A stretch of DNA of 64,000 nucleotides, from the NCBI GenBank assembly GCA_017620975.1, contig JAGAUD010000030.1, forward strand, positions 10,560-74,559. The letters are read 5' to 3'. Position numbers and translations under genes: made by a program. Position 1 is the stretch's first letter; the number at the start of each line of letters is the position of its first letter. Positions 1 through 64,000 of this stretch are shown here, piece by piece. Source of the DNA: Lachnospiraceae bacterium (lineage in GTDB: Bacteria > Bacillota_A > Clostridia > Lachnospirales > Lachnospiraceae). Below the pieces are notes generated by a model, which saw nothing but the letters and a program-made list of their open reading frames with translations, did no database searches and was not told where the DNA came from.

Positions 1-1
1 G

Positions 2-85
2 GCAGCAGTTATCATTATTAATGGTCTGGTGGACCTGGTTTATCAGTGGATCGATCCCCGCATCCGTCTGGAGGGAGAGTCATGA
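2..85 (+). CDS. ABC transporter permease, C-terminal end only (DppB/OppB-like)
   Basis: This is the last 27 codons of a gene that enters the window from the left. The frame starting at base 2 reads through to a TGA at 83-85 and ends with a helix-like stretch followed by DPRIRLEGES, which is how DppB/OppB-type permeases usually end. The stop overlaps the ATG of the next permease in an ATGA arrangement, typical of the B and C permeases of a peptide/nickel ABC importer. The family call rests mainly on this tail and on the neighbours. The fragment is too short to be sure of the substrate class. Confidence 0.75.
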   Translation, partial: AAVIIINGLVDLVYQWIDPRIRLEGES

Positions 86-876
86 AAAGGAAGAAAAACT
101 ACAATCTGATCATTGGTGCCGTTTTGACAGGCCTCATGCTGCTCATGATCGTTACAGGACTCTTTTTCCTGCCTTATGATCCGGAAACTATGGACATCGA
201 CCTGAAATTTGCGGGAATGAGTCTGGCTCATCCTTTTGGTTGTGATAATTACGGGAGAGATGTTTTCACTCGTGTGATGGTGGGAGCACGAACCACACTG
301 CTGGTAGCCCTGGGTACTGTGGGAATCGGTGCGGGTGCAGGGGTCCTGATTGGTGCTTTCACCGGTTATTTCGGAGGCTGGGTGGACGAAGTGGTCATGA
401 GGATCATTGATGCACTGTTTGCATTTCCCAGTATTTTACTGGCGCTTGTTGTCATTAGCCTGTTGGGCAGTGGAAAATATCAGGTCATTGTGGCATTGGG
501 AATTGCGTTTATCCCAAGCTTTGCCAGAGTGGTGAGAAGTGAGTATCTGAAACAGCGGGAAATGGATTACGTGAAAAATGCCCGCATTATGGGTTGTGGA
601 CACCTGCGCATCATGTTCGTGCATATTTTGCCCAATATTTTGCCCGTGTTGATCCCTACTGTGATGATAGGCTTCAACAATGCAGTGCTTTCGGAAGCAG
701 GAATGAGCTATCTGGGAATCGGTGTGCAGCCGCCTGATGCCAGCCTGGGAAGGATGCTTTCAGAGGCACAGACCTATCTGTTCTCGCAGCCTTCTTATGC
801 GTTGTTCCCGGGACTTACCATAGTACTCCTGGTGCTGGGCTTCAGCCTTTTAGCTGACGGACTGGAAGAGAGGTAG
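82..876 (+). CDS. ABC transporter permease, dipeptide/oligopeptide type (DppC/OppC-like)
   Basis: A 264-residue inner-membrane permease of the binding-protein-dependent importer family. An N-terminal helix (about residues 9-30) is followed by the GCDNYGRDVFTR segment, matching the usual GTDxxGRDVxSR of DppC proteins. Four or five further helices follow, with an EAA-type coupling loop around residues 155-185 (MDYVKNARIMGCG) that would dock onto the ATPase. I chose the ATG at 82 rather than the in-frame ATG at 46: it follows GGAGGGAG closely, overlaps the upstream stop (ATGA), and gives the normal family length. The fused ATPase gene begins three bases after its stop. The substrate is probably short peptides, but nickel or other small ligands cannot be excluded, since no solute-binding protein is in view. 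Confidence 0.9.
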   Translation: MKRKKNYNLIIGAVLTGLMLLMIVTGLFFLPYDPETMDIDLKFAGMSLAHPFGCDNYGRDVFTRVMVGARTTLLVALGTVGIGAGAGVLIGAFTGYFGGWVDEVVMRIIDALFAFPSILLALVVISLLGSGKYQVIVALGIAFIPSFARVVRSEYLKQREMDYVKNARIMGCGHLRIMFVHILPNILPVLIPTVMIGFNNAVLSEAGMSYLGIGVQPPDASLGRMLSEAQTYLFSQPSYALFPGLTIVLLVLGFSLLADGLEER

Positions 877-879
877 TGT

Positions 880-2448
880 ATGCTTGAGGTTAAGAATTTA
901 AACATAGAATTTCATGATCATTCCCTGCCTGAGACGGTAGTATATCGCTTTAACCTGTCCATGGAGGAAGGTGATATTGTGGGAGTTGTAGGAGAATCCG
1001 GCTCCGGCAAGACCATGAGTGCCCTGGCCATCTGCGGCTTGCTTTCCAGACGGGATATGAAGAAGGAGGGAGAGATTCTCTTTGGAGGAAAGGAGCTTCT
1101 CACTTGCAGCAGGCATGAGATGCGCCAATTGCAGGGAGATGATATTGCTATTATTTTCCAGGAACCCATGACCAGCTTGAATCCGGTAAAGACGATCGGA
1201 TGGCAGGTGGAAGAAGCGTTGCGGATTCATACGGATATGAGCAAGGAAGAGCGCCATGAAAGAGCCATCTGGGCGCTGACGGAAGCAGAGCTTCCCAATC
1301 CGGAGAAGGTTTACCATCAATATCCTCATGAATTGTCCGGCGGTATGCGTCAGCGTGTCATGATTGCAGCTGCTATTGTGTGCCGGCCGAGGCTTCTGAT
1401 CGCAGATGAGCCTACAACGGCACTGGATGTGACCATTCAGGCCGAAATCATTGATCTGCTGTTAAAGCTGAACAGAGAGCACAAAACGGCTATCCTGTTC
1501 ATTTCCCACGATTTAAGCCTGGTCCGCAAGCTTTGCAGGCACGTGGTAGTAATGCAGAACGGCTATATTGTAGAACAGGGACCTGTGGAGCAGATATTTG
1601 AGAATCCGCAGCAGGAATATACGAAACATCTGATTGCGTCAATACCCAGTTGTGAGGAAATGAAAGAGGATAAGGATTTTTCCACAGAAGAGGTAGTACT
1701 GTCAGCTGCGGATATCCGTGTCAGTTATCATTCTACCCATGGTGCCTTCGGTAAAAAGCAGGAGCAGAAAGTCTTAAAAGGGGTAAACTTTACTCTGCAC
1801 AAAGGAGAAGTCCTTGGTTTAGTAGGAGAGAGCGGATGCGGCAAGAGTACACTGGCGAAGGTAATTGTGGGCCTGAATCAGAAGTACGAAGGGCAGATTG
1901 GCTGTGACAAAGGAAGTGTGCAGATGGTATTCCAGGATCCCTACAGTTCTTTGAATCCGAGAAAGACGATTGGCTGGATCATGGAGGAACCCCTGAAAAT
2001 CAAGGGCGGATATACCAAAGAAGAGCGTCATAAGAAGGTTCTGGAGATGCTTAAGAAAGTGGAACTGGATCCCGAAATCGCCCGACGCTATCCCAGGCAG
2101 CTTTCCGGCGGACAGAGACAGCGTGTGGGCATCGGCCTTGCTTTGATGAGTGAGCCGAAAGTGCTGGTGGCGGATGAACCTGTTTCGGCATTGGATGTGA
2201 CGGTTCAGGCGCAGATTCTGAAGCTTCTGCAGAAATTGAAGGAAGAAATGGGACTTGCGATTCTGTTTATCTCTCATGACTTGAGAGTAGTGTATCAGCT
2301 TTGCGATAATATCATCATTATGGACGATGGGGAAATTGTGGAACGTGGTACGCCGCAGAAAATCTATACTGCGTACAGTCATCCTTATACGGGGCAGCTG
2401 CTAAAAGCAGCAGGTATCGAGAAAGTTGGTACGGCAGTGCAGACATAA
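880..2448 (+). CDS. fused double ATP-binding subunit of a peptide-type ABC importer (DppD-DppF fusion)
   Basis: A 522-residue protein with two complete ABC ATPase domains in one chain. Domain 1 has Walker A GESGSGKT (38-45), a Q-loop, signature LSGGM (152-156), Walker B ending DEP (176-178) and switch His210. Domain 2 has GESGCGKS (316-323), LSGGQ (408-412) and DEP near 432. Between them lies the oligopeptide-type C-terminal extension of domain 1. In the Dpp/Opp family the two ATPases are usually separate D and F proteins; fused versions occur, as in GsiA and YejF. It is three bases downstream of the permease gene, so all three visible genes form one operon. A hairpin follows at 2505-2535. 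Both ATPase sites look intact. Confidence 0.92.
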   Translation: MLEVKNLNIEFHDHSLPETVVYRFNLSMEEGDIVGVVGESGSGKTMSALAICGLLSRRDMKKEGEILFGGKELLTCSRHEMRQLQGDDIAIIFQEPMTSLNPVKTIGWQVEEALRIHTDMSKEERHERAIWALTEAELPNPEKVYHQYPHELSGGMRQRVMIAAAIVCRPRLLIADEPTTALDVTIQAEIIDLLLKLNREHKTAILFISHDLSLVRKLCRHVVVMQNGYIVEQGPVEQIFENPQQEYTKHLIASIPSCEEMKEDKDFSTEEVVLSAADIRVSYHSTHGAFGKKQEQKVLKGVNFTLHKGEVLGLVGESGCGKSTLAKVIVGLNQKYEGQIGCDKGSVQMVFQDPYSSLNPRKTIGWIMEEPLKIKGGYTKEERHKKVLEMLKKVELDPEIARRYPRQLSGGQRQRVGIGLALMSEPKVLVADEPVSALDVTVQAQILKLLQKLKEEMGLAILFISHDLRVVYQLCDNIIIMDDGEIVERGTPQKIYTAYSHPYTGQLLKAAGIEKVGTAVQT

Positions 2449-2504
2449 ATATTTGAAATGAGCGTAATTCATAAGATAAAAAATTGCAAAGAATAGATAA
2501 ATGC

Positions 2505-2535
2505 AAAAGGCTGGCGGTACATTCGTCAGCCTTTT
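2505..2535. terminator. inverted repeat, probable bidirectional terminator
   Basis: A 12-base stem (AAAAGGCTGGCG / CGTCAGCCTTTT, one G-T pair) with a 7-base loop lies between the convergent importer operon and the DUF1836 gene. The A-run on one arm and T-run on the other allow it to work in both directions, although no long T-tract follows on the plus strand. Confidence 0.65.
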
Positions 2536-2547
2536 GGTATATCAGGA

Positions 2548-3060
2548 TTATTTTTCACGAAGTATCTGAAAACAGGTATTTAAATATATAATATGAGATA
2601 CTGCAATAATGGCACTTTGAAGCATTTCTTTTTCCAAAGAGGAAGTCACACCGATGTTTTCAACCTCGTCTTTCAGCCCAAATTGAAAAAACAGGATATT
2701 CTCCAGTTCCATACAAAAATAATCATAAGCAGTCTCGTCTGTATAGACCTGCTTTTGACGAAGAAACAGATCGTTGATATTTTCCAGTGAGAGCACGCTC
2801 TTTAACAATGTAATGCAAATCAGATGCGCAATTTGTCCCCTGAAATACTGTTTTTTCACAGGGTTTGCAACCAATCCTTTCTTGACATAATTGCTGATCA
2901 TGGAACTTGTGATTTCTACACAGCCTAAGGGTGCAAGGCACTGATTGATATATTTAGTTGTCTGTTCCAGATAAAGTCCTACGTCTGACAGTTCCTCATA
3001 TCTCGGCAAAGAAAATAGTCTGATAGAATCCGCCAGCTCTTTTTTCATTTCGTTTTTCAT
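2548..3060 (-). CDS. DUF1836 domain protein, putative MerR-like regulator
   Basis: About 170 residues, a small cytoplasmic protein of the DUF1836 family, which is widespread in Firmicutes and thought to be DNA-binding. Visible hallmarks are the N-terminal LPRYEELSDVGLYLEQ segment, a helix-turn-helix-like stretch ending in MISNYVKKGLV (a MerR-type recognition and wing pattern), and an all-helical C-terminal half. I prefer the ATG at 3060 because the peptide before it (starting at 3102) is unlike the family and lacks a good ribosome site; the SD at 3060 (AAGAG) is also modest, so the start is uncertain. It is transcribed divergently from the DegV gene. No partner or ligand can be inferred. Confidence 0.8.
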   Translation of the reverse strand: MKNEMKKELADSIRLFSLPRYEELSDVGLYLEQTTKYINQCLAPLGCVEITSSMISNYVKKGLVANPVKKQYFRGQIAHLICITLLKSVLSLENINDLFLRQKQVYTDETAYDYFCMELENILFFQFGLKDEVENIGVTSSLEKEMLQSAIIAVSHIIYLNTCFQILREK

Positions 3061-3118
3061 GCTCTTATTATATTTCTGTAACCAAAAAATGTCAATAAAC
3101 ATTAATTTGCAGAAGTAC

Positions 3119-3147
3119 TTGACGCAGTCTCTGCTACGTGGTATTAT
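3119..3147 (+). promoter_or_regulatory. promoter of the DegV gene
   Basis: TTGACG (3119-3124), a 17-base spacer and TATTAT (3142-3147) fit a housekeeping sigma-70/SigA promoter. It gives a leader of about 60 bases before the ATG at 3213. Confidence 0.75.
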
Positions 3148-3212
3148 TTAACCAGTAATAAGGTTTTGGAAAACTTGTAATAAAGTAACTAAAAACGTAT
3201 GATGAGGTAGAA

Positions 3213-4046
3213 ATGCATTACAAAATTGTTTCGGATTCTGGAGTAAACTTAAGAAGAATGGAGGCAGCTGTAGATTATGCCACAGTTCCTTTGAAAATTT
3301 TTACAGATGAGAGGGAATTTATAGATAATTTGGAACTGGATATCCGGGAAATGGTGTCCTATTTAAAGGAATATAAGGGAAAATCAGGTACTGCCTGCCC
3401 AAGTGTCTCGGATTGGCTGGATGCTTTCGGGGATGCTGAGAGGGTCTTTTGTTTTACCATTACAAGTACCCTTTCAGGAAGTTATAATGCTGCATGTGTG
3501 GCAAAAGCGGATTATGAAGCGGAATACCCGGGACGAAGCGTAGTTATCGTAGATTCTTTATCTGCCGGTCCGGAAATGCAGATTTGGATTGAAAGAGTGG
3601 CAGAAATGATTATGCAGGGAAAAGGATTTGAAGAAATCTGTGATGAAATTTCTACATATAAGGAAAAGACCGGACTGATGTTTTCCCTGGAATCTCTGAA
3701 AAATCTGGCGAATAACGGAAGAGTCAGTCCTTTGGTGGCAGGTGTGGCCGGTGCTCTGGGCATCCGCATCGTAGGTAGAGCGAGTGCAGGAGGAGAGTTG
3801 GAGCCTATGGATAAATGCCGCGGCGAAAAGAAAGCTTTAGCCAAGATCATAAGTCGCATGAAGGAAATGGGATTTAAGGGCGGTAAGGTTCTTATTGACC
3901 ATTGCAATAATCTTTCGGCGGCCGATCAGTTGAAGCAGCAGATTATGCAGGAATATCCAGAGGCGGGCATTTCTATCGGAGAGACCTGCGGATTGTGCAG
4001 CTTTTATGCTGAAAAAGGTGGATTGATGATAGGGTTTGAAAAATAA
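3213..4046 (+). CDS. DegV family fatty-acid-binding protein
   Basis: A 277-residue soluble protein of the DegV family, whose known members bind a fatty acid; in staphylococci the FakB members present it to the kinase FakA. Diagnostic features are the start KIVSDSG, the TACPS segment (60-64, usually TSQPS), the TSTLSGSY loop (84-91) that contacts the carboxylate, and NNGRVSP followed by a glycine/alanine-rich helix. No FakA-like kinase gene is in the window, so a role as fatty-acid carrier is inference. It has its own promoter (3119-3147) and its own terminator (4053-4082), so it is probably monocistronic. RBS GAGG precedes the ATG by a normal distance. Confidence 0.9.
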   Translation: MHYKIVSDSGVNLRRMEAAVDYATVPLKIFTDEREFIDNLELDIREMVSYLKEYKGKSGTACPSVSDWLDAFGDAERVFCFTITSTLSGSYNAACVAKADYEAEYPGRSVVIVDSLSAGPEMQIWIERVAEMIMQGKGFEEICDEISTYKEKTGLMFSLESLKNLANNGRVSPLVAGVAGALGIRIVGRASAGGELEPMDKCRGEKKALAKIISRMKEMGFKGGKVLIDHCNNLSAADQLKQQIMQEYPEAGISIGETCGLCSFYAEKGGLMIGFEK

Positions 4047-4052
4047 TCGTGG

Positions 4053-4082
4053 GCCGGTGGCATTGCTGTCGGCTTTTTTTTG
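4053..4082 (+). terminator. intrinsic terminator after the DegV gene
   Basis: An 8-base stem GCCGGTGG / CTGTCGGC (including G-U pairs) with loop CATTG is followed directly by eight T residues. Confidence 0.8.
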
Positions 4083-4172
4083 TTCTAAATATGCATTGCC
4101 AAATTGCACTGGACATCGGTAGTAACATAGTTTACAATAAATGATATAAAGAGAAGAAAGGACGGGGGCAAA

Positions 4173-5342
4173 ATGCAGGACTTTATATATTATGCACCGA
4201 CAAAAGTTTATTTCGGAAAAGGGAAGCAAAAAGAAGTCGGAGAAATCATCAAAGGGTACGGCTATCAAAAAATCATGCTTCAGTACGGAAAAGGAAGCAT
4301 CAAAAAGAGCGGTCTATACGATGAAATCATGGCTTCTCTTTCAGCCAGCGGCATTGAAGTAGTGGAAATGGGGGGCGTGGAACCCAATCCCAAGATTACT
4401 TTTGTGCGTGAGGCAGTTAAGCTGGCCAAGGAGGAAAAAGTAGAGATGATTCTGGCCGTAGGCGGCGGAAGTGTCATCGACTCCTGCAAATATACTGCTG
4501 CAGGAGCTGCAAGCGACTGCGATCCCTGGGAATTCCCTACGAGAAAAAGTACTGTCACAGAGGCTCTGCCGGTAGGATGCGTGCTTACTCTGGCGGCAGC
4601 AGGCAGTGAGATGAGCTCTTCAGCGGTAATTACCAATCTGGATCTGAACATGAAGAGAGGCTTTAACAGCGACTTCAATAGATGCAAGTTTGCAATCTGT
4701 AACCCGGAGCTTACTTATACGGTGGATAAATACCAGACCGCTTGTGGAGTTGTGGATATTATGGCGCACACTATGGAGAGGTATTTTACGGTGTGTGACC
4801 CTACAGATCTGACTGACAGGATCGCAGAAAGTCTATTAAGAGCAGTAGTGGATGCGGGTAAGGTGTTGATGGAGAATCCCTGTGATTATGAAGCGAGAGC
4901 TACGGTTATGTGGGCTTCCAGTCTCTCCCATAATGACCTGACAGGCTGCGGAAGAGAGAATGCCCTGGCGGTGCATCAGTTGGAGCATGCGCTCAGCGGT
5001 GAGTTTGACCATATTGCACATGGGGCGGGACTTGCTGTACTGTTCCCGGCATGGGGCAGATATGTTTATCGGCATAATATCCCCAGATTTGCACAGTTTG
5101 CAAGACGTGTCTGGGATGTGACAGAGGCTGATGATGAGAAGGCAGCAATGCTGGGTATCGAAAGTATGGCGGAGTACTTTGCGTCTTTGGGCATGCCGGT
5201 GAGACTGCGTGATTTCGGTATTGAGGGCGATTGCATGGACAAGCTGGCTGACCTTTGTACGTTTGGAAAGCAGAGAAGCGTCAAGAGTTATGTTGATATG
5301 GACTATGATGTGATGAAAGCGATTTTTGAGAGCTGCTATTAA
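4173..5342 (+). CDS. iron-containing alcohol dehydrogenase (BdhA/YqhD type)
   Basis: A 389-residue NAD(P)H-dependent group III alcohol dehydrogenase that would interconvert aldehydes such as butanal and their alcohols in the cytoplasm. The start DFIYYAPTKVYFGKG is characteristic of butanol dehydrogenases. The nucleotide loop GGGSVIDS lies at 97-104. The four expected metal ligands are present: Asp195 and His199 in VVDIMAH, His268, and His283 in IAHG. The length is normal. The ATG follows a GGACGGGGG-type SD. The gene sits alone between the DegV terminator and its own terminator at 5365-5402, so it is probably expressed by itself in fermentation or aldehyde detoxification. The exact substrate cannot be read from the sequence. 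Confidence 0.92.
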   Translation: MQDFIYYAPTKVYFGKGKQKEVGEIIKGYGYQKIMLQYGKGSIKKSGLYDEIMASLSASGIEVVEMGGVEPNPKITFVREAVKLAKEEKVEMILAVGGGSVIDSCKYTAAGAASDCDPWEFPTRKSTVTEALPVGCVLTLAAAGSEMSSSAVITNLDLNMKRGFNSDFNRCKFAICNPELTYTVDKYQTACGVVDIMAHTMERYFTVCDPTDLTDRIAESLLRAVVDAGKVLMENPCDYEARATVMWASSLSHNDLTGCGRENALAVHQLEHALSGEFDHIAHGAGLAVLFPAWGRYVYRHNIPRFAQFARRVWDVTEADDEKAAMLGIESMAEYFASLGMPVRLRDFGIEGDCMDKLADLCTFGKQRSVKSYVDMDYDVMKAIFESCY

Positions 5343-5364
5343 TAGGAAGGCAGAGCGTGCTGTA

Positions 5365-5402
5365 AAAAGAACAGGTATGTAGAGATGCATAGCTGTTCTT
5401 TT
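5365..5402 (+). terminator. intrinsic terminator after the alcohol dehydrogenase gene
   Basis: A perfect 10-base stem AAAAGAACAG / CTGTTCTTTT with an 18-base loop. The arm ends in four T residues. Confidence 0.75.
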
Positions 5403-5636
5403 CACCTCATCAAAAGACATGACATGTAATCCTATATAGCTTGCCAATAATGTATCTATCGGTGCCTGCGTGATCATATCCTTTGCAGTTTCATTTTCAT
5501 ATATAATTCCCCAGAACTTGAACAGGTAACCGGTCCAGTACATAAATTCTTCATTATACACCTCGCCCTGTTCCGGCAGATTCCCTAAATAGAAACCTTT
5601 ACCAATATGTTCACACGTCAGCCACTGGCAGGAAAA
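5403..5636 (-). pseudogene. remnant of an unrecognised protein-coding gene
   Basis: On the minus strand about 78 codons read like real protein: a hydrophobic and aromatic-rich stretch containing WLTCEHIGKGFYLGN, YNEEFMYWTGYLF and a tail near MSFDEV. I do not recognise the family. There is no start codon of its own: on its 5' side the frame runs straight into repeat copy A (5638-5742), and on its 3' side it runs into the terminator of the alcohol dehydrogenase gene. I infer that it is the C-terminal end of a gene cut off when the repeat or a deletion joined here. The alternative is a chance open frame, but the amino-acid composition argues against that. Confidence 0.45.
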
Positions 5637-5637
5637 G

Positions 5638-5742
5638 GAGCGCCATTCTATGAGCAAAGTTAGCTTCGAAGCGGCGAGAAAGCGCCGTAGGCGCCTAAAG
5701 AACCAGAGGTTCTTTGCGAATGGCGCGGGTGTAAACAGTAAC
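5638..5742. repeat. dispersed hairpin repeat, copy A
   Basis: About 105 bases that align end to end with copy B at 6136-6242. Both copies share GAGCGCC at one end, TATGAG, AAGCGCCG, CTTTGCGAATGGCGCGG and ACAGTAAC at the other end. In copy A the ends form a 9-base inverted repeat (GCGCCATTC / GAATGGCGC). Inner hairpins are CGGCG / CGCCG and AAGAACC / GGTTCTT. The matching inner stems in copy B have different bases but still pair, so structure rather than sequence has been kept. Probably a REP- or MITE-like non-autonomous element. Confidence 0.7.
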
Positions 5743-5762
5743 ATGAAATCATCAAACCTGTT

Positions 5763-5793
5763 ACCATTCAGCCATCGCTGCAGCAGATAAAAA
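5763..5793. repeat. 31-base repeat, copy 1 (second copy at 61780)
   Basis: Thirty of 31 bases, beginning ACCATTCAGCCAT and ending CAGCAGATAAAAA, are identical to 61780-61810, 56 kb away. This copy lies between repeat copy A and the 64-base tandem array. It is probably one end of a dispersed intergenic element. Confidence 0.7.
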
Positions 5794-5806
5794 CTTTACT
5801 TTATTC

Positions 5807-6085
5807 GATTTTATATGCCGATAATGCCCCTTTTTGATGGATTCTGGCATATAGATGCTTCATTTTGTCCGATTCTATCTGCCCCAAAAGCCTCTTCGTG
5901 GGAAAAATCGGCATATAGATATGTCGCCTTTTTAGATTCTATCTGCCACAAATTCCTTTTGTGGAGTAAAATCGGCATATAGATATGTCGATTTTTTCGA
6001 TTCTATCTGCCTCAAATTCCTTTTATTGAAGATTTCGACAGATAATTTCTTTACTTTTTCCGTTTCTATCTGTTCAATAAAACAT
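5807..6085. repeat. tandem array of about 4.4 units, period 64 bases, each able to form a hairpin
   Basis: Units start at 5807, 5871, 5935, 5999 and 6062 (last one partial), so the period is 64, 64, 64 and 63. Each opens with GATTCTATCTGCC or a variant and, in the middle units, contains GGCATATAGAT in the second half. The two segments are near inverted repeats, so each unit can fold into a long stem. Inner stems differ but still pair: CCACAAA / TTTTGTGG in unit 3 and TCAA / TTGA in unit 4. Unit 4 also changes its outer stem to TATCTG / CAGATA. No open reading frame of note crosses the array. Its function is unknown. Confidence 0.75.
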
Positions 6086-6135
6086 CATTTTTACTGTTTG
6101 AACTTCCTTTTTGCACGTTGTACGGGCTATGAGCA

Positions 6136-6242
6136 GAGCGCCTGCTTATGAGTAAAGATAGCTGTGAAGCAGCGGTAAGCGCCGCAGGCTGCAGCTAAAA
6201 GCATCTTCGATGCTTTGCGAATGGCGCGGGCTGAACAGTAAC
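6136..6242. repeat. dispersed hairpin repeat, copy B
   Basis: Same element and same orientation as 5638-5742. Ends pair as GCGCC / GGCGC, the central stem as GCAGC / GCTGC, and the right-hand hairpin as AAAGCAT / ATGCTTT with loop CTTCG. It ends nine bases before the -35 box of the GntR operon. Together the two copies bracket the 64-base tandem array. Confidence 0.7.
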
Positions 6243-6250
6243 TTTATTAC

Positions 6251-6295
6251 TTGACAAAACTGCACATACTGTATATACTTCATATATACAGTATG
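6251..6295 (+). promoter_or_regulatory. promoter and GntR-type operator of the ABC exporter operon
   Basis: TTGACA (6251-6256), a 17-base spacer and TATACT (6274-6279) form a near-consensus promoter. Over it lies a 31-base palindrome, 6265-6295, with perfect 13-base arms (CATACTGTATATA and its complement) around CTTCA. The palindrome covers the -10 box and the start region, an ideal site for repression by the YtrA-like regulator encoded 17 bases further on. Confidence 0.88.
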
Positions 6296-6311
6296 AAATA
6301 GAGGTGAGGAA

Positions 6312-6686
6312 ATGAACATATTTGTCGACAACAAAGGCGGCGTTCCCATCTATGACCAGATTTACACCCAGATCAAGGCGAACATCATAAACGGCACCTT
6401 GCAGGAAGACGAGGCTCTTCCATCCATCCGTAACCTGGCCAAGGATCTGCGGATCAGTGTGATTACTACCAAACGTGCCTATGAGGAGCTGGAGCGGGAA
6501 GGCTTTATCTACACGGTAGCAGGAAAAGGCTGTTTCGTGGCAGCAAAGAACGTTGAGCTTCTGAGAGAAGAGAATTTGAAAAAAATAGAAGCACACATGC
6601 AGGTAATCAGTCGACTGGCAGTTTCCTGTAATCTGAGTCTGCAGGATATTACAGAGATGTTTTCCCTGATGTGGGATGAAGAATGA
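6312..6686 (+). CDS. GntR family transcriptional regulator, YtrA subfamily
   Basis: A 124-residue repressor with an N-terminal winged helix of the GntR class: VPIYDQIYTQIKANIINGTL, then LPSIRNLAKDLRISVITTKRAYEELEREGFI, then a short C-terminal dimer helix. The lack of a large effector domain and the following ABC transporter genes place it in the YtrA group, whose members repress their own ABC exporter operon. The RBS GAGGTGAGG is strong. A 13+5+13 palindrome overlapping its promoter (6265-6295) is the likely autoregulatory operator. The inducer is not visible; YtrA relatives commonly respond to cell-envelope antibiotics. Confidence 0.92.
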   Translation: MNIFVDNKGGVPIYDQIYTQIKANIINGTLQEDEALPSIRNLAKDLRISVITTKRAYEELEREGFIYTVAGKGCFVAAKNVELLREENLKKIEAHMQVISRLAVSCNLSLQDITEMFSLMWDEE

Positions 6687-6715
6687 CATTAGGGCAGTGA
6701 ATGGAGGGAAGTATT

Positions 6716-7588
6716 ATGAGTATAACGAATCAAAATGAAGCAATAACGAATGCCATAGAGATTCATGATCTGCAGAAAGTGTATCAGGATTTCACATTGG
6801 ATCATCTGAATCTGTCTTTGCCCCAGGGCTGTGTCATGGGACTGGTAGGCGAGAACGGCGCCGGCAAGAGTACTACCATTAAGCTGATTATGAATATGAT
6901 CAAGAGAGATGGCGGAAAAGTGACCGTACTGGGAAGGGATAATCGTAAACACTTTGAACTTACCAAAGAAGATATCGGCGTTGTGCTGGATGAAGTAGGA
7001 TTCCCGCAGTGCATGACTGCGAAACAGGTAGGAAAAGTGATGGCCCATGCCTATCGCAACTGGGATCGGGAGTTGTATAGTGCGCTGCTTGAAAAACTGT
7101 CCGTTCCTGCAGATAAGCCCTTTTCAGATTTCTCCAGAGGCATGAAAATGAAGCTGGGCATTTCCGTGGCATTGTCACATCATCCAAAGCTTTTGATTCT
7201 GGATGAAGCCACTTCCGGGCTGGATCCGGTGATACGTGAGGAAGTCCTGGATATGTTCAATGAATTTACCAGAGAAGAGAATCATTCCATCCTGATGTCA
7301 TCTCACATTGTCAGTGACCTTGAGAAAATCTGCGATTACATTGCTTTCCTGCATAAGGGCAGACTCCTGTTGTGTGAAGAGAAGGATGTGCTGTTGGGAG
7401 AATATGGAATCATCCATTGTACACCGGAACAGTTTAAAGAACTGGACGTTTCTGCGGTAAAGGGAAAGAAAAAGTCCTCATATGGTATAGAAGTACTTGT
7501 AAAAAGAGAATCCATACCTGAGGGAATAGCAGTCAGTCCTGTCAGTATCGAAGAAATATTTTTGTTTATGGTGAAGGAGGAGAGATAG
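6716..7588 (+). CDS. ABC transporter ATP-binding protein (YtrB-like)
   Basis: A 290-residue ATPase of the ABC-2 exporter class. It has Walker A GENGAGKST, signature FSRGMKMKLG (a variant of LSGGQ common in this group), Walker B LLILDEATSGLD and a switch His in MSSHIVSD, followed by a C-terminal extension. I start it at 6716, where GGAGGG precedes the ATG by a good distance; the in-frame ATG at 6701 overlaps that SD. It would pair with the membrane protein encoded immediately downstream and be repressed together with it by the GntR protein. The substrate is unknown. Confidence 0.92.
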   Translation: MSITNQNEAITNAIEIHDLQKVYQDFTLDHLNLSLPQGCVMGLVGENGAGKSTTIKLIMNMIKRDGGKVTVLGRDNRKHFELTKEDIGVVLDEVGFPQCMTAKQVGKVMAHAYRNWDRELYSALLEKLSVPADKPFSDFSRGMKMKLGISVALSHHPKLLILDEATSGLDPVIREEVLDMFNEFTREENHSILMSSHIVSDLEKICDYIAFLHKGRLLLCEEKDVLLGEYGIIHCTPEQFKELDVSAVKGKKKSSYGIEVLVKRESIPEGIAVSPVSIEEIFLFMVKEER

Positions 7589-8206
7589 GTGAAAGGACTT
7601 TTATTGAAAGATATCTATGTTATGTCAAAATATTGTAAGGTTTTTGGATTTATTATACTGCTGTTCCTGGCACTTTCGCTTTTCAGCGAGCCGGAAATGT
7701 TTTATGTGATGTATCCGGCCATCATTGCCAGTGTTATTCCGGTATCCATGATTTCTGTGGATGAAAAATGTAAATGGGATGTGTATTGTGACACTCTTCC
7801 TTATTCCAGAAAACAGATGGTATCTTCCAAGTATCTGCTGAGCCTGTGCATGACTGCCACCGTTCTGATATTGTCTGCCTGTGCCCAGATGATTCATGTG
7901 GTAAGAGGCAACTGGAATACGGAATCGTATGTTATGTGCCTTGCATTTCTCCTGGTGATTGGACTGGTAGGACCTGCGGTGCTTCTGCCCTTTATCTTTA
8001 AAATGGGAGCGGAAAAAGGGCGCGTGGTCTATCTGGCAGTTATCGCAGGGCTTGCGGCTTGCGGTGGCGGCATTGCTTTGGGAGAGGAGATACAGGGAAA
8101 GGTGAATGTTGCCTGGCTTCTGCCCGGTTGCTGTATTATAAGTGTCTTGCTATTTGCAGCATCCTGGATGATCTCGATTAAGCTGTATGAGAAACGGGAA
8201 TTATAA
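7589..8206 (+). CDS. ABC-2 type transporter permease
   Basis: A 205-residue membrane protein starting at GTG directly after the TAG of the ATPase gene, with SD GGAGGAGAG inside the end of that gene. It begins MKGLLLKDIYVM, typical of ABC-2 membrane subunits, and has about six hydrophobic segments. The loop after the second segment, DEKCKWDVYCDTLPYSRKQMVSSKY, fits the ABC2_membrane_5 family. With the preceding ATPase it would form a homodimeric exporter or immunity/bacteriocin-type pump. No further gene of the operon is seen; what follows is a gene fragment. Confidence 0.85.
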   Translation: MKGLLLKDIYVMSKYCKVFGFIILLFLALSLFSEPEMFYVMYPAIIASVIPVSMISVDEKCKWDVYCDTLPYSRKQMVSSKYLLSLCMTATVLILSACAQMIHVVRGNWNTESYVMCLAFLLVIGLVGPAVLLPFIFKMGAEKGRVVYLAVIAGLAACGGGIALGEEIQGKVNVAWLLPGCCIISVLLFAASWMISIKLYEKREL

Positions 8207-8278
8207 GCTCCCCAAATACTTATATTTCCTCTGCCCGGTTCCGGTAAACAAGCGGCGGTTCCCCAAAGCATCTCTTAT

Positions 8279-8485
8279 ATGCTTTGTCTTGGGTGTCTGC
8301 TAGACGGAGACCTGCGTGAGAAACCATCTTATCAGGTATTATATCAGCTGATTCATCGTGAATGGAGAACGGAACTTACGTTGAAAACGGATGAAAACGG
8401 AGAGGCTTCTTTCAGGGGGTATTACGGAATATATGATGTAAAGGTGGGGGAGGATTCCTACGAGATCGATTTTAGCGTAAGCTGA
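8279..8485 (+). pseudogene. C-terminal remnant of a GH10 endo-1,4-beta-xylanase
   Basis: About 65 codons match the conserved end of family 10 xylanases: a run like LLDGDLREKPSYQVLYQLI, then EWRTELTLKTDENGEASF, then RGYYGIYDV. The catalytic barrel is absent. Reading upstream in the same frame, the sequence is open for about 24 codons but bears no resemblance to a xylanase, so the junction is around 8285-8300. I infer a deletion that removed most of the gene, or a remnant carried in by recombination. There is no plausible RBS for the ATG at 8279. A strong terminator that once ended the gene is still present at 8516-8557. Confidence 0.75.
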
Positions 8486-8515
8486 TCGGACTCTGCCCTG
8501 GCTGAATAATTTGGT

Positions 8516-8557
8516 AATATCCCTGCAAGGAGCGAAAGCTCCTGCAGGGATATTTTC
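8516..8557. terminator. strong hairpin terminator behind the GH10 remnant
   Basis: Arms AATATCCCTGCAAGGAGC and GCTCCTGCAGGGATATT pair with one bulged A around a GAAA tetraloop, followed by TTC. This is one of the most stable hairpins in the window. Confidence 0.85.
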
Positions 8558-8604
8558 TCGGCAATGTGAAGAATAATCGGTCTGCTTGTTTCTTTCTTTA
8601 ACAT

Positions 8605-8637
8605 CGTAATATAGTTTGCAAACTCCGTAACATAGTT
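8605..8637. promoter_or_regulatory. direct repeats and palindrome upstream of the enolase-superfamily operon
   Basis: CGTAATATAGTT (8605-8616) and CGTAACATAGTT (8626-8637) are direct repeats 21 bases apart, about two helical turns. Between them lies the perfect palindrome AGTTTGCAAACT (8613-8624). This looks like an operator for a regulator not encoded next to the operon. A clear -35/-10 pair could not be fixed in this leader. Confidence 0.45.
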
Positions 8638-8713
8638 GATGAAAATAGCTGCTTTGCATCTTAAAATATGATTAGATTTCAAACATATTATTTTCATGAA
8701 AAGGAGAAGAAAA

Positions 8714-10057
8714 ATGAGCTTTAATACCTGTTCCAGTCCATCAGACTTAAAAATCACAGACATGCGGTTCGTAGACATCGATGGTGCCCCTAAGCGCTGT
8801 ACCATTTTAAAAATCATGACCAACCAGGGCATTTGCGGTTACGGCGAGGTGCGCGATGCATCCAGCAAAACATACGCACTGATGTTAAAGAGCCGTATCC
8901 TGGGAGAGAATCCCTGTAACGTGGATAAGATTTTCCGCAAGATCAAGCAGTTTGGCGGTCCTTCCCGTCAGGGCGGCGGTGTCTCCGGTATTGAGATCGC
9001 TCTCTGGGACCTTGCCGGTAAGGCATATGGTGTTCCCTTGTACCAGATGTTAGGCGGCAAATTCCGCGATGAAGTGCGCGTATATTGCGACACGGATGTA
9101 GACGGCAAGCATACAGGCTATGACATGGGTCTTGCTTTAAAGAAGCGTATGGAAATGGGCTTTACCTTCCTGAAAATGGACCTTGGCATCGGACTTTTGC
9201 TGGATGAGCCGGGCACAATCAATGCGCCCCTTGGCTTTATCGACGATATGAAAAAGTACGCAGGCCACATTCTGAATGTTCAGGGCGGCAGTGTAACAGC
9301 TGATATGGTTAAGCATCAGAAGAGCTACGATATCGTTACCACAGCCCATCCGTTTACCGGTATCCATATCACGGAAAAAGGTCTGGATTATCTGGAGAAC
9401 TATGTGAAAGAAGTACGTGAAGTCATCGGCTATGATGTGCCTCTGGCAATCGATCATTTCGGACATGTATGTGTGGAGGATTGCATCCGTTTTGCAAGAA
9501 GAATGGAGCCTTACAATCTGGCATGGATCGAGGATATGGTACCCTGGATGTATACTGACCAGTATGTGCGTCTGAAGAACAGCACCACCATTCCGGTATG
9601 TACAGGAGAGGATATGTATCTGAAAGAGCCTTTTGAGAAAATTATCAAGGCCGGCGGCGTATCTGTTATCCACCCTGACATCCTGACATGCGGCGGTGCA
9701 CTGGAACTGAAGAAGATCGGTGACATTGCAGATGAGAATGGTGTGGCAGTGGCAATACATATGGCGGAAAGCCCTGTAGCTTGTATGGCAGCAGTACAAG
9801 TGGCAGCAGCTATGCACAATGTTCTGGCACTGGAATTCCATTCTGTAGATGTACCATGGTGGGCTGATATGGTGACCGGTATTCCGAAGCCTGTATTTGA
9901 AAATGGATTTATTAAAGTACCGGATAAGCCGGGTCTTGGCTTTGATGATTTGAACGAAGAAGTAATAAGAGAGCATATCAATCCGGATATTCCCGGTCTG
10001 TGGGAGTCTACGGATGAGTGGAATAAGGAATTTTCCAATGACAGAATCTGGAGTTAA
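8714..10057 (+). CDS. mandelate racemase/muconate lactonizing enzyme (enolase superfamily)
   Basis: A 447-residue enzyme of the enolase superfamily, which abstracts the proton next to a carboxylate; members dehydrate sugar acids, racemise or cycloisomerise. The (beta/alpha)7-beta barrel residues can be followed: Lys154 in FLKMD as likely base, metal ligands Asp247 (LAIDHFG), Glu273 (WIEDM) and Glu299 (TGEDM), Asp322 in HPDI and His349 (AIHMAESP). A sugar-acid dehydratase is most likely given the operon. I start at 8714, where AAGGAGAAG lies just upstream; the ATG at 8696 overlaps that SD. It is the first gene of a four-gene operon ending at 12546. Confidence 0.9.
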   Translation: MSFNTCSSPSDLKITDMRFVDIDGAPKRCTILKIMTNQGICGYGEVRDASSKTYALMLKSRILGENPCNVDKIFRKIKQFGGPSRQGGGVSGIEIALWDLAGKAYGVPLYQMLGGKFRDEVRVYCDTDVDGKHTGYDMGLALKKRMEMGFTFLKMDLGIGLLLDEPGTINAPLGFIDDMKKYAGHILNVQGGSVTADMVKHQKSYDIVTTAHPFTGIHITEKGLDYLENYVKEVREVIGYDVPLAIDHFGHVCVEDCIRFARRMEPYNLAWIEDMVPWMYTDQYVRLKNSTTIPVCTGEDMYLKEPFEKIIKAGGVSVIHPDILTCGGALELKKIGDIADENGVAVAIHMAESPVACMAAVQVAAAMHNVLALEFHSVDVPWWADMVTGIPKPVFENGFIKVPDKPGLGFDDLNEEVIREHINPDIPGLWESTDEWNKEFSNDRIWS

Positions 10058-10099
10058 TGATTTCCGGAACTGATATTTTCAGAAAAGAGGTATGAGAAA

Positions 10100-11014
10100 A
10101 TGCATTTTAATGATAGAGAAGAGATTATTGCTTTGACACCTTTATGGAAAGGAGAGCGTCTCCCGGACGGAAGACCGAAAGTAGCAGATAAATATCTGGA
10201 TGCCCTCAGGGGAATGACACTGGAAGAGGTATGGAAGCCTATTTTCGTGCTGGGCTATGAGAACCAGTTCGTAGGCGGTGGCGTCAACCCCATGCATGCA
10301 CTGCATGATGACGGCAGAAAGCTGATCGGCCGTGCAGTTACCTGTAATTTCTGTCCCACCAGACCTGATCTGCATGATGTGATGTTTGCAAAAGGCGCAG
10401 AAGAAGGCCGCAAAGGGAATTATAATCAGTGGGTTATCGACAGTCTTGGGGAACGTGATGTCGTAGTCGCTGATATGTTTGATAAAATCTATAAAGGAAC
10501 TTTCCTTGGCGGGAATCTGACCACAGCCATCAAGACCCGCACCGGCAATGGCGGTGCCGTAATCTGGGGCGGTGTCAGAGATGTGGAGCAGATGAAACAG
10601 GTACCTGATGTGCAGGTATATTACCGCGGCATTGACCCTACACCCATCAGAGATTTTATCATGACAGGATTTAATACTGTAACCAATTTCGGCGGCGCAG
10701 TCTGCCTGCCCGGAGATGTCGTCTTTGGTGCCGGCGGCGGTGTGCTGTTCCTCCCCAGCCATCTGGTAGCAGATGTTGTTGAGGGCGCAGCTAAGACCCA
10801 TGTAAAAGATGACTTTGGTTTTGAGATGATTGGCCAGAACAAGTTTACTACGGCACAGATCGACAGAAACACCTGGACAGAGGAAATGCTGGATATGCTG
10901 CTTGAATGGATCAAGACAGATCCCAGAGGAGAAGCTTACCGCGACCTGGATTGGTCAAAAGAATATGATCTTGCCAGAAATGGGGATCCCAATGACACTC
11001 AAACTGCGTTATAA
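10100..11014 (+). CDS. RraA family protein (4-hydroxy-4-methyl-2-oxoglutarate aldolase-like)
   Basis: A 304-residue member of the RraA/HMG aldolase family. Class II pyruvate aldolases of this fold use the signature GGNL (137-140) and an Arg-Asp pair, seen here as GGVRD with Arg160 and Asp161, to bind a divalent metal and pyruvate. The protein is longer than simple RraA (about 160 residues) because of N- and C-terminal extensions. Next to an enolase-superfamily dehydratase it may cleave or decarboxylate the 2-keto acid product. RBS AAAAGAGG precedes the ATG. The true substrate cannot be told. Confidence 0.88.
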   Translation: MHFNDREEIIALTPLWKGERLPDGRPKVADKYLDALRGMTLEEVWKPIFVLGYENQFVGGGVNPMHALHDDGRKLIGRAVTCNFCPTRPDLHDVMFAKGAEEGRKGNYNQWVIDSLGERDVVVADMFDKIYKGTFLGGNLTTAIKTRTGNGGAVIWGGVRDVEQMKQVPDVQVYYRGIDPTPIRDFIMTGFNTVTNFGGAVCLPGDVVFGAGGGVLFLPSHLVADVVEGAAKTHVKDDFGFEMIGQNKFTTAQIDRNTWTEEMLDMLLEWIKTDPRGEAYRDLDWSKEYDLARNGDPNDTQTAL

Positions 11015-11107
11015 TATGATAGGATACCAAGGTCTCAAAGTGCAGAACAATCCGTGGTATCTAGGTGGTAAAATACAATCACTGAAATGATTACGGAGGT
11101 GATCAAA

Positions 11108-11851
11108 ATGATGGAAAATAGAGCAAAACGGGCTCTTGTAACCGGCTCCTCCAGGGGAATCGGAAGGGCAATTGCAATTTCTCTTGCAAAAGATGGCTAT
11201 GAGGTGTTGGTACATTGTGCCGGCAACCGTGCCAAAGCAGAGGAAACTGCAGAAATAATTACACAAAATGGTGGAAAAGCTACCATCCTGCAGGCCGATC
11301 TATGCAATCCAAAGGAGACACAAAGGCTGGCAGTGCAAATGGGTGATATTGATGTGCTGGTCCTGAATGCATCGCTGCAGATCCGCAATCCATGGAGCAG
11401 GATTTCATTGGAAGAGAGTTACAATCAGCTAAACTGTAACTTTGTATCTTCCCTGTTGCTCATTCAGGCTGCTGTACCTCATATGAAGCAGCAAAAATGG
11501 GGCCGTATTGTAACCATTGGCTCTGTTCAGGAAGCAAAGCCCCATCCTGACATGCTGGTTTATTCTTCCTCCAAAGCTGCTCAGACCAATATGATGCAGT
11601 CCTTGTCCCTGCAGCTTGCAGCAGATGGGATTACGGTAAATAATGTGGCTCCCGGTGTTATCTATACAGACCGCAATATGGAGGCGCTTGCTGATGTTGA
11701 ATATGCCAAAAAGGTAACAGATTCTATTCCTGTAGGCTTCTATGGAGAGCCGGAGGACTGCGCCGGTATCGTAAGCCTGCTGTGTTCTGAAAAAGGCAGA
11801 TATATTACCGGACAGAGCATCTATGTAGACGGAGGCAAGAGTATACAATGA
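11108..11851 (+). CDS. short-chain dehydrogenase/reductase
   Basis: A 247-residue NAD(P)-dependent oxidoreductase of the classical SDR type. The cofactor motif TGSSRGIG lies at residues 12-19, and the catalytic Ser139, Tyr152 and Lys156 are in IGSVQ and YSSSK. The usual NNAG is replaced by LNAS, still with the Asn. The start at 11108 has GGAGGTG at ideal spacing; the in-frame ATG at 11087 lacks it. Its stop overlaps the next start (ATGA at 11848), so the two are translationally coupled. It probably oxidises or reduces a hydroxy or keto group of the sugar acid handled by the operon. Confidence 0.92.
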   Translation: MMENRAKRALVTGSSRGIGRAIAISLAKDGYEVLVHCAGNRAKAEETAEIITQNGGKATILQADLCNPKETQRLAVQMGDIDVLVLNASLQIRNPWSRISLEESYNQLNCNFVSSLLLIQAAVPHMKQQKWGRIVTIGSVQEAKPHPDMLVYSSSKAAQTNMMQSLSLQLAADGITVNNVAPGVIYTDRNMEALADVEYAKKVTDSIPVGFYGEPEDCAGIVSLLCSEKGRYITGQSIYVDGGKSIQ

Positions 11852-12546
11852 TTATCAGATGGATCGGACAAAGTGGATATATAGTAAAAACAGCACATAC
11901 GGAGATTATCATAGATCCGTATCTGTCTGATGTAGTGAACCGTGTGGCAGGGCGTGAGCGATTGGTAGAAGCCCCTGTTGACCCGAAAGAAATCAAGGCG
12001 GATGCAGTCATCTGTACCCATAATCACCTGGATCATCTGGACGTGGATGCCATTGCAGAGATGGATGAGTCTCTTCTTTACATTACTACGTATGAAGGGA
12101 AAGAAAAGCTGAATTCTCTTGGACGTACCAATGTGCGGGCCTGCAGGGTAGGAGATTCCCTGTCCGTTCGTAATGTGGAGATTACAGCTGTCCATGCGAA
12201 GCATACGGTGGAAGCGTTTGGCGTAATCCTCAAAGCAGAAGGTGTGACCTTGTATTTCAGCGGAGATACCCTGTATGATGAAGAACTGTTTTCCATTGCA
12301 GCATATCAGCCGGATGTGACCTTTATCTGCATCAATGGCAGGTTGGGGAATATGAACGTGGATGAAGCTGTGGAGACTGCAGAAAAAATCGGTGCGAAGA
12401 TGAATGTGCCGAATCATTATGGAATGTTTGCTTCCAATACCGAGAACCCGGAGAAATTTACCGGTAGAATGAACAATGGATTTATTATGGAGTTTGACCG
12501 GGAATATCAGGTGAGCCGAGATGACGGAATGGTAATCATAAAATAG
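11848..12546 (+). CDS. MBL-fold metal-dependent hydrolase (UlaG/YtnP-like)
   Basis: A 232-residue metallo-beta-lactamase fold hydrolase. The metal motif is HNHLDHLD with His58, His60, Asp62 and His63, later metal ligands sit in SGDT and near MNVPNHYG. Proteins of this subgroup, such as the ascorbate-6-phosphate lactonase UlaG, open lactones, so a lactonase step in a sugar-acid pathway is a reasonable guess. It is the last gene of the operon and overlaps the SDR stop by four bases. A terminator follows at 12564. Confidence 0.88.
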   Translation: MIIRWIGQSGYIVKTAHTEIIIDPYLSDVVNRVAGRERLVEAPVDPKEIKADAVICTHNHLDHLDVDAIAEMDESLLYITTYEGKEKLNSLGRTNVRACRVGDSLSVRNVEITAVHAKHTVEAFGVILKAEGVTLYFSGDTLYDEELFSIAAYQPDVTFICINGRLGNMNVDEAVETAEKIGAKMNVPNHYGMFASNTENPEKFTGRMNNGFIMEFDREYQVSRDDGMVIIK

Positions 12547-12563
12547 AAAAGTGGTAATGAAGG

Positions 12564-12598
12564 CAGTCTGTTTTCAGAAATGAAAACAGGCTGTTTTT
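12564..12598. terminator. intrinsic terminator between convergent genes
   Basis: Arms CAGTCTGTTTTC and GAAAACAGGCTG (one G-T pair) around AGAAAT, followed by TTTTT. It ends the enolase/RraA/SDR/MBL operon and may also act on the minus-strand thioesterase gene. Confidence 0.88.
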
Positions 12599-12601
12599 GT
12601 G

Positions 12602-12620
12602 GTGCGCCCGGTGGGCGCAC
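12602..12620. other. GC-rich perfect hairpin
   Basis: GTGCGCCC, loop GGT, GGGCGCAC. It lies just past the 3' end of the minus-strand thioesterase gene and could contribute to ending that transcript, although no T-run follows directly. Confidence 0.5.
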
Positions 12621-12628
12621 GCTGAGTG

Positions 12629-13102
12629 CTAAAATCCACCCTTGCGCCGTTCCAACCGTAGTTCTCTCCGTTTCTGTGCCATGCGATTTTCTTCCCGCTG
12701 TATGTCATTCTCAAGTATCAGCTGTGGGATAACAGAGGGGTGATTATTGTCATCCAAAGCAACCAGCACAACATAAGCCCGATTGATAGGATAACGCATA
12801 CCGTCGCCTCTTTCTACATACGCATCTACACGAACTTCCATTGACGTGCGACCGGTATATGTAATATATCCGATGAGTACGATCAGGTCATTTAAATAGG
12901 CACCGGATTTGAATATTAAATTATCAATAGCAGCAGTAGTAACGGTTTTTAATCCTGTGTGCCGCATTGCTACGATTGCGGCAATTTCGTCTATCATTTT
13001 CAACAGTGTGCCGCCGAATAAACGCCCGCCGCCATTTAAATCTGCGGGCTGAACCAAATGTACCTGTTCAGTTTTGGAATATGCAACAGTTCGATCCTGC
13101 AT
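12629..13102 (-). CDS. acyl-CoA thioesterase, hotdog fold (YciA/BACH type)
   Basis: A 157-residue hotdog-fold enzyme that would hydrolyse acyl-CoA to free acid and CoA in the cytoplasm. The segment NGGGRLFGGTLLKMIDEIAAIVA is the family's substrate and catalytic region, with the Asp in MIDE as expected. A second conserved strand reads MEVRVDAYVE. The C-terminus is basic and charged (RRELRLERRKGG). The start has GAGG at a normal distance. It is a single gene, convergent with the sugar-acid operon. The chain-length preference is not predictable. Confidence 0.88.
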   Translation of the reverse strand: MQDRTVAYSKTEQVHLVQPADLNGGGRLFGGTLLKMIDEIAAIVAMRHTGLKTVTTAAIDNLIFKSGAYLNDLIVLIGYITYTGRTSMEVRVDAYVERGDGMRYPINRAYVVLVALDDNNHPSVIPQLILENDIQREENRMAQKRRELRLERRKGGF

Positions 13103-13157
13103 TATTATTACCTCGGTATTATAAACTAAAATTTTTAATATATTATATTTGATTAGG

Positions 13158-13253
13158 GTGTCAAAATTAGCAAATCCTATACCTCACCTTTGATATGTCT
13201 CCATTATAACAAATTGGTGAGGATTTGTGTAGCTTGGCGTCAAGTTTTGACAC
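13158..13253. repeat. 96-base imperfect inverted repeat, MITE-like
   Basis: The outer arms GTGTCAAAA (13158-13166) and TTTTGACAC (13245-13253) are perfect. Inner arms CAAATCC plus CTCACC pair with GGTGAGGATTTG. The minus strand also carries TATAAT near the middle. Such terminal inverted repeats around a short AT-rich core suggest a non-autonomous transposable element or the ends of a collapsed insertion sequence. It marks the left edge of a region rich in broken genes. Otherwise 13103-13417 holds nothing coding. Confidence 0.55.
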
Positions 13254-13417
13254 CTAAATTCCCAATGGAGGCACAATGTAAGAAAAGAGGGCATACAGCC
13301 AATCCAATCAGGAACGTTAGATATAAATATTTTGCCATTTATGTTTGTTTATCACATAAAATTTCCTGAAATTCATATTCTATATTAGGAATATTCTGAT
13401 TCGAGGAGTTGTTAATT

Positions 13418-13883
13418 ATGCGGATAAATAAAAGTTTACTGATCAAATGCATTGCTATTCCTTTGCTTGTAGGAGGTGTGTCGGCATTTCTTACTCAGGA
13501 AGGAATGAAGGTTTTTGAGGAACTAAATAAACCGCCGCTGTCACCGCCTGGCTGGCTGTTTCCTGTGGTATGGACCATACTATATATCCTGATGGGTGTG
13601 TCATCCTATCTGATAATCCGGTCAGGTGCAGAAAAAACAGAAATTAACAGAGCGTTAGCAGTATATGTGTATCAGCTGATTGTTAATTTCCTGTGGCCCA
13701 CATTCTTTTTTTCAATGGTACTTGTTTTCTTTTATCTGGCTGGTATTGCTCTGGCTGCTGGTGCTGGTCATGATCGTAAGATTTTATAATATTTCTAAAT
13801 TGGCCGGGGTTTTGCAGATACCTTATTTAATCTGGCTGACTTTTGCAGGGTATTTGAATCTGGGAGTCTGGTTGCTGAATTGA
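13418..13883 (+). pseudogene. TspO/MBR family membrane protein with a frameshift
   Basis: A TspO-type five-helix membrane protein, a family known to bind porphyrins and hydrophobic ligands. The first frame runs from ATG 13418 (SD GAGGAG) through NKPPLSPPGWLFPVVWTILY, the family's conserved loop. After the T7 run at 13706-13712 the homology moves to another frame, which continues QWYLFSFIWLVLLW and ends AGYLNLGVWLLN at 13883, the normal TspO end. Removing one T would restore a protein of about 154 residues, the usual length. So it is a single-base expansion in a homopolymer: a true pseudogene, a phase-variable gene, or a sequencing error. Confidence 0.85.
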
Positions 13884-13921
13884 GATTACTCTCTTGGTTC
13901 CTATTTGCTTATAAGTGCCCC

Positions 13922-13958
13922 GCCGCATAATGGCAAAGTCCCTCTTATGCGGCATTTC
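13922..13958. terminator. hairpin terminator after the TspO gene
   Basis: GCCGCATAA and TTATGCGGC form a perfect 9-base stem, followed by ATTTCT. Confidence 0.7.
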
Positions 13959-13979
13959 TGTCATCTAACAACATCGATC

Positions 13980-14008
13980 TTGACAATTCTCATGTCCCCC
14001 AATATAAA
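13980..14008 (+). promoter_or_regulatory. promoter in front of the AAA ATPase fragment
   Basis: TTGACA (13980-13985), a 17-base spacer and TATAAA (14003-14008). The promoter is intact although the gene behind it is truncated. Confidence 0.75.
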
Positions 14009-14081
14009 GCTATAAGGCATGTGATAAAATTGCACTAGATAGGAAAATGGTAATATTCAGCAGTAAAGGAGGTCTGGCATC

Positions 14082-14378
14082 GTGAAGCGGTTCAATGTCA
14101 CAGGAACGTGTATTCCGCAAAAACATTATATGGTTGATACTTCTGCCAAACTCAATCAGATTACAAAAATGATTGAGCAGGACAGCTATTTTGCAATCAA
14201 CAGGGCAAGGCAATACGGTAAGACCACCTCCCTGATGTTACTGTGGAAAGCCTTAAAAAGGAAATATATTGTAATCAGCATCAGCTTTGAAGGGATGGGA
14301 AAGCTAAATTTTTATAGCTGGGCGACAGACCTTTTGTTTTACCCGATAATCCTTTATCTAGCAAAGAGTGCTTTATAG
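14082..14378 (+). pseudogene. N-terminal fragment of an AAA-type ATPase (AAA-ATPase-like/PD-(D/E)XK family)
   Basis: Starts at GTG after a strong AAAGGAGG. The first 70 or so residues match the start of a large ATP-binding family (full length around 500-550 residues): KRFNVTGTCIPQKHYMVDTS, then FAINRARQYGKTTSL with the Walker A-like RQYGKTT, then IVISISFEGMG. After about residue 72 the sequence no longer fits, and it stops at residue 98. The nucleotide loop is there, but Walker B and the rest are missing, so it cannot be functional as that enzyme. I infer a deletion joining it to the next remnant, hcp, on the other strand. Confidence 0.75.
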
Positions 14379-14395
14379 AAAAATGATTTACATCA

Positions 14396-14500
14396 CTATC
14401 GGTAAAGCCAAGCACAGCATCGTGATAAACCGGCAGCACCCATGCAGCTTTTGCAGCCTGCAGTCTGTTCGCACTGAAAACAAAACATCTTATTATCCAA
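14396..14500 (-). pseudogene. hcp: N-terminal remnant of hydroxylamine reductase / hybrid-cluster protein
   Basis: Thirty-four codons on the minus strand, too short for ordinary gene calling. The reading MFCFQCEQTAG followed by CKSCMGAAG is the iron-sulfur Cys motif at the start of the hybrid-cluster protein. The start codon is TTG at 14500 with GGAGG eight bases upstream; an in-frame ATG follows at 14488. The frame ends in TAG after LYR; an intact Hcp has about 540 residues. It lies 19 bases after the ferredoxin gene on the same strand, the usual order of an hcp operon controlled by a Crp/Fnr regulator. So the operon has lost its main enzyme. Confidence 0.8.
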
Positions 14501-14519
14501 TTTGATTTCCTCCAATATT

Positions 14520-15221
14520 TTAGTCTAATATTCTACCGTCAGTTGAAATGGTTACAATTCTCCAGGGAATGAACTTGCCGCTTGCCTGGAGAGCACGTTT
14601 TACTGCGTTCTCGATACCGCCGCAGCAAGGCACTTCCATACGAGTGACAGTAACACTCTTGATATTGTTGTTAGCGATAATCCGGGTTAGCTTTTCCGCA
14701 TAGTCAACCTCGTCAAGTTTGGGGCAGCCGATCAGTGTAATATGATTACGGATAAACTCGTTATGGAAGTTGCCGTAAGCATATGCGGAACAATCAGCCG
14801 CAACAAGCAGATTGGCTCCATCGAAATACGGGGCATTTACAGGAACAAGTTTGATCTGCACCGGCCACTGGGAAAGTTGACTTATCGCAGGCGCTGTGTT
14901 GGTCACGCCGCAGGGCGTAGATTCCCGTTTGATCGTCTTTGAATTGGAACCGGGACAACCGCAGGGAAGCTTCTGCGGCGCTTTCTTTTGCTTGGCAGCG
15001 AGAACTGCCGCTTCATTGTAAGCAGGTGCTTCTCTTTCCTCAAAGGAAATGGCATCTGTAGGACACGCAGGTAAGCAATCGCCTAACCCATCGCAGTAAT
15101 CCTCACGGGTCAGCTTTGCGATTCCGTTTATCATTTCAATAGCGCCCTCGTGGCAGGCAGCAGCACAGGCACCGCAGCCAATGCATTTTTCTTCGTTAAT
15201 TTTAATTATTTTTCTGATCAT
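14520..15221 (-). CDS. 4Fe-4S ferredoxin-like protein of the hcp operon type
   Basis: A 233-residue protein with an N-terminal double-cluster ferredoxin domain: CIGCGACAAAC at about 16-26 and a second set CDGLGDCLPACP. A Cys-rich linker (LPCGCPG, STPCGV) follows, then a C-terminal domain with ADCSAYAYG, IGCPKLD and VPCCGGIE that could hold another cluster. Proteins of this architecture commonly sit beside hcp and pass electrons to it. Here only the first 34 codons of hcp remain downstream, so its partner is gone. RBS AAGGAGG is strong. It is divergent from the Crp/Fnr gene and probably controlled by it. Confidence 0.88.
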   Translation of the reverse strand: MIRKIIKINEEKCIGCGACAAACHEGAIEMINGIAKLTREDYCDGLGDCLPACPTDAISFEEREAPAYNEAAVLAAKQKKAPQKLPCGCPGSNSKTIKRESTPCGVTNTAPAISQLSQWPVQIKLVPVNAPYFDGANLLVAADCSAYAYGNFHNEFIRNHITLIGCPKLDEVDYAEKLTRIIANNNIKSVTVTRMEVPCCGGIENAVKRALQASGKFIPWRIVTISTDGRILD

Positions 15222-15258
15222 ATCGTTACCTCCTTGGTGTTCTGCTTCAAGTTTAAGT

Positions 15259-15287
15259 TTGACTTCCTGTGGGTATTATAGTACAAT
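15259..15287 (+). promoter_or_regulatory. promoter of the Crp/Fnr regulator gene
   Basis: TTGACT (15259-15264), 17 bases, TACAAT (15282-15287), with a leader of about 36 bases. The 109-base divergent space also carries GTTGTTTTTACAAC (15302-15315), an imperfect palindrome that could be the regulator's own site. Confidence 0.65.
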
Positions 15288-15330
15288 GCTAAAAGTAATT
15301 CGGTTGTTTTTACAACAGAAAGAGAACTTT

Positions 15331-15990
15331 ATGAAAAAATATATTCCGATCCTGAAACAGACAAAACTCTTCGACGGTTTGAGAGAAGAAGAAATTTCAG
15401 CAATGCTTGGGTGTCTGCAGGCAAAACAATATAGCTATAAAAAGGGCGAATATGTATTCAGGCAAGGTGAGTACCTGAATAACATTACCGTTTTGGTTGA
15501 GGGCAATCTTCATATTCAAAAGGATGACTACTGGGGCAACCGCAGTATTATCAATACCGTCGGCGTCGGCGAGATGTTTGGGGAAGCCTATGCCGCACCG
15601 GACAGTGGTACGTTGCTGAATGATGTAGTAGCAGTGGAAGACAGCACGGTCCTCTTTTTTGATGTAAGGAGAATATTGACGGTCTGTTCGTCAGCCTGCA
15701 ATTTTCATTCGATGGTCGTACAGAACTTGTTTTTTGCTATATCAGAAAAGAACAGAAGGCTTGTGCAGAAGCTGGGACATATGGCAAAGCGTTCCACAAG
15801 AGAAAAATTGATCTCCTACCTTTCAGAGGAAGCCAAGCAGCAGAACAGCGGCACATTTACCATTCCGTTCAACCGGCAGCAGCTTGCTGATTTTCTCTCT
15901 GTTGACCGCAGTGCGATGTCGAATGAGCTATGTAAAATGCGGGATGACGGACTGTTGACTTTTGAGAAAAACAGGTTTACATTGTTATAG
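15331..15990 (+). CDS. Crp/Fnr family transcriptional regulator
   Basis: A 219-residue regulator with an N-terminal cyclic-nucleotide-binding fold (KKGEYVFRQGEYLNNITVLVEGN, then GVGEMFGEAYA) and a C-terminal Crp-type HTH (FNRQQLADFLSVDRSAMSNELCKMRDDG). The N-terminal Cys cluster of true Fnr is absent, so it is not a simple oxygen sensor of that type; in hcp-linked relatives the signal is thought to be nitrosative stress, which I infer here only from the neighbourhood. The ATG at 15331 is preceded by AAAGAGAA and gives the family length; the longer frame from 15181 would overlap the divergent gene. Confidence 0.9.
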   Translation: MKKYIPILKQTKLFDGLREEEISAMLGCLQAKQYSYKKGEYVFRQGEYLNNITVLVEGNLHIQKDDYWGNRSIINTVGVGEMFGEAYAAPDSGTLLNDVVAVEDSTVLFFDVRRILTVCSSACNFHSMVVQNLFFAISEKNRRLVQKLGHMAKRSTREKLISYLSEEAKQQNSGTFTIPFNRQQLADFLSVDRSAMSNELCKMRDDGLLTFEKNRFTLL

Positions 15991-16010
15991 AGTAGAGAGG
16001 TAAATAAATC

Positions 16011-16109
16011 ATGAGCAAACAAATACTATTAATCAACGATATGGCCGGATACGGCAAAGTAGCCTTATCCGCAATGATACCGGTGCTGTCACACATGAAG
16101 CATCAATGA
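16011..16109 (+). pseudogene. N-terminal remnant of pyridoxal/pyridoxamine kinase
   Basis: Thirty-two codons behind a good SD (AGAGAGG), reading MSKQILLINDMAGYGKVALS, then AMIPVLSH, then a stop. This is the first strand and glycine loop of the PdxK/PdxY ribokinase-like family (typically LxINDxxxxGKxSL). Intact enzymes have about 280 residues. The rest of the gene is absent from the window. A hairpin that looks like the old terminator lies directly after it, so the body of the gene seems to have been deleted. Confidence 0.7.
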
Positions 16110-16120
16110 GGAATAACTTA

Positions 16121-16178
16121 AAAGGTCCGCGACCTGTTAGAAGGAATATGCTTTCTGACAGAGCGTGGGCCTTTATTT
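16121..16178. terminator. hairpin terminator behind the kinase remnant
   Basis: AAAGGTCCGCG pairs with CGTGGGCCTTT across a long partly paired loop, followed by ATTTA. It probably ends the crp transcript. Confidence 0.6.
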
Positions 16179-16647
16179 AGAGGGACTTATTTCTCTTTAG
16201 ATGTGGATAATACCACCCGATAAGTATACCAGACATGTCTCGTGGCATAGGACAGGATGATGTTTTCAGCAGTTTTGCAGGCACAAAAAAGCGTCTGGCT
16301 GCAACCGGATTTACGCAGTTACGCCACACGCTGTAACCTGAAGTCTAGCAGAATCTATGGCAAAAATCAAAGGACATTTTGCACAAATTTTCTTTTGGCG
16401 ATCAAATTTGGATTGCAGGAAAAAAGAAAAATTGTTATAATATTTCTGAATAGTGTGTAAATTGCAACACGATAAAGCTATATGAGATGTGGCATCGTAC
16501 GACTGAGCGTAATTACAAAAATTCACAAACAGCGTAAGAAAGTGTATGCGCAATATCACGAAATTGCCCCTATAAACGAAAATTTAACTGACATTTCGCG
16601 TTTGAATCTGCTAAAATATGGTTATATTAGTAAAGGAGGCAATTGCC
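16179..16647. other. non-coding stretch, no gene recognised
   Basis: No convincing reading frame on either strand, apart from the promoter at 16413-16441. One short reading near 16300-16330 has a RHT triplet reminiscent of tyrosine recombinases but is far too short to name. Likely a scar left by loss of genes between the kinase remnant and carD. Confidence 0.5.
16413..16441 (+). promoter_or_regulatory. promoter upstream of the leader peptide and CarD gene
   Basis: TTGCAG (16413-16418), 17 bases, TATAAT (16436-16441). No other gene start lies between it and the leader ORF at 16648, so it probably drives the carD-type gene with a leader of about 290 bases. Confidence 0.55.
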
Positions 16648-16707
16648 GTGAAGAGAATAACAATCTGTAGGATGCCGAGAGGCGGCAGTAAACTGCCCCG
16701 GAGATGA
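16648..16707 (+). CDS. putative 19-residue basic leader peptide upstream of the CarD gene
   Basis: A strong TAAAGGAGG lies seven bases before GTG 16648. The frame reads 19 residues (VKRITICRMPRGGSKLPRR) and stops 31 bases before the CarD start. Six arginines and two lysines make it very basic. Inside the frame GGCAG / CTGCC forms a small hairpin. It might be a regulatory leader or a chance frame; the quality of the SD is the main argument. Confidence 0.45.
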   Translation: MKRITICRMPRGGSKLPRR

Positions 16708-16738
16708 TGATGTAGGACGAAAAGAAAGGAGGCCCTGT

Positions 16739-17251
16739 GTGTTTCAAAAAGGTGAAAAAGTAGTATGCGGAAGTAAGGGTGTCTGTAGCGTAGAAGATAT
16801 TACCACACTGAACATTTCCGGTGTGGATAAGCAGAGGGAATATTATATCCTGAAACCCCTGTATATGGCAGCAAGTACCGTATATGTCCCGGTAGATACG
16901 GCGGATGAAGCGATTCGTCGGGTATTGACAGAACATGAGGCAAATGAACTGATTGGAAGGATTCCACAGATTCCGCTGATTACAATTTCCAACGAAAAGT
17001 TCCTGGAACAGGAATACAAGAACTGTCTGAGAACAGAGCGGTGCGATGAATGGATCAAAATCATCAAGACCATTTGGATCAGGAAGCAGAAACGCCTGGA
17101 AGCGGGCAGAAAGATCACGGCAGTGGATGCCAGATATCTGAAAATCGCCCAGGACTGCGTGTACGGTGAACTGGCTGTAGCTTTGTCCATGCCCAGGGAA
17201 TCCTTGGAAGAGTTTATCACCAGCCGGTTGGAGAACGAGATCTGTGTATGA
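16739..17251 (+). CDS. CarD family transcriptional regulator
   Basis: A 170-residue protein with the N-terminal CarD/TRCF RNA-polymerase-interacting domain (FQKGEKVVCGSKGVCSVEDI, then REYYILKPLYMAASTVYVPVD, a typical Tudor-like fold) and a helical C-terminal domain with basic patches (IWIRKQKRLEAGRKI). CarD proteins bind the polymerase beta subunit and stabilise open promoter complexes; in Firmicutes their targets are less clear. It starts at GTG with a strong AAAGGAGG. A perfect terminator follows at 17291, so it is not part of the pyrH operon. Confidence 0.9.
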   Translation: MFQKGEKVVCGSKGVCSVEDITTLNISGVDKQREYYILKPLYMAASTVYVPVDTADEAIRRVLTEHEANELIGRIPQIPLITISNEKFLEQEYKNCLRTERCDEWIKIIKTIWIRKQKRLEAGRKITAVDARYLKIAQDCVYGELAVALSMPRESLEEFITSRLENEICV

Positions 17252-17290
17252 ACAACAGGTTAACGATTGAAGAATAGGAAGATTTAAGAT

Positions 17291-17320
17291 ACACCCGGTT
17301 TTGGCCGGGTGTGTTTTTTT
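17291..17320 (+). terminator. intrinsic terminator after the CarD gene
   Basis: ACACCCGG and CCGGGTGT around TTTTGG, then G and seven T residues. Confidence 0.92.
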
Positions 17321-17372
17321 AAATAGGGCCCTTTTTTTACATTTTTGACTTCCCCGAGTCTGGATAATGTGT

Positions 17373-17378
17373 TATAAT
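17373..17378 (+). promoter_or_regulatory. extended -10 promoter of the pyrH operon
   Basis: TGTTATAAT gives an extended -10 box (TATAAT at 17373-17378). A TTGACT lies 22 bases upstream, too far for a normal spacer, so it may act without a good -35. The leader between here and 17455 can form a GGGCAG / CTGCCC hairpin (17388-17421). Confidence 0.55.
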
Positions 17379-17454
17379 GTGCGTACAGGGCAGAGGCAAG
17401 TGTTCGAAAAAGCAGCTGCCCGGCTTGCTTGAGTGCTTGCAGAAATGAGGAAAA

Positions 17455-18150
17455 ATGAAAAGATTAATGTTAAAATTAAGCGGAGAAGCCCTCGCCGGTG
17501 ACAAGAAAATGGGCTTTGATGAAGAAACAGTCAGAAAGGTAGCCTTACAGGTCAAGGAACTGGCAGATGATGGCATCCAGGTAGGTATCGTGACCGGAGG
17601 CGGCAACTTCTGGAGAGGACGCACCAGCGAAAATATCGATCGTACCAAGGCGGACCAGATCGGCATGCTTGCTACCGTCATGAATTGCATCTACGTATCC
17701 GAGATATTCCGTTCCGTAGGTATGCAGACAGCAGTGCTAACCCCTTTTGAGTGCGGTTCCTTTACAAAACTTTTCTCCAAGGACAGAGCCAACAAGTATT
17801 TTGATAAAGGTATGGTAGTATTTTTTGCAGGCGGTACCGGGCATCCTTATTTCTCTACTGATACCGGTGTAGTATTACGAGCTATCGAAATCGAGGCAGA
17901 GGTTATCCTGTTAGCCAAATCTATCGATGGTGTATACGATTCCGACCCGGCTAAGAATCCGGATGCTAAGAAATATGACGAAATCTCTATTGATGATGTG
18001 GTAGCACAGAATCTGCAGGTAGTGGATATGACGGCATCTATCCTGGCAAGAGACAATAAGATGCCTATGTGGGTATTTGGTCTGAACGAAGAGAACAGCA
18101 TTGTGAATACTGTAAAGGGTAACTTTAACGGAACCAAAGTAACGGTGTAA
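17455..18150 (+). CDS. pyrH: UMP kinase
   Basis: A 231-residue hexameric UMP kinase (UMP + ATP to UDP + ADP), the pyrimidine-specific bacterial type unrelated to eukaryotic UMP/CMP kinase. Conserved segments are LKLSGEALAG at the start, IVTGGGNFWRGR, the DQIGMLATVMN helix, and FAGGTGHPYFSTDTGVVLRA; DGVYDSDPAKNP gives the ATP-site region. The length is normal. It leads the operon pyrH-frr-uppS-cdsA-dxr-rseP, the classical order in many bacteria, which links nucleotide supply, ribosome recycling and envelope lipid synthesis. Confidence 0.97.
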   Translation: MKRLMLKLSGEALAGDKKMGFDEETVRKVALQVKELADDGIQVGIVTGGGNFWRGRTSENIDRTKADQIGMLATVMNCIYVSEIFRSVGMQTAVLTPFECGSFTKLFSKDRANKYFDKGMVVFFAGGTGHPYFSTDTGVVLRAIEIEAEVILLAKSIDGVYDSDPAKNPDAKKYDEISIDDVVAQNLQVVDMTASILARDNKMPMWVFGLNEENSIVNTVKGNFNGTKVTV

Positions 18151-18217
18151 ACAGTGTTAATTGTAAAAAAGAGAATTGTTCGCTGAACACAGCGGCATAA
18201 TGAATGGAGGACATAAA

Positions 18218-18769
18218 ATGGACGCAAGATTACAGCAGTATGATGACAAAATGAAGAAGACAGTAGAATATCTGGAAGCTGATTATGCTACGATCCGTGC
18301 AGGACGTGCCAATCCCCATGTACTGGATAAGCTGAGAGTAGATTACTACGGCACTCCTACCCCCATCCAGCAGGTAGGTAATATCACTGTACCTGAAGCA
18401 CGTATTATTCAGATTGCTCCCTGGGAGAAATCTCTGATCAGAGCCATCGAGAAAGCAATCCTGGCTTCTGACTTAGGACTAAACCCTTCCAATGACGGAA
18501 GTGTGATCAGACTGGTATTCCCGGAGCTGACTGAGGAACGCAGAAAAGATTTGGCAAAGGAAGTTAAGAAGAAAGCAGAAGATGCCAAGGTTGCAATCCG
18601 CAATATCAGACGTGACGGCAATGATGCTTTCAAGAAGCTGAGCAAGCAGGACGTGTCTGAGGACGAAATCAAACAGCTGAGTGATGATCTTCAGAAGAAG
18701 ACCGACAAATACATCAAGGATGTAGATGCTGTTATGGAGAAGAAGTCCAAGGAAATCATGACCGTTTAA
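18218..18769 (+). CDS. frr: ribosome recycling factor
   Basis: A 183-residue protein that, with EF-G, splits the post-termination ribosome. The family start is followed by KMKKTVEYLEADYATIRAGRANP, the tip domain LRVDYYGTPTPIQQVGNI, and the C-terminal bundle KDLAKEVKKKAEDAKVAIRNI. I start at 18218 because GGAGG sits just upstream and the encoded N-terminus (MDARLQQYDDKM) fits the family; the upstream frame from 18176 does not. The length matches the family (about 185). Confidence 0.97.
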   Translation: MDARLQQYDDKMKKTVEYLEADYATIRAGRANPHVLDKLRVDYYGTPTPIQQVGNITVPEARIIQIAPWEKSLIRAIEKAILASDLGLNPSNDGSVIRLVFPELTEERRKDLAKEVKKKAEDAKVAIRNIRRDGNDAFKKLSKQDVSEDEIKQLSDDLQKKTDKYIKDVDAVMEKKSKEIMTV

Positions 18770-18860
18770 TGATTTTATTGCGTGTGTCTGCGGTTTAAAA
18801 AGCAGTAAATTGCTTTGAAAGGATAGAGCGGACCATGCAGCGGAAAAATATTGCGGGAAA

Positions 18861-18881
18861 GGGGCAGATTCTGCTCCTTTT
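18861..18881 (+). terminator. weak hairpin with T-run between frr and uppS
   Basis: GGGGCAG and CTGCTCC around ATT, then TTTT. It could act as a partial terminator or attenuator inside the operon. Confidence 0.35.
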
Positions 18882-18911
18882 GTGCATATCGGGAGCAGGA
18901 AAGGAAAGCTT

Positions 18912-19628
18912 ATGAGTGAAGAATTGAAAGTACCGGCTCATGTAGCCATCATTCTGGACGGAAACGGTCGCTGGGCGAAAGCCAAAGGCATGCCGCGTAA
19001 TTATGGACACGTGCAGGGAGCCAAGACAGTGGAAACCATCTGCGAAGAAGCATATCGTATGGGGATAAAGTATCTTACAGTGTATGCTTTTTCCACAGAG
19101 AACTGGAACAGACCACAGGATGAAGTGGATGCACTGATGAAGCTGCTTCGCAACTATATGAAAACTTGCTTAAAGACTGCGGAGAAGAACAGAATGTGCG
19201 TACGCGTGCTGGGGGAGAAATCCCGTCTGGACGAAGATATCCGTACCAGAATTGCAGAACTGGAGGAGGCTACCAAAGATAACGATGGTCTTCACTTCCA
19301 GATTGCAATCAACTACGGCGGCAGAGATGAACTGGTCAGAGCCATGCGAAAGATTACCAAAGAGGTTCAGGAAGGCAAGCTGTCAGAGGCTGAAATTGAT
19401 GAAGCCTGCATCAGTGCCCATCTGGATACTGACGGTATTCCGGAGCCGGATCTTCTGATCCGTACCTGCAACGAACAGCGGATTTCTAATTTCCTGCTGT
19501 GGCAGTTGGCTTATACAGAATTTTATTTTACTCCTGTGGCGTGGCCTGATTTTACAAAAGAAGAATTGGTCAAGGCAGTAAAAGCATATAATCATAGAGA
19601 CAGAAGGTATGGTCTGGTCAAAGAGTAA
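18912..19628 (+). CDS. uppS: undecaprenyl diphosphate synthase (isoprenyl transferase)
   Basis: A 238-residue cis-prenyltransferase that extends farnesyl diphosphate to the C55 lipid carrier for cell-wall synthesis. The catalytic Asp is in AIILDGNGRWAKAKG (residue 16), followed by LTVYAFSTENWNRP and the C-terminal PEPDLLIRTCNEQRISNFLL and LAYTEFYFT segments. All family motifs are present; CNEQ replaces the more usual SGEQ. The ATG at 18912 is preceded by AGGAAAGG; the longer frame from 18882 has no support. Confidence 0.96.
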   Translation: MSEELKVPAHVAIILDGNGRWAKAKGMPRNYGHVQGAKTVETICEEAYRMGIKYLTVYAFSTENWNRPQDEVDALMKLLRNYMKTCLKTAEKNRMCVRVLGEKSRLDEDIRTRIAELEEATKDNDGLHFQIAINYGGRDELVRAMRKITKEVQEGKLSEAEIDEACISAHLDTDGIPEPDLLIRTCNEQRISNFLLWQLAYTEFYFTPVAWPDFTKEELVKAVKAYNHRDRRYGLVKE

Positions 19629-19677
19629 GTATGCGAAAGGTTCCTTAGGAGGACGCAGGATAAAGGAGGATATACAC

Positions 19678-20502
19678 ATGTTTGTAACCAGATTGATAAG
19701 CGGTATTGTACTGATTATCATCGCATTGCTGGCTTTGGGACTGGGCGGATCAGTACTGGCAGCAGTACTTTTAGCAATCTCTTTGATTGCATACAGGGAG
19801 CTTACCAAGGTACTTCAGGTGGCTGACAAAGAGAAAGGCCTGAATTTTATGGAAGGAATAGGAATGGCAGGAGTGGTAATCTATTATGCTGCTGTTTATT
19901 TTTCAGGTGCGGAAGTACTGCAATTAATGAGTATTGTAGGAGTATTTATGGCGCTGATGTTCGTTTATGTGGCTGTATTTCCAAAGTTTAAAGCAGAACA
20001 GTGTATCGGAGCGTTCTTTTCTTTTATCTATGCACCGGTGATGCTTTCCTTTGTGTATCTGACAAGAATGTGTCCAAAAGGTATTTACATGGTGTGGATG
20101 ATCCTGATCAGTTCCTGGGGCTGTGATACCTGTGCCTATGTGGTGGGGAAGTTAATTGGTAAAAAGAAGATTTTTCCCGTCTTAAGTCCCAAGAAATCTT
20201 TGGAGGGCTGCATTGGAGGCGTGCTGGGAGCTGCTCTTATTGGCGGCTTGTACGGGCATCTCTTTGTGGAAGCAGCTTTCCCGAATCAAACGGTGAAGTG
20301 GATCATTGCCTTTATCTGTGCGGTGGGCGCGGTTATGAGTCAGATGGGAGATCTGGCTGCATCGGCCATCAAGCGTAATCATAATATCAAGGATTATGGC
20401 AAGCTCATCCCCGGTCATGGCGGTATTATGGATCGTTTCGACAGTATGATCGTAACGGCCCCTATGATTTATTTCCTGACGATTCTGATGATACAGTTTT
20501 AA
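19678..20502 (+). CDS. cdsA: phosphatidate cytidylyltransferase
   Basis: A 274-residue membrane enzyme making CDP-diacylglycerol from phosphatidic acid and CTP. About seven hydrophobic segments are visible. The signature region near the C-terminus reads GDLAASAIKRNHNIKDYG, then PGHGGIMDRFDSM, which carries the conserved metal-binding Asp residues. An upstream SPKKSLEG segment is also typical. The start at 19678 has AAAGGAGG at good spacing; the frame from 19609 overlaps uppS. It is inside the conserved pyrH-rseP operon. Confidence 0.95.
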   Translation: MFVTRLISGIVLIIIALLALGLGGSVLAAVLLAISLIAYRELTKVLQVADKEKGLNFMEGIGMAGVVIYYAAVYFSGAEVLQLMSIVGVFMALMFVYVAVFPKFKAEQCIGAFFSFIYAPVMLSFVYLTRMCPKGIYMVWMILISSWGCDTCAYVVGKLIGKKKIFPVLSPKKSLEGCIGGVLGAALIGGLYGHLFVEAAFPNQTVKWIIAFICAVGAVMSQMGDLAASAIKRNHNIKDYGKLIPGHGGIMDRFDSMIVTAPMIYFLTILMIQF

Positions 20503-20515
20503 CGGAGGCTGACTT

Positions 20516-21664
20516 ATGAAAAAAATAGCAGTACTTGGATCCACCGGTTCCATCGGTACCCAGACATTGGAAATTGCAAGGGCTAATCCGGACCTTCAGG
20601 TAGTGGCGCTGGCAGCCGGAACCAGTGTGGATAAAATAGAAGAGCAGGTCAGAGAGTTTCATCCTCTGATTGTAGGAATGTGGAGTGAAGAGGCGGCAAA
20701 AGAACTGAAAGCACGGATTGCAGACTTGCCTGTAAAAGTAGTGGCAGGTATGGATGGCCTGTTGGAAATTGCAGTGATGCCTCAGTCAGAGGTATTGGTT
20801 ACTGCTATAGTGGGAATGATTGGTATCAGACCGACCATTGCAGCCATCGAAGCGGGCAAGGCAATCGCGCTGGCCAATAAGGAGACGCTGGTAACAGCCG
20901 GTCACATTATCATGCCTCTGGCAAAGAAGTGCAACGTACCGATTTTACCTGTGGATAGTGAACACAGTGCCATTTTCCAATCACTGAACGGAGAGCCGAA
21001 AGAAAGAATCTCCAAGATTCTCCTGACAGCTTCCGGCGGTCCTTTCCGGGGAAAAACAAGAGAACAGCTTCAGAATATCAGGGTGGAAGACGCCTTAAAG
21101 CATCCTAACTGGGCTATGGGAAGAAAAATCACCATTGATTCTTCTACTCTGGTCAATAAGGGATTGGAAGTCATGGAGGCGAAATGGCTCTTTGGCGTAG
21201 AACTGGACCAGATTCAGGTTGTGGTACATCCCCAGAGTATTATCCATTCCATGGTAGAATACGTGGACGGTGCCATTATTGCCCAGCTTGGTGCGCCGGA
21301 TATGAAGCTGCCTATCCAGTATGCATTGTTCTATCCGGATAGACGTCCTATGGAAGGTAAGAGAGTAGATTTCTTTGAATTAGGGCAAATTACTTTTGAA
21401 AAGCCGGATATCGAGACCTTTACCGGCTTAAAACTGGCATATCGGGCCATGCGTACCGGCGGCAGCCTGCCTACGGTATACAATGCGGCCAATGAAAAGG
21501 CGGTTAGCCTGTTCCTTGACAGGAAGATCGGATACCTGCAGATCCCTGAGCTGATAGAAGCTTCCATGGACCAGCATAAGGTAATCAAAGAGCCCAACGT
21601 GGAACAGATCCTGGAGGCAGAGAGCCAGGTATATGAATTTATTGATAAAGAGGTGCAACAGTGA
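20516..21664 (+). CDS. dxr: 1-deoxy-D-xylulose 5-phosphate reductoisomerase
   Basis: A 382-residue NADPH-dependent enzyme of the MEP isoprenoid pathway, converting DXP to MEP. The start has the nucleotide loop GSTGSIGTQTLE. ANKETLV, the metal site PVDSEHSAIFQ, ASGGPF and the HPNWAMGRKITIDSSTLVNKGLEVMEA region (shown in parts) are all intact. SD GGAGG precedes the ATG. Its stop overlaps the GTG start of rseP. Together with uppS this operon makes isoprenoid units and the carrier lipid. Confidence 0.97.
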   Translation: MKKIAVLGSTGSIGTQTLEIARANPDLQVVALAAGTSVDKIEEQVREFHPLIVGMWSEEAAKELKARIADLPVKVVAGMDGLLEIAVMPQSEVLVTAIVGMIGIRPTIAAIEAGKAIALANKETLVTAGHIIMPLAKKCNVPILPVDSEHSAIFQSLNGEPKERISKILLTASGGPFRGKTREQLQNIRVEDALKHPNWAMGRKITIDSSTLVNKGLEVMEAKWLFGVELDQIQVVVHPQSIIHSMVEYVDGAIIAQLGAPDMKLPIQYALFYPDRRPMEGKRVDFFELGQITFEKPDIETFTGLKLAYRAMRTGGSLPTVYNAANEKAVSLFLDRKIGYLQIPELIEASMDQHKVIKEPNVEQILEAESQVYEFIDKEVQQ

Positions 21665-22725
21665 CAATTATTTTATTCGTTCTGATCTTTGGGGTGGTGG
21701 TGATCTCACATGAATTCGGACATTTTCTGCTGGCTAAGGCCAATGGGATTCATGTGGTTGAATTTTCCGTAGGTATGGGGCCTACCATAGCGTCTTTCAA
21801 GAAAGGGGATACGATTTATTCCCTGAAGCTTTTGCCAATTGGCGGAGCCTGTATGTTTGAGGGGGAGGACGGGCTGAAGACAGAGAATAATGAGTCAGGT
21901 AAAGGCTCGTTCCTGGAGGCAAATGTCTGGTCCAGGATATCCTGTGTATTGGCAGGACCTATCTTCAACTTCCTGCTGGCATTCATCGTGGCACTGATTA
22001 TGGTCAATATGGTGATTACAGATGAGGATGCAGCTTTTCGTGATGTGGTGATTACAGATGTATTAGAGGCGAGCCCGGCTGAGGCTGCCGGTTTGGCTTC
22101 CGGTGACAGAATCATTTCCATCGACGGAGATAAGACATACCTCTACGAGGATATTTACCTGTTTACTCTGACCACAGACGGCGATGAGGTACCTGTGGTC
22201 TATGAAAGAGACGGCGAAAAGTATGAGACGACGCTGACGCCTTCCTATGATGCGGAATCCGGCAGATTTCTCATGGGCGTTACCTTCACAGAACCGGCAG
22301 AAATTACATTCAAGGACTCTGTGAAATATGCTTTTTACGAGATGCGATATTCGTCCAGATCAGTGATCAAGAGCCTGGGAATGCTGATACGCGGAAAAGT
22401 AGGAAGAGAGGATGTGGCCGGACCTGTGGGTATTGCGGCTGCAGTGGGAGAGACATACGAAAGCGCTAAGGAATATGGCTGGGATACGGTAATTCAGCAG
22501 ATGCTGAACTTTATGCTGCTGCTGTCAGTGAACCTGGGTATCCTGAATTTGCTTCCGCTGCCCGCTTTGGATGGCGGAAGGCTGGTATTTTTGCTGCTGG
22601 AACTGCTCCGGGGCAAACCTGTACCGGCAGATAAAGAAGGCATGGTACACTTTATCGGATTGGTGTTCTTTATGATACTGATGGTGTTTGTGTTGTTTAA
22701 TGATATTGTGAATATTTTTGGATAA
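21661..22725 (+). CDS. rseP: site-2 zinc metalloprotease RseP
   Basis: A 354-residue intramembrane protease that cuts membrane-anchored anti-sigma factors. The zinc motif HEFGH (residues 17-21) is in the first membrane segment, a PDZ domain follows in the middle (SPAEAAGLASGDRIISIDG), and LPLPALDGGRL near the C-terminus supplies the third metal ligand. The start is GTG at 21661, overlapping the dxr stop by four bases, so translation is coupled. It is the last gene of the operon. The length is typical for Firmicutes. Confidence 0.95.
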   Translation: MTIILFVLIFGVVVISHEFGHFLLAKANGIHVVEFSVGMGPTIASFKKGDTIYSLKLLPIGGACMFEGEDGLKTENNESGKGSFLEANVWSRISCVLAGPIFNFLLAFIVALIMVNMVITDEDAAFRDVVITDVLEASPAEAAGLASGDRIISIDGDKTYLYEDIYLFTLTTDGDEVPVVYERDGEKYETTLTPSYDAESGRFLMGVTFTEPAEITFKDSVKYAFYEMRYSSRSVIKSLGMLIRGKVGREDVAGPVGIAAAVGETYESAKEYGWDTVIQQMLNFMLLLSVNLGILNLLPLPALDGGRLVFLLLELLRGKPVPADKEGMVHFIGLVFFMILMVFVLFNDIVNIFG

Positions 22726-22758
22726 CTGATAATTGGCTTTACCCGAAGGAAAATCTTG

Positions 22759-22794
22759 TCAGGTAGCTTTGTCTGTAAGGAGAAAGCTGCCTGA
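22759..22794. terminator. hairpin after rseP
   Basis: TCAGGTAGCTTT and AAAGCTGCCTGA pair (one G-T) around a 12-base loop. No T-run follows, so it is only a tentative terminator. Confidence 0.45.
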
Positions 22795-22933
22795 GCATGG
22801 ATTCGACAGTCGCAGTTGAGTTCTTATGGAATCTGCGGAATATCTTCCGAATTATTCCCTGAAATGAAAATTAATTTCATATTGTTATAAAGTTAGTGTA
22901 GATGAGCTATGTTCGAAACGAAAGGATGAATGC

Positions 22934-23632
22934 ATGAAATACATCACCGGTTATGTAAGGCTTTCTGATGGCATCTCCCGGGACAGCATCTTGTTGCAGC
23001 AGATACGCTATGGCAGATGCAATGTAGTATTAGCTTGTGTCTGTGAGGGAGGCGTTATTGGAGCCAATGTGACAAAACAGATGAAGCTTTGGCTGGCTGA
23101 ACGGGGAACGGATCTTTTTGGAAAGAAATCAGACTATAATAGGATAAGGAAAGAAATGGAACGTAAACTGTTACAGTGGCAGGCAGATGTGCAGATGCGG
23201 ATGGCGACAGAAAAGCGCTTTGCTGCTCACAGCAAGCAGAAAACAGGAAATCTACAGGAAACGATGAAATCACAGGTGAATCTGTCGGGTATTCTGATCG
23301 TGGACCAGGAATGCTGGCTGCTGCAGGGCGGTGAAAGCTGTATCTATCTGTTGAATAGGAAATTTCAGCGGACACACAGAAGCCTGCTCACTGAAGGATG
23401 TTCGGCAGACTGGCAAGTGACGGAAGGACGAATTCAAAAGAATGTGGGCATCTTGCTTGGCAGGAAAGCTTTTTTGCAGGGGATCTCCAAAGAGGTTATG
23501 CTGCAGTGCCTGGCAGCACAGGATATTGAGAGAGAGGGGCAGATAGACAGGCGGCTTGCGGAGATGGCGGAAGAAAGCCGCAGGCAGGGGTATGAGAGCG
23601 AGTGCAGCGGGGTGTATATTAAGAGTATGTGA
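22934..23632 (+). CDS. degenerate PP2C-like protein next to a Ser/Thr kinase
   Basis: A 232-residue protein with the outline of a PP2C phosphatase but altered metal sites. CVCEGGVIGANVTKQM stands where an active enzyme has the DGMGGH motif, so the first metal Asp is missing, and GESCIYLL replaces the usual GDSRAYL. The middle carries an insertion rich in Arg, Lys and Gln (about residues 70-115). It ends 18 bases before a Ser/Thr kinase gene, the classic phosphatase/kinase pairing. I infer either a pseudophosphatase that regulates the kinase or a much diverged enzyme. Without the neighbour the fold call would be weak. Confidence 0.6.
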   Translation: MKYITGYVRLSDGISRDSILLQQIRYGRCNVVLACVCEGGVIGANVTKQMKLWLAERGTDLFGKKSDYNRIRKEMERKLLQWQADVQMRMATEKRFAAHSKQKTGNLQETMKSQVNLSGILIVDQECWLLQGGESCIYLLNRKFQRTHRSLLTEGCSADWQVTEGRIQKNVGILLGRKAFLQGISKEVMLQCLAAQDIEREGQIDRRLAEMAEESRRQGYESECSGVYIKSM

Positions 23633-23650
23633 TGCAGGAGAAGGATGGGG

Positions 23651-24541
23651 ATGAAAGACAAACAGTTATTACAGGAGATGCTGGCAGCAAGAGGCTATGA
23701 ACTGTGTGAAAAGGCAGGAGAAGGTGCCACTTCACACGTGTACAAAATCTTTGAGAAGGTAAGTGGACAATATTTTGCCTGCAAAGTCAGCGAAAAGACA
23801 GAGTGGCTGTTGCCGGAATCAGAACTTCTGCAAAGCCTGGAGCATCCTCTGTTTCCCGGATGGAAGGATTACTGGGAGGAAGCGGGGGTAGGCTTTCTGA
23901 TCATGGAATTTATCAGTGGAAGCAGTCTGGCAAAGTGTCTGAATAAAACCGGAAGTTTTACCCGGAAGGAGATGCTTCGAGTGGCGCTTGCCCTGGCAGA
24001 CGGGCTGGGATATCTGCACGAACGGAAACCTGCAGTGATTTACCGCGACCTGAAACCGGAAAATGTCATCTTGCAGCCTAACGGCAAAGTAAGATTGACT
24101 GATCTTGGAGCAGCAGCTGTGCCGCAAGGCTGGAAAGCCGGCACACCGGGATATGCAGCACCGGAAATGAAGATTTCAGGAGAAAACGCAGGAGAACGCG
24201 CTAAGCCTGTACCAGCCAGTGATATTTATGCTCTGGGCGTGGTCATGCATCAAATGCTGACAGGATGTCGGCCCGGTAAACATAATCAGGAACTGCTTTC
24301 TGCCAGAAAGTATAACCGGGGGATATCACCGGGAGTAGTGGATATCATATGGCGTTGTACCAGACCTTGCCCGGAAGAGAGGATTCAGGGGATGAGAGAA
24401 CTGATGAGGGAACTGGGGGCTTATTATAATAGAAATAAGCTGCAGATGATGAGGCATGAATGGAAGGCAATGCGAAAAAGAAAAGGGGGAATTGTGTATG
24501 AGAAGAATGTTTGGGAGAGTGATTATGGGAATGATCTGTAG
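23651..24541 (+). CDS. serine/threonine protein kinase
   Basis: A soluble Hanks-type kinase of about 296 residues with no membrane segment or PASTA domains. Visible motifs are the glycine loop GEGATSHVYKI, the ATP-binding Lys in FACKVS, the catalytic loop YRDLKPENV (Tyr for the usual His), LTDLGAA in place of DFG, and GTPGYAAPE. The rest of the kinase C-lobe is normal, followed by a short basic tail. Its start may be 23651 (SD GGAGAAGG six bases before) or 23645. It forms a pair with the PP2C-like gene. Substrates cannot be predicted. Confidence 0.88.
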   Translation: MKDKQLLQEMLAARGYELCEKAGEGATSHVYKIFEKVSGQYFACKVSEKTEWLLPESELLQSLEHPLFPGWKDYWEEAGVGFLIMEFISGSSLAKCLNKTGSFTRKEMLRVALALADGLGYLHERKPAVIYRDLKPENVILQPNGKVRLTDLGAAAVPQGWKAGTPGYAAPEMKISGENAGERAKPVPASDIYALGVVMHQMLTGCRPGKHNQELLSARKYNRGISPGVVDIIWRCTRPCPEERIQGMRELMRELGAYYNRNKLQMMRHEWKAMRKRKGGIVYEKNVWESDYGNDL

Positions 24542-24629
24542 ATCATGATTGTGCGAGAATCTGTTGAGTAGATAGGTCGTGGAGATGATAAGTACACCTG
24601 GGGTATGCTTTTCATGCATTCAAAATAAG

Positions 24630-24658
24630 TTGCCTGCCTGGATGCTTTGTGTTAAGAT
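24630..24658 (+). promoter_or_regulatory. promoter upstream of the leader peptide and flippase gene
   Basis: TTGCCT (24630-24635), 17 bases, TAAGAT (24653-24658). It is the only good match in the 209-base gap after the kinase gene. Confidence 0.5.
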
Positions 24659-24700
24659 AGTTATGTAAGGTTATCGGCAGTATGCGGAGGATGCAGTTAA

Positions 24701-24754
24701 ATGGCAAAAACAAGTGAATTTGTGGTTAGGAATGCTTCCGGGGTGGCTCTATGA
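24701..24754 (+). CDS. putative 17-residue leader peptide coupled to the flippase gene
   Basis: GCGGAGG precedes ATG 24701 at normal distance. The frame reads MAKTSEFVVRNASGVAL and stops in a TGA that overlaps the ATG of the flippase gene (ATGA at 24751). The flippase ATG itself has only a weak SD, so ribosomes finishing the leader could restart there. This looks like translational coupling, but it could be chance. Confidence 0.5.
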   Translation: MAKTSEFVVRNASGVAL

Positions 24755-26298
24755 AGCTGGAGCGGTCAAGGAATGCAATCCGGAATGTGTCTTTTGGTTT
24801 GGTAGCTAAGATTGGGGCAATTTTCTTCCCGTTTTTGAGCCGTACGGTGTTCATTCATACACTTGGGGAAGCGTATCTGGGGCTGAACAGCCTGTTTGCA
24901 TCGGTTCTGACTGTGCTCAATCTGGCAGAACTGGGGTTTGGAAGTGCAATTGTATTCTGTATGTATCGACCTGTTGCGGAAGATGATCATGAGACAATCA
25001 ATGCACTTTTGCATTATTACAGGAGAATCTATCGATATATTGGGCTTGTAATACTGGGAATAGGGCTGTTGCTTGTTCCTTTTTTGCCGTATCTTGTGAA
25101 TGGGTCCTGTCCGCCGGATATTAATCTGACAGTGGTATACCTGGTATTTTTGGGAAATACGGTGATGAGTTATTTCCTGTTCGGATATCGCATGGCTCTG
25201 ATTACCGCTTTTCAGCGGGAGGATCTTATAAGCAAGGTGGATTTCTTTATTTCGGGCATCATATGTGGTCTTCAGATTACGATTTTGCTGACGGTGAGGA
25301 ATTATTATGTTTATCTGCTGGTGCTGCCGCTTTCTACCATTATTAATAATATCAGGACGCTGCTCATTTCAAGATGGAAGTTTTCGCAGTATTCGCCGCA
25401 AAGTGGGCTTTCTGCTAAGCAGAAGGAGATTATTAAGGAGAAGGTCAGCGGGTTGATGATCAGCAAGGTCAGCGCAGCTTCCCGCAATTCTTTGGACAGT
25501 ATCTTTATAGCCATGTTCATGGGACTGGTGGCTACGGCAAAATATACCAATTATTGCTATGTAATGCATTCCATTGTTGCAGCACTGAGAGTTTTGACAG
25601 ATGCTGTGACCGGCGGTGTGGGCAACAGTGTGGTACTGGAAAGTGCGGAAAAGAATTATCATGATATGCAACGTATGAATTTCCTGTATATGTGGCTCAC
25701 CGGATGGTGTACGATTTGCCTGTTGTGTATGTACCAGCCTTTTATGGAGATATGGGCGGGGAAAAAAGGAATGCTCCCTATGAGCGTAGTGTCATTGATC
25801 TGTGTTTATTTTTATTTCCTGAAAATGGGAGATGTCCGGAATATTTATGAGCAGGCGAAGGGCATCTGGTGGGAAAACAGATTTCGGGCGATTGCCGAGA
25901 CTGTTGGAAATCTGTTTTTGAATTTCTGGCTGGGAAGATGGTTCGGGGTACATGGGATTATAGCGGCTACCCTGGTTGTACTCTTTTTTATTGATTTTTG
26001 TTATGGATCCAGAAATATCTACAGGCACTATTTTAAGACAGAGAAGATATCGGAGTATTACAGTAGCCACATTTTCTATGGACTGGCAACGGTGGCAGCA
26101 GGAGTCGTAACCTACATCATCTGTGAAATGCTGGAAGGCGGCATAACGGGGCTGATTGCAAGGATGGTTGTGTGCGTGGTAGTGCCCAATATTTTGTACT
26201 GGCTGATATACAGAAGAACAGAAATTTATGAGGAAACGATGCCCTGGCTGTTTGGGAAGATGTTCCGTCTGGCAAAAGAGATGAAAGCTAACCTTTGA
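24751..26298 (+). CDS. polysaccharide flippase, Wzx/MATE-like
   Basis: A 515-residue membrane protein with about 12-14 hydrophobic segments, related to lipopolysaccharide/teichoic-acid type exporters of the MVF superfamily. The start RNAIRNVSFGLVAKIGAIFFPFL, then RTVFIHTLGEAYLGLNSLFASVL, is typical of the flippases that move lipid-linked oligosaccharides across the membrane in Gram-positive polysaccharide clusters. No glycosyltransferase gene is adjacent, which is unusual for a Wzx protein. Its ATG overlaps the stop of a small leader frame. The stop lies inside the -35 box of the apt promoter. Confidence 0.82.
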   Translation: MKLERSRNAIRNVSFGLVAKIGAIFFPFLSRTVFIHTLGEAYLGLNSLFASVLTVLNLAELGFGSAIVFCMYRPVAEDDHETINALLHYYRRIYRYIGLVILGIGLLLVPFLPYLVNGSCPPDINLTVVYLVFLGNTVMSYFLFGYRMALITAFQREDLISKVDFFISGIICGLQITILLTVRNYYVYLLVLPLSTIINNIRTLLISRWKFSQYSPQSGLSAKQKEIIKEKVSGLMISKVSAASRNSLDSIFIAMFMGLVATAKYTNYCYVMHSIVAALRVLTDAVTGGVGNSVVLESAEKNYHDMQRMNFLYMWLTGWCTICLLCMYQPFMEIWAGKKGMLPMSVVSLICVYFYFLKMGDVRNIYEQAKGIWWENRFRAIAETVGNLFLNFWLGRWFGVHGIIAATLVVLFFIDFCYGSRNIYRHYFKTEKISEYYSSHIFYGLATVAAGVVTYIICEMLEGGITGLIARMVVCVVVPNILYWLIYRRTEIYEETMPWLFGKMFRLAKEMKANL

Positions 26299-26323
26299 CT
26301 TTAATGGTAAAAGAATATATAAT
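26295..26323 (+). promoter_or_regulatory. promoter of the apt-rel operon
   Basis: TTGACT (26295-26300), 17 bases, TATAAT (26318-26323). The -35 box contains the stop codon of the flippase gene. Confidence 0.85.
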
Positions 26324-26409
26324 GTAGCATAGCGGAAGGAAATCAAGGTGCAGGTAATTTGATTTCTGACAGGATAAACGGTCTTGATTGCCGTAGAAAG
26401 AAGGATATT

Positions 26410-26934
26410 ATGAAAAGATTAGAAGAGTATGTAAGAAGCATTCCGGATTTCCCGGAGGAAGGAATTATTTTTCGTGATGTTACCAGTGTTCTGCAGGATG
26501 CAGACGGATTGCACCTTGCCATCGATACCATGCAGGAGAAAATCGCTGACTTGGAATATGATGTTGTAGTAGGTCCGGAGTCAAGAGGATTTATTTTTGG
26601 AACACCGATTGCATATAATAACAGGAAGCCTTTCGTATTGATTAGAAAGAAAGGCAAGCTTCCTTGTGAGACCGTGGAGATGACCTATGATCTGGAATAT
26701 GGTCAGGCTACCATCGAGATGCACAAGGACAGCATCAAGCCGGGACAGAAGGTTCTGATCGTGGATGACCTGATTGCTACCGGCGGTACTACAGAAGCTA
26801 TGATCAAGCTGGTAGAGGAGCTTGGCGGTGAAGTGGTAGGAGTTGTAGTTTTGATAGAGCTTGCAGGGCTGAAGGGACGCGAGAAGATCCAGAATTATCG
26901 TTTGGAATCAGCCATCTGCTATGAAGGGAAATAA
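26410..26934 (+). CDS. apt: adenine phosphoribosyltransferase
   Basis: A 174-residue purine-salvage enzyme (adenine + PRPP to AMP). The start YVRSIPDFPEEGIIFRDVT is diagnostic for Apt. The PRPP loop VLIVDDLIATGGTTEAM is intact, and VVGPESRGFIFGTPIA is the flexible loop region. I start at 26410, where GAAGGA is upstream and the length fits (about 170-175). It precedes the rel gene, as in many Firmicutes, linking nucleotide salvage and (p)ppGpp control. Confidence 0.96.
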   Translation: MKRLEEYVRSIPDFPEEGIIFRDVTSVLQDADGLHLAIDTMQEKIADLEYDVVVGPESRGFIFGTPIAYNNRKPFVLIRKKGKLPCETVEMTYDLEYGQATIEMHKDSIKPGQKVLIVDDLIATGGTTEAMIKLVEELGGEVVGVVVLIELAGLKGREKIQNYRLESAICYEGK

Positions 26935-26973
26935 GAGGGCAGGTGTTACCTGGCCCGGAAATTGGTGCAGCTT

Positions 26974-29280
26974 ATGACAGAAGAAAAGAAGGACGATATT
27001 TTTGATGATGGCATGATAAGTAAATTACAGGAATTTATGGCTCCTGAGCAGTTGTATCAGGACCTTATTGAGCGTGTTCGGAAATATCATCCCAGTGATG
27101 ATATCACCATGATTTCCAAGGCTTATCAGATTGCCGGTGAGGCACATAAAAATCAGTTCCGCAAATCGGGCGAGCCATATATCATTCATCCGTTGAATGT
27201 GGCAATTATTCTGGCAGATCTGGAGCTGGATAAAGAGACTATCGTAGCGGGTATCCTGCATGATGTAGTTGAGGATACCATCATGACAGAGGAGGATTTG
27301 ATCAGGGAGTTCGGCGAAGATGTGGCACAGTTGGTAGATGGTGTCACCAAGCTGGAGAAGATTCCGTTGACAAGGGGAACGGATCAGTCGGAAGTGAAGC
27401 TGCAGATGCAGGCAGAAAATCTGCGAAAGATGTTCTTGGCGATGGCTAAGGATATCCGCGTTATTATGATCAAGTTGGCGGATCGCCTTCATAATATGCG
27501 TACCTTGAAATATCAGAAGCCGGAGAGCCAGCAACGTATCGCTCAGGAGACACTGGAGATTTATTGTCCCATTGCGCAGCGTCTCGGTATCAGTAAAATA
27601 AAAGTAGAACTGGATGATCTGTCTTTAAAATATTTGGAACCGGATGTGTATTATGATCTGGTAGATAAAATTGCAGTGCGCCGGAGCGTTCGTGAAAAAT
27701 ATATTCAGAGTATTGTGGATGAGGTAAGCGAGCATATCAGAAGCGCCGGAATTAAGGCCAAGGTAGATGGCCGTGTAAAGCACTTTTTCAGCATTTATAA
27801 GAAGATGAAGAATCAGAATAAGACGTTGGATCAGATTTATGACCTGTTTGCCGTGCGTATTATTGTGGATTCGGTGAAAGACTGTTATGCAGCTTTGGGT
27901 GTTATCCATGAAATGTATAAGCCCATTCCGGGTCGTTTCAAGGATTATATTGCTATGCCAAAGCCCAATATGTACCAGTCTCTTCATACTACACTGATTG
28001 GCGGCAGCGGTCAGCCCTTTGAGATTCAGATTCGGACTTTTGAAATGCATAAGGCAGCAGAATACGGTATTGCTGCCCATTGGAAATATAAGGAGGCTTC
28101 TGACGGTAAGAAGCCCGAGGTACAGGAAGAAGAAAAGCTGGTATGGCTGCGCCAGATTCTGGAATGGCAGCGTGACATGGCAGATAATAAGGAATTCATG
28201 AATCTGTTAAAAGGTGATTTGGATCTTTTTTCGGATGATGTCTATTGCTTTACCCCAACGGGTGAGGTCAAGAATCTGCCGGCAGGCTCCACGCCGATAG
28301 ACTTTGCTTACTGCATCCATTCGGCTGTGGGGAATAAAATGGTGGGAGCCAGAGTGAATGGCAAGCTGGTCACCATCGATTATGAGATCAAGAACGGTGA
28401 TCGGATCGAAATCATCACTTCCCAGAATTCCAAGGGACCCAGCCGTGACTGGCTGAATGTGGTGAAGAGTACTCAGGCTAAGAATAAGATTAATCAGTGG
28501 TTCCGTAATGAGCTGAAGGAAGATAATATCATTAAAGGAAAGGAATTGCTTTCCACCTATTGCAAGACGAAATCCATCAATCTGTCCAATCTGCTCAAGC
28601 AGGAGTATATGGAAGCAGTCATGCGTAAGTATGGCTTCAGGGACTGGGATTCTGTGTTGGCGGCCATCGGGCATGGCGGCCTGAAAGAAGGCCAGATCGT
28701 CAATAAGATGTCAGAATTGTACGAACGCGACCACAAACGGGAATTGACCAATGAAGAAGTATTGGCAAGTATCGCGCAGTCGAATGAGACCGCTGCTGCC
28801 AAACCTGCCACGATGAAGTCCAAGAGCGGCATCGTGGTAAAAGGAATTGCTGATCTGTCAGTACGGTTCTCCAAGTGCTGTTCACCGGTACCGGGGGATG
28901 AAATCGTGGGCTTCGTCACCAGAGGACGCGGCGTATCTATTCACAGAACGGATTGTATCAATGTCCTCAATCTGCCGGAACTGGAGCGTGCCCGCCTGAT
29001 TGATGCGGAGTGGCAGGTACCTGATAAGACTGTCCAGGAAAAGTATGTAGCGGAAATCAAGATTTTTGCCAACAATCGTAATGGTCTGCTGGCAGATATT
29101 TCCAAAGCACTGACTGAGAAGAATATTAATATCCTGTCCATGAATACCAGAACCAGTAAGCAGGGTCTGGCGACGCTGCAGACGACGTTTGAGATTTCAA
29201 GCAGAGAAGAATTGAACAGGGTCATTGACAAGATACAGGGTATTGAAAGTGTAATTGATATAGAAAGGACGACAGGCTGA
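26974..29280 (+). CDS. rel: bifunctional (p)ppGpp synthetase/hydrolase (Rel)
   Basis: A protein of about 768 residues that makes and degrades the alarmone (p)ppGpp in the stringent response. The order is: hydrolase HD domain (HPLNVAIILADL, then ILHDVVEDT), synthetase domain (RFKDYIAMPKPNMYQSLHT), TGS domain (VYCFTPTGEVKNLPAGSTPIDFAY, shown as one motif region), and a C-terminal ACT domain. HD-site residues look intact, so both activities are expected. The most likely start is ATG 26974; TTG 26962 and GTG 26965 are in frame but lack a better SD. Its TGA overlaps the next ATG by one base. Confidence 0.95.
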   Translation: MTEEKKDDIFDDGMISKLQEFMAPEQLYQDLIERVRKYHPSDDITMISKAYQIAGEAHKNQFRKSGEPYIIHPLNVAIILADLELDKETIVAGILHDVVEDTIMTEEDLIREFGEDVAQLVDGVTKLEKIPLTRGTDQSEVKLQMQAENLRKMFLAMAKDIRVIMIKLADRLHNMRTLKYQKPESQQRIAQETLEIYCPIAQRLGISKIKVELDDLSLKYLEPDVYYDLVDKIAVRRSVREKYIQSIVDEVSEHIRSAGIKAKVDGRVKHFFSIYKKMKNQNKTLDQIYDLFAVRIIVDSVKDCYAALGVIHEMYKPIPGRFKDYIAMPKPNMYQSLHTTLIGGSGQPFEIQIRTFEMHKAAEYGIAAHWKYKEASDGKKPEVQEEEKLVWLRQILEWQRDMADNKEFMNLLKGDLDLFSDDVYCFTPTGEVKNLPAGSTPIDFAYCIHSAVGNKMVGARVNGKLVTIDYEIKNGDRIEIITSQNSKGPSRDWLNVVKSTQAKNKINQWFRNELKEDNIIKGKELLSTYCKTKSINLSNLLKQEYMEAVMRKYGFRDWDSVLAAIGHGGLKEGQIVNKMSELYERDHKRELTNEEVLASIAQSNETAAAKPATMKSKSGIVVKGIADLSVRFSKCCSPVPGDEIVGFVTRGRGVSIHRTDCINVLNLPELERARLIDAEWQVPDKTVQEKYVAEIKIFANNRNGLLADISKALTEKNINILSMNTRTSKQGLATLQTTFEISSREELNRVIDKIQGIESVIDIERTTG

Positions 29281-29912
29281 TGGGAGAGATTAAGATCGGA
29301 CGCATGGTGTTGGGGGTATGCCAGACCAACTGCTATTTTCTGTATAGAGAGGACAGTAAGGAGTGTATTTTTGTGGACCCGGCTGACCAGGGGGTCAATA
29401 TATATAAGGCTATGACGAAAAATGGTTTTAAAATAGCAGCTGTTTTGCTGACGCATGGCCATTTTGACCATATTTGGGGTACGAAGGAATTGTGTGAGCT
29501 CTCAGGCGCAAAGCTTTACGCACTGGATGTGGAGAAAGAAGTGCTGCAGGATGCCCATAAAAATGTATCCTCCCAGGTGGGAAGAGCCTATACCACAGAT
29601 GCAGACATTTATCTGAAAGACGGAGATGAAATGACCATTGCTGATATGACCTTTCAGGTGATTGCTACTCCGGGGCATACCGCAGGCGGATGCTGCTATT
29701 ATTTTAAAGAAGCCGGTTTTCTGGTAAGCGGTGATACTTTGTTCCGGGATTCCGTGGGAAGGACAGATTTCCCAACAGGAAGCATGGGAACGTTGGTTCG
29801 GTCGATCAAAGAGAAGCTGTTCGTGCTGCCGGATGAGACGAAGGTCTATCCTGGACATGGCGACAATACGACTATTGGGCATGAGAAGATATATAATCCG
29901 TTCTGCCAGTAA
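29280..29912 (+). CDS. MBL-fold hydrolase, glyoxalase II-like
   Basis: A 210-residue metallo-beta-lactamase fold protein. The zinc motif is THGHFDHIWG, with further ligands in ATPGHTAGG, SGDTLFRDSVGRTD and YPGHGDNTT, the last two being typical of the YcbL/glyoxalase II-like group. A hydroxyacylglutathione-type or other thioester hydrolase is likely; Clostridia often lack glutathione, so the true substrate may be a different thiol. It is coupled to rel by a one-base overlap (TGATG). Confidence 0.9.
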   Translation: MGEIKIGRMVLGVCQTNCYFLYREDSKECIFVDPADQGVNIYKAMTKNGFKIAAVLLTHGHFDHIWGTKELCELSGAKLYALDVEKEVLQDAHKNVSSQVGRAYTTDADIYLKDGDEMTIADMTFQVIATPGHTAGGCCYYFKEAGFLVSGDTLFRDSVGRTDFPTGSMGTLVRSIKEKLFVLPDETKVYPGHGDNTTIGHEKIYNPFCQ

Positions 29913-30024
29913 GGTCAGTAGCTTTTGAGAAATTATAGAGCAGGATAAGGTATGGGCAAGGGTAAAAGACATGGAAGAATCATGCTTTTGCACTTGCTCA
30001 TTTGCGGAAAGTGAGTAAACGGTA

Positions 30025-31491
30025 ATGTTAGCAGTTTGGATTGATAAAGCGAATTTTGAATATGATATACATTCTATCGTGAAGGCTTTTTATCCGGAGG
30101 AGACGGTGAAAGTGTTGACACCTGAAACCGGGGAGAAGAAGATAGAGGAATATAAGGAGGATGTGAAGCTTCGGATTCTCCTTTGGGACGACGGCGCGCA
30201 AATGGAGGTGCAGGTGCCGGGCACAGAGGCGGTCAAAAACTTCGGCTGGCACTGGGACAGGCAGTGCGGTGATGCATACAAGGATTGTTTTAAACGTTTT
30301 CTCTATGAAAGCTTGAGCAATATTACCGGTAAGAAGCTTCCCTGGGGCAACCTGACGGGTATCCGCCCTACTAAGATTGCCTACGGCATGCTGGAAGAGG
30401 GGAAATCTGAGGACGAAATTTTATCTTATCTTGAAAAAAAGCATTTTGTAAGTGAGGAAAAAAGTAGGCTGAGTATCGATATAGCCCGACGCGAGAGGGA
30501 ACTTTTGTCAGGCGTACATTATGTAGGAGGATACAGCTTATATATCGGAATTCCTTTTTGCCCTACAACTTGCCTGTATTGTTCCTTTACCTCCTATGCG
30601 ATCGGTGCATACCGCAAGCAGGTAGATGATTATGTTGACAGCCTGATCAAAGAGATGGAATATGTGTCAAAGCGTTATGCGGGTAAAATTCTTGACAGTG
30701 TATATATCGGCGGTGGTACGCCCACCACTTTGGAAGCCCATCAGTTAGACAGGTTGATTGGAAAGGTGAAAGAACTGTTTAATTTTAGTCAGGTGAAAGA
30801 ATTTACGGTAGAGGCCGGTCGTCCGGACAGTGTCACAGAAGAAAAGCTTCAGGTGCTGTACCGTCATGGGGTGAGCCGTATCTCTATCAATCCTCAGACC
30901 ATGAAGCAGGAGACGCTTGATCTCATCGGCAGAAGACATACGATAGAGCAGGTGGTGGATGCCTATCAGATGGCCAGAAAGATTGGGTTTGACAATATTA
31001 ATATGGACCTGATCCTCGGACTTCCGGGAGAGGGGGCGGAGGATGTGCAGCGTACTATTGACCGTGTAGTGGAACTGGCTCCTGACAGCCTGACGGTGCA
31101 TTCTCTCGCGATCAAACGGGCCAGTCGCTTAAGCCGGTGGATTCAGGAGAACGGCATCTCTGCGTTGAAGAATACAGACGAAACGATGGCCATAGCGGCA
31201 GCAGGGGCTGCCCGGCTTGGTATGGAGCCGTACTATCTCTATCGCCAGAAGAATATGTCGGGCAATTTTGAAAATGTAGGTTATGCCCGGCCAGGCAAGT
31301 TCGGGCTATACAATATCCTGATTATGGAAGAGAAACAGACTATTCTTGCTTTGGGGGCCGGAAGTATCACAAAAAGGGTATTTCCGGACGGCAGGATTGA
31401 AAGGTGCGATAATGTCAAAGAAGTGGCTCTGTATATAGAAAAAATCGACGAAATGATTGAGAGAAAACGAAGACTTTTAAGTGAATATTAA
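30025..31491 (+). CDS. hemZ: coproporphyrinogen dehydrogenase / radical SAM protein HemZ
   Basis: A 488-residue radical SAM enzyme of the HemN/HemZ type. About 160 N-terminal residues form a domain specific to HemZ, then the cluster motif CPTTCLYCSF (CxxxCxxC), the SAM region YIGGGTPTTL and a HemN-like barrel follow. HemZ is thought to act in anaerobic heme synthesis, but many Clostridia carry it without a full heme pathway, so the true role may differ. The ATG at 30025 has only a weak SD. The gene ends 18 bases before a large bidirectional terminator. Confidence 0.92.
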   Translation: MLAVWIDKANFEYDIHSIVKAFYPEETVKVLTPETGEKKIEEYKEDVKLRILLWDDGAQMEVQVPGTEAVKNFGWHWDRQCGDAYKDCFKRFLYESLSNITGKKLPWGNLTGIRPTKIAYGMLEEGKSEDEILSYLEKKHFVSEEKSRLSIDIARRERELLSGVHYVGGYSLYIGIPFCPTTCLYCSFTSYAIGAYRKQVDDYVDSLIKEMEYVSKRYAGKILDSVYIGGGTPTTLEAHQLDRLIGKVKELFNFSQVKEFTVEAGRPDSVTEEKLQVLYRHGVSRISINPQTMKQETLDLIGRRHTIEQVVDAYQMARKIGFDNINMDLILGLPGEGAEDVQRTIDRVVELAPDSLTVHSLAIKRASRLSRWIQENGISALKNTDETMAIAAAGAARLGMEPYYLYRQKNMSGNFENVGYARPGKFGLYNILIMEEKQTILALGAGSITKRVFPDGRIERCDNVKEVALYIEKIDEMIERKRRLLSEY

Positions 31492-31509
31492 GATTGTCTA
31501 AGCTATAAA

Positions 31510-31547
31510 ATTGGCGGCAAGTAAGATTCATCTCACTTGCCGCCAAT
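31510..31547. terminator. bidirectional terminator between hemZ and the GH4 gene
   Basis: ATTGGCGGCAAGT and ACTTGCCGCCAAT are perfect 13-base arms, with further inner pairing (AGAT / ATCT). It separates the plus-strand core genes from the minus-strand glycan locus. Confidence 0.8.
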
Positions 31548-31551
31548 AGAA

Positions 31552-32958
31552 TTATAATATACTCAAATCATACATTGTTAAATATTCTTTTGTATTTTCA
31601 ACCATTTCCTTGAACAGTTTCCTTGCGTCAGCAAGACTGCAGGTAACCAACGGGTCATTTGCAAATGCCATGAAGATCTTGCTCAAGTCTCTTTCTGCGA
31701 TTCCTTCAGAAACCATTTCCTGTTCGCCGCAGATGCGTGCGATAAGAGGATAAATCGGTGCAGGGATAGGACCGGCAAGTACCGGTTCAAGGCTGTTTGC
31801 GCGGAATACTGCGTTAGTTTCTACCACCGCTCCCAATGGCAGGTTAGGGATCTGGCCTTTGTTAGGCAGGTTAACATTGGTAACTAAATCACACAGACCG
31901 AGTAATGCACGGATCTGGTTAACACCTTCTTCACCGGTTCCTTTGATCTTGACATCTTCTTCGCCGCTTACAAGACGAGCACATTTTGCAAGACGGTTGT
32001 TCTTTAAGTCGTTCTTTCTCCATTCAACAGTGGTAAGACCGAAGTGCATTTCTCTTACACGTTCCGGGCTTTCCAAATACCATTTTCCTTCACAGAATTC
32101 AGCTAAATGTCTGTCGCCTGCTGCTGCGATGATGCCGTATTTTGTGTATAAATCCATTTTGACTTTTTCGTCACTGCGGAAGCTGCTGTTCATCCAGTTT
32201 GCGTCAACGCCTTCGTAGGTCTGATATCCGTCAGCGTGTTTCTTGACGAACGCATTGTAGTATGGATATAAGTCAATATTTCTCCAGGTTGCTTTTGTGA
32301 GCCATGTAAAGTGGTTGATACCGAGAGGGTTAACCTTGATGTCTCCTCTGTAAACATCTTTTTCGCCGAAAACTTCTTCGATCACTCTGGCAAGGAACTT
32401 CTGGGTTCCGAATACTTCGTGACAGCAGCCGAAAGCCTTGATTTCAGGGAAGACGCGGTATAAAGTCTTAACACACAGTGTCATAGGGTTGGTGTAGTTG
32501 ATAACCCATGCATCAGGGCAGTTTTCTTTGATCTTGAGAGCAATGTGTTCATACATAGGGATGGTACGCATTGCACGAACGATGCCGCCGGGGCCGGAAG
32601 TATCACCTACAGACTGGTAAATGCCGTATTTTTCGGGAGCATGTACGTCAGAGTCCATTTCATCGAAGGTTCCGGGAAGGATGGAGATTACGACGAAGTT
32701 TGCTCCTGTAAGTGCTTCATCGATGGTCTCTGTTGCATGATAATTCCAAACAGATTTTGCGCCTTCTGCACGATTAAATTTATTGCCTATGATTTCGTTG
32801 TTTTTAGCGGCTTCTAAATCGATATCATAAAGATAGACATCACCGTTGATGTCATCGCAGCTTGCTAAGTCGCTCATGAGACCCCATGCCCATCCACGGG
32901 AACCGCCACCGATGTAAGCAATCTTAATACCGGATACTGTGTTGTTTACGTATTCCAT
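31552..32958 (-). CDS. GH4 family glycosidase (alpha-glucosidase/alpha-galactosidase type)
   Basis: A 468-residue NAD- and metal-dependent glycosidase of family GH4. The N-terminal Rossmann loop reads IAYIGGGSRGWAWG. The metal site is in CCHEVFG and the second His in LGINHFTW; NYTNPM is another family mark. GH4 enzymes open glycosidic bonds by an oxidation-elimination route and act in the cytoplasm, often on alpha-galactosides, alpha-glucosides or glucuronides. No signal peptide is seen. RBS AAGGAG is good. It lies 21 bases after the GH63-like gene and is co-transcribed with it from the promoter at 34716-34744. Confidence 0.92.
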   Translation of the reverse strand: MEYVNNTVSGIKIAYIGGGSRGWAWGLMSDLASCDDINGDVYLYDIDLEAAKNNEIIGNKFNRAEGAKSVWNYHATETIDEALTGANFVVISILPGTFDEMDSDVHAPEKYGIYQSVGDTSGPGGIVRAMRTIPMYEHIALKIKENCPDAWVINYTNPMTLCVKTLYRVFPEIKAFGCCHEVFGTQKFLARVIEEVFGEKDVYRGDIKVNPLGINHFTWLTKATWRNIDLYPYYNAFVKKHADGYQTYEGVDANWMNSSFRSDEKVKMDLYTKYGIIAAAGDRHLAEFCEGKWYLESPERVREMHFGLTTVEWRKNDLKNNRLAKCARLVSGEEDVKIKGTGEEGVNQIRALLGLCDLVTNVNLPNKGQIPNLPLGAVVETNAVFRANSLEPVLAGPIPAPIYPLIARICGEQEMVSEGIAERDLSKIFMAFANDPLVTCSLADARKLFKEMVENTKEYLTMYDLSIL

Positions 32959-32979
32959 AGTGAAAATCTCCTTTTCTAT

Positions 32980-34671
32980 TTAAAGCTTTTTATTCAGCAA
33001 ATCACAAAGTAAGGTACAGCTCCAGCCATAGTCACGAATGGACTGTAGACGTACATTGATATTGTAAGGCTCAAAAGGAAGCCCTTTACGATTCATCTGA
33101 CTGGGTGCTTTTTCCTGGTTGCAGTCATAGAATTCATAGATGATGCCGGTGAGCTGATACCAATGATTCATGAAAGAGATTGTCTTGTCTAAAATCTCCC
33201 CGGCGAAATCATCGTAACCATATGCAGCAAGTCCCTGCGCAAGCATGTAATTGTAGTTGATCCATACCGGACCGCGCCACATATCGGAACCAAAGGTTGC
33301 ATCCTTCTTGGAAATAGTGGGAATCGGGAAAGGTGTGGCAAAGCTTTCAGGATCCTGCAAATGCTTAACAAGACACTTTGCCTGTGTTTCATTGCAAATA
33401 CCTGCAAAAAGCGGCAGGAAGGAAGCAACACTCCATACTTTATGTAATTCCTGCTTCGGAATATTGTAATCAAAATAGAAGCCATCTTCTTCACACCACA
33501 GCTGTGCATTGATATCTGCTGCCAGTGTATCAAACCAATTCCGGTAAAAAGCCACATCTTCGGTGAGAGCTAACTCTTCTGCAATCTTCTTCATGTATTT
33601 TACGTCATTCGCCATAAAGCTTGAAAAGTCGATTGCAAATAAGGGATCCTTTGTATCAAAACGAGGAGAATTGTCCATACCGCATTCGTCACATCTACAG
33701 TTTACATTGTTGGTAGTACTCCAGGTGTAAAGCTCTTTTTCGGAAACACGTCTGTTGTCACGACACCAGTTCAGGAAACGCTTATTGTTTGCAAACGCTT
33801 CTTTTAAGAATTCCTTATTGCCGGAAGTCTGATACAACTGCCATACGCCCCATGCAATAACAGGAGGCTGGGTAATTCGAGAGCTTACAAATACATTGGC
33901 CATATGAGGAATGAAGCCATCCTCAGTCTGATGTGTCCAGATGGCACGAATCAAATCTTCAGCCAGAGAGCTATCGATATGTCTGTGACCTAAAGCATGA
34001 AATACAGAGTCCCACAGCCACAAACTTTTGTGGGGCAGCCTGTCCGGTGTGGACCAGGTGGTATGGAATTCGGCTTCAGGAGAATACAACTGTGTTTTCA
34101 TCACCGATAAACATTTTGCGTAAAGATCTGCGTAAGGGAAAGTGTCTGCAGCACCATGCTTTTCATAGAAATCCAATTTGGCTGCGGCTGCTTCCTCCAA
34201 ATCCATTGTAAGACCTTTCTTTACCAATGCCGCAACCTCTTCCTTGGAGTGACCGAAGGCAAAAGCAAAGCGATTGTCCTGACGCTTTAATGCAGTAAAA
34301 TCACCATCCTGTGTATCATGAATTTCAGCGCCGTCAATGGTTTCCGCCTGATAAATGCCTTCCGTAAGAACTGCGGGAAGGACAGTGGCGTTGGTATTAC
34401 CAATGATCAGGTGCTGTGCGGCATAAATTATTTGCATTTTTTCCTGATATGGGAAATGACAGCAGATATAATCACTTGTAACGGCATCAAATTCCAACCC
34501 TTTTTCATAAACATTTACGAAAGCAAGCTCTCGTTTTACGTTGGAATAAAAACGGATGCCAATGCGGTCACCGCTTAACATGCCGGCAAAGTCGTCGCTA
34601 AAATAGGAAGGACCATCCAGAGCAGAGAAGGCGAACAACTGTCCCTGTCCCCATTTATTTGGTATGATCAT
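32980..34671 (-). CDS. GH63-like glycosidase (mannosylglycerate hydrolase-type (alpha/alpha)6 barrel)
   Basis: A 563-residue cytoplasmic protein without signal peptide. The first 150 or so residues are a beta-rich domain, then an (alpha/alpha)6 barrel of the GH63 C-terminal type. Likely catalytic residues are Asp221 in SLWLWDSVFHALGHRHID and Glu513 in GIIYEFYD. GH63 includes alpha-glucosidase I and enzymes that cut mannosylglycerate or glucosylglycerate, so mannose or glucose release from an imported ligand is a fair guess. RBS AAGGAGG precedes the ATG. First gene of the minus-strand operon with GH4. Confidence 0.85.
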   Translation of the reverse strand: MIIPNKWGQGQLFAFSALDGPSYFSDDFAGMLSGDRIGIRFYSNVKRELAFVNVYEKGLEFDAVTSDYICCHFPYQEKMQIIYAAQHLIIGNTNATVLPAVLTEGIYQAETIDGAEIHDTQDGDFTALKRQDNRFAFAFGHSKEEVAALVKKGLTMDLEEAAAAKLDFYEKHGAADTFPYADLYAKCLSVMKTQLYSPEAEFHTTWSTPDRLPHKSLWLWDSVFHALGHRHIDSSLAEDLIRAIWTHQTEDGFIPHMANVFVSSRITQPPVIAWGVWQLYQTSGNKEFLKEAFANNKRFLNWCRDNRRVSEKELYTWSTTNNVNCRCDECGMDNSPRFDTKDPLFAIDFSSFMANDVKYMKKIAEELALTEDVAFYRNWFDTLAADINAQLWCEEDGFYFDYNIPKQELHKVWSVASFLPLFAGICNETQAKCLVKHLQDPESFATPFPIPTISKKDATFGSDMWRGPVWINYNYMLAQGLAAYGYDDFAGEILDKTISFMNHWYQLTGIIYEFYDCNQEKAPSQMNRKGLPFEPYNINVRLQSIRDYGWSCTLLCDLLNKKL

Positions 34672-34715
34672 AATAGCCTCCTTAACATATATTTTTGTAA
34701 AATCTTGTTATTCTA

Positions 34716-34744
34716 ATTATATTTATGTATAATAAAAACTACAA
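34716..34744 (-). promoter_or_regulatory. promoter of the GH63-like/GH4 operon
   Basis: On the minus strand TTGTAG (34744-34739), 17 bases, TATAAT (34721-34716). It lies in the divergent space shared with the AraC gene. Confidence 0.7.
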
Positions 34745-34768
34745 GAAACTTTTCACGCCAAATATTAT

Positions 34769-34781
34769 ACAATATCGACTT
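34769..34781. promoter_or_regulatory. shared 13-base motif, copy 1 (candidate AraC site)
   Basis: ACAATATCGACTT occurs here, 19 bases before the first AraC gene, and again at 37247-37259 upstream of the sugar ABC importer. An exact 13-base match in two regulatory gaps 2.5 kb apart suggests a binding site for one or both AraC regulators. Confidence 0.5.
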
Positions 34782-34800
34782 GAAAGGATTAGGTGATTCC

Positions 34801-35634
34801 ATGGGACATACAGAATACAAATTTGAAAAGTTCATTCAACCGCAGTTTCCGATTTATGCTTCCAAACAGTCGGGCAGAGAAGTGTTGGTGAAACCCCACT
34901 ACCATGCATCCGGCGAGATTATACAGGTGCTGGAGGGGCGAATCAAGCTGCTGTTAGGCGCTACCTATTTGGAATGTAGTAAAGGAGACATCATCTTTAT
35001 ACCGCCTTCCGAGGTACATGAAGTATTCAGCCTGACAGAGGATGCGGCCATTCAGGGAGTAGTTTATGAATTTTCTCTTGTGAATATACCGGATTTGCAG
35101 TTGGACTTCATAGAATTGTTCAACAGAAGCCAACGACTGCAATATGTAATCACCGGTGAAGATGAAAATCATGAAGAAATGTGTACTTACATCGCCAATA
35201 TTATGTCGGTGTACGGAAGCTTTTCAGCAGGCAGCAGAATTCAGATTGTGTCTAATTTGTTGTTGATCATGGGCCTGCTGATCAGGACTTTTTCACTGGA
35301 AGTGAGTACACATGATAAAAATTATCGGAAACTTCGCCCTGTGCTTAAATATATAGAAGAGCATTATGCAGAAAAAATCCAAATTTCGCAGTTGAGTGAG
35401 ATCGTTCATGTGTGTGATGACCGGCTGATCAGGCTGTTCAAGGAAGTGACCGGTGAAACACCTGTTGAATATATCATGAACCTTAGGATAGAATCGGCAG
35501 TCAAGCTTCTGTCTGCCGGTGAACTGTCTATAGCAGAGATTGCGGAACAGACCGGGTTTGGAAGTGACACCTATATGACCCGCGTCTTTAAGCAAAAGTT
35601 AAATTCTACGCCGGGCAAGTATCGGCGGAAATAA
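34801..35634 (+). CDS. AraC family transcriptional regulator (paralog 1)
   Basis: A 277-residue regulator: an N-terminal cupin sensor domain (YHASGEIIQVLEGRIKLLLG, then CSKGDIIFIPPSEVHEV) and two C-terminal HTH motifs (IQISQLSEIVHVCDDRLIRLFKEVTGETPVEYI and SIAEIAEQTGFGSDTYMTRVFKQ regions). It is nearly a duplicate of the protein encoded at 36277-37107. The start at MGHTEYK (34801) is preceded by AAAGGATTAGGTG and is conserved in the paralog; a TTG at 34780 is less likely. Its position beside the GH63-like/GH4 operon suggests control of that operon and of the ABC importer. Probable ligand: a sugar or glycoside. Confidence 0.9.
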   Translation: MGHTEYKFEKFIQPQFPIYASKQSGREVLVKPHYHASGEIIQVLEGRIKLLLGATYLECSKGDIIFIPPSEVHEVFSLTEDAAIQGVVYEFSLVNIPDLQLDFIELFNRSQRLQYVITGEDENHEEMCTYIANIMSVYGSFSAGSRIQIVSNLLLIMGLLIRTFSLEVSTHDKNYRKLRPVLKYIEEHYAEKIQISQLSEIVHVCDDRLIRLFKEVTGETPVEYIMNLRIESAVKLLSAGELSIAEIAEQTGFGSDTYMTRVFKQKLNSTPGKYRRK

Positions 35635-35647
35635 TTGACAGATTTTA

Positions 35648-35677
35648 TAACCGTTCAGCCACCATGCTGAGCGGTTA
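35648..35677. terminator. terminator between AraC gene 1 and the YgjV-like gene
   Basis: TAACCGTTCAGC and GCTGAGCGGTTA pair (one G-T) around a 6-base loop. It overlaps the last codon of the minus-strand gene. Confidence 0.7.
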
Positions 35678-36217
35678 CTCCTTCATTTTCTCTTCTTTTT
35701 TCAGAATATCGTATCTGATGATGCCGATAATAGCGGAAACAAAGTTACAGCTGTCGCTGATCACGCCTGCTATGGAGCCAACATAAAAATTGTAGCATAT
35801 CCAGCAAACGCAGGTTATAGAGATCATCAATCGCATCTTTTTCATATTTGTGGTGCCATAAGCTAAAGTGGAAAGCACCTTGGCAAATATGATCAGTATA
35901 CTTATGTATCCCTCCCAGGAAAGCAATCCTAACACCGCAAAAAGTGCGCCTAAAATAATTCTTGCATATTTCAATTCTCGTTGCTTATCTTTTTTGCCGA
36001 AATATGTAAAAATGAGATTCCTGAATATTCCTACTAAATTCAGAACAGCGCCCGTGTAACCGCCTAAGAGAAGGTACTGTATTCCGAAAGAGCCTTCCTC
36101 TGTCATTTTAAGTGCTAAGGCATGGCTGTGCTTATTGCACTGAAAAGCAGAAAGTCCTGCAATGATACCTACAATGCCGATAAACTGAACAAAAACTTCA
36201 TAAAAATTGATTTCCAT
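35675..36217 (-). CDS. YgjV-like inner membrane protein
   Basis: A 180-residue membrane protein with about five to six hydrophobic segments. The pattern FVQFIGIVGIIAGLSAFQCN, then MTEEGSFGIQYLLLGGYTGAVLN, and an RN-containing loop resembles the bacterial YgjV family of unknown role. A charged linker GKKDKQREL lies in the middle and the C-terminus is lysine-rich. It sits between two near-identical AraC genes, but nothing shows whether it belongs functionally to the glycan locus; it may have been trapped during the duplication. The SD GGAAAG is weak to moderate. Confidence 0.75.
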   Translation of the reverse strand: MEINFYEVFVQFIGIVGIIAGLSAFQCNKHSHALALKMTEEGSFGIQYLLLGGYTGAVLNLVGIFRNLIFTYFGKKDKQRELKYARIILGALFAVLGLLSWEGYISILIIFAKVLSTLAYGTTNMKKMRLMISITCVCWICYNFYVGSIAGVISDSCNFVSAIIGIIRYDILKKEEKMKE

Positions 36218-36276
36218 TTGGTTTCCTCTCTTTCCTTTTTATATTGACATCAGAATGTATAAACCATAAATGTTGT

Positions 36277-37107
36277 TCAGTGTCTGTATTTCCCAGGTGT
36301 TGTGTTCAGCTTTTGCTTAAAAACGCGCGTCATATAGGTGGCACTGCCGAAACCGGTTTGGTCTGCAATGTCGGCTATAGATAAGTCTGTGGAAGAAAGC
36401 AGTTTGATACCAGCTTCTATCCTTAAGTTCATAATATATTCGATCGGTGTCTCACCGGTTACTTCTTTAAAAAGTCTGATGAGCCGGTCATCGCACACAT
36501 GAATGATCTCGCTTAGTTCTGAAATCTGAATCTTTTCCGCATAATGACTTTCTATATAAGAAAGCACGGAACGGAGCTTACGATAGTTTTTATCATGAGT
36601 GCTCACTTCCAATGCAAATAGCTGGATTAGTCTGGACATAATCAGGAGAAGATTTGACACAATTTGGATCTTGCTTCCGGCAGAGAAACTTTCGTATACT
36701 GCTAATATGTTACGGATATACAGGCAAAGCTCCTCGTGGCCGTCATCACTGTTGCTCACAATATACTGCATGCACTGGCTTCTGTGGAAAAGCTCTGAAA
36801 AATCCAGCTGTAAACCGGTAACGTTTACCAGAGAAAATTCATATACAATTCCCTGAATAGCGGCGTCTTCGGTCAGGCTGGCCGCTTCATGCACTACAGA
36901 AGGTGGTATAAAGATGATATCTCCCTTTTCGCATTCTACATATGTAGTTCCCATCAACAGTTTAATGCGACCTTCGGTTACCTGCATGATCTCCGCGGAG
37001 GTATGATGGTGATTTTTGACCAGAACCTCTCGCCCTGATTGTGAAGAGGCATAAATAGGAAACTGTGGCTGGATAAACTTTACGTATTTATATTCTGTGT
37101 GTCCCAT
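36277..37107 (-). CDS. AraC family transcriptional regulator (paralog 2)
   Basis: About 276 residues, with the same cupin plus double-HTH architecture as the protein at 34801-35634 and almost the same sequence over long stretches (for example FIQPQFPIYAS, KIQISELSEIIHVCDDRLIR). Differences cluster in the sensor domain, such as HHHTSAEIMQVTEGR against HYHASGEIIQVLEGR. I choose the ATG at 37107 so that both paralogs start MGHTEYK with AAAGG the same distance away; the ATG at 37119 is in frame but abuts the SD. It is divergent from the ABC importer and is the likely direct activator or repressor of it. Confidence 0.9.
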   Translation of the reverse strand: MGHTEYKYVKFIQPQFPIYASSQSGREVLVKNHHHTSAEIMQVTEGRIKLLMGTTYVECEKGDIIFIPPSVVHEAASLTEDAAIQGIVYEFSLVNVTGLQLDFSELFHRSQCMQYIVSNSDDGHEELCLYIRNILAVYESFSAGSKIQIVSNLLLIMSRLIQLFALEVSTHDKNYRKLRSVLSYIESHYAEKIQISELSEIIHVCDDRLIRLFKEVTGETPIEYIMNLRIEAGIKLLSSTDLSIADIADQTGFGSATYMTRVFKQKLNTTPGKYRH

Positions 37108-37141
37108 ATGTTCTATCATCCTTTCTGGTCGAAACAGGCTT

Positions 37142-37155
37142 TTTTGACGTCAAAA
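37142..37155. promoter_or_regulatory. perfect palindrome TTTTGACGTCAAAA
   Basis: A 14-base perfect palindrome 35 bases upstream of the AraC gene 2 start. It could be an operator; it does not match the catabolite repression element consensus. The whole gap 37108-37411 holds only this site, the 13-base motif at 37247 and the promoter at 37328; it is AT-rich with short A/T stems. Confidence 0.4.
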
Positions 37156-37246
37156 GTTATTTTGTTCTACGGGGGATAAAATATATGGGTTTCATTATAT
37201 TTACTTCAAAACAGGAAAACAAGGAACTATCGGCGTTGAAAATTGC

Positions 37247-37259
37247 ACAATATCGACTT
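37247..37259. promoter_or_regulatory. shared 13-base motif, copy 2 (candidate AraC site)
   Basis: ACAATATCGACTT, identical to 34769-34781. It is 69 bases upstream of the -35 box of the importer promoter, a normal place for AraC-type activation. Confidence 0.5.
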
Positions 37260-37327
37260 TGTGAAAGAATTGTCAGTGAGTTTTTTTAGAATATCGAAAA
37301 AGTGAAAAAAACAACGAAGATAATGCA

Positions 37328-37356
37328 TTGTTTGCGTTGCTCTACATGGATATAAT
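37328..37356 (+). promoter_or_regulatory. promoter of the sugar ABC importer operon
   Basis: TTGTTT (37328-37333), 17 bases, TATAAT (37351-37356), with a leader of about 50 bases. The poor -35 fits a promoter that needs an activator. Confidence 0.65.
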
Positions 37357-37411
37357 AAAATCAGTATTAAAAGCAACGAAAAGTTCTGTACACTTAAATA
37401 GAAAAGAAAGG

Positions 37412-38359
37412 ATGAAGTTTGAAAAGATGAGTGAGAAGAAGACAAAAACAAAGTCCGGCGGTCTGACCTTAAAGTATCTGAAGAAGAATTGGCCGTTGTA
37501 CGCTATGCTGGCGATTCCCATGATTTACATATTTGTATTCAAATATGCACCTATGGCCGGTTTGGTTGTTGCCTTTAAAAAGTATAATATTTTTAAAGGA
37601 ATATGGGAGAGTGACTGGGTAGGATTTAAGTACTTTGAAGAGGCATTCACTACATCAGAATTCTGGAGGTCAGTCAAGAATACGCTGGTATTGAATTTAG
37701 GACAGCTTTTGATCTGTTTCCCGTTCCCCATTTTCCTTGCTATCGTTATGAGTGAAATGTGTTTTAAGAAGGTAACGAAGTTTACACAGACCATTCTTTA
37801 CATACCGCACTTTATGTCAAATGTAATTATTGTTGGTATCATGTATCAGGTGTTCGGTGCTTCCGGCGCCATCAACAATGCATTGAGTGCATTGGGAATT
37901 GGTCAGATTGGTTTCTTAAGTAATTCCCAACTGTGGCGTGGTGTTTACTGGTTCTCCGGTCTTTGGGAAGGTACCGGATATGGTATGATCGTATATTTAG
38001 CGGCCATTGCCGGTATCAATACGGAGTTGTATGATGCGGCTTATATGGATGGTGCAGGAAGATGGAAACGTATCTGGCATGTGACTCTTCCACAGATCAG
38101 ATCCACCATTGTTACCATTTTGGTTATGGATATCGGCCGAATCCTGAATATCAGCTTCGAAAAGCCTTACTTGATGGGCAATGCTCTTACAAGAGATGTG
38201 TCACAGGTTATCAGTACCTATGTATATTCTGTAGGTTTGCAGGCAGGTCGTTATGACTATGCGACTGCGGTAGGTCTGTTCCAGTCAGTTGTTGCACTGG
38301 TGATGGTATTGACTGCTAACTGGGCAGCGAAGAAACTCGGAGAGGAGGGTATCATGTAA
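37412..38359 (+). CDS. sugar ABC transporter permease (LplB-like)
   Basis: A permease of about 315 residues for a carbohydrate importer of the LplB/MalF type. After a basic, Lys-rich N-terminus come six membrane helices. KYAPMAGLVVAFKKYNIFKG is typical of LplB proteins, and the coupling loop is around ELYDAAYMDGAGRWKRIWHVTLP. The start could be 37412 or 37427 (MSEKK); both are near an AAAGG. Its stop overlaps the next ATG by one base. The partner genes are the second permease and a lipoprotein binding protein; no ATPase gene is in the operon, so a shared MsmK-type ATPase must serve it. Confidence 0.9.
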   Translation: MKFEKMSEKKTKTKSGGLTLKYLKKNWPLYAMLAIPMIYIFVFKYAPMAGLVVAFKKYNIFKGIWESDWVGFKYFEEAFTTSEFWRSVKNTLVLNLGQLLICFPFPIFLAIVMSEMCFKKVTKFTQTILYIPHFMSNVIIVGIMYQVFGASGAINNALSALGIGQIGFLSNSQLWRGVYWFSGLWEGTGYGMIVYLAAIAGINTELYDAAYMDGAGRWKRIWHVTLPQIRSTIVTILVMDIGRILNISFEKPYLMGNALTRDVSQVISTYVYSVGLQAGRYDYATAVGLFQSVVALVMVLTANWAAKKLGEEGIM

Positions 38360-39231
38360 TGAATTCAATATATAGTAAGAAATGGAGCCTGTTCCAGATA
38401 GTTATGCTGATTGTCTGCATTGCTGCACTGGCAATCACTTTAGTTCCCATATTGAACATTTTAGCCTTGTCCTTCAGTGGTAAGAATGCTATTGCAAAGG
38501 GCATCGTGGGTATCTGGCCGGTGGAATTTACATTGGATGCTTATAAGAATGTGTTTGGCAATGGCAGTATTATATATTCCATGTTTTATTCATTGGCATT
38601 GACCCTTGTGGTTGGTTTTTCTACCACCTTCCTGACCATTTTGGCAGCATATCCGCTTTCAAAGCTCAACCTGAAGGGTAATCACTTCTTTATGACATTG
38701 ATTACCATTACTATGTATATCAGTGCCGGTACGGTGCCGGGATACTTGCTGGTGAAAAATTTAGGATTGATAAACACAATATGGGCCTTAATCCTGCCGG
38801 GTATGATCAGCCCCTTCCAACTGATCATCTTGAGAACCTTCTTCATGGGCATTAACAAGTCATTGTTTGAAGCAGCGTACATGGACGGATGCGGTGAGTG
38901 GGGATGTCTGTTTAAGATTGCAGTTCCGCTGTCAAAACCATCTATTGCAACTATCACGCTGTTCAGCTGTGTATCCAGATGGAATGGTGTAACGGATGTA
39001 TTGTATTATATTGACAATCCGAAACTGTATACCTTGCAGTACCAGTTAAAACTGCTGTTAGATTCCTTCCATATCGAATACACACCGGAAGAAATGGCAG
39101 ATATGACCATAGCTGCAGAAAACGTAAAATCTGCAACCATTATTTTTTCTATGATACCCATCCTGATTGTATATCCTTTTGTACAGAAGCACTTTACAAA
39201 GGGTGTTAACATTGGTGGTGTAAAGGAATAA
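38359..39231 (+). CDS. carbohydrate ABC transporter permease (YtcP-like)
   Basis: A 290-residue second permease of the importer. Six helices, with an N-terminal VPILNILALSFSGK region, a periplasmic-type segment before AYPLSKLNLKG and the coupling loop EAAYMDGCGEWGCLFKIAVPLSKP. The sequence ends GVNIGGVKE, a hallmark of the YtcP subfamily (usually KGVMIGAVKG). Its start codon overlaps the stop of the first permease by one base. Together they form the pore for an oligosaccharide. Confidence 0.92.
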   Translation: MNSIYSKKWSLFQIVMLIVCIAALAITLVPILNILALSFSGKNAIAKGIVGIWPVEFTLDAYKNVFGNGSIIYSMFYSLALTLVVGFSTTFLTILAAYPLSKLNLKGNHFFMTLITITMYISAGTVPGYLLVKNLGLINTIWALILPGMISPFQLIILRTFFMGINKSLFEAAYMDGCGEWGCLFKIAVPLSKPSIATITLFSCVSRWNGVTDVLYYIDNPKLYTLQYQLKLLLDSFHIEYTPEEMADMTIAAENVKSATIIFSMIPILIVYPFVQKHFTKGVNIGGVKE

Positions 39232-39362
39232 TTATTTGTTACTAGAAAGCTGTAAAATTAAAATAAATATAGTATAGGGCTGTTCGTGTAGGCAGGCCGG
39301 ACAGCTTTCCTGTCAGCGGGAATATATGTGGCCCTATGCTCTTTAAAAATGGAGGTAAAAAA

Positions 39363-40958
39363 ATGAAAAAGCGTTATTTGAAACTTTGCTCAATGCTTCT
39401 GGCTACTGCTATGGTAATGACTGCATGTGGCAGCACAAAGACCAATCAGGAAAGTAAAGACCCTGCAAAGTCAAGCGAAGCAACTACACAAAAGTCAAGC
39501 GAAGCCGCTGAAAAAGAAGAACCAAAGGAAATTGTAGACATTACCGTTATGGTTTATGACCGTGGTCATGAGTACACCAACGGCAATTCCCTGACCGACA
39601 ACGAGTTTACTCGTTGGATCAATGAAAACTTAGAGCCTCAGGGTGTGCATGTAACATACGTCCCGGTTCCGCGTTCCGGAGCAGATGACAAGGTAAACCT
39701 GATGCTGACAGGCGGTACGGCTCCTGATATCATCAGAACTTACGATTTGGCTCGTGTTCAGGGCTATGCTATTGATGGCGGTCTGGCAGATCTGACAGAT
39801 TACATGGATATGTTAAGCGATGACTATCTGTCAAAGGCACTTCTTGAGGTTGGCCAGATTGAAGGCAGACAGTATGGTCTTCCGGGTGTATATTCTTATG
39901 GACAGAAGTCTCATGAGATGTTCCTTCGTCAGGATCTTGTAGAAGGCGCAGGCAAGGAAATGCCTACCAATAAGGCTGAATTGATCGATGTATTATATGC
40001 AATCAAGGAAAAGTATCCGGATATCATTCCTATGGGTATGGGCGGTAAAAATACCAATGGTAACTACACCAACTTCATCCTTTCTTACACCAGTCAGGCA
40101 AATGAAAGAGACAACTACATCTATGATGCTACCTTTACAAAGGTATTAAAGCCGGGTCATAAAGATGGTTTGAAGCAGTTAAATCAGTTTGTATTAGATG
40201 GTATCATCGATGCTAATTTCGTATTAGATACTGATAATGCAAAGTACGATGAAAATGTTGCAAATGGTAACTATGCACTTGTTATGGATGGTTCTGCGGA
40301 TTGTGTCGACGCAGCATATGAAACGGCATCTGATCCTAACTATCACATGGTGGAAGTAAACTGTCTGGAAAACTTAGACGGCAGCTATGATGTTCCCTCT
40401 TCAGGTACATGGGATCATATGGTATATGTTCCTGCAACTGCAGAAGACAGAATCGAAGCTGTTATGACTTACTTGGCATTTGTTTCTGATGAAGAAAATG
40501 GTATTCAAATCAGAAACGGTCTGGAAAATCTTGGTTATGAAGTAGTAGATGGTAAGATTATTGGATTCTCAAGAGATCAGAGAATTGCAAATGGTACCAG
40601 CTCTAACCCTACTGACAATGGTTTCTTATGGGGTAACTTTGAATATGCAACAAAGTCATTCCTTGAAGATTATATGGCATCCAATCCGGAAGTTCCTCAG
40701 GATGCAGCAGAGTCAAGAGTTGAGCACAGATATAGTGGATTCTATCATACTGTAGCACCTACCGATCCTCTGGAAGCAGATCAGTATTCTGCATTGCTGA
40801 ACGAGCTGATCGTAGAATTCGTGTTCAAATGTATGTGTGCACCGGAAGGTCAGTTTGACAAGGTTTACGAAGAAGGCTATCAGCTTCTGTTAGACAACCA
40901 TTTACAGGATCTGTTAGACGAACGTGCAGCTTGGTACGATGCTAACGTTGCAAAATAA
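39363..40958 (+). CDS. extracellular solute-binding lipoprotein of the sugar importer (LplA-like)
   Basis: A 531-residue lipoprotein. A basic N-terminus and hydrophobic stretch lead to the lipobox around VMTAC with Cys22 as the lipid-modified residue, then a Ser/Lys/Glu-rich linker and a large family 1-type binding domain (LNLMLTGGTAPDIIRTYDLARV region: NLMLTGGTAPD, then a SGTWDHMVYVPAT segment). The length fits LplA-type proteins that bind oligosaccharides. The start at 39363 has ATGGAGG at ideal spacing. A hairpin at 40968 lies between it and the enzyme genes, which would lower downstream expression. It is the only secreted protein of the locus. Confidence 0.92.
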   Translation: MKKRYLKLCSMLLATAMVMTACGSTKTNQESKDPAKSSEATTQKSSEAAEKEEPKEIVDITVMVYDRGHEYTNGNSLTDNEFTRWINENLEPQGVHVTYVPVPRSGADDKVNLMLTGGTAPDIIRTYDLARVQGYAIDGGLADLTDYMDMLSDDYLSKALLEVGQIEGRQYGLPGVYSYGQKSHEMFLRQDLVEGAGKEMPTNKAELIDVLYAIKEKYPDIIPMGMGGKNTNGNYTNFILSYTSQANERDNYIYDATFTKVLKPGHKDGLKQLNQFVLDGIIDANFVLDTDNAKYDENVANGNYALVMDGSADCVDAAYETASDPNYHMVEVNCLENLDGSYDVPSSGTWDHMVYVPATAEDRIEAVMTYLAFVSDEENGIQIRNGLENLGYEVVDGKIIGFSRDQRIANGTSSNPTDNGFLWGNFEYATKSFLEDYMASNPEVPQDAAESRVEHRYSGFYHTVAPTDPLEADQYSALLNELIVEFVFKCMCAPEGQFDKVYEEGYQLLLDNHLQDLLDERAAWYDANVAK

Positions 40959-40967
40959 GTAAAATGA

Positions 40968-41003
40968 AACTCCGGCGATAAACTCCCGCCGGAGTTGATT
41001 TTT
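40968..41003 (+). terminator. hairpin terminator/attenuator between importer and enzyme genes
   Basis: AACTCCGGCG and CGCCGGAGTT form a perfect stem around a 9-base loop, followed by GATTTTTT. Because genes on the same strand follow closely without an obvious new promoter, it may act as a partial terminator that sets a high ratio of binding protein to enzymes. Confidence 0.8.
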
Positions 41004-41036
41004 TAGGGGAATATCCCCAATAGGAGTAAGTTTGGA

Positions 41037-41969
41037 ATGAGAAAGACAACATTTATACAGGATGAAAACCCATTGTGGTTAAAAGGTAATCTGCATTGCC
41101 ACAGTACTACATCAGACGGTGCATTGAGTCCGGAGGTGCTGGCCGAAGGATTTGCCGGCAAGGGATATGATTTTCTGGCAATCACAGATCATGACATTTA
41201 TAAAAGTTATGATGAGATTAGCAACGATAAAATCCTGCTGATTCCCGGAGTGGAAGTAACAGGAGCTGTCACAGAAGACAAGAATGGTCATTTTTGTGTG
41301 CTGCAAAAGGGGAAGATAAGTGATTTTGAGCAGGGTGAGAGATTTCAGGTGGATACGCGTGAGAAGCTGTTGGATTTTCTGGAAAATCATCACGATAAAT
41401 ATCTGATTACATTAAATCATCCGTATTGGTCCCTGCTTGAATGGGAAGAAGTAATAGATCTGCCTCACCTGACAGCTTTGGAGATATACAATCATGCCAC
41501 ACAGATGGGAACATTTGTGGGAGAATCGGCACATTTCTGGAACACCTTACTTCGCAAAGGCAAGTCCATGTGGGGGATTGCGGCGGATGACAATCATAAC
41601 AAAGTAAAGCAGATTCCGGGGTGGCCCTTTGACTGCGTGGTCAGCGATGTCTTTGGTGGCTGGGTATGCGTGAAAGCAAAGGACAGATCCCGGGAAGCAA
41701 TCATGGAAGCGTTGGAATCTGGAAGCTTTTATGCAAGCACCGGACCAAAGATTACTGATTTCTATGTAGAAGGAGATACCTTCCATGTAAGTTGTTCTCC
41801 CTGCCAGCGAATCGTTGTCAGTGGAGACCGGGGATATTTTAAGAGAAGCCTTGGCTTTGGAGTGACTGAATTTACAGGCCGCCTGAATGGTAAGGAAAAA
41901 TTTATTCGTGTGCAGTGTGCGGATGAAAAAGGTGGAGTGGCATATTCCAATCCGATTTATATTGATTGA
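41037..41969 (+). CDS. PHP-domain phosphoesterase, copy 1
   Basis: A 310-residue protein with an N-terminal PHP domain: LKGNLHCHSTTSDG gives His20, His22 and Asp27, and FLAITDHDIY gives Asp51 and His52; later ligands are in LNHPYWS and DDNHN. The PHP fold holds two or three metals and hydrolyses phosphate esters or phosphodiesters. The C-terminal third (VSCSPCQRIVVSGDRGYFKR) is a beta-rich domain shared with copy 2. No signal peptide. Its place right after a sugar importer suggests it acts on an imported phosphorylated sugar or glycan. The exact substrate is unknown. Confidence 0.85.
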   Translation: MRKTTFIQDENPLWLKGNLHCHSTTSDGALSPEVLAEGFAGKGYDFLAITDHDIYKSYDEISNDKILLIPGVEVTGAVTEDKNGHFCVLQKGKISDFEQGERFQVDTREKLLDFLENHHDKYLITLNHPYWSLLEWEEVIDLPHLTALEIYNHATQMGTFVGESAHFWNTLLRKGKSMWGIAADDNHNKVKQIPGWPFDCVVSDVFGGWVCVKAKDRSREAIMEALESGSFYASTGPKITDFYVEGDTFHVSCSPCQRIVVSGDRGYFKRSLGFGVTEFTGRLNGKEKFIRVQCADEKGGVAYSNPIYID

Positions 41970-42027
41970 CAGGTTCTTAAAAATTGGAGAAAATAAAAGA
42001 AAACGGCTTGAAAGGAGAAATGCTTAC

Positions 42028-42951
42028 ATGAAAAGAACTATTTTTTTACAGGATGAAAATGCAATCTGGTTAAAGGGGAACCTTCACAGTCACAGCACTA
42101 TGTCAGACGGTAAGTTGACACCGGAAGAAATGAAAGAAGCTTATAAGCATCATGGCTATGATTTTTTAGTGATCAGTGACCATGACAGATACACAGATAC
42201 AAGACATATGTCAGAAGACAATTTTACCATGGTTCAAGGATTTGAATTATATGGTAATGCAACAGATGAAAAAGATATTCATATACATCTTTTATGGGAT
42301 GATAACTTTGACGAATTTCAGCATGGACAGTATATCCATCTTCCGGAACGAACAGGGAAGGCAACCAAAGCATTTTGTGAGGAAATGAAAGCCAAGGGTG
42401 CTTATATTATGTTGAACCATCCACATTGGTCCATGTTAACCAGTGCGGAAGTGGAAGTGGATAGTTTCTATGATGCTGTTGAACTGATAAATTATGAAAC
42501 AGAGTGGCTGGAAAATGTGGGTGACGGTACCGTTTTCTGGACAGAAATGCTTTACAAAGGTGCCAGACTTTGGGGCGGCGGCAGCGATGACAATCACAAT
42601 GGACAGGAAGTAGACTCTATGTACAGTGGCTCCTTCGGCGGCTGGACAGTGGTAAAGGCGAAAGACCGCTCGCGCAATGCTATTATCGAGGCTTTGAAGA
42701 CAGGCAGTTTCTATACATCTACCGGTCCTGCCATTTACGATTTCTATGTAGAAGATGATGAGGTGCATGTGGTATGTTCGCCCTGTGAACGTATTTACAT
42801 CGGCGGCCAGCACAGATGTCATCAGCGCAAGATTGGCAGACATGTGACCGAGTTTGTGACCAAATTAAAAGGAAAAGAGAAATTTGTCCGTGCAGAGGTT
42901 ATGGACGCAGCAGGACGCAGCGCATACACCAACCCTATCTGGCTGGACTAA
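42028..42951 (+). CDS. PHP-domain phosphoesterase, copy 2
   Basis: A 307-residue paralog of the preceding gene with the same layout: His20 and His22 in LKGNLHSHSTMSDG, Asp51 and His52 in LVISDHDRY, then LNHPHWS and DDNHNG. The two differ mainly in a central stretch (residues 70-115), which here has an extra His-rich segment (KDIHIHLLWDDN). I start at 42028 (AAAGGAG upstream); the longer frame from 41887 overlaps copy 1. Such tandem diverged copies suggest two related substrates or two steps of one pathway. Cytoplasmic, no signal peptide. Confidence 0.85.
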   Translation: MKRTIFLQDENAIWLKGNLHSHSTMSDGKLTPEEMKEAYKHHGYDFLVISDHDRYTDTRHMSEDNFTMVQGFELYGNATDEKDIHIHLLWDDNFDEFQHGQYIHLPERTGKATKAFCEEMKAKGAYIMLNHPHWSMLTSAEVEVDSFYDAVELINYETEWLENVGDGTVFWTEMLYKGARLWGGGSDDNHNGQEVDSMYSGSFGGWTVVKAKDRSRNAIIEALKTGSFYTSTGPAIYDFYVEDDEVHVVCSPCERIYIGGQHRCHQRKIGRHVTEFVTKLKGKEKFVRAEVMDAAGRSAYTNPIWLD

Positions 42952-42963
42952 ATTAAGGAGATT

Positions 42964-45171
42964 ATGGCATTGATCAAGGCATTAATAAATGACATTTTAT
43001 ATCCATCGGATCAATTCACGCCCATACCTTTTTGGTTCTTTAATGACTTGCCGGATCTTGACCGAATCAGAAAACAACTGCAGGATTATGTGGAAAAAGG
43101 GGTAAATGGTATCGTGCTTCATCCCCGGATCGGGGTTCCGAAAGAAATACCGTATTTATCTGAAAAATATTTTGAGGCGATTCGTTTTATTGTAAAAACT
43201 GCTGATGAATTACAGATGAAGGTTGTATTGTACGATGAAGCCATGTACCCTTCCGGTTCTGCTCATGGTATGGTGGTGGCAGAAAATCCGGAATATGCGT
43301 CTAAGGGCATCCACCTTGTACAGGCAGGGGAGGATGCAGCCGGTGAGGTGATCGTAGCATTCAAAGATGGAAGTCGTTTGGTGTACGGATTCACCGGAGG
43401 GACCATTCGCGGCATTCATTTTGGTGAGGATGATGGAGAAGACGGAGCACCGAAATCGGCGGATATCCTGAACCCTGATGCGGTGGATGCCTTTATCCGG
43501 ATGACACATGACCGCTATTATGAGGAATTAAAAGAGTACTTTGGTAGTACAGTGATTGCCTTCTTTACAGATGAGCCCGGTGCGTTGGGAAGAAGAGCAG
43601 GACGTTTTCGTGAGTGGATTCCGGGACTGGATAAAGAAATTCTAAAAGAGGGCGGTAGTCTGGAGGAGCTTAAGGCGCTCTTTACCAAAGAGAAAAATGC
43701 AGGTACTGAGATCTATCATAGATTGATCAAAAAGTATTATAGAGAGATCTTCTATAGAAGATTGTCCGAATGGTGTCAGAACCACAATATTCTTTTGATG
43801 GGACATCCGGAAGCCAGCGATGATGTGGAAGAACAACTGTATTTTCAGATTCCGGGGCAGGATCTGATTCTGAGAAGAGTGGCACCGGAGAGCGGAGGTC
43901 TTACGGAGTTTGATTCTGTACAGGCAAAGTTGGCGGCTGATATTGCAAGGCATCTGGGTCGCAGAAGAAATGCCAATGAGTGTTTCGGTGTATGTTACCG
44001 TAACCGGATTCCGTGGTATTTCACAGCGGGGGATATGAAGTGGTATATAGACTGGCTTGGCATACGCGGAGTGAATCTGTTTGTGCCCCATGCTTTTTAC
44101 TACAGTGTGGAAGGCGCACGCAAGGATGAACGTCCGCCGGATGTGGGTCCCAACAATATCTGGTGGCCTCATTATCGCAAGATTTCCGACTATATAAAGC
44201 GGCTGTCCTATTTGATGACAGATTCGGTAAATGGTGCCGGGGTGGCAGTGTTGTGTGATAATAATCAGGTGCCTTATAAAGAGCTTGCGCTATTGTTTGA
44301 AGAGCAGGTGGAATTTAATTATTTGCCTATTGCTCTGCTTTCGGAATGTAAAATACAGGATGGAAAGCTTTGTATCAGAGAGTATCAGTATGAGGCCGTG
44401 TTGAACGTGACGAATCCGGCATGGGATGGGCTTGTACGAACAGTGACTGTGGAAGAAACGGATAATGCCGGTTTGAAATTATTTCATGATGCGGAAAGTC
44501 TGATTGCAGAAGGCAGCTATAAGACCATACATACAAACACCGCGTGCAAAGATTTGCGTGTATCTAAACTTCATAAAAATGGTGTGGAAATGTTTTTGTT
44601 TTCCAACGAAGGAAATCAAACGATTCAGACCAAGGTGAGTCTTTCTGCAGATAAGGCTGACAGCGCTTTGGCGTCAGAACATCATAAAGAGGGTATGAAA
44701 GCAGCTGTGTATGTGGATCTGTGGCGAGGGGAAGCAAGGATGAAAACCTGTGCACAAGATGGCTTATATGAGATCCTGTTGCAACCACGAGAGACAATGC
44801 TGATTGTTTTACAGCAGAATTTTGCGGATAAGACTGTAGTTGAAATGCTGCCCAAAGCAGATGCGGAAGTATTTTTAGGAGATTTTACAGATAAATTTAC
44901 TCTCATACAGAAGGAACAGAATCGTGCAGTATATATAATGAATTATGAAGCGGCTGATATTACCGGAAGGGAAGCTTTTCAGGTGCAGGCAGAAGAAATG
45001 GTGGAATGTTTCTGCAATGGTGAGTTAGCAGATGTGGCACTGTGGAGTCCTCACAGGCTGCGTATCGGCAAGTTTTTAAGAGAAGGAAACAACGAACTGA
45101 AGTTGATCATTACCGGCAGTGCTGCCAATATTTACTGTGATGTAGAGATTCCGTTCGGACTGGGAGTTTAA
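42964..45171 (+). CDS. large TIM-barrel glycoside hydrolase-like protein, family not assigned
   Basis: A 735-residue protein without signal peptide. The start PIPFWFFNDLPDLDRIRKQL, then VNGIVLHPRIGVP and VVLYDEAMYPSGSAHG, is seen in a group of predicted glycoside hydrolases distantly resembling GH106-type barrels. Candidate catalytic acids are Glu92 (YDEAMYPSG) and Glu204 (FFTDEPG). After the barrel, from about residue 450, there is a Rossmann-like and then beta-rich C-terminal part. I cannot name the reaction. Its place between two PHP proteins and a GH127-like enzyme supports a role in glycan breakdown in the cytoplasm. SD AAGGAG. Confidence 0.7.
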   Translation: MALIKALINDILYPSDQFTPIPFWFFNDLPDLDRIRKQLQDYVEKGVNGIVLHPRIGVPKEIPYLSEKYFEAIRFIVKTADELQMKVVLYDEAMYPSGSAHGMVVAENPEYASKGIHLVQAGEDAAGEVIVAFKDGSRLVYGFTGGTIRGIHFGEDDGEDGAPKSADILNPDAVDAFIRMTHDRYYEELKEYFGSTVIAFFTDEPGALGRRAGRFREWIPGLDKEILKEGGSLEELKALFTKEKNAGTEIYHRLIKKYYREIFYRRLSEWCQNHNILLMGHPEASDDVEEQLYFQIPGQDLILRRVAPESGGLTEFDSVQAKLAADIARHLGRRRNANECFGVCYRNRIPWYFTAGDMKWYIDWLGIRGVNLFVPHAFYYSVEGARKDERPPDVGPNNIWWPHYRKISDYIKRLSYLMTDSVNGAGVAVLCDNNQVPYKELALLFEEQVEFNYLPIALLSECKIQDGKLCIREYQYEAVLNVTNPAWDGLVRTVTVEETDNAGLKLFHDAESLIAEGSYKTIHTNTACKDLRVSKLHKNGVEMFLFSNEGNQTIQTKVSLSADKADSALASEHHKEGMKAAVYVDLWRGEARMKTCAQDGLYEILLQPRETMLIVLQQNFADKTVVEMLPKADAEVFLGDFTDKFTLIQKEQNRAVYIMNYEAADITGREAFQVQAEEMVECFCNGELADVALWSPHRLRIGKFLREGNNELKLIITGSAANIYCDVEIPFGLGV

Positions 45172-45194
45172 AATCAAAACAAGGAGAAAAATTT

Positions 45195-46907
45195 ATGAGT
45201 AAACCAAATTTTAAATCGTTTGATCCTGTAAATGTGGCAGAATTAGCAATTAATTATCTGACCAACATGACAGATGAAGCCAATGACTACTTACCATACT
45301 GGTTGGTATTGCCTCACAAGAAACCGGCCGAAGCAGCACACTGTAAGGTAGATGATGCAGAACTGGTTGCATCCTGGTTTGAGGGTATTTCCTGCGCAAG
45401 AGAGGTGGCAGGAACCGAAGTGGGTGCAGAGCATCAGGCTGCATTCAGAAGACATTTGATGCAGTCTTGGGGAGAGCATGGACTGCGCTATCATAAAAAA
45501 TACCCATGGACCCATACCCTTCATGCATCCTTCCATGAGATGGGATATGTACTTTCCGCTTTGAACAGATGTCTGGTATTAGACCCTAATGATGCAGAAG
45601 CAGAGGAACATGCAGCAAATTTAGTAAAAGGTATGCTGGGGGTTGCCATTCAGAGAAAGACTAGGGTGTTCTGGTCCGGTGACAGCCGGGAACCTCTGAC
45701 AGTTTACGAATTCCCTAACGATATTTATCTGCAGGATGGCGGCTTTAACATGAGCTATCATACCGGCCGTGGTGAGCAGCCGATCCGAAACGGTGTTATC
45801 GTGTACCCGCTGGTAAAGAGATACGAATTGACCGGTGATGAAAATGCATTAGAACTGGCAAAAGGTTATGTAAATTATCTGCTGGGACATTCCAGATACT
45901 TCTCTTACAATATGGAATTTTTCGGACATGTACATTCTTCCCTTTGGGTAGCATCCGGTATGATCATGATGGGCCGTTTAACCAATGAGCCATTCTATAT
46001 TAAGAAGGGTAAAGAAATATACGATTTCGTACGCACCAAGACTTCAAGCTTCGGCTGGGTTCCGGAGTTTATGAAGTGGAAGCCTATGATTGAAGAAAAC
46101 TGTGAAACCTGTTGTATCAAGGACTTGCTGGAATGTGCACATGAACTGGTGCTGTCCGGTTATGAAGAATACTGGGCAGATATCAACTCCTTCGTGCGTA
46201 ATCAGTTAGTGGAAAATCAGGTAACACATACCGGTTATGTGGTGACTGATGATAATAAAGAAGATGATAAGGCTGCCGGTATTACCTATAAGCGTCTGAA
46301 CAAGAGAATGATCGGCGGATTCTCAGGCGGTTCGCAGCCTAACTCTATGAGTCTGACCAAGTTCCGTTCGATCGCAGGATGTTGCGCAGGCTTTGCGCCC
46401 ATCGGTCTGTGGAGAGCATGGACAGTTTCTATCGGAGAAACAGAAGAAAGAGTGACTGTGAATATTCCTCTGAACAAGGATGTTCAGAAAGCAAAGGTTA
46501 GAAGCTTTTATCCCAATGAAGGCCGCATGGAAGTAACTGCCACGTCAGATACAGAAGTGGCATTCAGAACCTATGATTGGATGGGGGAAGCAGAAGATAT
46601 CAAAGTGCTGGTAAACGGTGTAGCGGCAGAAGCTGTAAAAGAAGGTGCACTTTTGGTTGTAAGTGCAAAGGCCGGTGATGTAGTGACATTAGAACATGCT
46701 GTTGAGACCGTGACTATTCCTGAGGAGGTAAGAGGTGCAGAGTACCAGATTGTTTGGAGAGGTCCGGATGTAGTGGATATCCTGCCACACGGTGAACATA
46801 TGAGACTGTATCAGAGAAATTTAGATGTGCCTTATGACGAACCTACTCCGGATGAAGTGGAATTTACCGGTGCTTCCGATTATGGCCCGACACAGCAGAA
46901 GAGATAA
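45195..46907 (+). CDS. GH127/GH146-like six-hairpin glycosidase (DUF1680-type)
   Basis: A 570-residue (alpha/alpha)6-barrel protein. In GH127 beta-L-arabinofuranosidases a zinc is held by a Glu-x-Cys pair and a Cys-Cys pair, with one Cys as nucleophile. Here Glu304 and Cys306 occur in NCETCC and Cys396-Cys397 in IAGCCAGFAP, so the metal-thiol site seems to be kept. The rest is diverged, and an extra Cys307 follows. The C-terminal 160 residues are beta sandwich-like. No signal peptide. Beta-L-arabinofuranosidase or another furanosidase activity is possible but uncertain. Confidence 0.72.
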   Translation: MSKPNFKSFDPVNVAELAINYLTNMTDEANDYLPYWLVLPHKKPAEAAHCKVDDAELVASWFEGISCAREVAGTEVGAEHQAAFRRHLMQSWGEHGLRYHKKYPWTHTLHASFHEMGYVLSALNRCLVLDPNDAEAEEHAANLVKGMLGVAIQRKTRVFWSGDSREPLTVYEFPNDIYLQDGGFNMSYHTGRGEQPIRNGVIVYPLVKRYELTGDENALELAKGYVNYLLGHSRYFSYNMEFFGHVHSSLWVASGMIMMGRLTNEPFYIKKGKEIYDFVRTKTSSFGWVPEFMKWKPMIEENCETCCIKDLLECAHELVLSGYEEYWADINSFVRNQLVENQVTHTGYVVTDDNKEDDKAAGITYKRLNKRMIGGFSGGSQPNSMSLTKFRSIAGCCAGFAPIGLWRAWTVSIGETEERVTVNIPLNKDVQKAKVRSFYPNEGRMEVTATSDTEVAFRTYDWMGEAEDIKVLVNGVAAEAVKEGALLVVSAKAGDVVTLEHAVETVTIPEEVRGAEYQIVWRGPDVVDILPHGEHMRLYQRNLDVPYDEPTPDEVEFTGASDYGPTQQKR

Positions 46908-46944
46908 AGTCCGAATTGAAAGCAGGAGGTTGAGGAAGATAAAT

Positions 46945-47919
46945 ATGATCAGAAAAATAACAAATGACCGTCCTTTTAAGATTTTAGGCTTTACAGATAC
47001 CCATTTAGATGATTATGCAGACCGTTTTGAGGTGACTCTGAAGCTGATGGCGGAGACTGTGGAGACGGAGAAGCCGGATTTAGTCGTATTTGTAGGGGAT
47101 AATGTGACCGGCGGGGACAACAGAGCGCGGGCGAAAACGTTTCAAAAGACGATGACCCAGTTGAAAATCCCTTGGGCACCTGTGCTGGGCAATCATGAAG
47201 GGGACAATCCTAAGTCAATGCTTCGCAGTGAGATGGTGGCAGAGTTTCGTAAGTCGCCTTATTGTCTGGTGCCGGAAAAGAAACCTATGCTGGCAGACGG
47301 GACAGAGGTGTTCGGAGAGACCAACTTTGTGATTCCTCTGAAAAATGAGGAGGGTAAGGAAGTATATAAGCTGATCTTTCTGGACTGCGGTCCGGATACT
47401 ACCCCAAAGGATCTGGCAAGATACGGTATCATTACCCGGAAGAAGAGTCCGGACGGATATCTGAAGGATAATCAGATCGCGTGGTACAGGGAGCAGGTCA
47501 GAGAAGACGAATGCCCGTCCATGGTATTCTGCCATGTGCCTCTTACGGAATTTATAGAAGCCTATGAAAAAGGCGAACGTGTGGCAGGTATCAACTACGA
47601 AGGTACCGGTGGTTCCCCATATAACAGCGGAATGTTTGATGCTATGCTGGAAGAAGGTAAGACCAAGATATTTGTGGTAGGGCATGATCATGTGAACGAC
47701 TCCAAGGTTCTGTACAAAGGGATTCTGCTTATGTACAACCGTATGAGCGGTATGTCTTCCTACAATACGATCAGCAAAAAAGTGGCAGACAAACTGATGC
47801 AGGGGGCAACGATTTATTATATTGATGCGGAAGGTCAGGTAACCTTTGATGATGTGATTTACGAGGACAGATATCCCCAGTATCATGATGAAATTTACAG
47901 CGTTATCCGAAAGGAATAG
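46945..47919 (+). CDS. calcineurin-like metallophosphoesterase
   Basis: A 324-residue cytoplasmic metallophosphoesterase. All motifs of the fold are present: Asp18 and His20 in FTDTHLDD, FVGDNVTGG with Asp52, GNHEGDN with Asn83 and His84, FCHVP, and VVGHDHVND. It resembles the PhoD-like/DCR2 group. These enzymes hydrolyse phosphomonoesters or phosphodiesters. SD GAGGAAG precedes ATG 46945; the frame from 46825 overlaps the previous gene and is not used. It is the third phosphoesterase-type gene of the operon. Confidence 0.9.
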   Translation: MIRKITNDRPFKILGFTDTHLDDYADRFEVTLKLMAETVETEKPDLVVFVGDNVTGGDNRARAKTFQKTMTQLKIPWAPVLGNHEGDNPKSMLRSEMVAEFRKSPYCLVPEKKPMLADGTEVFGETNFVIPLKNEEGKEVYKLIFLDCGPDTTPKDLARYGIITRKKSPDGYLKDNQIAWYREQVREDECPSMVFCHVPLTEFIEAYEKGERVAGINYEGTGGSPYNSGMFDAMLEEGKTKIFVVGHDHVNDSKVLYKGILLMYNRMSGMSSYNTISKKVADKLMQGATIYYIDAEGQVTFDDVIYEDRYPQYHDEIYSVIRKE

Positions 47920-47923
47920 ATAT

Positions 47924-48676
47924 ATGAAAATAGTAACTTTTAATGTGCGTTTTAATAATCCAAATGACGGAGAATATTCTTTTGAACATCGTAAAGAGGA
48001 AATTATCCGCCGCATTCAGGCAGAGCAGCCGGACGTGATCGGATTTCAGGAAATCAGAGACGATATGCAGCCCTGGCTGGAGGAACATATGCCGGAATAT
48101 GTCTGGGTAGGCCATGGTCGTACCACAGAACTGACCGGAGAGCATTGCCCGGTGGTTTACCGCAAGGACAAGTTTAAATTGAGAAACTTCCAGTGCTTCT
48201 GGCTGTCAGATACACCCAACGTACCGGGCAGTAAGTTTGAAGGACAGGGGTATCATCCGAGAATCTGCAACATGCTTCTTTTGTACAGCATTACAGATAA
48301 AAAGACCATGTGCGTGTTCAACACACATTTGTGCAACGAAAGTGCAGATGCTCGCAAAAAAGCTATGGAGCTGATGCTTGCAAAGGGGGATGAATTCCTT
48401 GCAGGGGAGCAGATGCCGATCTTTATTATGGGGGACTTTAATGCATTGCCCGGCTGTCCGGAGCTTGCTGCCATGGAAAACAGAGCGGATTATAAAGATG
48501 TTACAGGCCATATTCCTGTTACATTCCACGGTTTTTTCAAGAAGCCGACGGAGAAGATCGATTACATTTACGTAAACAACATGGTGAAGGTGATCAGCTG
48601 CGATACGTGGGAAAGTGAGGAAGGACATATTTGCCTGTCTGATCATTTCCCCATTGGACTGGTTTGTGAGATATAA
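47924..48676 (+). CDS. endonuclease/exonuclease/phosphatase (EEP) fold protein
   Basis: A 250-residue EEP-fold phosphoesterase, close in length to the single-domain members seen in many bacterial glycan loci. Motifs are FNVRFNN with Asn7, FQEIRDD with Glu43, FNTHLCNES, MGDFNALPG and SDHFPIGL with the catalytic Asp-His pair. Family members include nucleases, sphingomyelinase and inositol-phosphate phosphatases, so a phosphodiester or phosphomonoester of the imported ligand is the likely substrate. No signal peptide. It starts four bases after the previous stop and ends the operon; a terminator follows. Confidence 0.9.
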   Translation: MKIVTFNVRFNNPNDGEYSFEHRKEEIIRRIQAEQPDVIGFQEIRDDMQPWLEEHMPEYVWVGHGRTTELTGEHCPVVYRKDKFKLRNFQCFWLSDTPNVPGSKFEGQGYHPRICNMLLLYSITDKKTMCVFNTHLCNESADARKKAMELMLAKGDEFLAGEQMPIFIMGDFNALPGCPELAAMENRADYKDVTGHIPVTFHGFFKKPTEKIDYIYVNNMVKVISCDTWESEEGHICLSDHFPIGLVCEI

Positions 48677-48681
48677 AAAAG

Positions 48682-48718
48682 AAAGCTACGGTTACCTTAT
48701 TAGGATTGCCGTAGCTTT
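48682..48718. terminator. bidirectional terminator between the EEP and GH42 genes
   Basis: AAAGCTACGG and CCGTAGCTTT form a perfect stem around a 17-base loop that can pair further. It lies between convergent genes. Confidence 0.75.
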
Positions 48719-48739
48719 AGAGAGTAGTTTACTGTCTGC

Positions 48740-50872
48740 TTAAGTGTATCGCTGCAGTCTGATTACTGCGCTTTCATCTGCATTCAGTGTAAATTCCAAT
48801 ACACTGTCTTTCAGTTGAGCGATTGGATTACCCAGGATGAGCATGCACTCAATGTAGGAACGATCCAGATGAATACTTCCTTTTGCAGCTTTTTTACTGC
48901 TGTTGATCAGAATCAGTGCATCTGCGGAGTATTGTTCAGCATCTGTTTTCAGATAACTGACCTTGACGCCTTCAGCGGAGCAAATATTGGGACGGATTCC
49001 GGCCTGTGTACAGAGCTTCATAACAATGTTTTTCGCATCGATGCTGGAATTTGTACTGTCATTACTTATAATGTCATCGGAGATCAAGGTTCGTTTTGAA
49101 TAAGAAAGACCAAGATTTACACCGCTTAAGACAGCGCATCCATTTCCGTAATTGTTGCAGAGGATTGCCGGTGAGCCGTCCTCGTAATAATACAAAACCT
49201 GAGAGGTAACGTCACTATAATATTCAGCATGCCTGTTGCCGGCGATTTGATAACTCTTTTCGTTGTCGGAAAGGGTAACGCATTCTCTTGTGGTAAAATC
49301 AAATTCTTTACAGCCAAAAATCTCTTCAAATCCGTATCCGGGAATATGATAGGAGTGTCTGAAAGATTCATCAAAGGCACCAAAGTAAGGATCGGACAAT
49401 ATCATACCGCCTCTACGGATATATTCCTTTAATTGACCAGCCAGTTTAGGAGAGATGGCGAATGGGGAAGGGAGAATGATTAATTTATATTTTGACAGAT
49501 TTCCGGCAAATTCTTCATGAATAATATCGGTTATGATATTCTCTTCCCAAAGCATTCGGTAATAACCGCCGATACTGTCAACGGAGAATTTGTTTCCTTT
49601 TCTGTTCGTACTGTTCCAATCAGCCAGATAGGAGCGGATACTGAATACCAGAGCAACCTGAGCTTCATCATTCTGAGCGTTATTAAAGATATCCTCGTTG
49701 TCATTCAGCATTTTGCAGAGAGCGGATGCCCGTCTGGTCAGATTGGTCTCTCCACCGGCATTATCGGTGAGGGAGAAACCGCCAAATTCAGAACCATATC
49801 TTTCCTTCCTATACTGCCAGTACAACAACCCTCTTGCACCGTGGCGAATAGATTCTAAAGAGAATTTATCGAAAGTATTGTCATCAATTCGGCCTCTTTG
49901 ATTCAATCCGGTACCATTTAGCCCGGCGGTCAGCTCCGACTGCCAATATTCTTTGCCGTTTGCAGCGCATCTGGTAGCGTCACACCCAAGTCCCAGCATG
50001 CTGCAGTCGCCGGCAGATTGAGGGAATGCGCTGTATCCCCATTTGTCGAAAATCTGTGCATTTTTCCAGTCGTCGAAGGCCATTCCGCCTAATTGGGCAC
50101 AGGTTGCTGCACCGCCGCCCCATGCATGTGCAATGACCGGTTTGGTGTCACAACTTTTGATGATATCAGACCGAAATTTGATTTCTTCGGCTACATTGTC
50201 CATGTTGAATAATCTGAAATCGGCAGAATCGCTGTAAGAAGCAGTCCATCTTGGGGGTCTGACTTCATCAAAGGAAGAATAACCATATCCCCACGCATCA
50301 TTTAGTGCATGTATGTTCTGATATTTCTTCTGTAACCATACTTGAAACTTTTTGATGGATTCCGGACAGTAGCAGTAGATTCCGGAGGGAGTTTTGGTGA
50401 AATCAATCCATTGATGAGGTTCATTCATGGGTTCATAAAAAGCTACATTCTTGTATTTTTTCGTTTCTTCGATGACGCCTCGTATCAGACGTTCTTCCAT
50501 ATCCCTTACTTCCGGGTGGTCATAGCACAGACCCGGCCAGCCACCACCGGGGGTATTGGGTCGTACAGTCGGCTCAAAGGGCAGATGCTCATCGGAAATG
50601 TAAAAATATTTGGCATATTTCTTTACAGCCCACGCTGGACATGCATGCAGATGAAACAATAAGCCTACATTTAAATCATATTTTTGGGCACAGTTTAGGA
50701 AAGCAGATATGTATTCGTAGTCGATTTCGCCTTCTGCCTTTTCAATATGGCTCCAGACCATCCATGCCCGAATGGTGTTAAAGCCATATTTTTTCATGTT
50801 TTCCATATCTTGTTCCCACTGGTCTTTATGGGGGGTGATGCCTCTTAGATATTGGGTACCAAAAGTAAACAT
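48740..50872 (-). CDS. GH42-type glycosidase (beta-galactosidase-like)
   Basis: A 710-residue enzyme of the GH42 clan. The TIM barrel carries the acid/base Glu151 in FYEPMNEPHQW and the nucleophile Glu313 in YWQSELTAG, so it should be an active retaining glycosidase. A trimerisation-type middle domain and a C-terminal beta domain follow. GH42 enzymes cut beta-1,3, 1,4 and 1,6 galactosides or other beta-linked sugars; the exact linkage is not predictable. No signal peptide. SD AAGGAG precedes the ATG. Divergent from an AraC gene that probably controls it. Confidence 0.88.
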   Translation of the reverse strand: MFTFGTQYLRGITPHKDQWEQDMENMKKYGFNTIRAWMVWSHIEKAEGEIDYEYISAFLNCAQKYDLNVGLLFHLHACPAWAVKKYAKYFYISDEHLPFEPTVRPNTPGGGWPGLCYDHPEVRDMEERLIRGVIEETKKYKNVAFYEPMNEPHQWIDFTKTPSGIYCYCPESIKKFQVWLQKKYQNIHALNDAWGYGYSSFDEVRPPRWTASYSDSADFRLFNMDNVAEEIKFRSDIIKSCDTKPVIAHAWGGGAATCAQLGGMAFDDWKNAQIFDKWGYSAFPQSAGDCSMLGLGCDATRCAANGKEYWQSELTAGLNGTGLNQRGRIDDNTFDKFSLESIRHGARGLLYWQYRKERYGSEFGGFSLTDNAGGETNLTRRASALCKMLNDNEDIFNNAQNDEAQVALVFSIRSYLADWNSTNRKGNKFSVDSIGGYYRMLWEENIITDIIHEEFAGNLSKYKLIILPSPFAISPKLAGQLKEYIRRGGMILSDPYFGAFDESFRHSYHIPGYGFEEIFGCKEFDFTTRECVTLSDNEKSYQIAGNRHAEYYSDVTSQVLYYYEDGSPAILCNNYGNGCAVLSGVNLGLSYSKRTLISDDIISNDSTNSSIDAKNIVMKLCTQAGIRPNICSAEGVKVSYLKTDAEQYSADALILINSSKKAAKGSIHLDRSYIECMLILGNPIAQLKDSVLEFTLNADESAVIRLQRYT

Positions 50873-50953
50873 TTGTTGTCTCCTTCATATGTGATCTGTA
50901 CTATTATGTTACCACTGGTCAGGAATGTGGGCTCAGCGTAGATTAAGAAATAT

Positions 50954-50990
50954 TATGCAAAAACTCAGATATATTGATGAATATGCAAAG
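50954..50990. promoter_or_regulatory. direct repeats TATGCAAA between GH42 and AraC gene 3
   Basis: TATGCAAAA (50954) and TATGCAAAG (50982) are direct repeats 28 bases apart in the divergent space. AraC-family dimers often bind direct repeats. The 166-base gap shows no clear consensus promoter for either gene. Confidence 0.4.
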
Positions 50991-51037
50991 AAATGTTAAA
51001 ATCAACTATATATTACAAAATCAAGGGATGTGGAAAA

Positions 51038-51856
51038 ATGGGTAAATCTGCGCGGATGATAAAACGCAGTATAACAGCAAAAAGTGAAATTGTGTTTGAG
51101 CGAAAGCTTTTAGATAAGCCCAGCAGTGTCCATTGGCACAATTTTTGTGAGCTGGACATCATTGTGTCCGGATATGGAACTACCTTTATCAACGGAAGTG
51201 AATATCTGTGCAAGCCTGGAATGATGGTTTTTATGTCACCATCTGATTTCCATGATTACCGTGCAAATGAACTGGAAATATTCAATATCCAGTTTTCGGA
51301 GGAGAGTGTGGACAGTCATATTTTGCATGCACTTATTAACCTGAACAGCAGAATGGTTTGCATGGGGGAAAAGGACAGGAGTATTCTGAGGAATATATGT
51401 GATTTAGTGGAGGGGACAGCTCTGGGTAAGGTCTATAGGAACCTGTATCTTAAAAGAATGGTGGAAAGTATACTGATTCTGTTTTTACAGAATGTAGACA
51501 GCAAAAAGGAAGGAGTATTCAGGGCTGAGCCGGACATTATTCAAGAAATTGTTATTTATATCAATGCTCATTTTGCAGAGAATCTTACACTTAAGGATAT
51601 TGCGAAAGCTTTTCATTTAAATGAAAATTACCTATGCTGCCTGTTCAGACAGCATGTGGGAGAGGGATATAAAAGTTACCTGCGTAAGATAAAGCTGGAG
51701 CATGCAGAAAAACTGATTTTATTTACGAATATGTCAATCACAGAAATTGCGCTTAGCAGTGGATATAATACACAGTCCCATTTTAACAGGGAATTTAAAA
51801 ATATGTTTCATGTAACCCCAAGCAAAATGAGACAGACGAGAGAAAGGTCTTTGTAA
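51038..51856 (+). CDS. AraC family transcriptional regulator (third, distinct)
   Basis: A 272-residue regulator with an N-terminal cupin sensor (VHWHNFCELDIIVSGYGTTFINGSEY, read in parts) and two HTH motifs (LTLKDIAKAFHLNENYLCCLFRQHVG; SITEIALSSGYNTQSHFNREFKNMFHVTPSKMR, shown as regions). It is not closely related to the other two AraC proteins here. The ATG at 51038 is preceded by GGGATGTGG; the upstream frame from 50993 lacks a normal start. It likely controls the divergent GH42 gene and the GH125 gene that follows in the same direction. Confidence 0.88.
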   Translation: MGKSARMIKRSITAKSEIVFERKLLDKPSSVHWHNFCELDIIVSGYGTTFINGSEYLCKPGMMVFMSPSDFHDYRANELEIFNIQFSEESVDSHILHALINLNSRMVCMGEKDRSILRNICDLVEGTALGKVYRNLYLKRMVESILILFLQNVDSKKEGVFRAEPDIIQEIVIYINAHFAENLTLKDIAKAFHLNENYLCCLFRQHVGEGYKSYLRKIKLEHAEKLILFTNMSITEIALSSGYNTQSHFNREFKNMFHVTPSKMRQTRERSL

Positions 51857-51903
51857 ATGCCGCTTTTGAGACAATCGGCATAGATGAAAGGAGTGTTGAA
51901 GGA

Positions 51904-53181
51904 ATGAACATACCAAAAGCGATTAATGAAAGAATAGAAATATATTCCCGGAAATTGGCAGGCAACCCTAAACTTCAGAAGATGTATCGGAATTGTTATC
52001 TGAGTACCTGGGAAACGGCTTTGCAGAAATGTGAGGACGGAACCTACTTTGTGCTGACAGGAGACATTCCTGCCATGTGGCTTCGAGACTCGGCGGCACA
52101 GGTGACCCATTATATTCCTTTGTCCGGGGATGCGCAGGTGGCGGAAGTGATCGAAGGGGTGATCAGAAGGCAATTTATGTACATTGAGATCGACCCTTAT
52201 GCCAATGCATTCAATCAGGAATCCAATGACAAGGGGCATGTAGATGACATACCCAAGAAAGGACCCTGGGTGTGGGAAAGGAAATATGAGGTGGATTCTC
52301 TGTGTTATCCTATCAGGCTGCTGTATCTTTACTGGAAACAGACGGGTAAGGAGGAGCTGATCAAAGAGACGCTGGAAAAAGTGGTACAGATCATACTAAA
52401 AGTCTGGACTGTGGAGCAGCATCATATTGAAAAGTCTCCCTATCGTTTCACTAGACCAAATGCCAGAAAGCCCTGGAGTACTATCTACAACGAAGGAATG
52501 GGTAATCCTGTAGTATATACAGGTATGACCTGGTCCGGATTTCGCCCAAGTGATGACGGCTGCCAATATGGTTATCTGATCGCATCCGAAATGTTTGCAG
52601 TGGTAGTGCTGGGATATATGGAGGAGATGCTGACTGCTGTTTGCGGCAACACGGAACTGGCACAGAAGTGCCGCGAGCTTAGATTGCAGATTGATGCGGG
52701 CATTCAGGAGTATTCTGTGGTTGATCAGCCGGGATATGGCAAAATATATGCATGTGAAACAGATGGAATGGGCAATTATTCCATGATTGATGATGCCAAT
52801 ATCCCTAGTCTGCTTTCCATTCCTTATATCGGATATGCGGAGGCTGCAGATCCCATATATCAGAATACCAGGAAGTTTTTGCTAAGCAAGGACAATCCCT
52901 ATTATTTTGAAGGAAAATATGCAAAAGGGATCGGTTCAAGGCATACACCGGAGGATTTTGTATGGCACATGGCGTTAGTGATGCAGGGATTGACATCTGT
53001 CAATGATGAGGAAAAGAGAGAACTTTTAGAAATGATCGTTGCGACAGATGCAGATACCGGTTATCTGCACGAAGGATTTCATGTGGATGATCCCCATCAG
53101 TTTACAAGAGAATGGTTCACCTGGCCAAATGCTTTGTTTGCAGAATATGTAGAGAAATGCGTGGATGAAAAGGTGATATAA
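51904..53181 (+). CDS. GH125 exo-alpha-1,6-mannosidase (metal-independent alpha-mannosidase, DUF1237)
   Basis: A 425-residue protein of family GH125. The stretch LTGDIPAMWLRDSAAQV (52-68) and the NQESNDKGH segment are diagnostic; candidate catalytic residues are the Asp in SGFRPSDDG and the Glu in the C-terminal EGFHVDD region. Known members are inverting alpha-1,6-mannosidases that trim mannose from host N-glycans or yeast mannan. No signal peptide, so it acts on imported oligosaccharide. It lies 47 bases after the third AraC gene with SD GAAGGA. It is the clearest pointer to a mannose-containing ligand for the locus. Confidence 0.92.
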   Translation: MNIPKAINERIEIYSRKLAGNPKLQKMYRNCYLSTWETALQKCEDGTYFVLTGDIPAMWLRDSAAQVTHYIPLSGDAQVAEVIEGVIRRQFMYIEIDPYANAFNQESNDKGHVDDIPKKGPWVWERKYEVDSLCYPIRLLYLYWKQTGKEELIKETLEKVVQIILKVWTVEQHHIEKSPYRFTRPNARKPWSTIYNEGMGNPVVYTGMTWSGFRPSDDGCQYGYLIASEMFAVVVLGYMEEMLTAVCGNTELAQKCRELRLQIDAGIQEYSVVDQPGYGKIYACETDGMGNYSMIDDANIPSLLSIPYIGYAEAADPIYQNTRKFLLSKDNPYYFEGKYAKGIGSRHTPEDFVWHMALVMQGLTSVNDEEKRELLEMIVATDADTGYLHEGFHVDDPHQFTREWFTWPNALFAEYVEKCVDEKVI

Positions 53182-53257
53182 AGTGTTATTTATTCATCAA
53201 CTCTATGGTTTGGCTGCCTACAGTATGGAATTCATCCCCCGCTCTGGTTATTTAAGG

Positions 53258-53286
53258 TTGACATCTACTTCAAAAAAACATATACT
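53258..53286 (+). promoter_or_regulatory. promoter of the hisS-aspS operon
   Basis: TTGACA (53258-53263), 17 bases, TATACT (53281-53286). The leader to ATG 53349 is about 55 bases, too short for a T-box. Confidence 0.88.
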
Positions 53287-53348
53287 TGTGAAGAAAGAAA
53301 TTTGTTAAAATATAGAAGAAATACTTTATAGAGACAGGGAGATGAATT

Positions 53349-54611
53349 ATGGCACTCAGTAAGAAGCCGACGACCGGCATGAAAGATATTTTACCTGAGG
53401 AGATGCAGATCCGCGATTATGTGATGGGTGTAATCAAAGAGACCTACGGTAAATTTGGCTTTACTTCCATTGAGACCCCTTGTGTAGAAAATATTGCGAA
53501 CTTAAGCAGCAAGCAGGGTGGAGACAATGAAAAACTGATTTTTAAAATTTTAAAGAGAGGCGAGAAGTTGAACGTGGAAGCAGCTACCACTGAGGATGAG
53601 GTGGTGGACAGTGGATTAAGATACGATCTGACCGTTCCGCTTGTGAGATTTTATTCCAACAACGCAGCACAGCTGCCTTCTCCTTTTAAAGCACTGCAGA
53701 TGGGCAACGTGTGGAGAGCCGACCGTCCGCAGAGAGGAAGATATCGTCAGTTCATGCAGTGTGATATCGATATTTTGGGCGAGCCTTCCAATTTGGCTGA
53801 GATCGAACTGATCCTTGCTACTACCACTACCCTTGGTAAACTGGGCTTCAAGGGCTTCCGGATTCGTATCAATGAAAGAAGAATCCTGAAAGCAATGGCG
53901 GCTTACAGCGGTTTCCCGGAAGAATCCTATGACAGTGTATTCATTACACTGGATAAGATGGACAAGATCGGTCTGGAAGGCGTAGAAGAAGAGCTTTTAA
54001 ATAACGGTTTTGCCAAGGAGAGCGTAGATAAGTATCTGGAGCTGTTCAAGGGTCTGGAAGAGGCTGAAGATGGTGTGGCTTATCTGGCAAACGTACTGGA
54101 AGGCTTTTTAGAGTCAGATGTAGAGCAGAGCCTGCAGGAAATCATTGCCAGCGTAAAGGCTACCAGATCTTCTGATTTTGAAATCGTATTTGATGCTACC
54201 TTGGTAAGAGGTATGTCTTATTATACCGGAACTATTTTTGAGATTGCTATGCCTGAATTCGGCGGGAGCTGCGGCGGTGGCGGAAGATATGATAAGATGG
54301 TAGGTAAATTTACCGGTAAGGATGTTCCGGCCTGTGGATTTTCCATCGGATTTGAAAGAATCATTCTGCTGCTAATGGAGAGCGGATTTAAAGTACCTTC
54401 CCAGCCTGAAAAAATAGCTTATCTGATTGAAAAAGGGGTAAGCGGAGAGGCACTGTGCCAAGTGATCGCTGAGGCACAGGAAGCACGTAAGGACGGCACA
54501 CGGGTGTTGGTAGCCCGTATGAATAAGAACAAGAAGTTCCAGAAGGAGCAGCTTGAAAAGGAAGGCTACACACAGTTTAAAGAATTCTATAAGGATCCGC
54601 TGAAGCAGTAA
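53349..54611 (+). CDS. hisS: histidyl-tRNA synthetase
   Basis: A 420-residue class II aminoacyl-tRNA synthetase charging tRNA-His. Motif 1 region YGKFGFTSIETPCVE, motif 2 with FKALQMGNVWRADRPQRGRYRQFMQ (read in parts), the His-specific LVRGMSYYTGTIFE and GGGRYDKMV, and motif 3 GFSIGFERI are all present. The C-terminal anticodon domain is normal in length. SD GGGAG upstream of ATG 53349. It leads an operon with aspS, the standard neighbour in Firmicutes. Confidence 0.97.
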   Translation: MALSKKPTTGMKDILPEEMQIRDYVMGVIKETYGKFGFTSIETPCVENIANLSSKQGGDNEKLIFKILKRGEKLNVEAATTEDEVVDSGLRYDLTVPLVRFYSNNAAQLPSPFKALQMGNVWRADRPQRGRYRQFMQCDIDILGEPSNLAEIELILATTTTLGKLGFKGFRIRINERRILKAMAAYSGFPEESYDSVFITLDKMDKIGLEGVEEELLNNGFAKESVDKYLELFKGLEEAEDGVAYLANVLEGFLESDVEQSLQEIIASVKATRSSDFEIVFDATLVRGMSYYTGTIFEIAMPEFGGSCGGGGRYDKMVGKFTGKDVPACGFSIGFERIILLLMESGFKVPSQPEKIAYLIEKGVSGEALCQVIAEAQEARKDGTRVLVARMNKNKKFQKEQLEKEGYTQFKEFYKDPLKQ

Positions 54612-54635
54612 GCGGTAGGAAAGGAAGAATATATT

Positions 54636-56426
54636 ATGGCTGAATCAATGAAAGGTCTGAAAAGGACGATGCGCTGCGGAGAATTGTCTGCTGCCAATGT
54701 GGGTGAAGTTGTTACCGTCATGGGCTGGGTGCAGAAGCAGCGTAACAAGGGTGGTATTATTTTCGTAGACCTGCGTGACAGAGAAGGTATCTTACAGGTG
54801 ATTTTTGAAGAGAGCGACTGCGGTGCTGAGAATTTTGCAAAAGCAGAAAAGCTGCGCAGTGAGTTCGTTGTGGCTGTAGTAGGTCGTGTAGAGAAGCGTG
54901 CCGGTGCGGTAAATGAGAATCTGGCTACAGGTGAAATCGAAATCAGAGCAACCGAGCTTCGTATTTTATCGGAAGCAGAGACACCGCCTTTCCCTGTAGA
55001 GGCTGATATCAAGACAAAGGAAGAACTGCGCCTGAAATATCGTTATCTGGATCTGAGAAGACCGAATCTGCAGAAGAATCTGATGCTTAGAAGTAAGATT
55101 ACCACAACCATCCGTTCCTTTATGAGCGAAAATGGTTTCCTGGAAATCGAGACTCCTATTTTGAATAAGTCTACCCCGGAAGGAGCAAGAGACTATCTGG
55201 TACCCAGCCGTGTGCATCCCGGTACCTTCTATGCGCTGCCGCAATCTCCTCAGATTTTCAAGCAGCTGTTGATGTGTTCCGGTTACGACCGTTATTTCCA
55301 GATTGCAAAGTGCTTCCGCGATGAAGATCTGCGTGCAGACAGACAGCCGGAATTTACCCAGGTAGACCTGGAGATGTCCTTCGTGGATGTGGATGATGTA
55401 ATCGATGCTACCGAGAGAATGGTGCAGAGAGTATGTAAGGAAGCTATCGGACTGGATGTAGAGCTTCCCATCAAGCGTATGACCTGGCATGAGGCTATGA
55501 ACCGTTTCGGTTCTGATAAACCGGATACCCGTTTCGGTCTGGAACTGGTAGATGTATCTGAAGTTGTGGCAGGTTGTGGTTTTGGTGTATTTACTTCTGC
55601 TCTGGAAAACGGCGGCAGCGTACGTGGTATCAATGTAAAAGGACAGGCTGAAATGCCTCGTAAGAAGATAGATGCACTGGTAGAGTTCGCTAAGGGCTAT
55701 GGTGCTAAGGGACTGGCTTATCTGTCGGTGCAGAAGGACGGCAGCTACAAGTCTTCTTTTGCAAAATTCATGACTGAGGAGCAGCTGGCTGCGCTGGTAA
55801 GTGCTATGGGCGGTGAACCCGGAGACTTGCTTCTGTTTGCAGCTGATAAGAATAACATCGTATGGTCCGTACTGGGCGCTTTAAGATGTGAAGTAGCAAA
55901 GCAACTCGATTTGATCGACCAGAGCAAGTTCAACTTCCTGTGGATTACCGAGTTCCCTCTGCTTGAGTGGAGTGAAGAGGAAGATCGTTTCGTAGCAATG
56001 CACCATCCATTTACCATGCCTATGGACGAAGATCTGGAACTGCTTGATAGCGATCCCGGCAAGGTACGTGCGAAAGCTTATGATATCGTGTTAAATGGTG
56101 TAGAGCTTGGCGGCGGCAGTGTACGAATCTTCCAGAATGACGTACAGGAGAAGATGTTCGAGGTGCTTGGATTTACCAAGGAGCAGGCATATGACAGATT
56201 TGGTTTCCTGTTAAATGCATTTAAGTACGGTGTTCCCCCTCACGCAGGACTGGCTATCGGTCTGGACCGTTTCGTTATGCTTCTGGTGAAGGCTGAGAGT
56301 ATCCGTGAGGTAATTGCGTTCCCGAAGGTTAAGGATGCGTCCTGTCTGATGACCAACGCTCCGGATGTGGTAGATCAAAAACAGCTTGATGAGTTGTATC
56401 TGGCTTGTAAGCCTGTGGAAGAGTAA
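54636..56426 (+). CDS. aspS: aspartyl-tRNA synthetase
   Basis: A 596-residue bacterial-type enzyme. The N-terminal OB-fold anticodon domain (VMGWVQKQRNKGGIIFVDLRDREG), motif 1, motif 2 with FRDEDLRADRQPEFTQ, the bacterial insertion (GAD) domain and motif 3 with GLAIGLDRFVML are all present. Whether it charges only tRNA-Asp or also tRNA-Asn cannot be told from the sequence alone. It lies 24 bases after hisS with SD GGAAAGGAAG. Confidence 0.97.
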   Translation: MAESMKGLKRTMRCGELSAANVGEVVTVMGWVQKQRNKGGIIFVDLRDREGILQVIFEESDCGAENFAKAEKLRSEFVVAVVGRVEKRAGAVNENLATGEIEIRATELRILSEAETPPFPVEADIKTKEELRLKYRYLDLRRPNLQKNLMLRSKITTTIRSFMSENGFLEIETPILNKSTPEGARDYLVPSRVHPGTFYALPQSPQIFKQLLMCSGYDRYFQIAKCFRDEDLRADRQPEFTQVDLEMSFVDVDDVIDATERMVQRVCKEAIGLDVELPIKRMTWHEAMNRFGSDKPDTRFGLELVDVSEVVAGCGFGVFTSALENGGSVRGINVKGQAEMPRKKIDALVEFAKGYGAKGLAYLSVQKDGSYKSSFAKFMTEEQLAALVSAMGGEPGDLLLFAADKNNIVWSVLGALRCEVAKQLDLIDQSKFNFLWITEFPLLEWSEEEDRFVAMHHPFTMPMDEDLELLDSDPGKVRAKAYDIVLNGVELGGGSVRIFQNDVQEKMFEVLGFTKEQAYDRFGFLLNAFKYGVPPHAGLAIGLDRFVMLLVKAESIREVIAFPKVKDASCLMTNAPDVVDQKQLDELYLACKPVEE

Positions 56427-56445
56427 GTAAAAGAATAATAAATAT

Positions 56446-58239
56446 ATGAAAAGATTATTGGTTTATCTGAAAAGTTACAAGAAAGAGACAGTGCTGGCAC
56501 CGCTTTTTAAGCTGCTGGAAGCTTTCTTTGAATTGCTGGTACCCCTTGTCATGGCGAGCATCATCGACCATGGCATCGCGGACCGCGATTTTGGCTACAT
56601 TGGCAAGATGGGACTGTGTCTGATCGGACTGGCTGTTATCGGTCTTGTCAGTTCCATCACCGCACAGTTCTTTGCAGCCAGAGCGGCCGTTGGCTTTGCC
56701 ACTAAGGTGCGTCAGGCACTGTTTGATCATATCCAGGCGCTGAACTTTACCAATATTGATAAAGCTGGTACCTCTACGATGATTACAAGGATGACCAGTG
56801 ACATTAATCAGGTGCAGTCCGGTGTGAACATGGTACTGCGCCTGTTCTTACGTTCACCGATCATTGTGTTTGGTGCCATGATCATGGCTTTTACCATCGA
56901 TGTAAAGAGCGCGCTGGTGTTTGTTGTGGCGATTCCGCTGATGGCAATCGTGGTATTTGGTGTCATCTTATCTACCATTCCTATGTACCGCAAGGTGCAG
57001 GCTGCTCTGGATAAAGTACTTGGCATTACCCGTGAGAATCTGACCGGTGTGAGAGTCATCCGTGCATTCCATCAAGAGGAAGAAGAGGAAGAGCGTTTTC
57101 GCGAAAATAATGAGGCGTTGGCTTCACTACAGATGTTCGTAGGGAAAATCAGTGCCTGCATGAATCCTGTGACTTACGTGATTGTAAATGGTGCTGTCAT
57201 TGCTCTGATCTATGTGGGTGCGATTCAGGTTAATGTGGGTAATCTGAGCCGGGGTGAAGTGGTTGCCATTATTAACTACATGAACCAGATTCTGGTGGAG
57301 CTGGTGAAACTGGCAAATCTGATTATTACCATAACCAAGGCGCTGGCATGTGCTGATCGGGTGGCAGCAGTGTTTGAGCTGGAAGAGGAAAGTGAAGTTG
57401 CAGGTCGGATAGGTATGGCTAAAGTTTCCGCCCCGTTCCTTGTATTTGAACATGTATCTCTGACGTATCAGGGCGCCGGTGACAAGACGCTGCAGGATAT
57501 GAACTTTACCGTTAATAAAGGTGATACAGTAGGTGTCATTGGTGGTACCGGTTCCGGTAAAACTTCTCTGGTGAATCTGATTCCCGGCTTTTATCCTGCC
57601 ACAGAGGGCGTGATTCGTTTGGAAGGAAGAGATATTTCCACTATTCCTCAGGAGGAGCTGCGCGGCAGAATCGGTGTGGTACCTCAGAAAGCAGTGCTTT
57701 TCAAGGGAACCATCAGAAGCAATCTGTTGTGGGGCAGACCGGAGGCAACTGATGAGGAACTGTGGGAAGCCATTGACATTGCCCAGGCAAGAGAAGTGGT
57801 GGAAGGCAAAGAAGGCAGGTTGGATGCCACGGTAGCACAGAACGGTAAGAATTTTTCAGGAGGTCAGAAACAGCGTTTGACGATTGCAAGAGCGCTGGTG
57901 CGCAAACCTGATATTTTAATCCTGGATGACAGCGCTTCTGCACTGGACTACGCAACAGATGCGAAGCTTCGTATGGCTTTACGTAAGATAGAGAATACTA
58001 CCACAACCTTTATTGTGTCTCAGAGGGCATCTTCCATTATGCACGCGGATCAGATTATTGTACTGGATGATGGTGAGATTGCAGGTCTTGGTACCCATGA
58101 GGAATTACTGGCAAATTGTGAAGTATATCAGGAAATCTATTATTCTCAGTATCCGGAGAAGAAGGGAATGCAGGACAAGGCAGCAGGAGGACAGCCTTCT
58201 GGCAGTCAGCTTTCCGGGAAAGGAGGCAGTCAGTCATGA
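56446..58239 (+). CDS. ABC exporter half, degenerate-site subunit (with transmembrane domain)
   Basis: A 597-residue protein with a six-helix membrane domain (about residues 15-300) and an ATPase domain: Walker A GGTGSGKT (366-373), signature FSGGQ (470-474), Walker B LILDD with Asp494-Asp495. The second Asp replaces the catalytic Glu, so its own ATP site is non-hydrolytic. Heterodimeric exporters of the TM287/288 type show the same feature. The stop overlaps the next ATG (ATGA). The C-terminal tail (GGQPSGSQLSGKGGSQS) is low complexity. Exports lipid, peptide or drug. Confidence 0.92.
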   Translation: MKRLLVYLKSYKKETVLAPLFKLLEAFFELLVPLVMASIIDHGIADRDFGYIGKMGLCLIGLAVIGLVSSITAQFFAARAAVGFATKVRQALFDHIQALNFTNIDKAGTSTMITRMTSDINQVQSGVNMVLRLFLRSPIIVFGAMIMAFTIDVKSALVFVVAIPLMAIVVFGVILSTIPMYRKVQAALDKVLGITRENLTGVRVIRAFHQEEEEEERFRENNEALASLQMFVGKISACMNPVTYVIVNGAVIALIYVGAIQVNVGNLSRGEVVAIINYMNQILVELVKLANLIITITKALACADRVAAVFELEEESEVAGRIGMAKVSAPFLVFEHVSLTYQGAGDKTLQDMNFTVNKGDTVGVIGGTGSGKTSLVNLIPGFYPATEGVIRLEGRDISTIPQEELRGRIGVVPQKAVLFKGTIRSNLLWGRPEATDEELWEAIDIAQAREVVEGKEGRLDATVAQNGKNFSGGQKQRLTIARALVRKPDILILDDSASALDYATDAKLRMALRKIENTTTTFIVSQRASSIMHADQIIVLDDGEIAGLGTHEELLANCEVYQEIYYSQYPEKKGMQDKAAGGQPSGSQLSGKGGSQS

Positions 58240-59972
58240 AACAAAAAGATACTATTTTAAAAGTGCTGCGTTACATACGCAAGTATCAGTTTCAGGTAAT
58301 TCTTTCTTTAGCACTGGCTGCGCTGACGGTAGCGCTTACTCTCTATATACCGATTCTTACCGGTGATGCTGTGGATTTGATCGTGGACAAAGGTCTGGTG
58401 GATATGGCGGGAATCTTTTTCATTATGAAAAAGATTGCAATTGTAATGGTGATTACAGCGGTGGGGCAGTGGGTTATGAATACCTGTAATAACTACATTA
58501 CTTATCATGTGGTAAAGGATATCAGAGAGGATGCTTTTCATAAGCTGGAGCGTCTGCCCTTAAAATATTTGGATTCCAAAGCTTACGGCGATATTGTGAG
58601 CCGTGTCATTTCCGACGTAGATACTTTTGCAGACGGACTGCTGATGGGATTTACCCAGCTGTTTACCGGCGTCATTACCATCCTTGGTACTTTGGGATTC
58701 ATGCTGGTGACTAATGTGCCCATTACCCTGGTGGTAGTGTGTATCACTCCGGTTTCTTTCCTAGTGGCCAAATTCATTGCAACCAGAACTTACAGCATGT
58801 TTAAACTGCAATCTGAAACAAGAGGAGAGCAGACTTCTTTGATTGAAGAAATGATTGGTAATCAGAAGATTGTAAAGATTTTCTCGCAGGAAAAAGCAGT
58901 GAAAGAGCAGTTTGCGGAGATTAACGGCAGATTGGAGAAATGCTCTTTGAAAGCAATTTTCTTTTCTTCCATTACCAATCCGGCAACTCGTTTTGTCAAC
59001 AGTTTGGTGTATGCAGGTGTAGGAATCTTTGGCGCATTTATTGCAATCAAAGGCGGTATCAGTGTAGGACGGCTGTCTTGTTTCTTAAGCTATGCCAACC
59101 AGTATACCAAGCCATTTAACGAGATATCGGGAGTAGTGACCGAGCTTCAGAATGCCATTGTGTGTGCATCACGCATTTTTGAATTGATAGGGGAAGAACC
59201 TCAGGTGCCTGATAAAACAGATGCAAAGGTACTTACAAATGCAGAAGGCAATGTAGAGCTTGAAAGCGTTCATTTCCGGTATGTACCGGAGAAAAAGCTG
59301 ATTCAGGACTTCAATCTGACAGTAAAGCCCGGGCAGAGAGTGGCTATCGTAGGTCCTACGGGCTGCGGTAAAACCACAGTCATCAATCTGCTCATGCGGT
59401 TTTATGATGTGGACAGCGGTTCTATCAGGGTGGACGGAACTGATATCAGGGATATTACAAGAGGAAGCCTCCGCACCAGCTATGGCATGGTGCTTCAGGA
59501 TACGTGGCTGCGTACAGGTACCATTCGAGATAATATCCGGATGGGCAAGCCTCAGGCAAGTGAGGATGAGGTGATTGCAGCTGCTAAAGCAGCCCATGCT
59601 CACAGCTTTATCAAACGACTGCCTCAGGGGTATGATACTGTGATTGCGGAGGATGGCGGCGGTCTGTCACAGGGTCAAAAGCAGCTATTATGTATTGCAA
59701 GAGTCATGCTTTGCCTGCCGCCGATGTTGATATTGGATGAGGCAACATCTTCTATTGATACACGTACGGAAATCAGGATTCAGAAAGCATTTTCCGGAAT
59801 GATGGAAGGGCGCACCAGCTTTATTGTGGCCCACAGGTTGTCTACCATTCGTGAGGCTGATATTATCCTGGTGATGAAAGATGGTAATATTATCGAACAG
59901 GGAGATCATGAGACGCTCCTTGAAGAGGGTGGGTTCTATGCCCAGCTTTACAATAGCCAGTTTGCGGGCTAA
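58236..59972 (+). CDS. ABC exporter half, catalytic-site subunit (with transmembrane domain)
   Basis: A 578-residue partner of the preceding protein: six-helix membrane domain and ATPase with Walker A GPTGCGKT (373-380), signature LSQGQ (477-481) and Walker B LILDE with catalytic Glu502. The altered signature (Gln for the second Gly) completes the degenerate site with the Asp of its partner, while the other site (its own Walker motifs with the partner LSGGQ-type signature) stays normal. The pair is thus a typical asymmetric exporter. ATGA overlap gives translational coupling. A terminator follows at 60058. Confidence 0.93.
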   Translation: MKQKDTILKVLRYIRKYQFQVILSLALAALTVALTLYIPILTGDAVDLIVDKGLVDMAGIFFIMKKIAIVMVITAVGQWVMNTCNNYITYHVVKDIREDAFHKLERLPLKYLDSKAYGDIVSRVISDVDTFADGLLMGFTQLFTGVITILGTLGFMLVTNVPITLVVVCITPVSFLVAKFIATRTYSMFKLQSETRGEQTSLIEEMIGNQKIVKIFSQEKAVKEQFAEINGRLEKCSLKAIFFSSITNPATRFVNSLVYAGVGIFGAFIAIKGGISVGRLSCFLSYANQYTKPFNEISGVVTELQNAIVCASRIFELIGEEPQVPDKTDAKVLTNAEGNVELESVHFRYVPEKKLIQDFNLTVKPGQRVAIVGPTGCGKTTVINLLMRFYDVDSGSIRVDGTDIRDITRGSLRTSYGMVLQDTWLRTGTIRDNIRMGKPQASEDEVIAAAKAAHAHSFIKRLPQGYDTVIAEDGGGLSQGQKQLLCIARVMLCLPPMLILDEATSSIDTRTEIRIQKAFSGMMEGRTSFIVAHRLSTIREADIILVMKDGNIIEQGDHETLLEEGGFYAQLYNSQFAG

Positions 59973-60057
59973 CGTTATCTTTATATCGCAAATTATTTTT
60001 CAAGAATAAGCCGGACGAAAGCGGCAAGTAATGTAAAAAGAATGAGTAAAATGAAAC

Positions 60058-60094
60058 CGAGCCATAGCGGACAAATGCTATAGCTCGATTTTTT
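60058..60094 (+). terminator. terminator after the ABC exporter operon
   Basis: CGAGCCATAGC and GCTATAGCTCG (one mismatch) around an 8-base loop, followed by ATTTTTTA. Confidence 0.85.
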
Positions 60095-60136
60095 ATATAT
60101 TATGTAACAAGTTATAAATGTCTAAAAATTAATTAA

Positions 60137-60165
60137 TTGACAAATGGGCAATAGTATGATAGTGT
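60137..60165 (+). promoter_or_regulatory. promoter of the HTH/HipA-like pair
   Basis: TTGACA (60137-60142), 17 bases, TAGTGT (60160-60165). The -10 is poor; TATGAT at 60154-60159 is a better hexamer but too close to the -35. The assignment is tentative. Confidence 0.45.
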
Positions 60166-60211
60166 TATGTCAGGGTAAAATAGTTAGCAGCCGATAGGTA
60201 GAGGTAATGCC

Positions 60212-60883
60212 ATGAATCAGAATGCAGAGAAGAGTGATGAGAAAGACCGGGATAAGGTACGGTTGCGAGGAATGTACCGGATATGCAGGGAAATTTTCGG
60301 AACAGATGATGTAGAAGAACTGAAGGAGATTGCGCGCAAGGCCAGACTTTATGACGAGCAGAATATTAAAGGCAGACCTCAGAATGTGCGGAATGCGGGC
60401 AGAAAGACCCGGTTTGGGGAGGAAGAGATTGCCGGAATCCTTCAAATGGACAGGGAAGGCCGGAAGGTTACGGAGATTGCAGAGATAATGGGTACCAGCC
60501 GTCAGACAATTTATAAATATCTGGAAAATGAGAAGCGTCTGAAAGAGGATGCGAATGTGACCATGCGGATGAAGTATATGTATAATGATGTATTGTGTAC
60601 TGTCATTGATGTGGATTTTCTGCACCAGAAGATTTATATCGACAATCGCGTGAATGTGCCTGTTTTCAGGGCATTTGGCGTGATTGAGCATCCTACCTGG
60701 GAAGATTTTGAATATTTTCTGGAAAGCAGATGTTTCCCAAGAAGCCGAGCAGGTCTGAAGCGGCTGTTGAAAGAATTGGGGATTGCATATTATGATCCAC
60801 TACTGATTATAGAGAAGACACAGGGGAGAATGGCAGAGGACCATCACTGGATTGAGATTATCCATAAAGAAGATATTATTTGA
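60212..60883 (+). CDS. HTH protein with a C-terminal domain of unknown role, partner of a HipA-like kinase
   Basis: A 223-residue protein. Residues about 66-105 (GRKTRFGEEEIAGILQMD, then KVTEIAEIMGTSRQTIYKYL) form a resolvase/invertase-type HTH. Residues 115-223 are a distinct domain with DVDFLHQKIYIDNRV, FRAFGV, PTWEDFEYFLESRCFP and RMAEDHHW. No recombinase catalytic domain is present. The frame ends 52 bases before the kinase gene. It may be the DNA-binding antitoxin or regulator of a two-gene module. I recognise the C-terminal domain only as recurring beside HipA-like genes in Lachnospiraceae; its function is not known to me. Confidence 0.7.
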   Translation: MNQNAEKSDEKDRDKVRLRGMYRICREIFGTDDVEELKEIARKARLYDEQNIKGRPQNVRNAGRKTRFGEEEIAGILQMDREGRKVTEIAEIMGTSRQTIYKYLENEKRLKEDANVTMRMKYMYNDVLCTVIDVDFLHQKIYIDNRVNVPVFRAFGVIEHPTWEDFEYFLESRCFPRSRAGLKRLLKELGIAYYDPLLIIEKTQGRMAEDHHWIEIIHKEDII

Positions 60884-60935
60884 TTGGAATAAAGTTTTTG
60901 CAATAGTGAAAAATGAAAGAGAGGAGGTCAGTTTT

Positions 60936-61766
60936 ATGCAGGAAATCCGGCTGAAGGAAGAAGAGAGGGCTTTCTGTGAAGGAAAGACTTCCAAAGGAAA
61001 TCAGTGGAAATGGAAACAGGGAGATTACTGGTATAAAGCAGACTATATGGGATATGAAAGCTTTTCGGAAGTATTGGTATCCGGGCTTCTTAAGTATACT
61101 AATGTGGAGCAGTATGTACATTATGATCTTTGCAGAATTCGGCAGGAACAGACAGTGATAGGCTGTCGCAGTCGTAATTTTCTGGAGGAAGGAGAAAATC
61201 TGATAACATTAGACCGGCTTTTTCGTATGTACCTTGGATGCAGCATTGTTGATCGCTTGGCCAAAATTGAAGGGACTCGGAATCGTGTAGAATATGTGGC
61301 GGAGAATGTGGCAGAGATTACAGGGCTTGAGAACTTTGGAAAATATCTGACTATGCTCCTGGAAATTGATGCTTTCTTCCTGAATGAAGACAGGCACATG
61401 AATAACATTGCAGTAATTTTTCATGGGGAGAGCAGAAAATACAGGCTTTGCCCTGTATTTGATAATGGCTTGGCGCTTTTTGCGGATACTACGGTGGATT
61501 TCCCGGTAACGAAACAGGCGGCAGATGTGGAAAAGTATATTAAAAAGTATATTAAAAAGATTCAGGCAAAGCCATTTGCACGGGATTTTGAAGAGCAGGC
61601 AGATGCTGCCGAGCAGATTTACGGAAGACAATGGGAGATGGGTTTTACTATGAAAGAGATCGAGATGCTGTTGAGAGAGTGCGCAGAAGGGTACGATGAA
61701 GTCATCGTGGAACGTGTTCGTGGTATTATGAGATATCAGATGAGGAAGTATGGGAAGCTGGTATGA
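60936..61766 (+). CDS. HipA-like serine/threonine kinase domain protein
   Basis: A 276-residue protein with the core of the HipA kinase fold: an N-terminal part with WYKADYMGYESFSEVLVSG, the catalytic loop NEDRHMNN (Asn150, Asp152, Asn157) and the metal-binding PVFDNG with Asp176. It is much shorter than HipA (about 440 residues) and lacks the usual N-terminal subdomain 1. HipA toxins phosphorylate aminoacyl-tRNA synthetases; this one could be a toxin or a housekeeping kinase. SD GAGGAGG is strong at 60936; the longer frame from 60852 overlaps the previous gene. A dispersed repeat follows its stop directly. Confidence 0.75.
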   Translation: MQEIRLKEEERAFCEGKTSKGNQWKWKQGDYWYKADYMGYESFSEVLVSGLLKYTNVEQYVHYDLCRIRQEQTVIGCRSRNFLEEGENLITLDRLFRMYLGCSIVDRLAKIEGTRNRVEYVAENVAEITGLENFGKYLTMLLEIDAFFLNEDRHMNNIAVIFHGESRKYRLCPVFDNGLALFADTTVDFPVTKQAADVEKYIKKYIKKIQAKPFARDFEEQADAAEQIYGRQWEMGFTMKEIEMLLRECAEGYDEVIVERVRGIMRYQMRKYGKLV

Positions 61767-61779
61767 TTGGCATGTAACT

Positions 61780-61828
61780 ACCATTCAGCCATTGCTGCAG
61801 CAGATAAAAAGAGGATAACTGAATGGTA
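61780..61828. repeat. 31-base repeat copy 2 inside an inverted repeat
   Basis: 61780-61810 matches 5763-5793 in 30 of 31 bases. Here the element is also flanked by a perfect 10-base inverted repeat, TACCATTCAG (61779-61788) and CTGAATGGTA (61819-61828), which would close a 50-base hairpin loop. It lies between the HipA-like gene and the next promoter. Confidence 0.65.
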
Positions 61829-61851
61829 ACTTGTAAAGTCGTGTCCAATGG

Positions 61852-61880
61852 TTGTGTAAAGAGCCAAAATATAGTATAAT
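61852..61880 (+). promoter_or_regulatory. promoter of the PIN/NYN-like gene
   Basis: TTGTGT (61852-61857), 17 bases, TATAAT (61875-61880). Transcription would begin near 61887, after the upstream in-frame ATG at 61883, which supports 61910 as the start codon. Confidence 0.8.
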
Positions 61881-61909
61881 AAATGAGCCAGCCATCAACA
61901 GAGGTGAAT

Positions 61910-63436
61910 ATGGCTAAAGTTTATTTGGTTGACAGTGAGAATATTGGTGCCAGCTGGTCGCAGCTTCTGGTCTCCATGTCCAAAGAGGACAGAATGTACG
62001 TTTTCTATACAGACAAGAGTCCTTATATCAGTTATGAAAATTTGCTGCAGGTAATTGCGCATTGTGAGATTCCTGTTTTCCTCAAATGCTATGAAGGAAA
62101 GAATGCATTGGATTTTCAGCTGGTTTCAGAGCTGGGTTTCAAACTGTGTCAGGATCCTACAGCTGAATTTATTATTGTTTCGGATGATTATGGATATGAT
62201 GCAGCGGTAAGATACTGGTCTGAGAGAAAGTACAATGTGCGGCGTATCGGTAAGAAGTATTGCCGTCCGATACTTCCTAAGAAGGATAATGCAGCAGTGC
62301 AATCGGAAGTGAGGGCTATACGGGCTGAAGAGCTGAAAGAGAAAACAGTACACAAAGCGGGGAAAACTTTGCATCCGGAAATAATACAGCCTGTAGAGGA
62401 GGTTTCTGCAGCAGAAGAACCACGGGTAATAGAGGTAGTACCTGCCCGGGAAAACGATCATCTTGAGGATAACGAATCGAGCACAAAGGCTATCCCTTAT
62501 TTGGAAGAAGTTATGAATGCACCTGTAGTATCGGAGGAACGAAACGTACAGATGATATCCGAAGAACAGGATACGGAGCAGGTTTCAGAGAAAGGGGAGC
62601 AGAAGACGGAGGAGCAATCTTCTGTGGAACAGCAGATCGAGCTGCCTTTTATAGAAGAGCAAGTACAGAAGCAGATCGTAGCGGCTCAGGTGGCTGAAGA
62701 GGCTCAGTCGGTTGCAGAGGAGCAGTCAAGTCAGGAGACACCACAGAAATCACAGAAAGACAATCAAACGCAGAAACGGTCAAGGGACCGCAGAAAGAAG
62801 CACAAAAAGGAAGCAGCAAAGGAACCCGATAAAGCAACGGGAACAGCGGCAGAAGAAGACATGCCTGAAGAAACTCCCACTGTTGAAGAACAGGAAGGTG
62901 CAGTGAAACAACAGGAGACCGAACAGGAAGAAGTGGAAGCAGCAATAGTCGAACAGAATCAGGCCGAACAGCCGGAAAACGAAGAGTATAAACTGGATTT
63001 ACAGATCCTGGATATGGTAAAGCGTTGTGGCAGTCCTGAGCCTGAGAAAGATGCAAGATGCGTAAAAGAACTGTTTTGCACTCTTTCCATGAGTAATCTG
63101 ACGAGTGTAAATAATGCTTTAACAAGTATTATCGGTAATGAACTGGGCAATGGCATTTACCGGGAATTGAAAGAGCATCAGGAATGCAGAGAGCATCTGG
63201 ATGCACTTTATTGCCCCGCTGTGAAAAACAGATTTATCCATTATGTACAGATTGTGCTGGACAGAAGCAAACTGGAAGGCATAACAGCAGAAGAACTCGG
63301 AAATTTTCTGCTTCATATTCCCAGGAAGAATCTGAATTCCATCCGCTCCGCCATGATGAAAGAATTTGGTCATGATCTGGGTGCGGAAATTTACACAGTG
63401 TTTAAGGCACATATTAAAGTATTGAACAAAATTTAA
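61910..63436 (+). CDS. PIN/NYN-like nuclease domain protein with a duplicated C-terminal domain
   Basis: A 508-residue protein in three parts. Residues 1-140 resemble a PIN/NYN-type nuclease: VYLVDSENIG with Asp8 and Asn11, a middle FLKCYEGKNALDFQL, and IIVSDDYGYDAAV with acidic residues. Residues about 145-360 are a Glu/Gln-rich, low-complexity linker. The last 145 residues carry two copies of a helical unit: LTSVNNALTSIIGNELGNGI and LNSIRSAMMKEFGHDLGAEI are clearly related. The start at 61910 has AGAGGTG and fits the transcription start. It could be an RNase in RNA turnover or defence; I do not know its role. Confidence 0.72.
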   Translation: MAKVYLVDSENIGASWSQLLVSMSKEDRMYVFYTDKSPYISYENLLQVIAHCEIPVFLKCYEGKNALDFQLVSELGFKLCQDPTAEFIIVSDDYGYDAAVRYWSERKYNVRRIGKKYCRPILPKKDNAAVQSEVRAIRAEELKEKTVHKAGKTLHPEIIQPVEEVSAAEEPRVIEVVPARENDHLEDNESSTKAIPYLEEVMNAPVVSEERNVQMISEEQDTEQVSEKGEQKTEEQSSVEQQIELPFIEEQVQKQIVAAQVAEEAQSVAEEQSSQETPQKSQKDNQTQKRSRDRRKKHKKEAAKEPDKATGTAAEEDMPEETPTVEEQEGAVKQQETEQEEVEAAIVEQNQAEQPENEEYKLDLQILDMVKRCGSPEPEKDARCVKELFCTLSMSNLTSVNNALTSIIGNELGNGIYRELKEHQECREHLDALYCPAVKNRFIHYVQIVLDRSKLEGITAEELGNFLLHIPRKNLNSIRSAMMKEFGHDLGAEIYTVFKAHIKVLNKI

Positions 63437-63463
63437 GAAGAAGTGGCTGGCAACGGTTGCAAG

Positions 63464-63512
63464 GAGCTGTCCGTACTGAAGGAATCTTTATATTGGTACG
63501 GAAGCTCTTTTG
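63464..63512 (+). terminator. terminator after the PIN/NYN-like gene
   Basis: GAGCTGTCCGTAC pairs with GTACGGAAGCTC (small mismatch) around a 19-base loop, followed by TTTTG. Confidence 0.75.
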
Positions 63513-63533
63513 TTTTACTCAGGAGGGATTGCC

Positions 63534-63614
63534 TTGGCAGAAGTAAATCTTGATGTGATTATTGAAGCTTTTGGAAATGATTTAGAAAAAGTGGTTCAGG
63601 GAGTCCTGGAATGA
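63534..63614 (+). CDS. putative 26-residue acidic small ORF
   Basis: CAGGAGGG lies six bases before TTG 63534. The frame reads 26 residues beginning MAEVNLDVIIEAFGND and ends in TGA at 63612-63614. It has five Glu and three Asp against one Lys. No family is recognised. It lies between the PIN/NYN-like terminator and the rRNA-type promoters. It might be a real small protein or the end of a lost gene. Confidence 0.35.
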   Translation: MAEVNLDVIIEAFGNDLEKVVQGVLE

Positions 63615-63659
63615 AAAATGAGGAATTGTAGAAAAAATTAAAAAAATTCAAAATAGATG

Positions 63660-63688
63660 TTGACAAAAGTCGAAAAGGGTGATATACT
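63660..63688 (+). promoter_or_regulatory. rRNA-type promoter P1
   Basis: TTGACA (63660-63665), 17 bases, TATACT (63683-63688), preceded by an A/T-rich run (63630-63659) that would suit an UP element. The first of two strong promoters reading to the right edge. Confidence 0.8.
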
Positions 63689-63763
63689 CACATTCGTTGT
63701 CCGGTAAGACAGCTGATTCACTCCTAAAACTTAAAAAAAGTTGAAAGAAAATGAAAAAAGTTG

Positions 63764-63792
63764 TTGACAAATAAAAAGAAATGTGGTAACTT
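63764..63792 (+). promoter_or_regulatory. rRNA-type promoter P2
   Basis: TTGACA (63764-63769), 17 bases, TAACTT (63787-63792), again after an A-rich run. A related TTGACAAATAAA sequence occurs at 63839 but has no good -10 box, so P2 seems to have been partly duplicated. Confidence 0.7.
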
Positions 63793-63838
63793 ATAGAAGT
63801 TGTCGCTGAGAGATAAAAACCTGAGACAACAAAGTACC

Positions 63839-64000
63839 TTGACAAATAAACAGTAATGCAACCCTGAAGATTCCAAGAGAATAAATTGTTTGAATAATTC
63901 GAACAACTCTGGATTTGTTCAGAGAGATGCGAATAATCGTATCAAGAACAAGTGATAAATGGAAGCCTGGCTGGAAAGCCGAGCGGAAAGGAATCACAAC
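63839..64000 (+). other. probable leader of an rRNA operon, 16S gene beyond the window
   Basis: After two strong tandem promoters the sequence is a non-coding leader with no ORF or known RNA signature inside the window. Tandem A/T-rich TTGACA promoters followed by a non-coding leader are typical of Clostridial rRNA operons. The 16S gene itself is not visible, so this is inference. The region 63437-64000 holds only the features listed here. Confidence 0.55.

What the first reader, a model, noticed from the sequence alone, without database searches (positions are those of the whole stretch)
37412..53181. Glycan locus with four phosphoesterase-type proteins: a possible undescribed pathway for a phosphorylated or phosphodiester glycan
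Between the sugar importer and hisS lie two PHP-domain proteins, a calcineurin-like metallophosphoesterase and an EEP-fold phosphoesterase, interleaved with a GH-like barrel, a GH127-like enzyme, GH42 and GH125; GH63-like and GH4 genes flank it. Apart from the binding lipoprotein (and the membrane permeases), I see no signal peptide on any enzyme, so breakdown must be cytoplasmic. Carbohydrate loci normally carry few or no phosphoesterases. Known facts: GH125 removes alpha-1,6-mannose; PHP, MPE and EEP folds cut phosphate esters. Inference: the imported ligand carries phosphate, for example phosphomannan or a glycerophospho- or inositol-linked mannoside.
Basis: partly seen in the sequence, partly recalled or inferred. 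Interest (0 to 1): 0.78.

Follow-up and report, generated by a model that had tools for sequence, protein, structure and literature searches.

The report
Sugar-import locus with four phosphoesterase-type enzymes
A bacterium carries a gene cluster that imports an unidentified sugar chain and pairs sugar-cutting enzymes with four enzymes of phosphate-removing folds; relatives of several of these genes travel together in other bacteria, which suggests, without proving it, that the imported sugar carries phosphate.

Summary
The genes are as described: two permeases and a binding lipoprotein, then, past a terminator-like hairpin, six same-strand enzyme genes (two PHP, GH106-like, GH127-like, metallophosphoesterase MPE, EEP); GH42 and GH125 follow. 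Relatives travel together above chance. In 250 genomes of another family the GH127-like protein occurs in 15; all 15 carry this MPE, against 14 of the other 235. MPE and PHP each lie within 10 kb of it in 7 of 15 genomes. L110 repeats permeases, GH127-like, PHP, GH125, EEP and MPE within about 10 kb. But EEP and GH125 are optional partners, the PHP proteins are CehA/McbA-type, a family named for carbamate-ester hydrolases, and PHP relatives sit with GH88 (10 of 32 loci) more often than with GH125 (4 of 32). A phosphate-bearing anionic glycan is the best reading (0.42); phosphomannan itself is unproven. Precedents: an EEP mannosyl-6-phosphatase, an EEP GlcNAc phosphodiesterase, phosphatases in yeast-mannan breakdown. 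New variant of a known kind.

The parts
37328..38359 (+). ABC importer permease A (probable start 37412)
   Evidence: PF00528 52.9 bits
38359..39231 (+). ABC importer permease B
   Evidence: PF00528 56.4 bits; overlaps permA by 1 bp
39336..40958 (+). solute-binding lipoprotein
   Evidence: PF13416 53.4 bits; N-terminal hydrophobic stretch followed by a Cys
40968..41005 (+). terminator-like hairpin followed by a U run, between importer and enzyme genes
   Evidence: -27.2 kcal/mol for the 78-bp gap, z -3.41
41037..41969 (+). PHP1, CehA/McbA-type metallohydrolase
   Evidence: NCBIfam NF038032 119.4 bits, cut-off 80; model pLDDT 96.3, best fold match PHP protein 3e38; H20 H22 D27 H52 E73 H85 H128 D185 H187 invariant in 30 aligned sequences
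42028..42951 (+). PHP2, paralogue of PHP1 (46% identity)
   Evidence: NF038032 105.5 bits; identity; longest ORF starts at 41887
42964..45171 (+). GH106-like protein (distant)
   Evidence: PF17132 23.9 bits, below the cut-off of 29; model pLDDT 77.3, best PDB folds 6q2f, 5mqm, 5mwk
45195..46907 (+). GH127-like protein ('GHx570')
   Evidence: 8 of 12 aligned sequences match PF07944, best 4.5e-6; invariant E301-x-C303 and C396-C397
46945..47919 (+). calcineurin-like metallophosphoesterase (MPE), no TM
   Evidence: PF00149 60.6 bits; D18 H20 D52 N83 H84 H197 H247 H249 invariant in 20 aligned sequences
47924..48676 (+). EEP-fold phosphoesterase
   Evidence: PF03372 70.7 bits; PDB relatives 3g6s, 3l1w, 4c1r (mannosyl-6-phosphatase), 3mpr
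48740..50872 (-). GH42
   Evidence: PF02449 137.6 bits; convergent to the enzyme genes
50993..51856 (+). AraC-type regulator
   Evidence: PF12833 83.6 bits
51904..53181 (+). GH125 (alpha-1,6-mannosidase family)
   Evidence: PF06824 489.6 bits
32980..34671 (-). GH63/MGH1-like glycosidase, flanking; relatives sit near the GH127-like gene elsewhere
   Evidence: PF22422 183.3 bits; GH63-like ORFs in L105, L108, L109, L112, L113, 5 of the 14 GHx570 loci L102-L115
31552..32958 (-). GH4, flanking
   Evidence: PF02056 185 bits

Best explanation
An importer-coupled catabolic locus for an anionic oligosaccharide that carries phosphate ester or diester groups. The ABC importer takes the oligosaccharide up whole (inferred). 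In the cytoplasm one or more of the metal-dependent enzymes (MPE, EEP, probably PHP1/PHP2) remove or split the phosphate substituent, which would otherwise block the exo-glycosidases (inferred); then the GH127-like, GH106-like, GH125, GH63, GH42 and GH4 enzymes take sugars off one by one (families shown, substrates inferred). Shown: gene order, family assignments, conserved metal-site residues, and linkage of relatives of these genes in other genomes. Inferred: phosphate on the ligand, the order of steps, and co-regulation of importer, enzyme block and flanking units.
For: Six enzyme genes in tight same-strand order (gaps 4-58 bp). Genome co-occurrence of MPE with the GH127-like gene: 15 of 15 against 14 of 235, Fisher p 1.7e-16 (1 of 15 in the smaller control). 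Within 10 kb of the GH127-like gene: MPE 7 of 16 places used (expected 0.11), PHP 7 of 45 (0.30), EEP 3 of 52 (0.36). MPE within 10 kb of PHP in 13 of 36 matches over 40 PHP-bearing genomes (expected 0.35), GH125 in 4 of 20 (0.21). L110 repeats permeases, GH127-like, PHP, GH125, EEP and MPE. In 5 of 12 MPE-bearing loci the MPE has an N-terminal hydrophobic segment, suggesting that it acts outside the cell there, on the glycan and not on internal metabolites. Putative PHP and MPE metal residues invariant. Precedents: EEP mannosyl-6-phosphatase 4c1r; EEP phosphodiesterase that strips phosphorylcholine from GlcNAc, its subfamily mostly from Clostridium species (PMC10704324 abstract and passages); phosphate removed by phosphatases before the backbone is cut to GH125 substrates in alpha-mannan breakdown (PMC10154615 passage).
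Against: No substrate data. A terminator-like hairpin separates importer and enzyme genes, so importer and phosphoesterases may be transcribed apart. PHP proteins are CehA/McbA-type, whose characterised members cut carbamate esters. The four loci with close binding proteins among the 80 PHP loci (L001, L009, L011, L013) all carry a gene of the GH88 cluster, pointing to uronic-acid glycans; the window has no GH88 among the 40 proteins scanned. EEP and GH125 are not constant partners; 68 of 80 PHP loci show no MPE hit. The MPE proteins closest to the window's (L008, L012, L015; 17 of 20 rows of A2) lack the hydrophobic segment. The EEP is nearer to 3g6s (105 bits, function unknown) than to 4c1r (61 bits, residues 3-174 only). 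Genomes in the counts are related, so the p values overstate independence; I assume that repeated draws of 250 were the same genomes (handles agree).
Confidence: 0.42

Rival explanations
1. The importer handles a uronic-acid or otherwise decorated anionic glycan of pectin or exopolysaccharide type, and the PHP (and perhaps MPE) proteins are esterases of non-phosphate groups (acyl or carbamate esters). Phosphate plays no part.
For: PHP1/2 pass the CehA/McbA model, whose named enzymes cut carbamate esters. The GH88 cluster is present in 10 of the 32 PHP loci clustered, an RGL11-like cluster in 6, and two clusters of large proteins without a Pfam hit in 5 and 4 (one representative of each scanned). 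In the window a GH106-like, a GH127-like and a GH42 protein fit plant or rhamnosyl/arabinosyl-type glycans.
Against: MPE and EEP folds act on phosphate esters in the characterised cases that I know of (recalled). A type I phosphodiesterase cluster (PF01663) is in 4 of the 10 GH88 loci and in L014, so those loci too carry extra phosphoesterases. GH125, GH63 and GH38 near some GH127-like genes point to alpha-mannosides or alpha-glucosides. No GH88 or lyase among the 40 window proteins scanned.
Confidence: 0.3
2. The ligand is a small glycosyl phospho-compound from membrane lipids (glycerophospho- or inositol-phospho-mannoside, such as the head group of GPI or glycosylinositol-phosphoceramides) rather than a piece of polysaccharide.
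For: Several different phosphoesterase folds plus exo-alpha-mannosidase families in one cytoplasmic set; EEP relatives include sphingomyelinases (PMC10704324 passage); phosphorylcholine on fungal glycosylinositol-phosphoceramides and phosphoethanolamine on GPI are known (PMC6994554 passages).
Against: No obvious inositol or glycerol-phosphate catabolic gene among the 40 window proteins scanned; the number of glycosidases suggests a larger glycan.
Confidence: 0.15
3. A chance cluster: an importer beside unrelated housekeeping phosphoesterases and glycosidases, with no shared pathway.
For: EEP is common: 1-6 matches in 29 of 30 genomes. The importer is separated from the enzyme genes by a terminator-like hairpin.
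Against: Tight gaps in the enzyme block; linkage of relatives far above expectation in two genome sets; L110.
Confidence: 0.06

Closest known systems
Yeast alpha-mannan breakdown of gut Bacteroides (MAN-PULs), with EEP mannosyl-6-phosphatase (PDB 4c1r; its origin from that system is recalled)
   Same: Phosphatases used together with GH125 (PMC10154615 passage); an EEP-fold member significantly similar to the window EEP (61 bits)
   Different: GH76, GH92 and GH38 of that system were not found among the 40 window proteins scanned; here an ABC importer serves; additional PHP and MPE genes; no surface enzyme seen
GlcNAc-PDase, an EEP phosphodiesterase that removes phosphorylcholine or phosphoethanolamine from GlcNAc (PMC10704324, abstract and passages)
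   Same: EEP superfamily, subfamily mostly from Clostridium species, acts on a sugar phosphodiester
   Different: Probably secreted, inactive on mannose-phosphorylcholine, no operon or gene cluster mentioned (term search); its sequence was not compared here
CehA/McbA metallohydrolases
   Same: PHP1 and PHP2 pass the family model
   Different: Known members are longer esterases of carbamate pesticides (residue numbers up to His495 and His504); here proteins of about 310 aa in a glycan locus
GH106, GH127, GH125, GH63 families
   Same: Fold or profile matches
   Different: The window GH106-like and GH127-like proteins fall below the Pfam cut-offs, so they are relatives, not members by that test

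Membership tests
CehA/McbA metallohydrolase (NF038032) | Score above the curated cut-off of 80 bits | tested here: met
   119.4 and 105.5 bits
CehA/McbA metallohydrolase (NF038032) | Carbamate-ester hydrolysis | not testable with these tools
   Needs an enzyme assay
PHP phosphoesterase | Metal-binding His/Asp/Glu set of the PHP fold (residue roles recalled) | tested here: met
   H20 H22 D27 H52 E73 H85 H128 D185 H187 invariant in 30 aligned sequences; PHP fold
Mannosyl-6-phosphatase (4c1r type) | Closest solved relative and full-length similarity | tested here: not met
   3g6s is closer (105.4 against 61.1 bits); the 4c1r match covers residues 3-174 of 250
Calcineurin-like metallophosphoesterase | Pfam PF00149 above cut-off and metal ligands (roles recalled) | tested here: met
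   60.6 against 21.5 bits; residues invariant in 20 aligned sequences
GH127 | Pfam PF07944 above cut-off | tested here: not met
   Window protein 11.8 bits against 24.9
GH127 | Zn-Cys site E-x-C ... C-C (recalled) | tested here: inconclusive
   E301-x-C303 and C396-C397 invariant in 12 sequences; no structure made
GH106 | Pfam PF17132 above cut-off | tested here: not met
   23.9 against 29 bits
GH106 | GH106 fold | tested here: met
   Best three PDB matches of the model are 6q2f, 5mqm and 5mwk (E 1.5e-24 to 1.1e-22, TM by query length 0.58-0.61), recalled as GH106; parts of the barrel have pLDDT under 50
GH125 | Pfam PF06824 above cut-off | tested here: met
   489.6 against 23.4 bits
MAN-PUL type yeast-mannan locus | Endo-mannanase GH76 and GH92 mannosidases present | tested here: not met
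   None among the 40 window proteins scanned with Pfam; not every ORF was scanned, and genes elsewhere in the genome could not be searched

The most novel reading that the evidence does not exclude
A previously undescribed, importer-based pathway of gut Clostridia-type bacteria for fungal-type phosphodiester glycans (phosphomannan or phosphogalactomannan), in which CehA/McbA-type PHP proteins and this MPE subfamily are new glycan phosphodiesterases and the GH127-like protein founds a new family acting on a furanoside or a phosphate-adjacent sugar.
Probability: 0.18. Interest if true: 0.75.

Novelty: new variant of a known kind. Interest (0 to 1): 0.52.

Why it matters
Phosphate and zwitterionic phosphodiesters occur on glycans of fungi, protists and invertebrates (PMC6994554 passages), but knowledge of enzymes that make or remove phosphorylcholine and phosphoethanolamine groups is limited (PMC10704324 abstract). 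A recurring gene module that couples an importer, new glycosidase relatives and three phosphoesterase folds gives named candidates to test, and the strong MPE to GH127-like association places two uncharacterised protein families in one pathway.

Tried and rejected
Whole genome of the window: none held, so genome-wide counts for the window's own species could not be made. The binding protein as a marker: 2 of 299 genomes of one family, one of them the reference E. tayi genome, too rare to test linkage. The GH127-like protein in 397 genomes of that same family: 1 distant match, 27% identity. Promoter and terminator scan: promoter-like sites at chance level (37 found, 39.5 expected, sd 7.2); 22 terminator-like sites against 13.3 (sd 4.4), among them the hairpin between the binding protein and PHP1, confirmed by folding. 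Literature: searches (1 paper; 8; 0; 0; 141 papers, 8 listed; 0) listed no paper whose title or abstract start describes such a locus; searches were for background. Considered and dropped: pure chance clustering; phosphomannan as a firm conclusion, because PHP and importer relatives favour GH88 neighbours.
Full report
What is there. On one strand, 37328-48676, lie nine genes: permease A, permease B, binding lipoprotein, PHP1, PHP2, a GH106-like protein, a GH127-like protein (called GHx570 here), a calcineurin-like metallophosphoesterase (MPE) and an EEP-fold protein. Gaps are -1, 104, 78, 58, 12, 23, 37 and 4 bp (the PHP2 gap corrected by hand for its start at 42028). In the 78-bp gap after the binding protein the RNA folds into a stable GC-rich hairpin followed by six U (z -3.41 against shuffles). 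So importer and enzyme block may be separate or partly coupled transcripts; a single operon is not shown. GH42 lies convergent downstream, then an AraC-type regulator with GH125, then hisS. Upstream are two AraC genes with a small membrane protein gene between them, a GH63/MGH1-like and a GH4 gene. No enzyme has a strong hydrophobic N-terminus.

Families. Both PHP proteins pass the NCBIfam CehA/McbA model; the nine residues that I recall as PHP metal ligands are invariant in 30 aligned sequences, and the predicted structure (pLDDT 96.3) matches PHP proteins best. The enzymes that gave the CehA/McbA family its name cut carbamate esters (PMC8292978, passages only). MPE has the expected metal residues. 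EEP matches solved structures 3g6s, 3l1w, 4c1r (deposited as mannosyl-6-phosphatase) and 3mpr, 3g6s best. The GH106-like protein scores below the Pfam cut-off, but its model (pLDDT 77.3, with low-confidence barrel parts) matches 6q2f and BT_0986 first, which I recall as GH106. GHx570 has no Pfam hit of its own at E 0.001, but 8 of 12 aligned sequences match the GH127 catalytic domain at E up to 1, best 4.5e-6, and E-x-C plus C-C residues that I recall as the GH127 zinc-cysteine site are invariant.

Linkage, first set. By best match to window proteins, MPE is in 12 of 80 loci, GH125 in 5, EEP in 1, GH106-like in 1, GHx570 in none, and a binding protein over 100 bits in 4; many loci are short contigs. 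Among the 40 genomes of L001-L040 (MPE in 17 of 40), 13 of 36 MPE matches lie within 10 kb of a PHP match, expected 0.35; of the 11 strongest MPE matches (over 250 bits) 9 do, and the other two lie on contigs without a PHP match. GH125 lies within 10 kb of PHP in 4 of 20 matches, expected 0.21. These genomes were chosen for having PHP, so this tests linkage, not presence.

Linkage, second set. In 250 genomes of the family of G010, GHx570 occurs in 15, MPE in 29, GH125 in 63 over the family cut-off and in 44 over 250 bits. All 15 GHx570 genomes have MPE, against 14 of 235 others (Fisher 1.7e-16; a smaller control gave 1 of 15); 12 of 15 have GH125 over 250 bits, against 32 of 235 (6.8e-8). Within 10 kb of GHx570 lie MPE in 7 genomes, PHP in 7, EEP in 3, GH125 in 1; expected numbers of matches 0.11, 0.30, 0.36 and 0.08 (matches). 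Three of the 7 PHP are the short type next to GHx570 and four are a longer, weakly matching PHP protein. GH63-like genes lie in five of the 14 GHx570 loci cut out (L105, L108, L109, L112, L113) and a GH38 alpha-mannosidase in L105. L110 (G431) carries a GH127 gene, MPE, both permeases, GHx570, PHP, GH125 and EEP within about 14 kb, close to the window's set with strongly diverged PHP, MPE and EEP; its PHP matched no Pfam family at E 0.001 and was found by the A1 profile. The genomes are related to each other, so the p values are not those of independent events, and I assume that repeated draws of 250 are the same genomes.

Evidence that cuts the other way. The four loci with close binding proteins (L001, L009, L011, L013) all carry the GH88 cluster; that cluster is in 10 of the 32 PHP loci clustered, an RGL11-like cluster in 6 and a type I phosphodiesterase cluster in 5 (4 of them GH88 loci), while GH125 was in 4 by the same clustering (one representative each scanned). 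So the PHP and importer genes are not tied to alpha-mannosides. EEP and GH125 are optional partners. MPE relatives in 5 of 12 MPE-bearing loci have an N-terminal hydrophobic segment (L005, L006, L009, L010, L013); the three nearest to the window's (L008, L012, L015) do not, nor do 17 of the 20 rows of the MPE alignment. Where present it suggests that MPE acts outside, on the glycan and not on internal metabolites.

Mechanism. Most likely the importer brings in an anionic oligosaccharide, the phosphoesterases remove or split phosphate groups that block exo-enzymes, and the glycosidases finish. Yeast-mannan breakdown gives the model: phosphate is removed by phosphatases before the backbone is cut down to GH125 substrates (PMC10154615, passages). 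Sugar phosphodiesterases of the EEP superfamily are known from a subfamily mostly of Clostridium species (PMC10704324, abstract and passages). Mannose phosphodiesters occur in yeast, and phosphorylcholine on galactofuranose or mannose in fungi (PMC6994554, passages). None of this shows phosphate on the present ligand. I put the phosphate reading at 0.42, a non-phosphate decorated or uronic glycan at 0.3, a small lipid-derived phospho-glycoside at 0.15 and chance at 0.06; the remainder is none of these.

Novelty. Glycan systems with phosphatases are known, so this is a new variant of a known kind. Searches (8 of 141 listed) and 88 of open-access papers listed no description of this gene set; subscription papers were not searched. 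The window's taxon was not established here.

Noticed in passing
L005, L009, L010, L013, L014: PHP-linked loci carry a further phosphoesterase, a type I phosphodiesterase/nucleotide pyrophosphatase cluster (PF01663, one representative scanned), with the GH88 cluster in four of the five and the RGL11-like cluster in four of the five: a second glycan-locus type rich in phosphoesterases.
   Followed up: partly
L011:5275-7575 and L013:12448-14307: Two clusters of large proteins (representatives 767 and 620 aa) without any Pfam match at E 0.001 recur near PHP and GH88 genes (5 and 4 loci).
   Followed up: no
window 34780-35634 and 36277-37119: Two similar AraC-type regulators flank a small membrane protein gene between the GH63/GH4 pair and the importer genes; probably a duplication.
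   Followed up: no
window 8696-12546: A run of mandelate racemase/enolase-type, RraA-like, SDR and metallo-beta-lactamase-fold genes looks like a separate sugar-acid catabolic cluster.
   Followed up: no
L105:15422-16825, L113:12436-14001: A longer PHP protein (about 470-520 aa with an extra N-terminal region) stands in or near several GHx570 loci, followed by GH38 in L105.
   Followed up: partly
window 40968-41005: Stable hairpin with a U run between the binding-protein gene and PHP1, a likely terminator or attenuator.
   Followed up: partly
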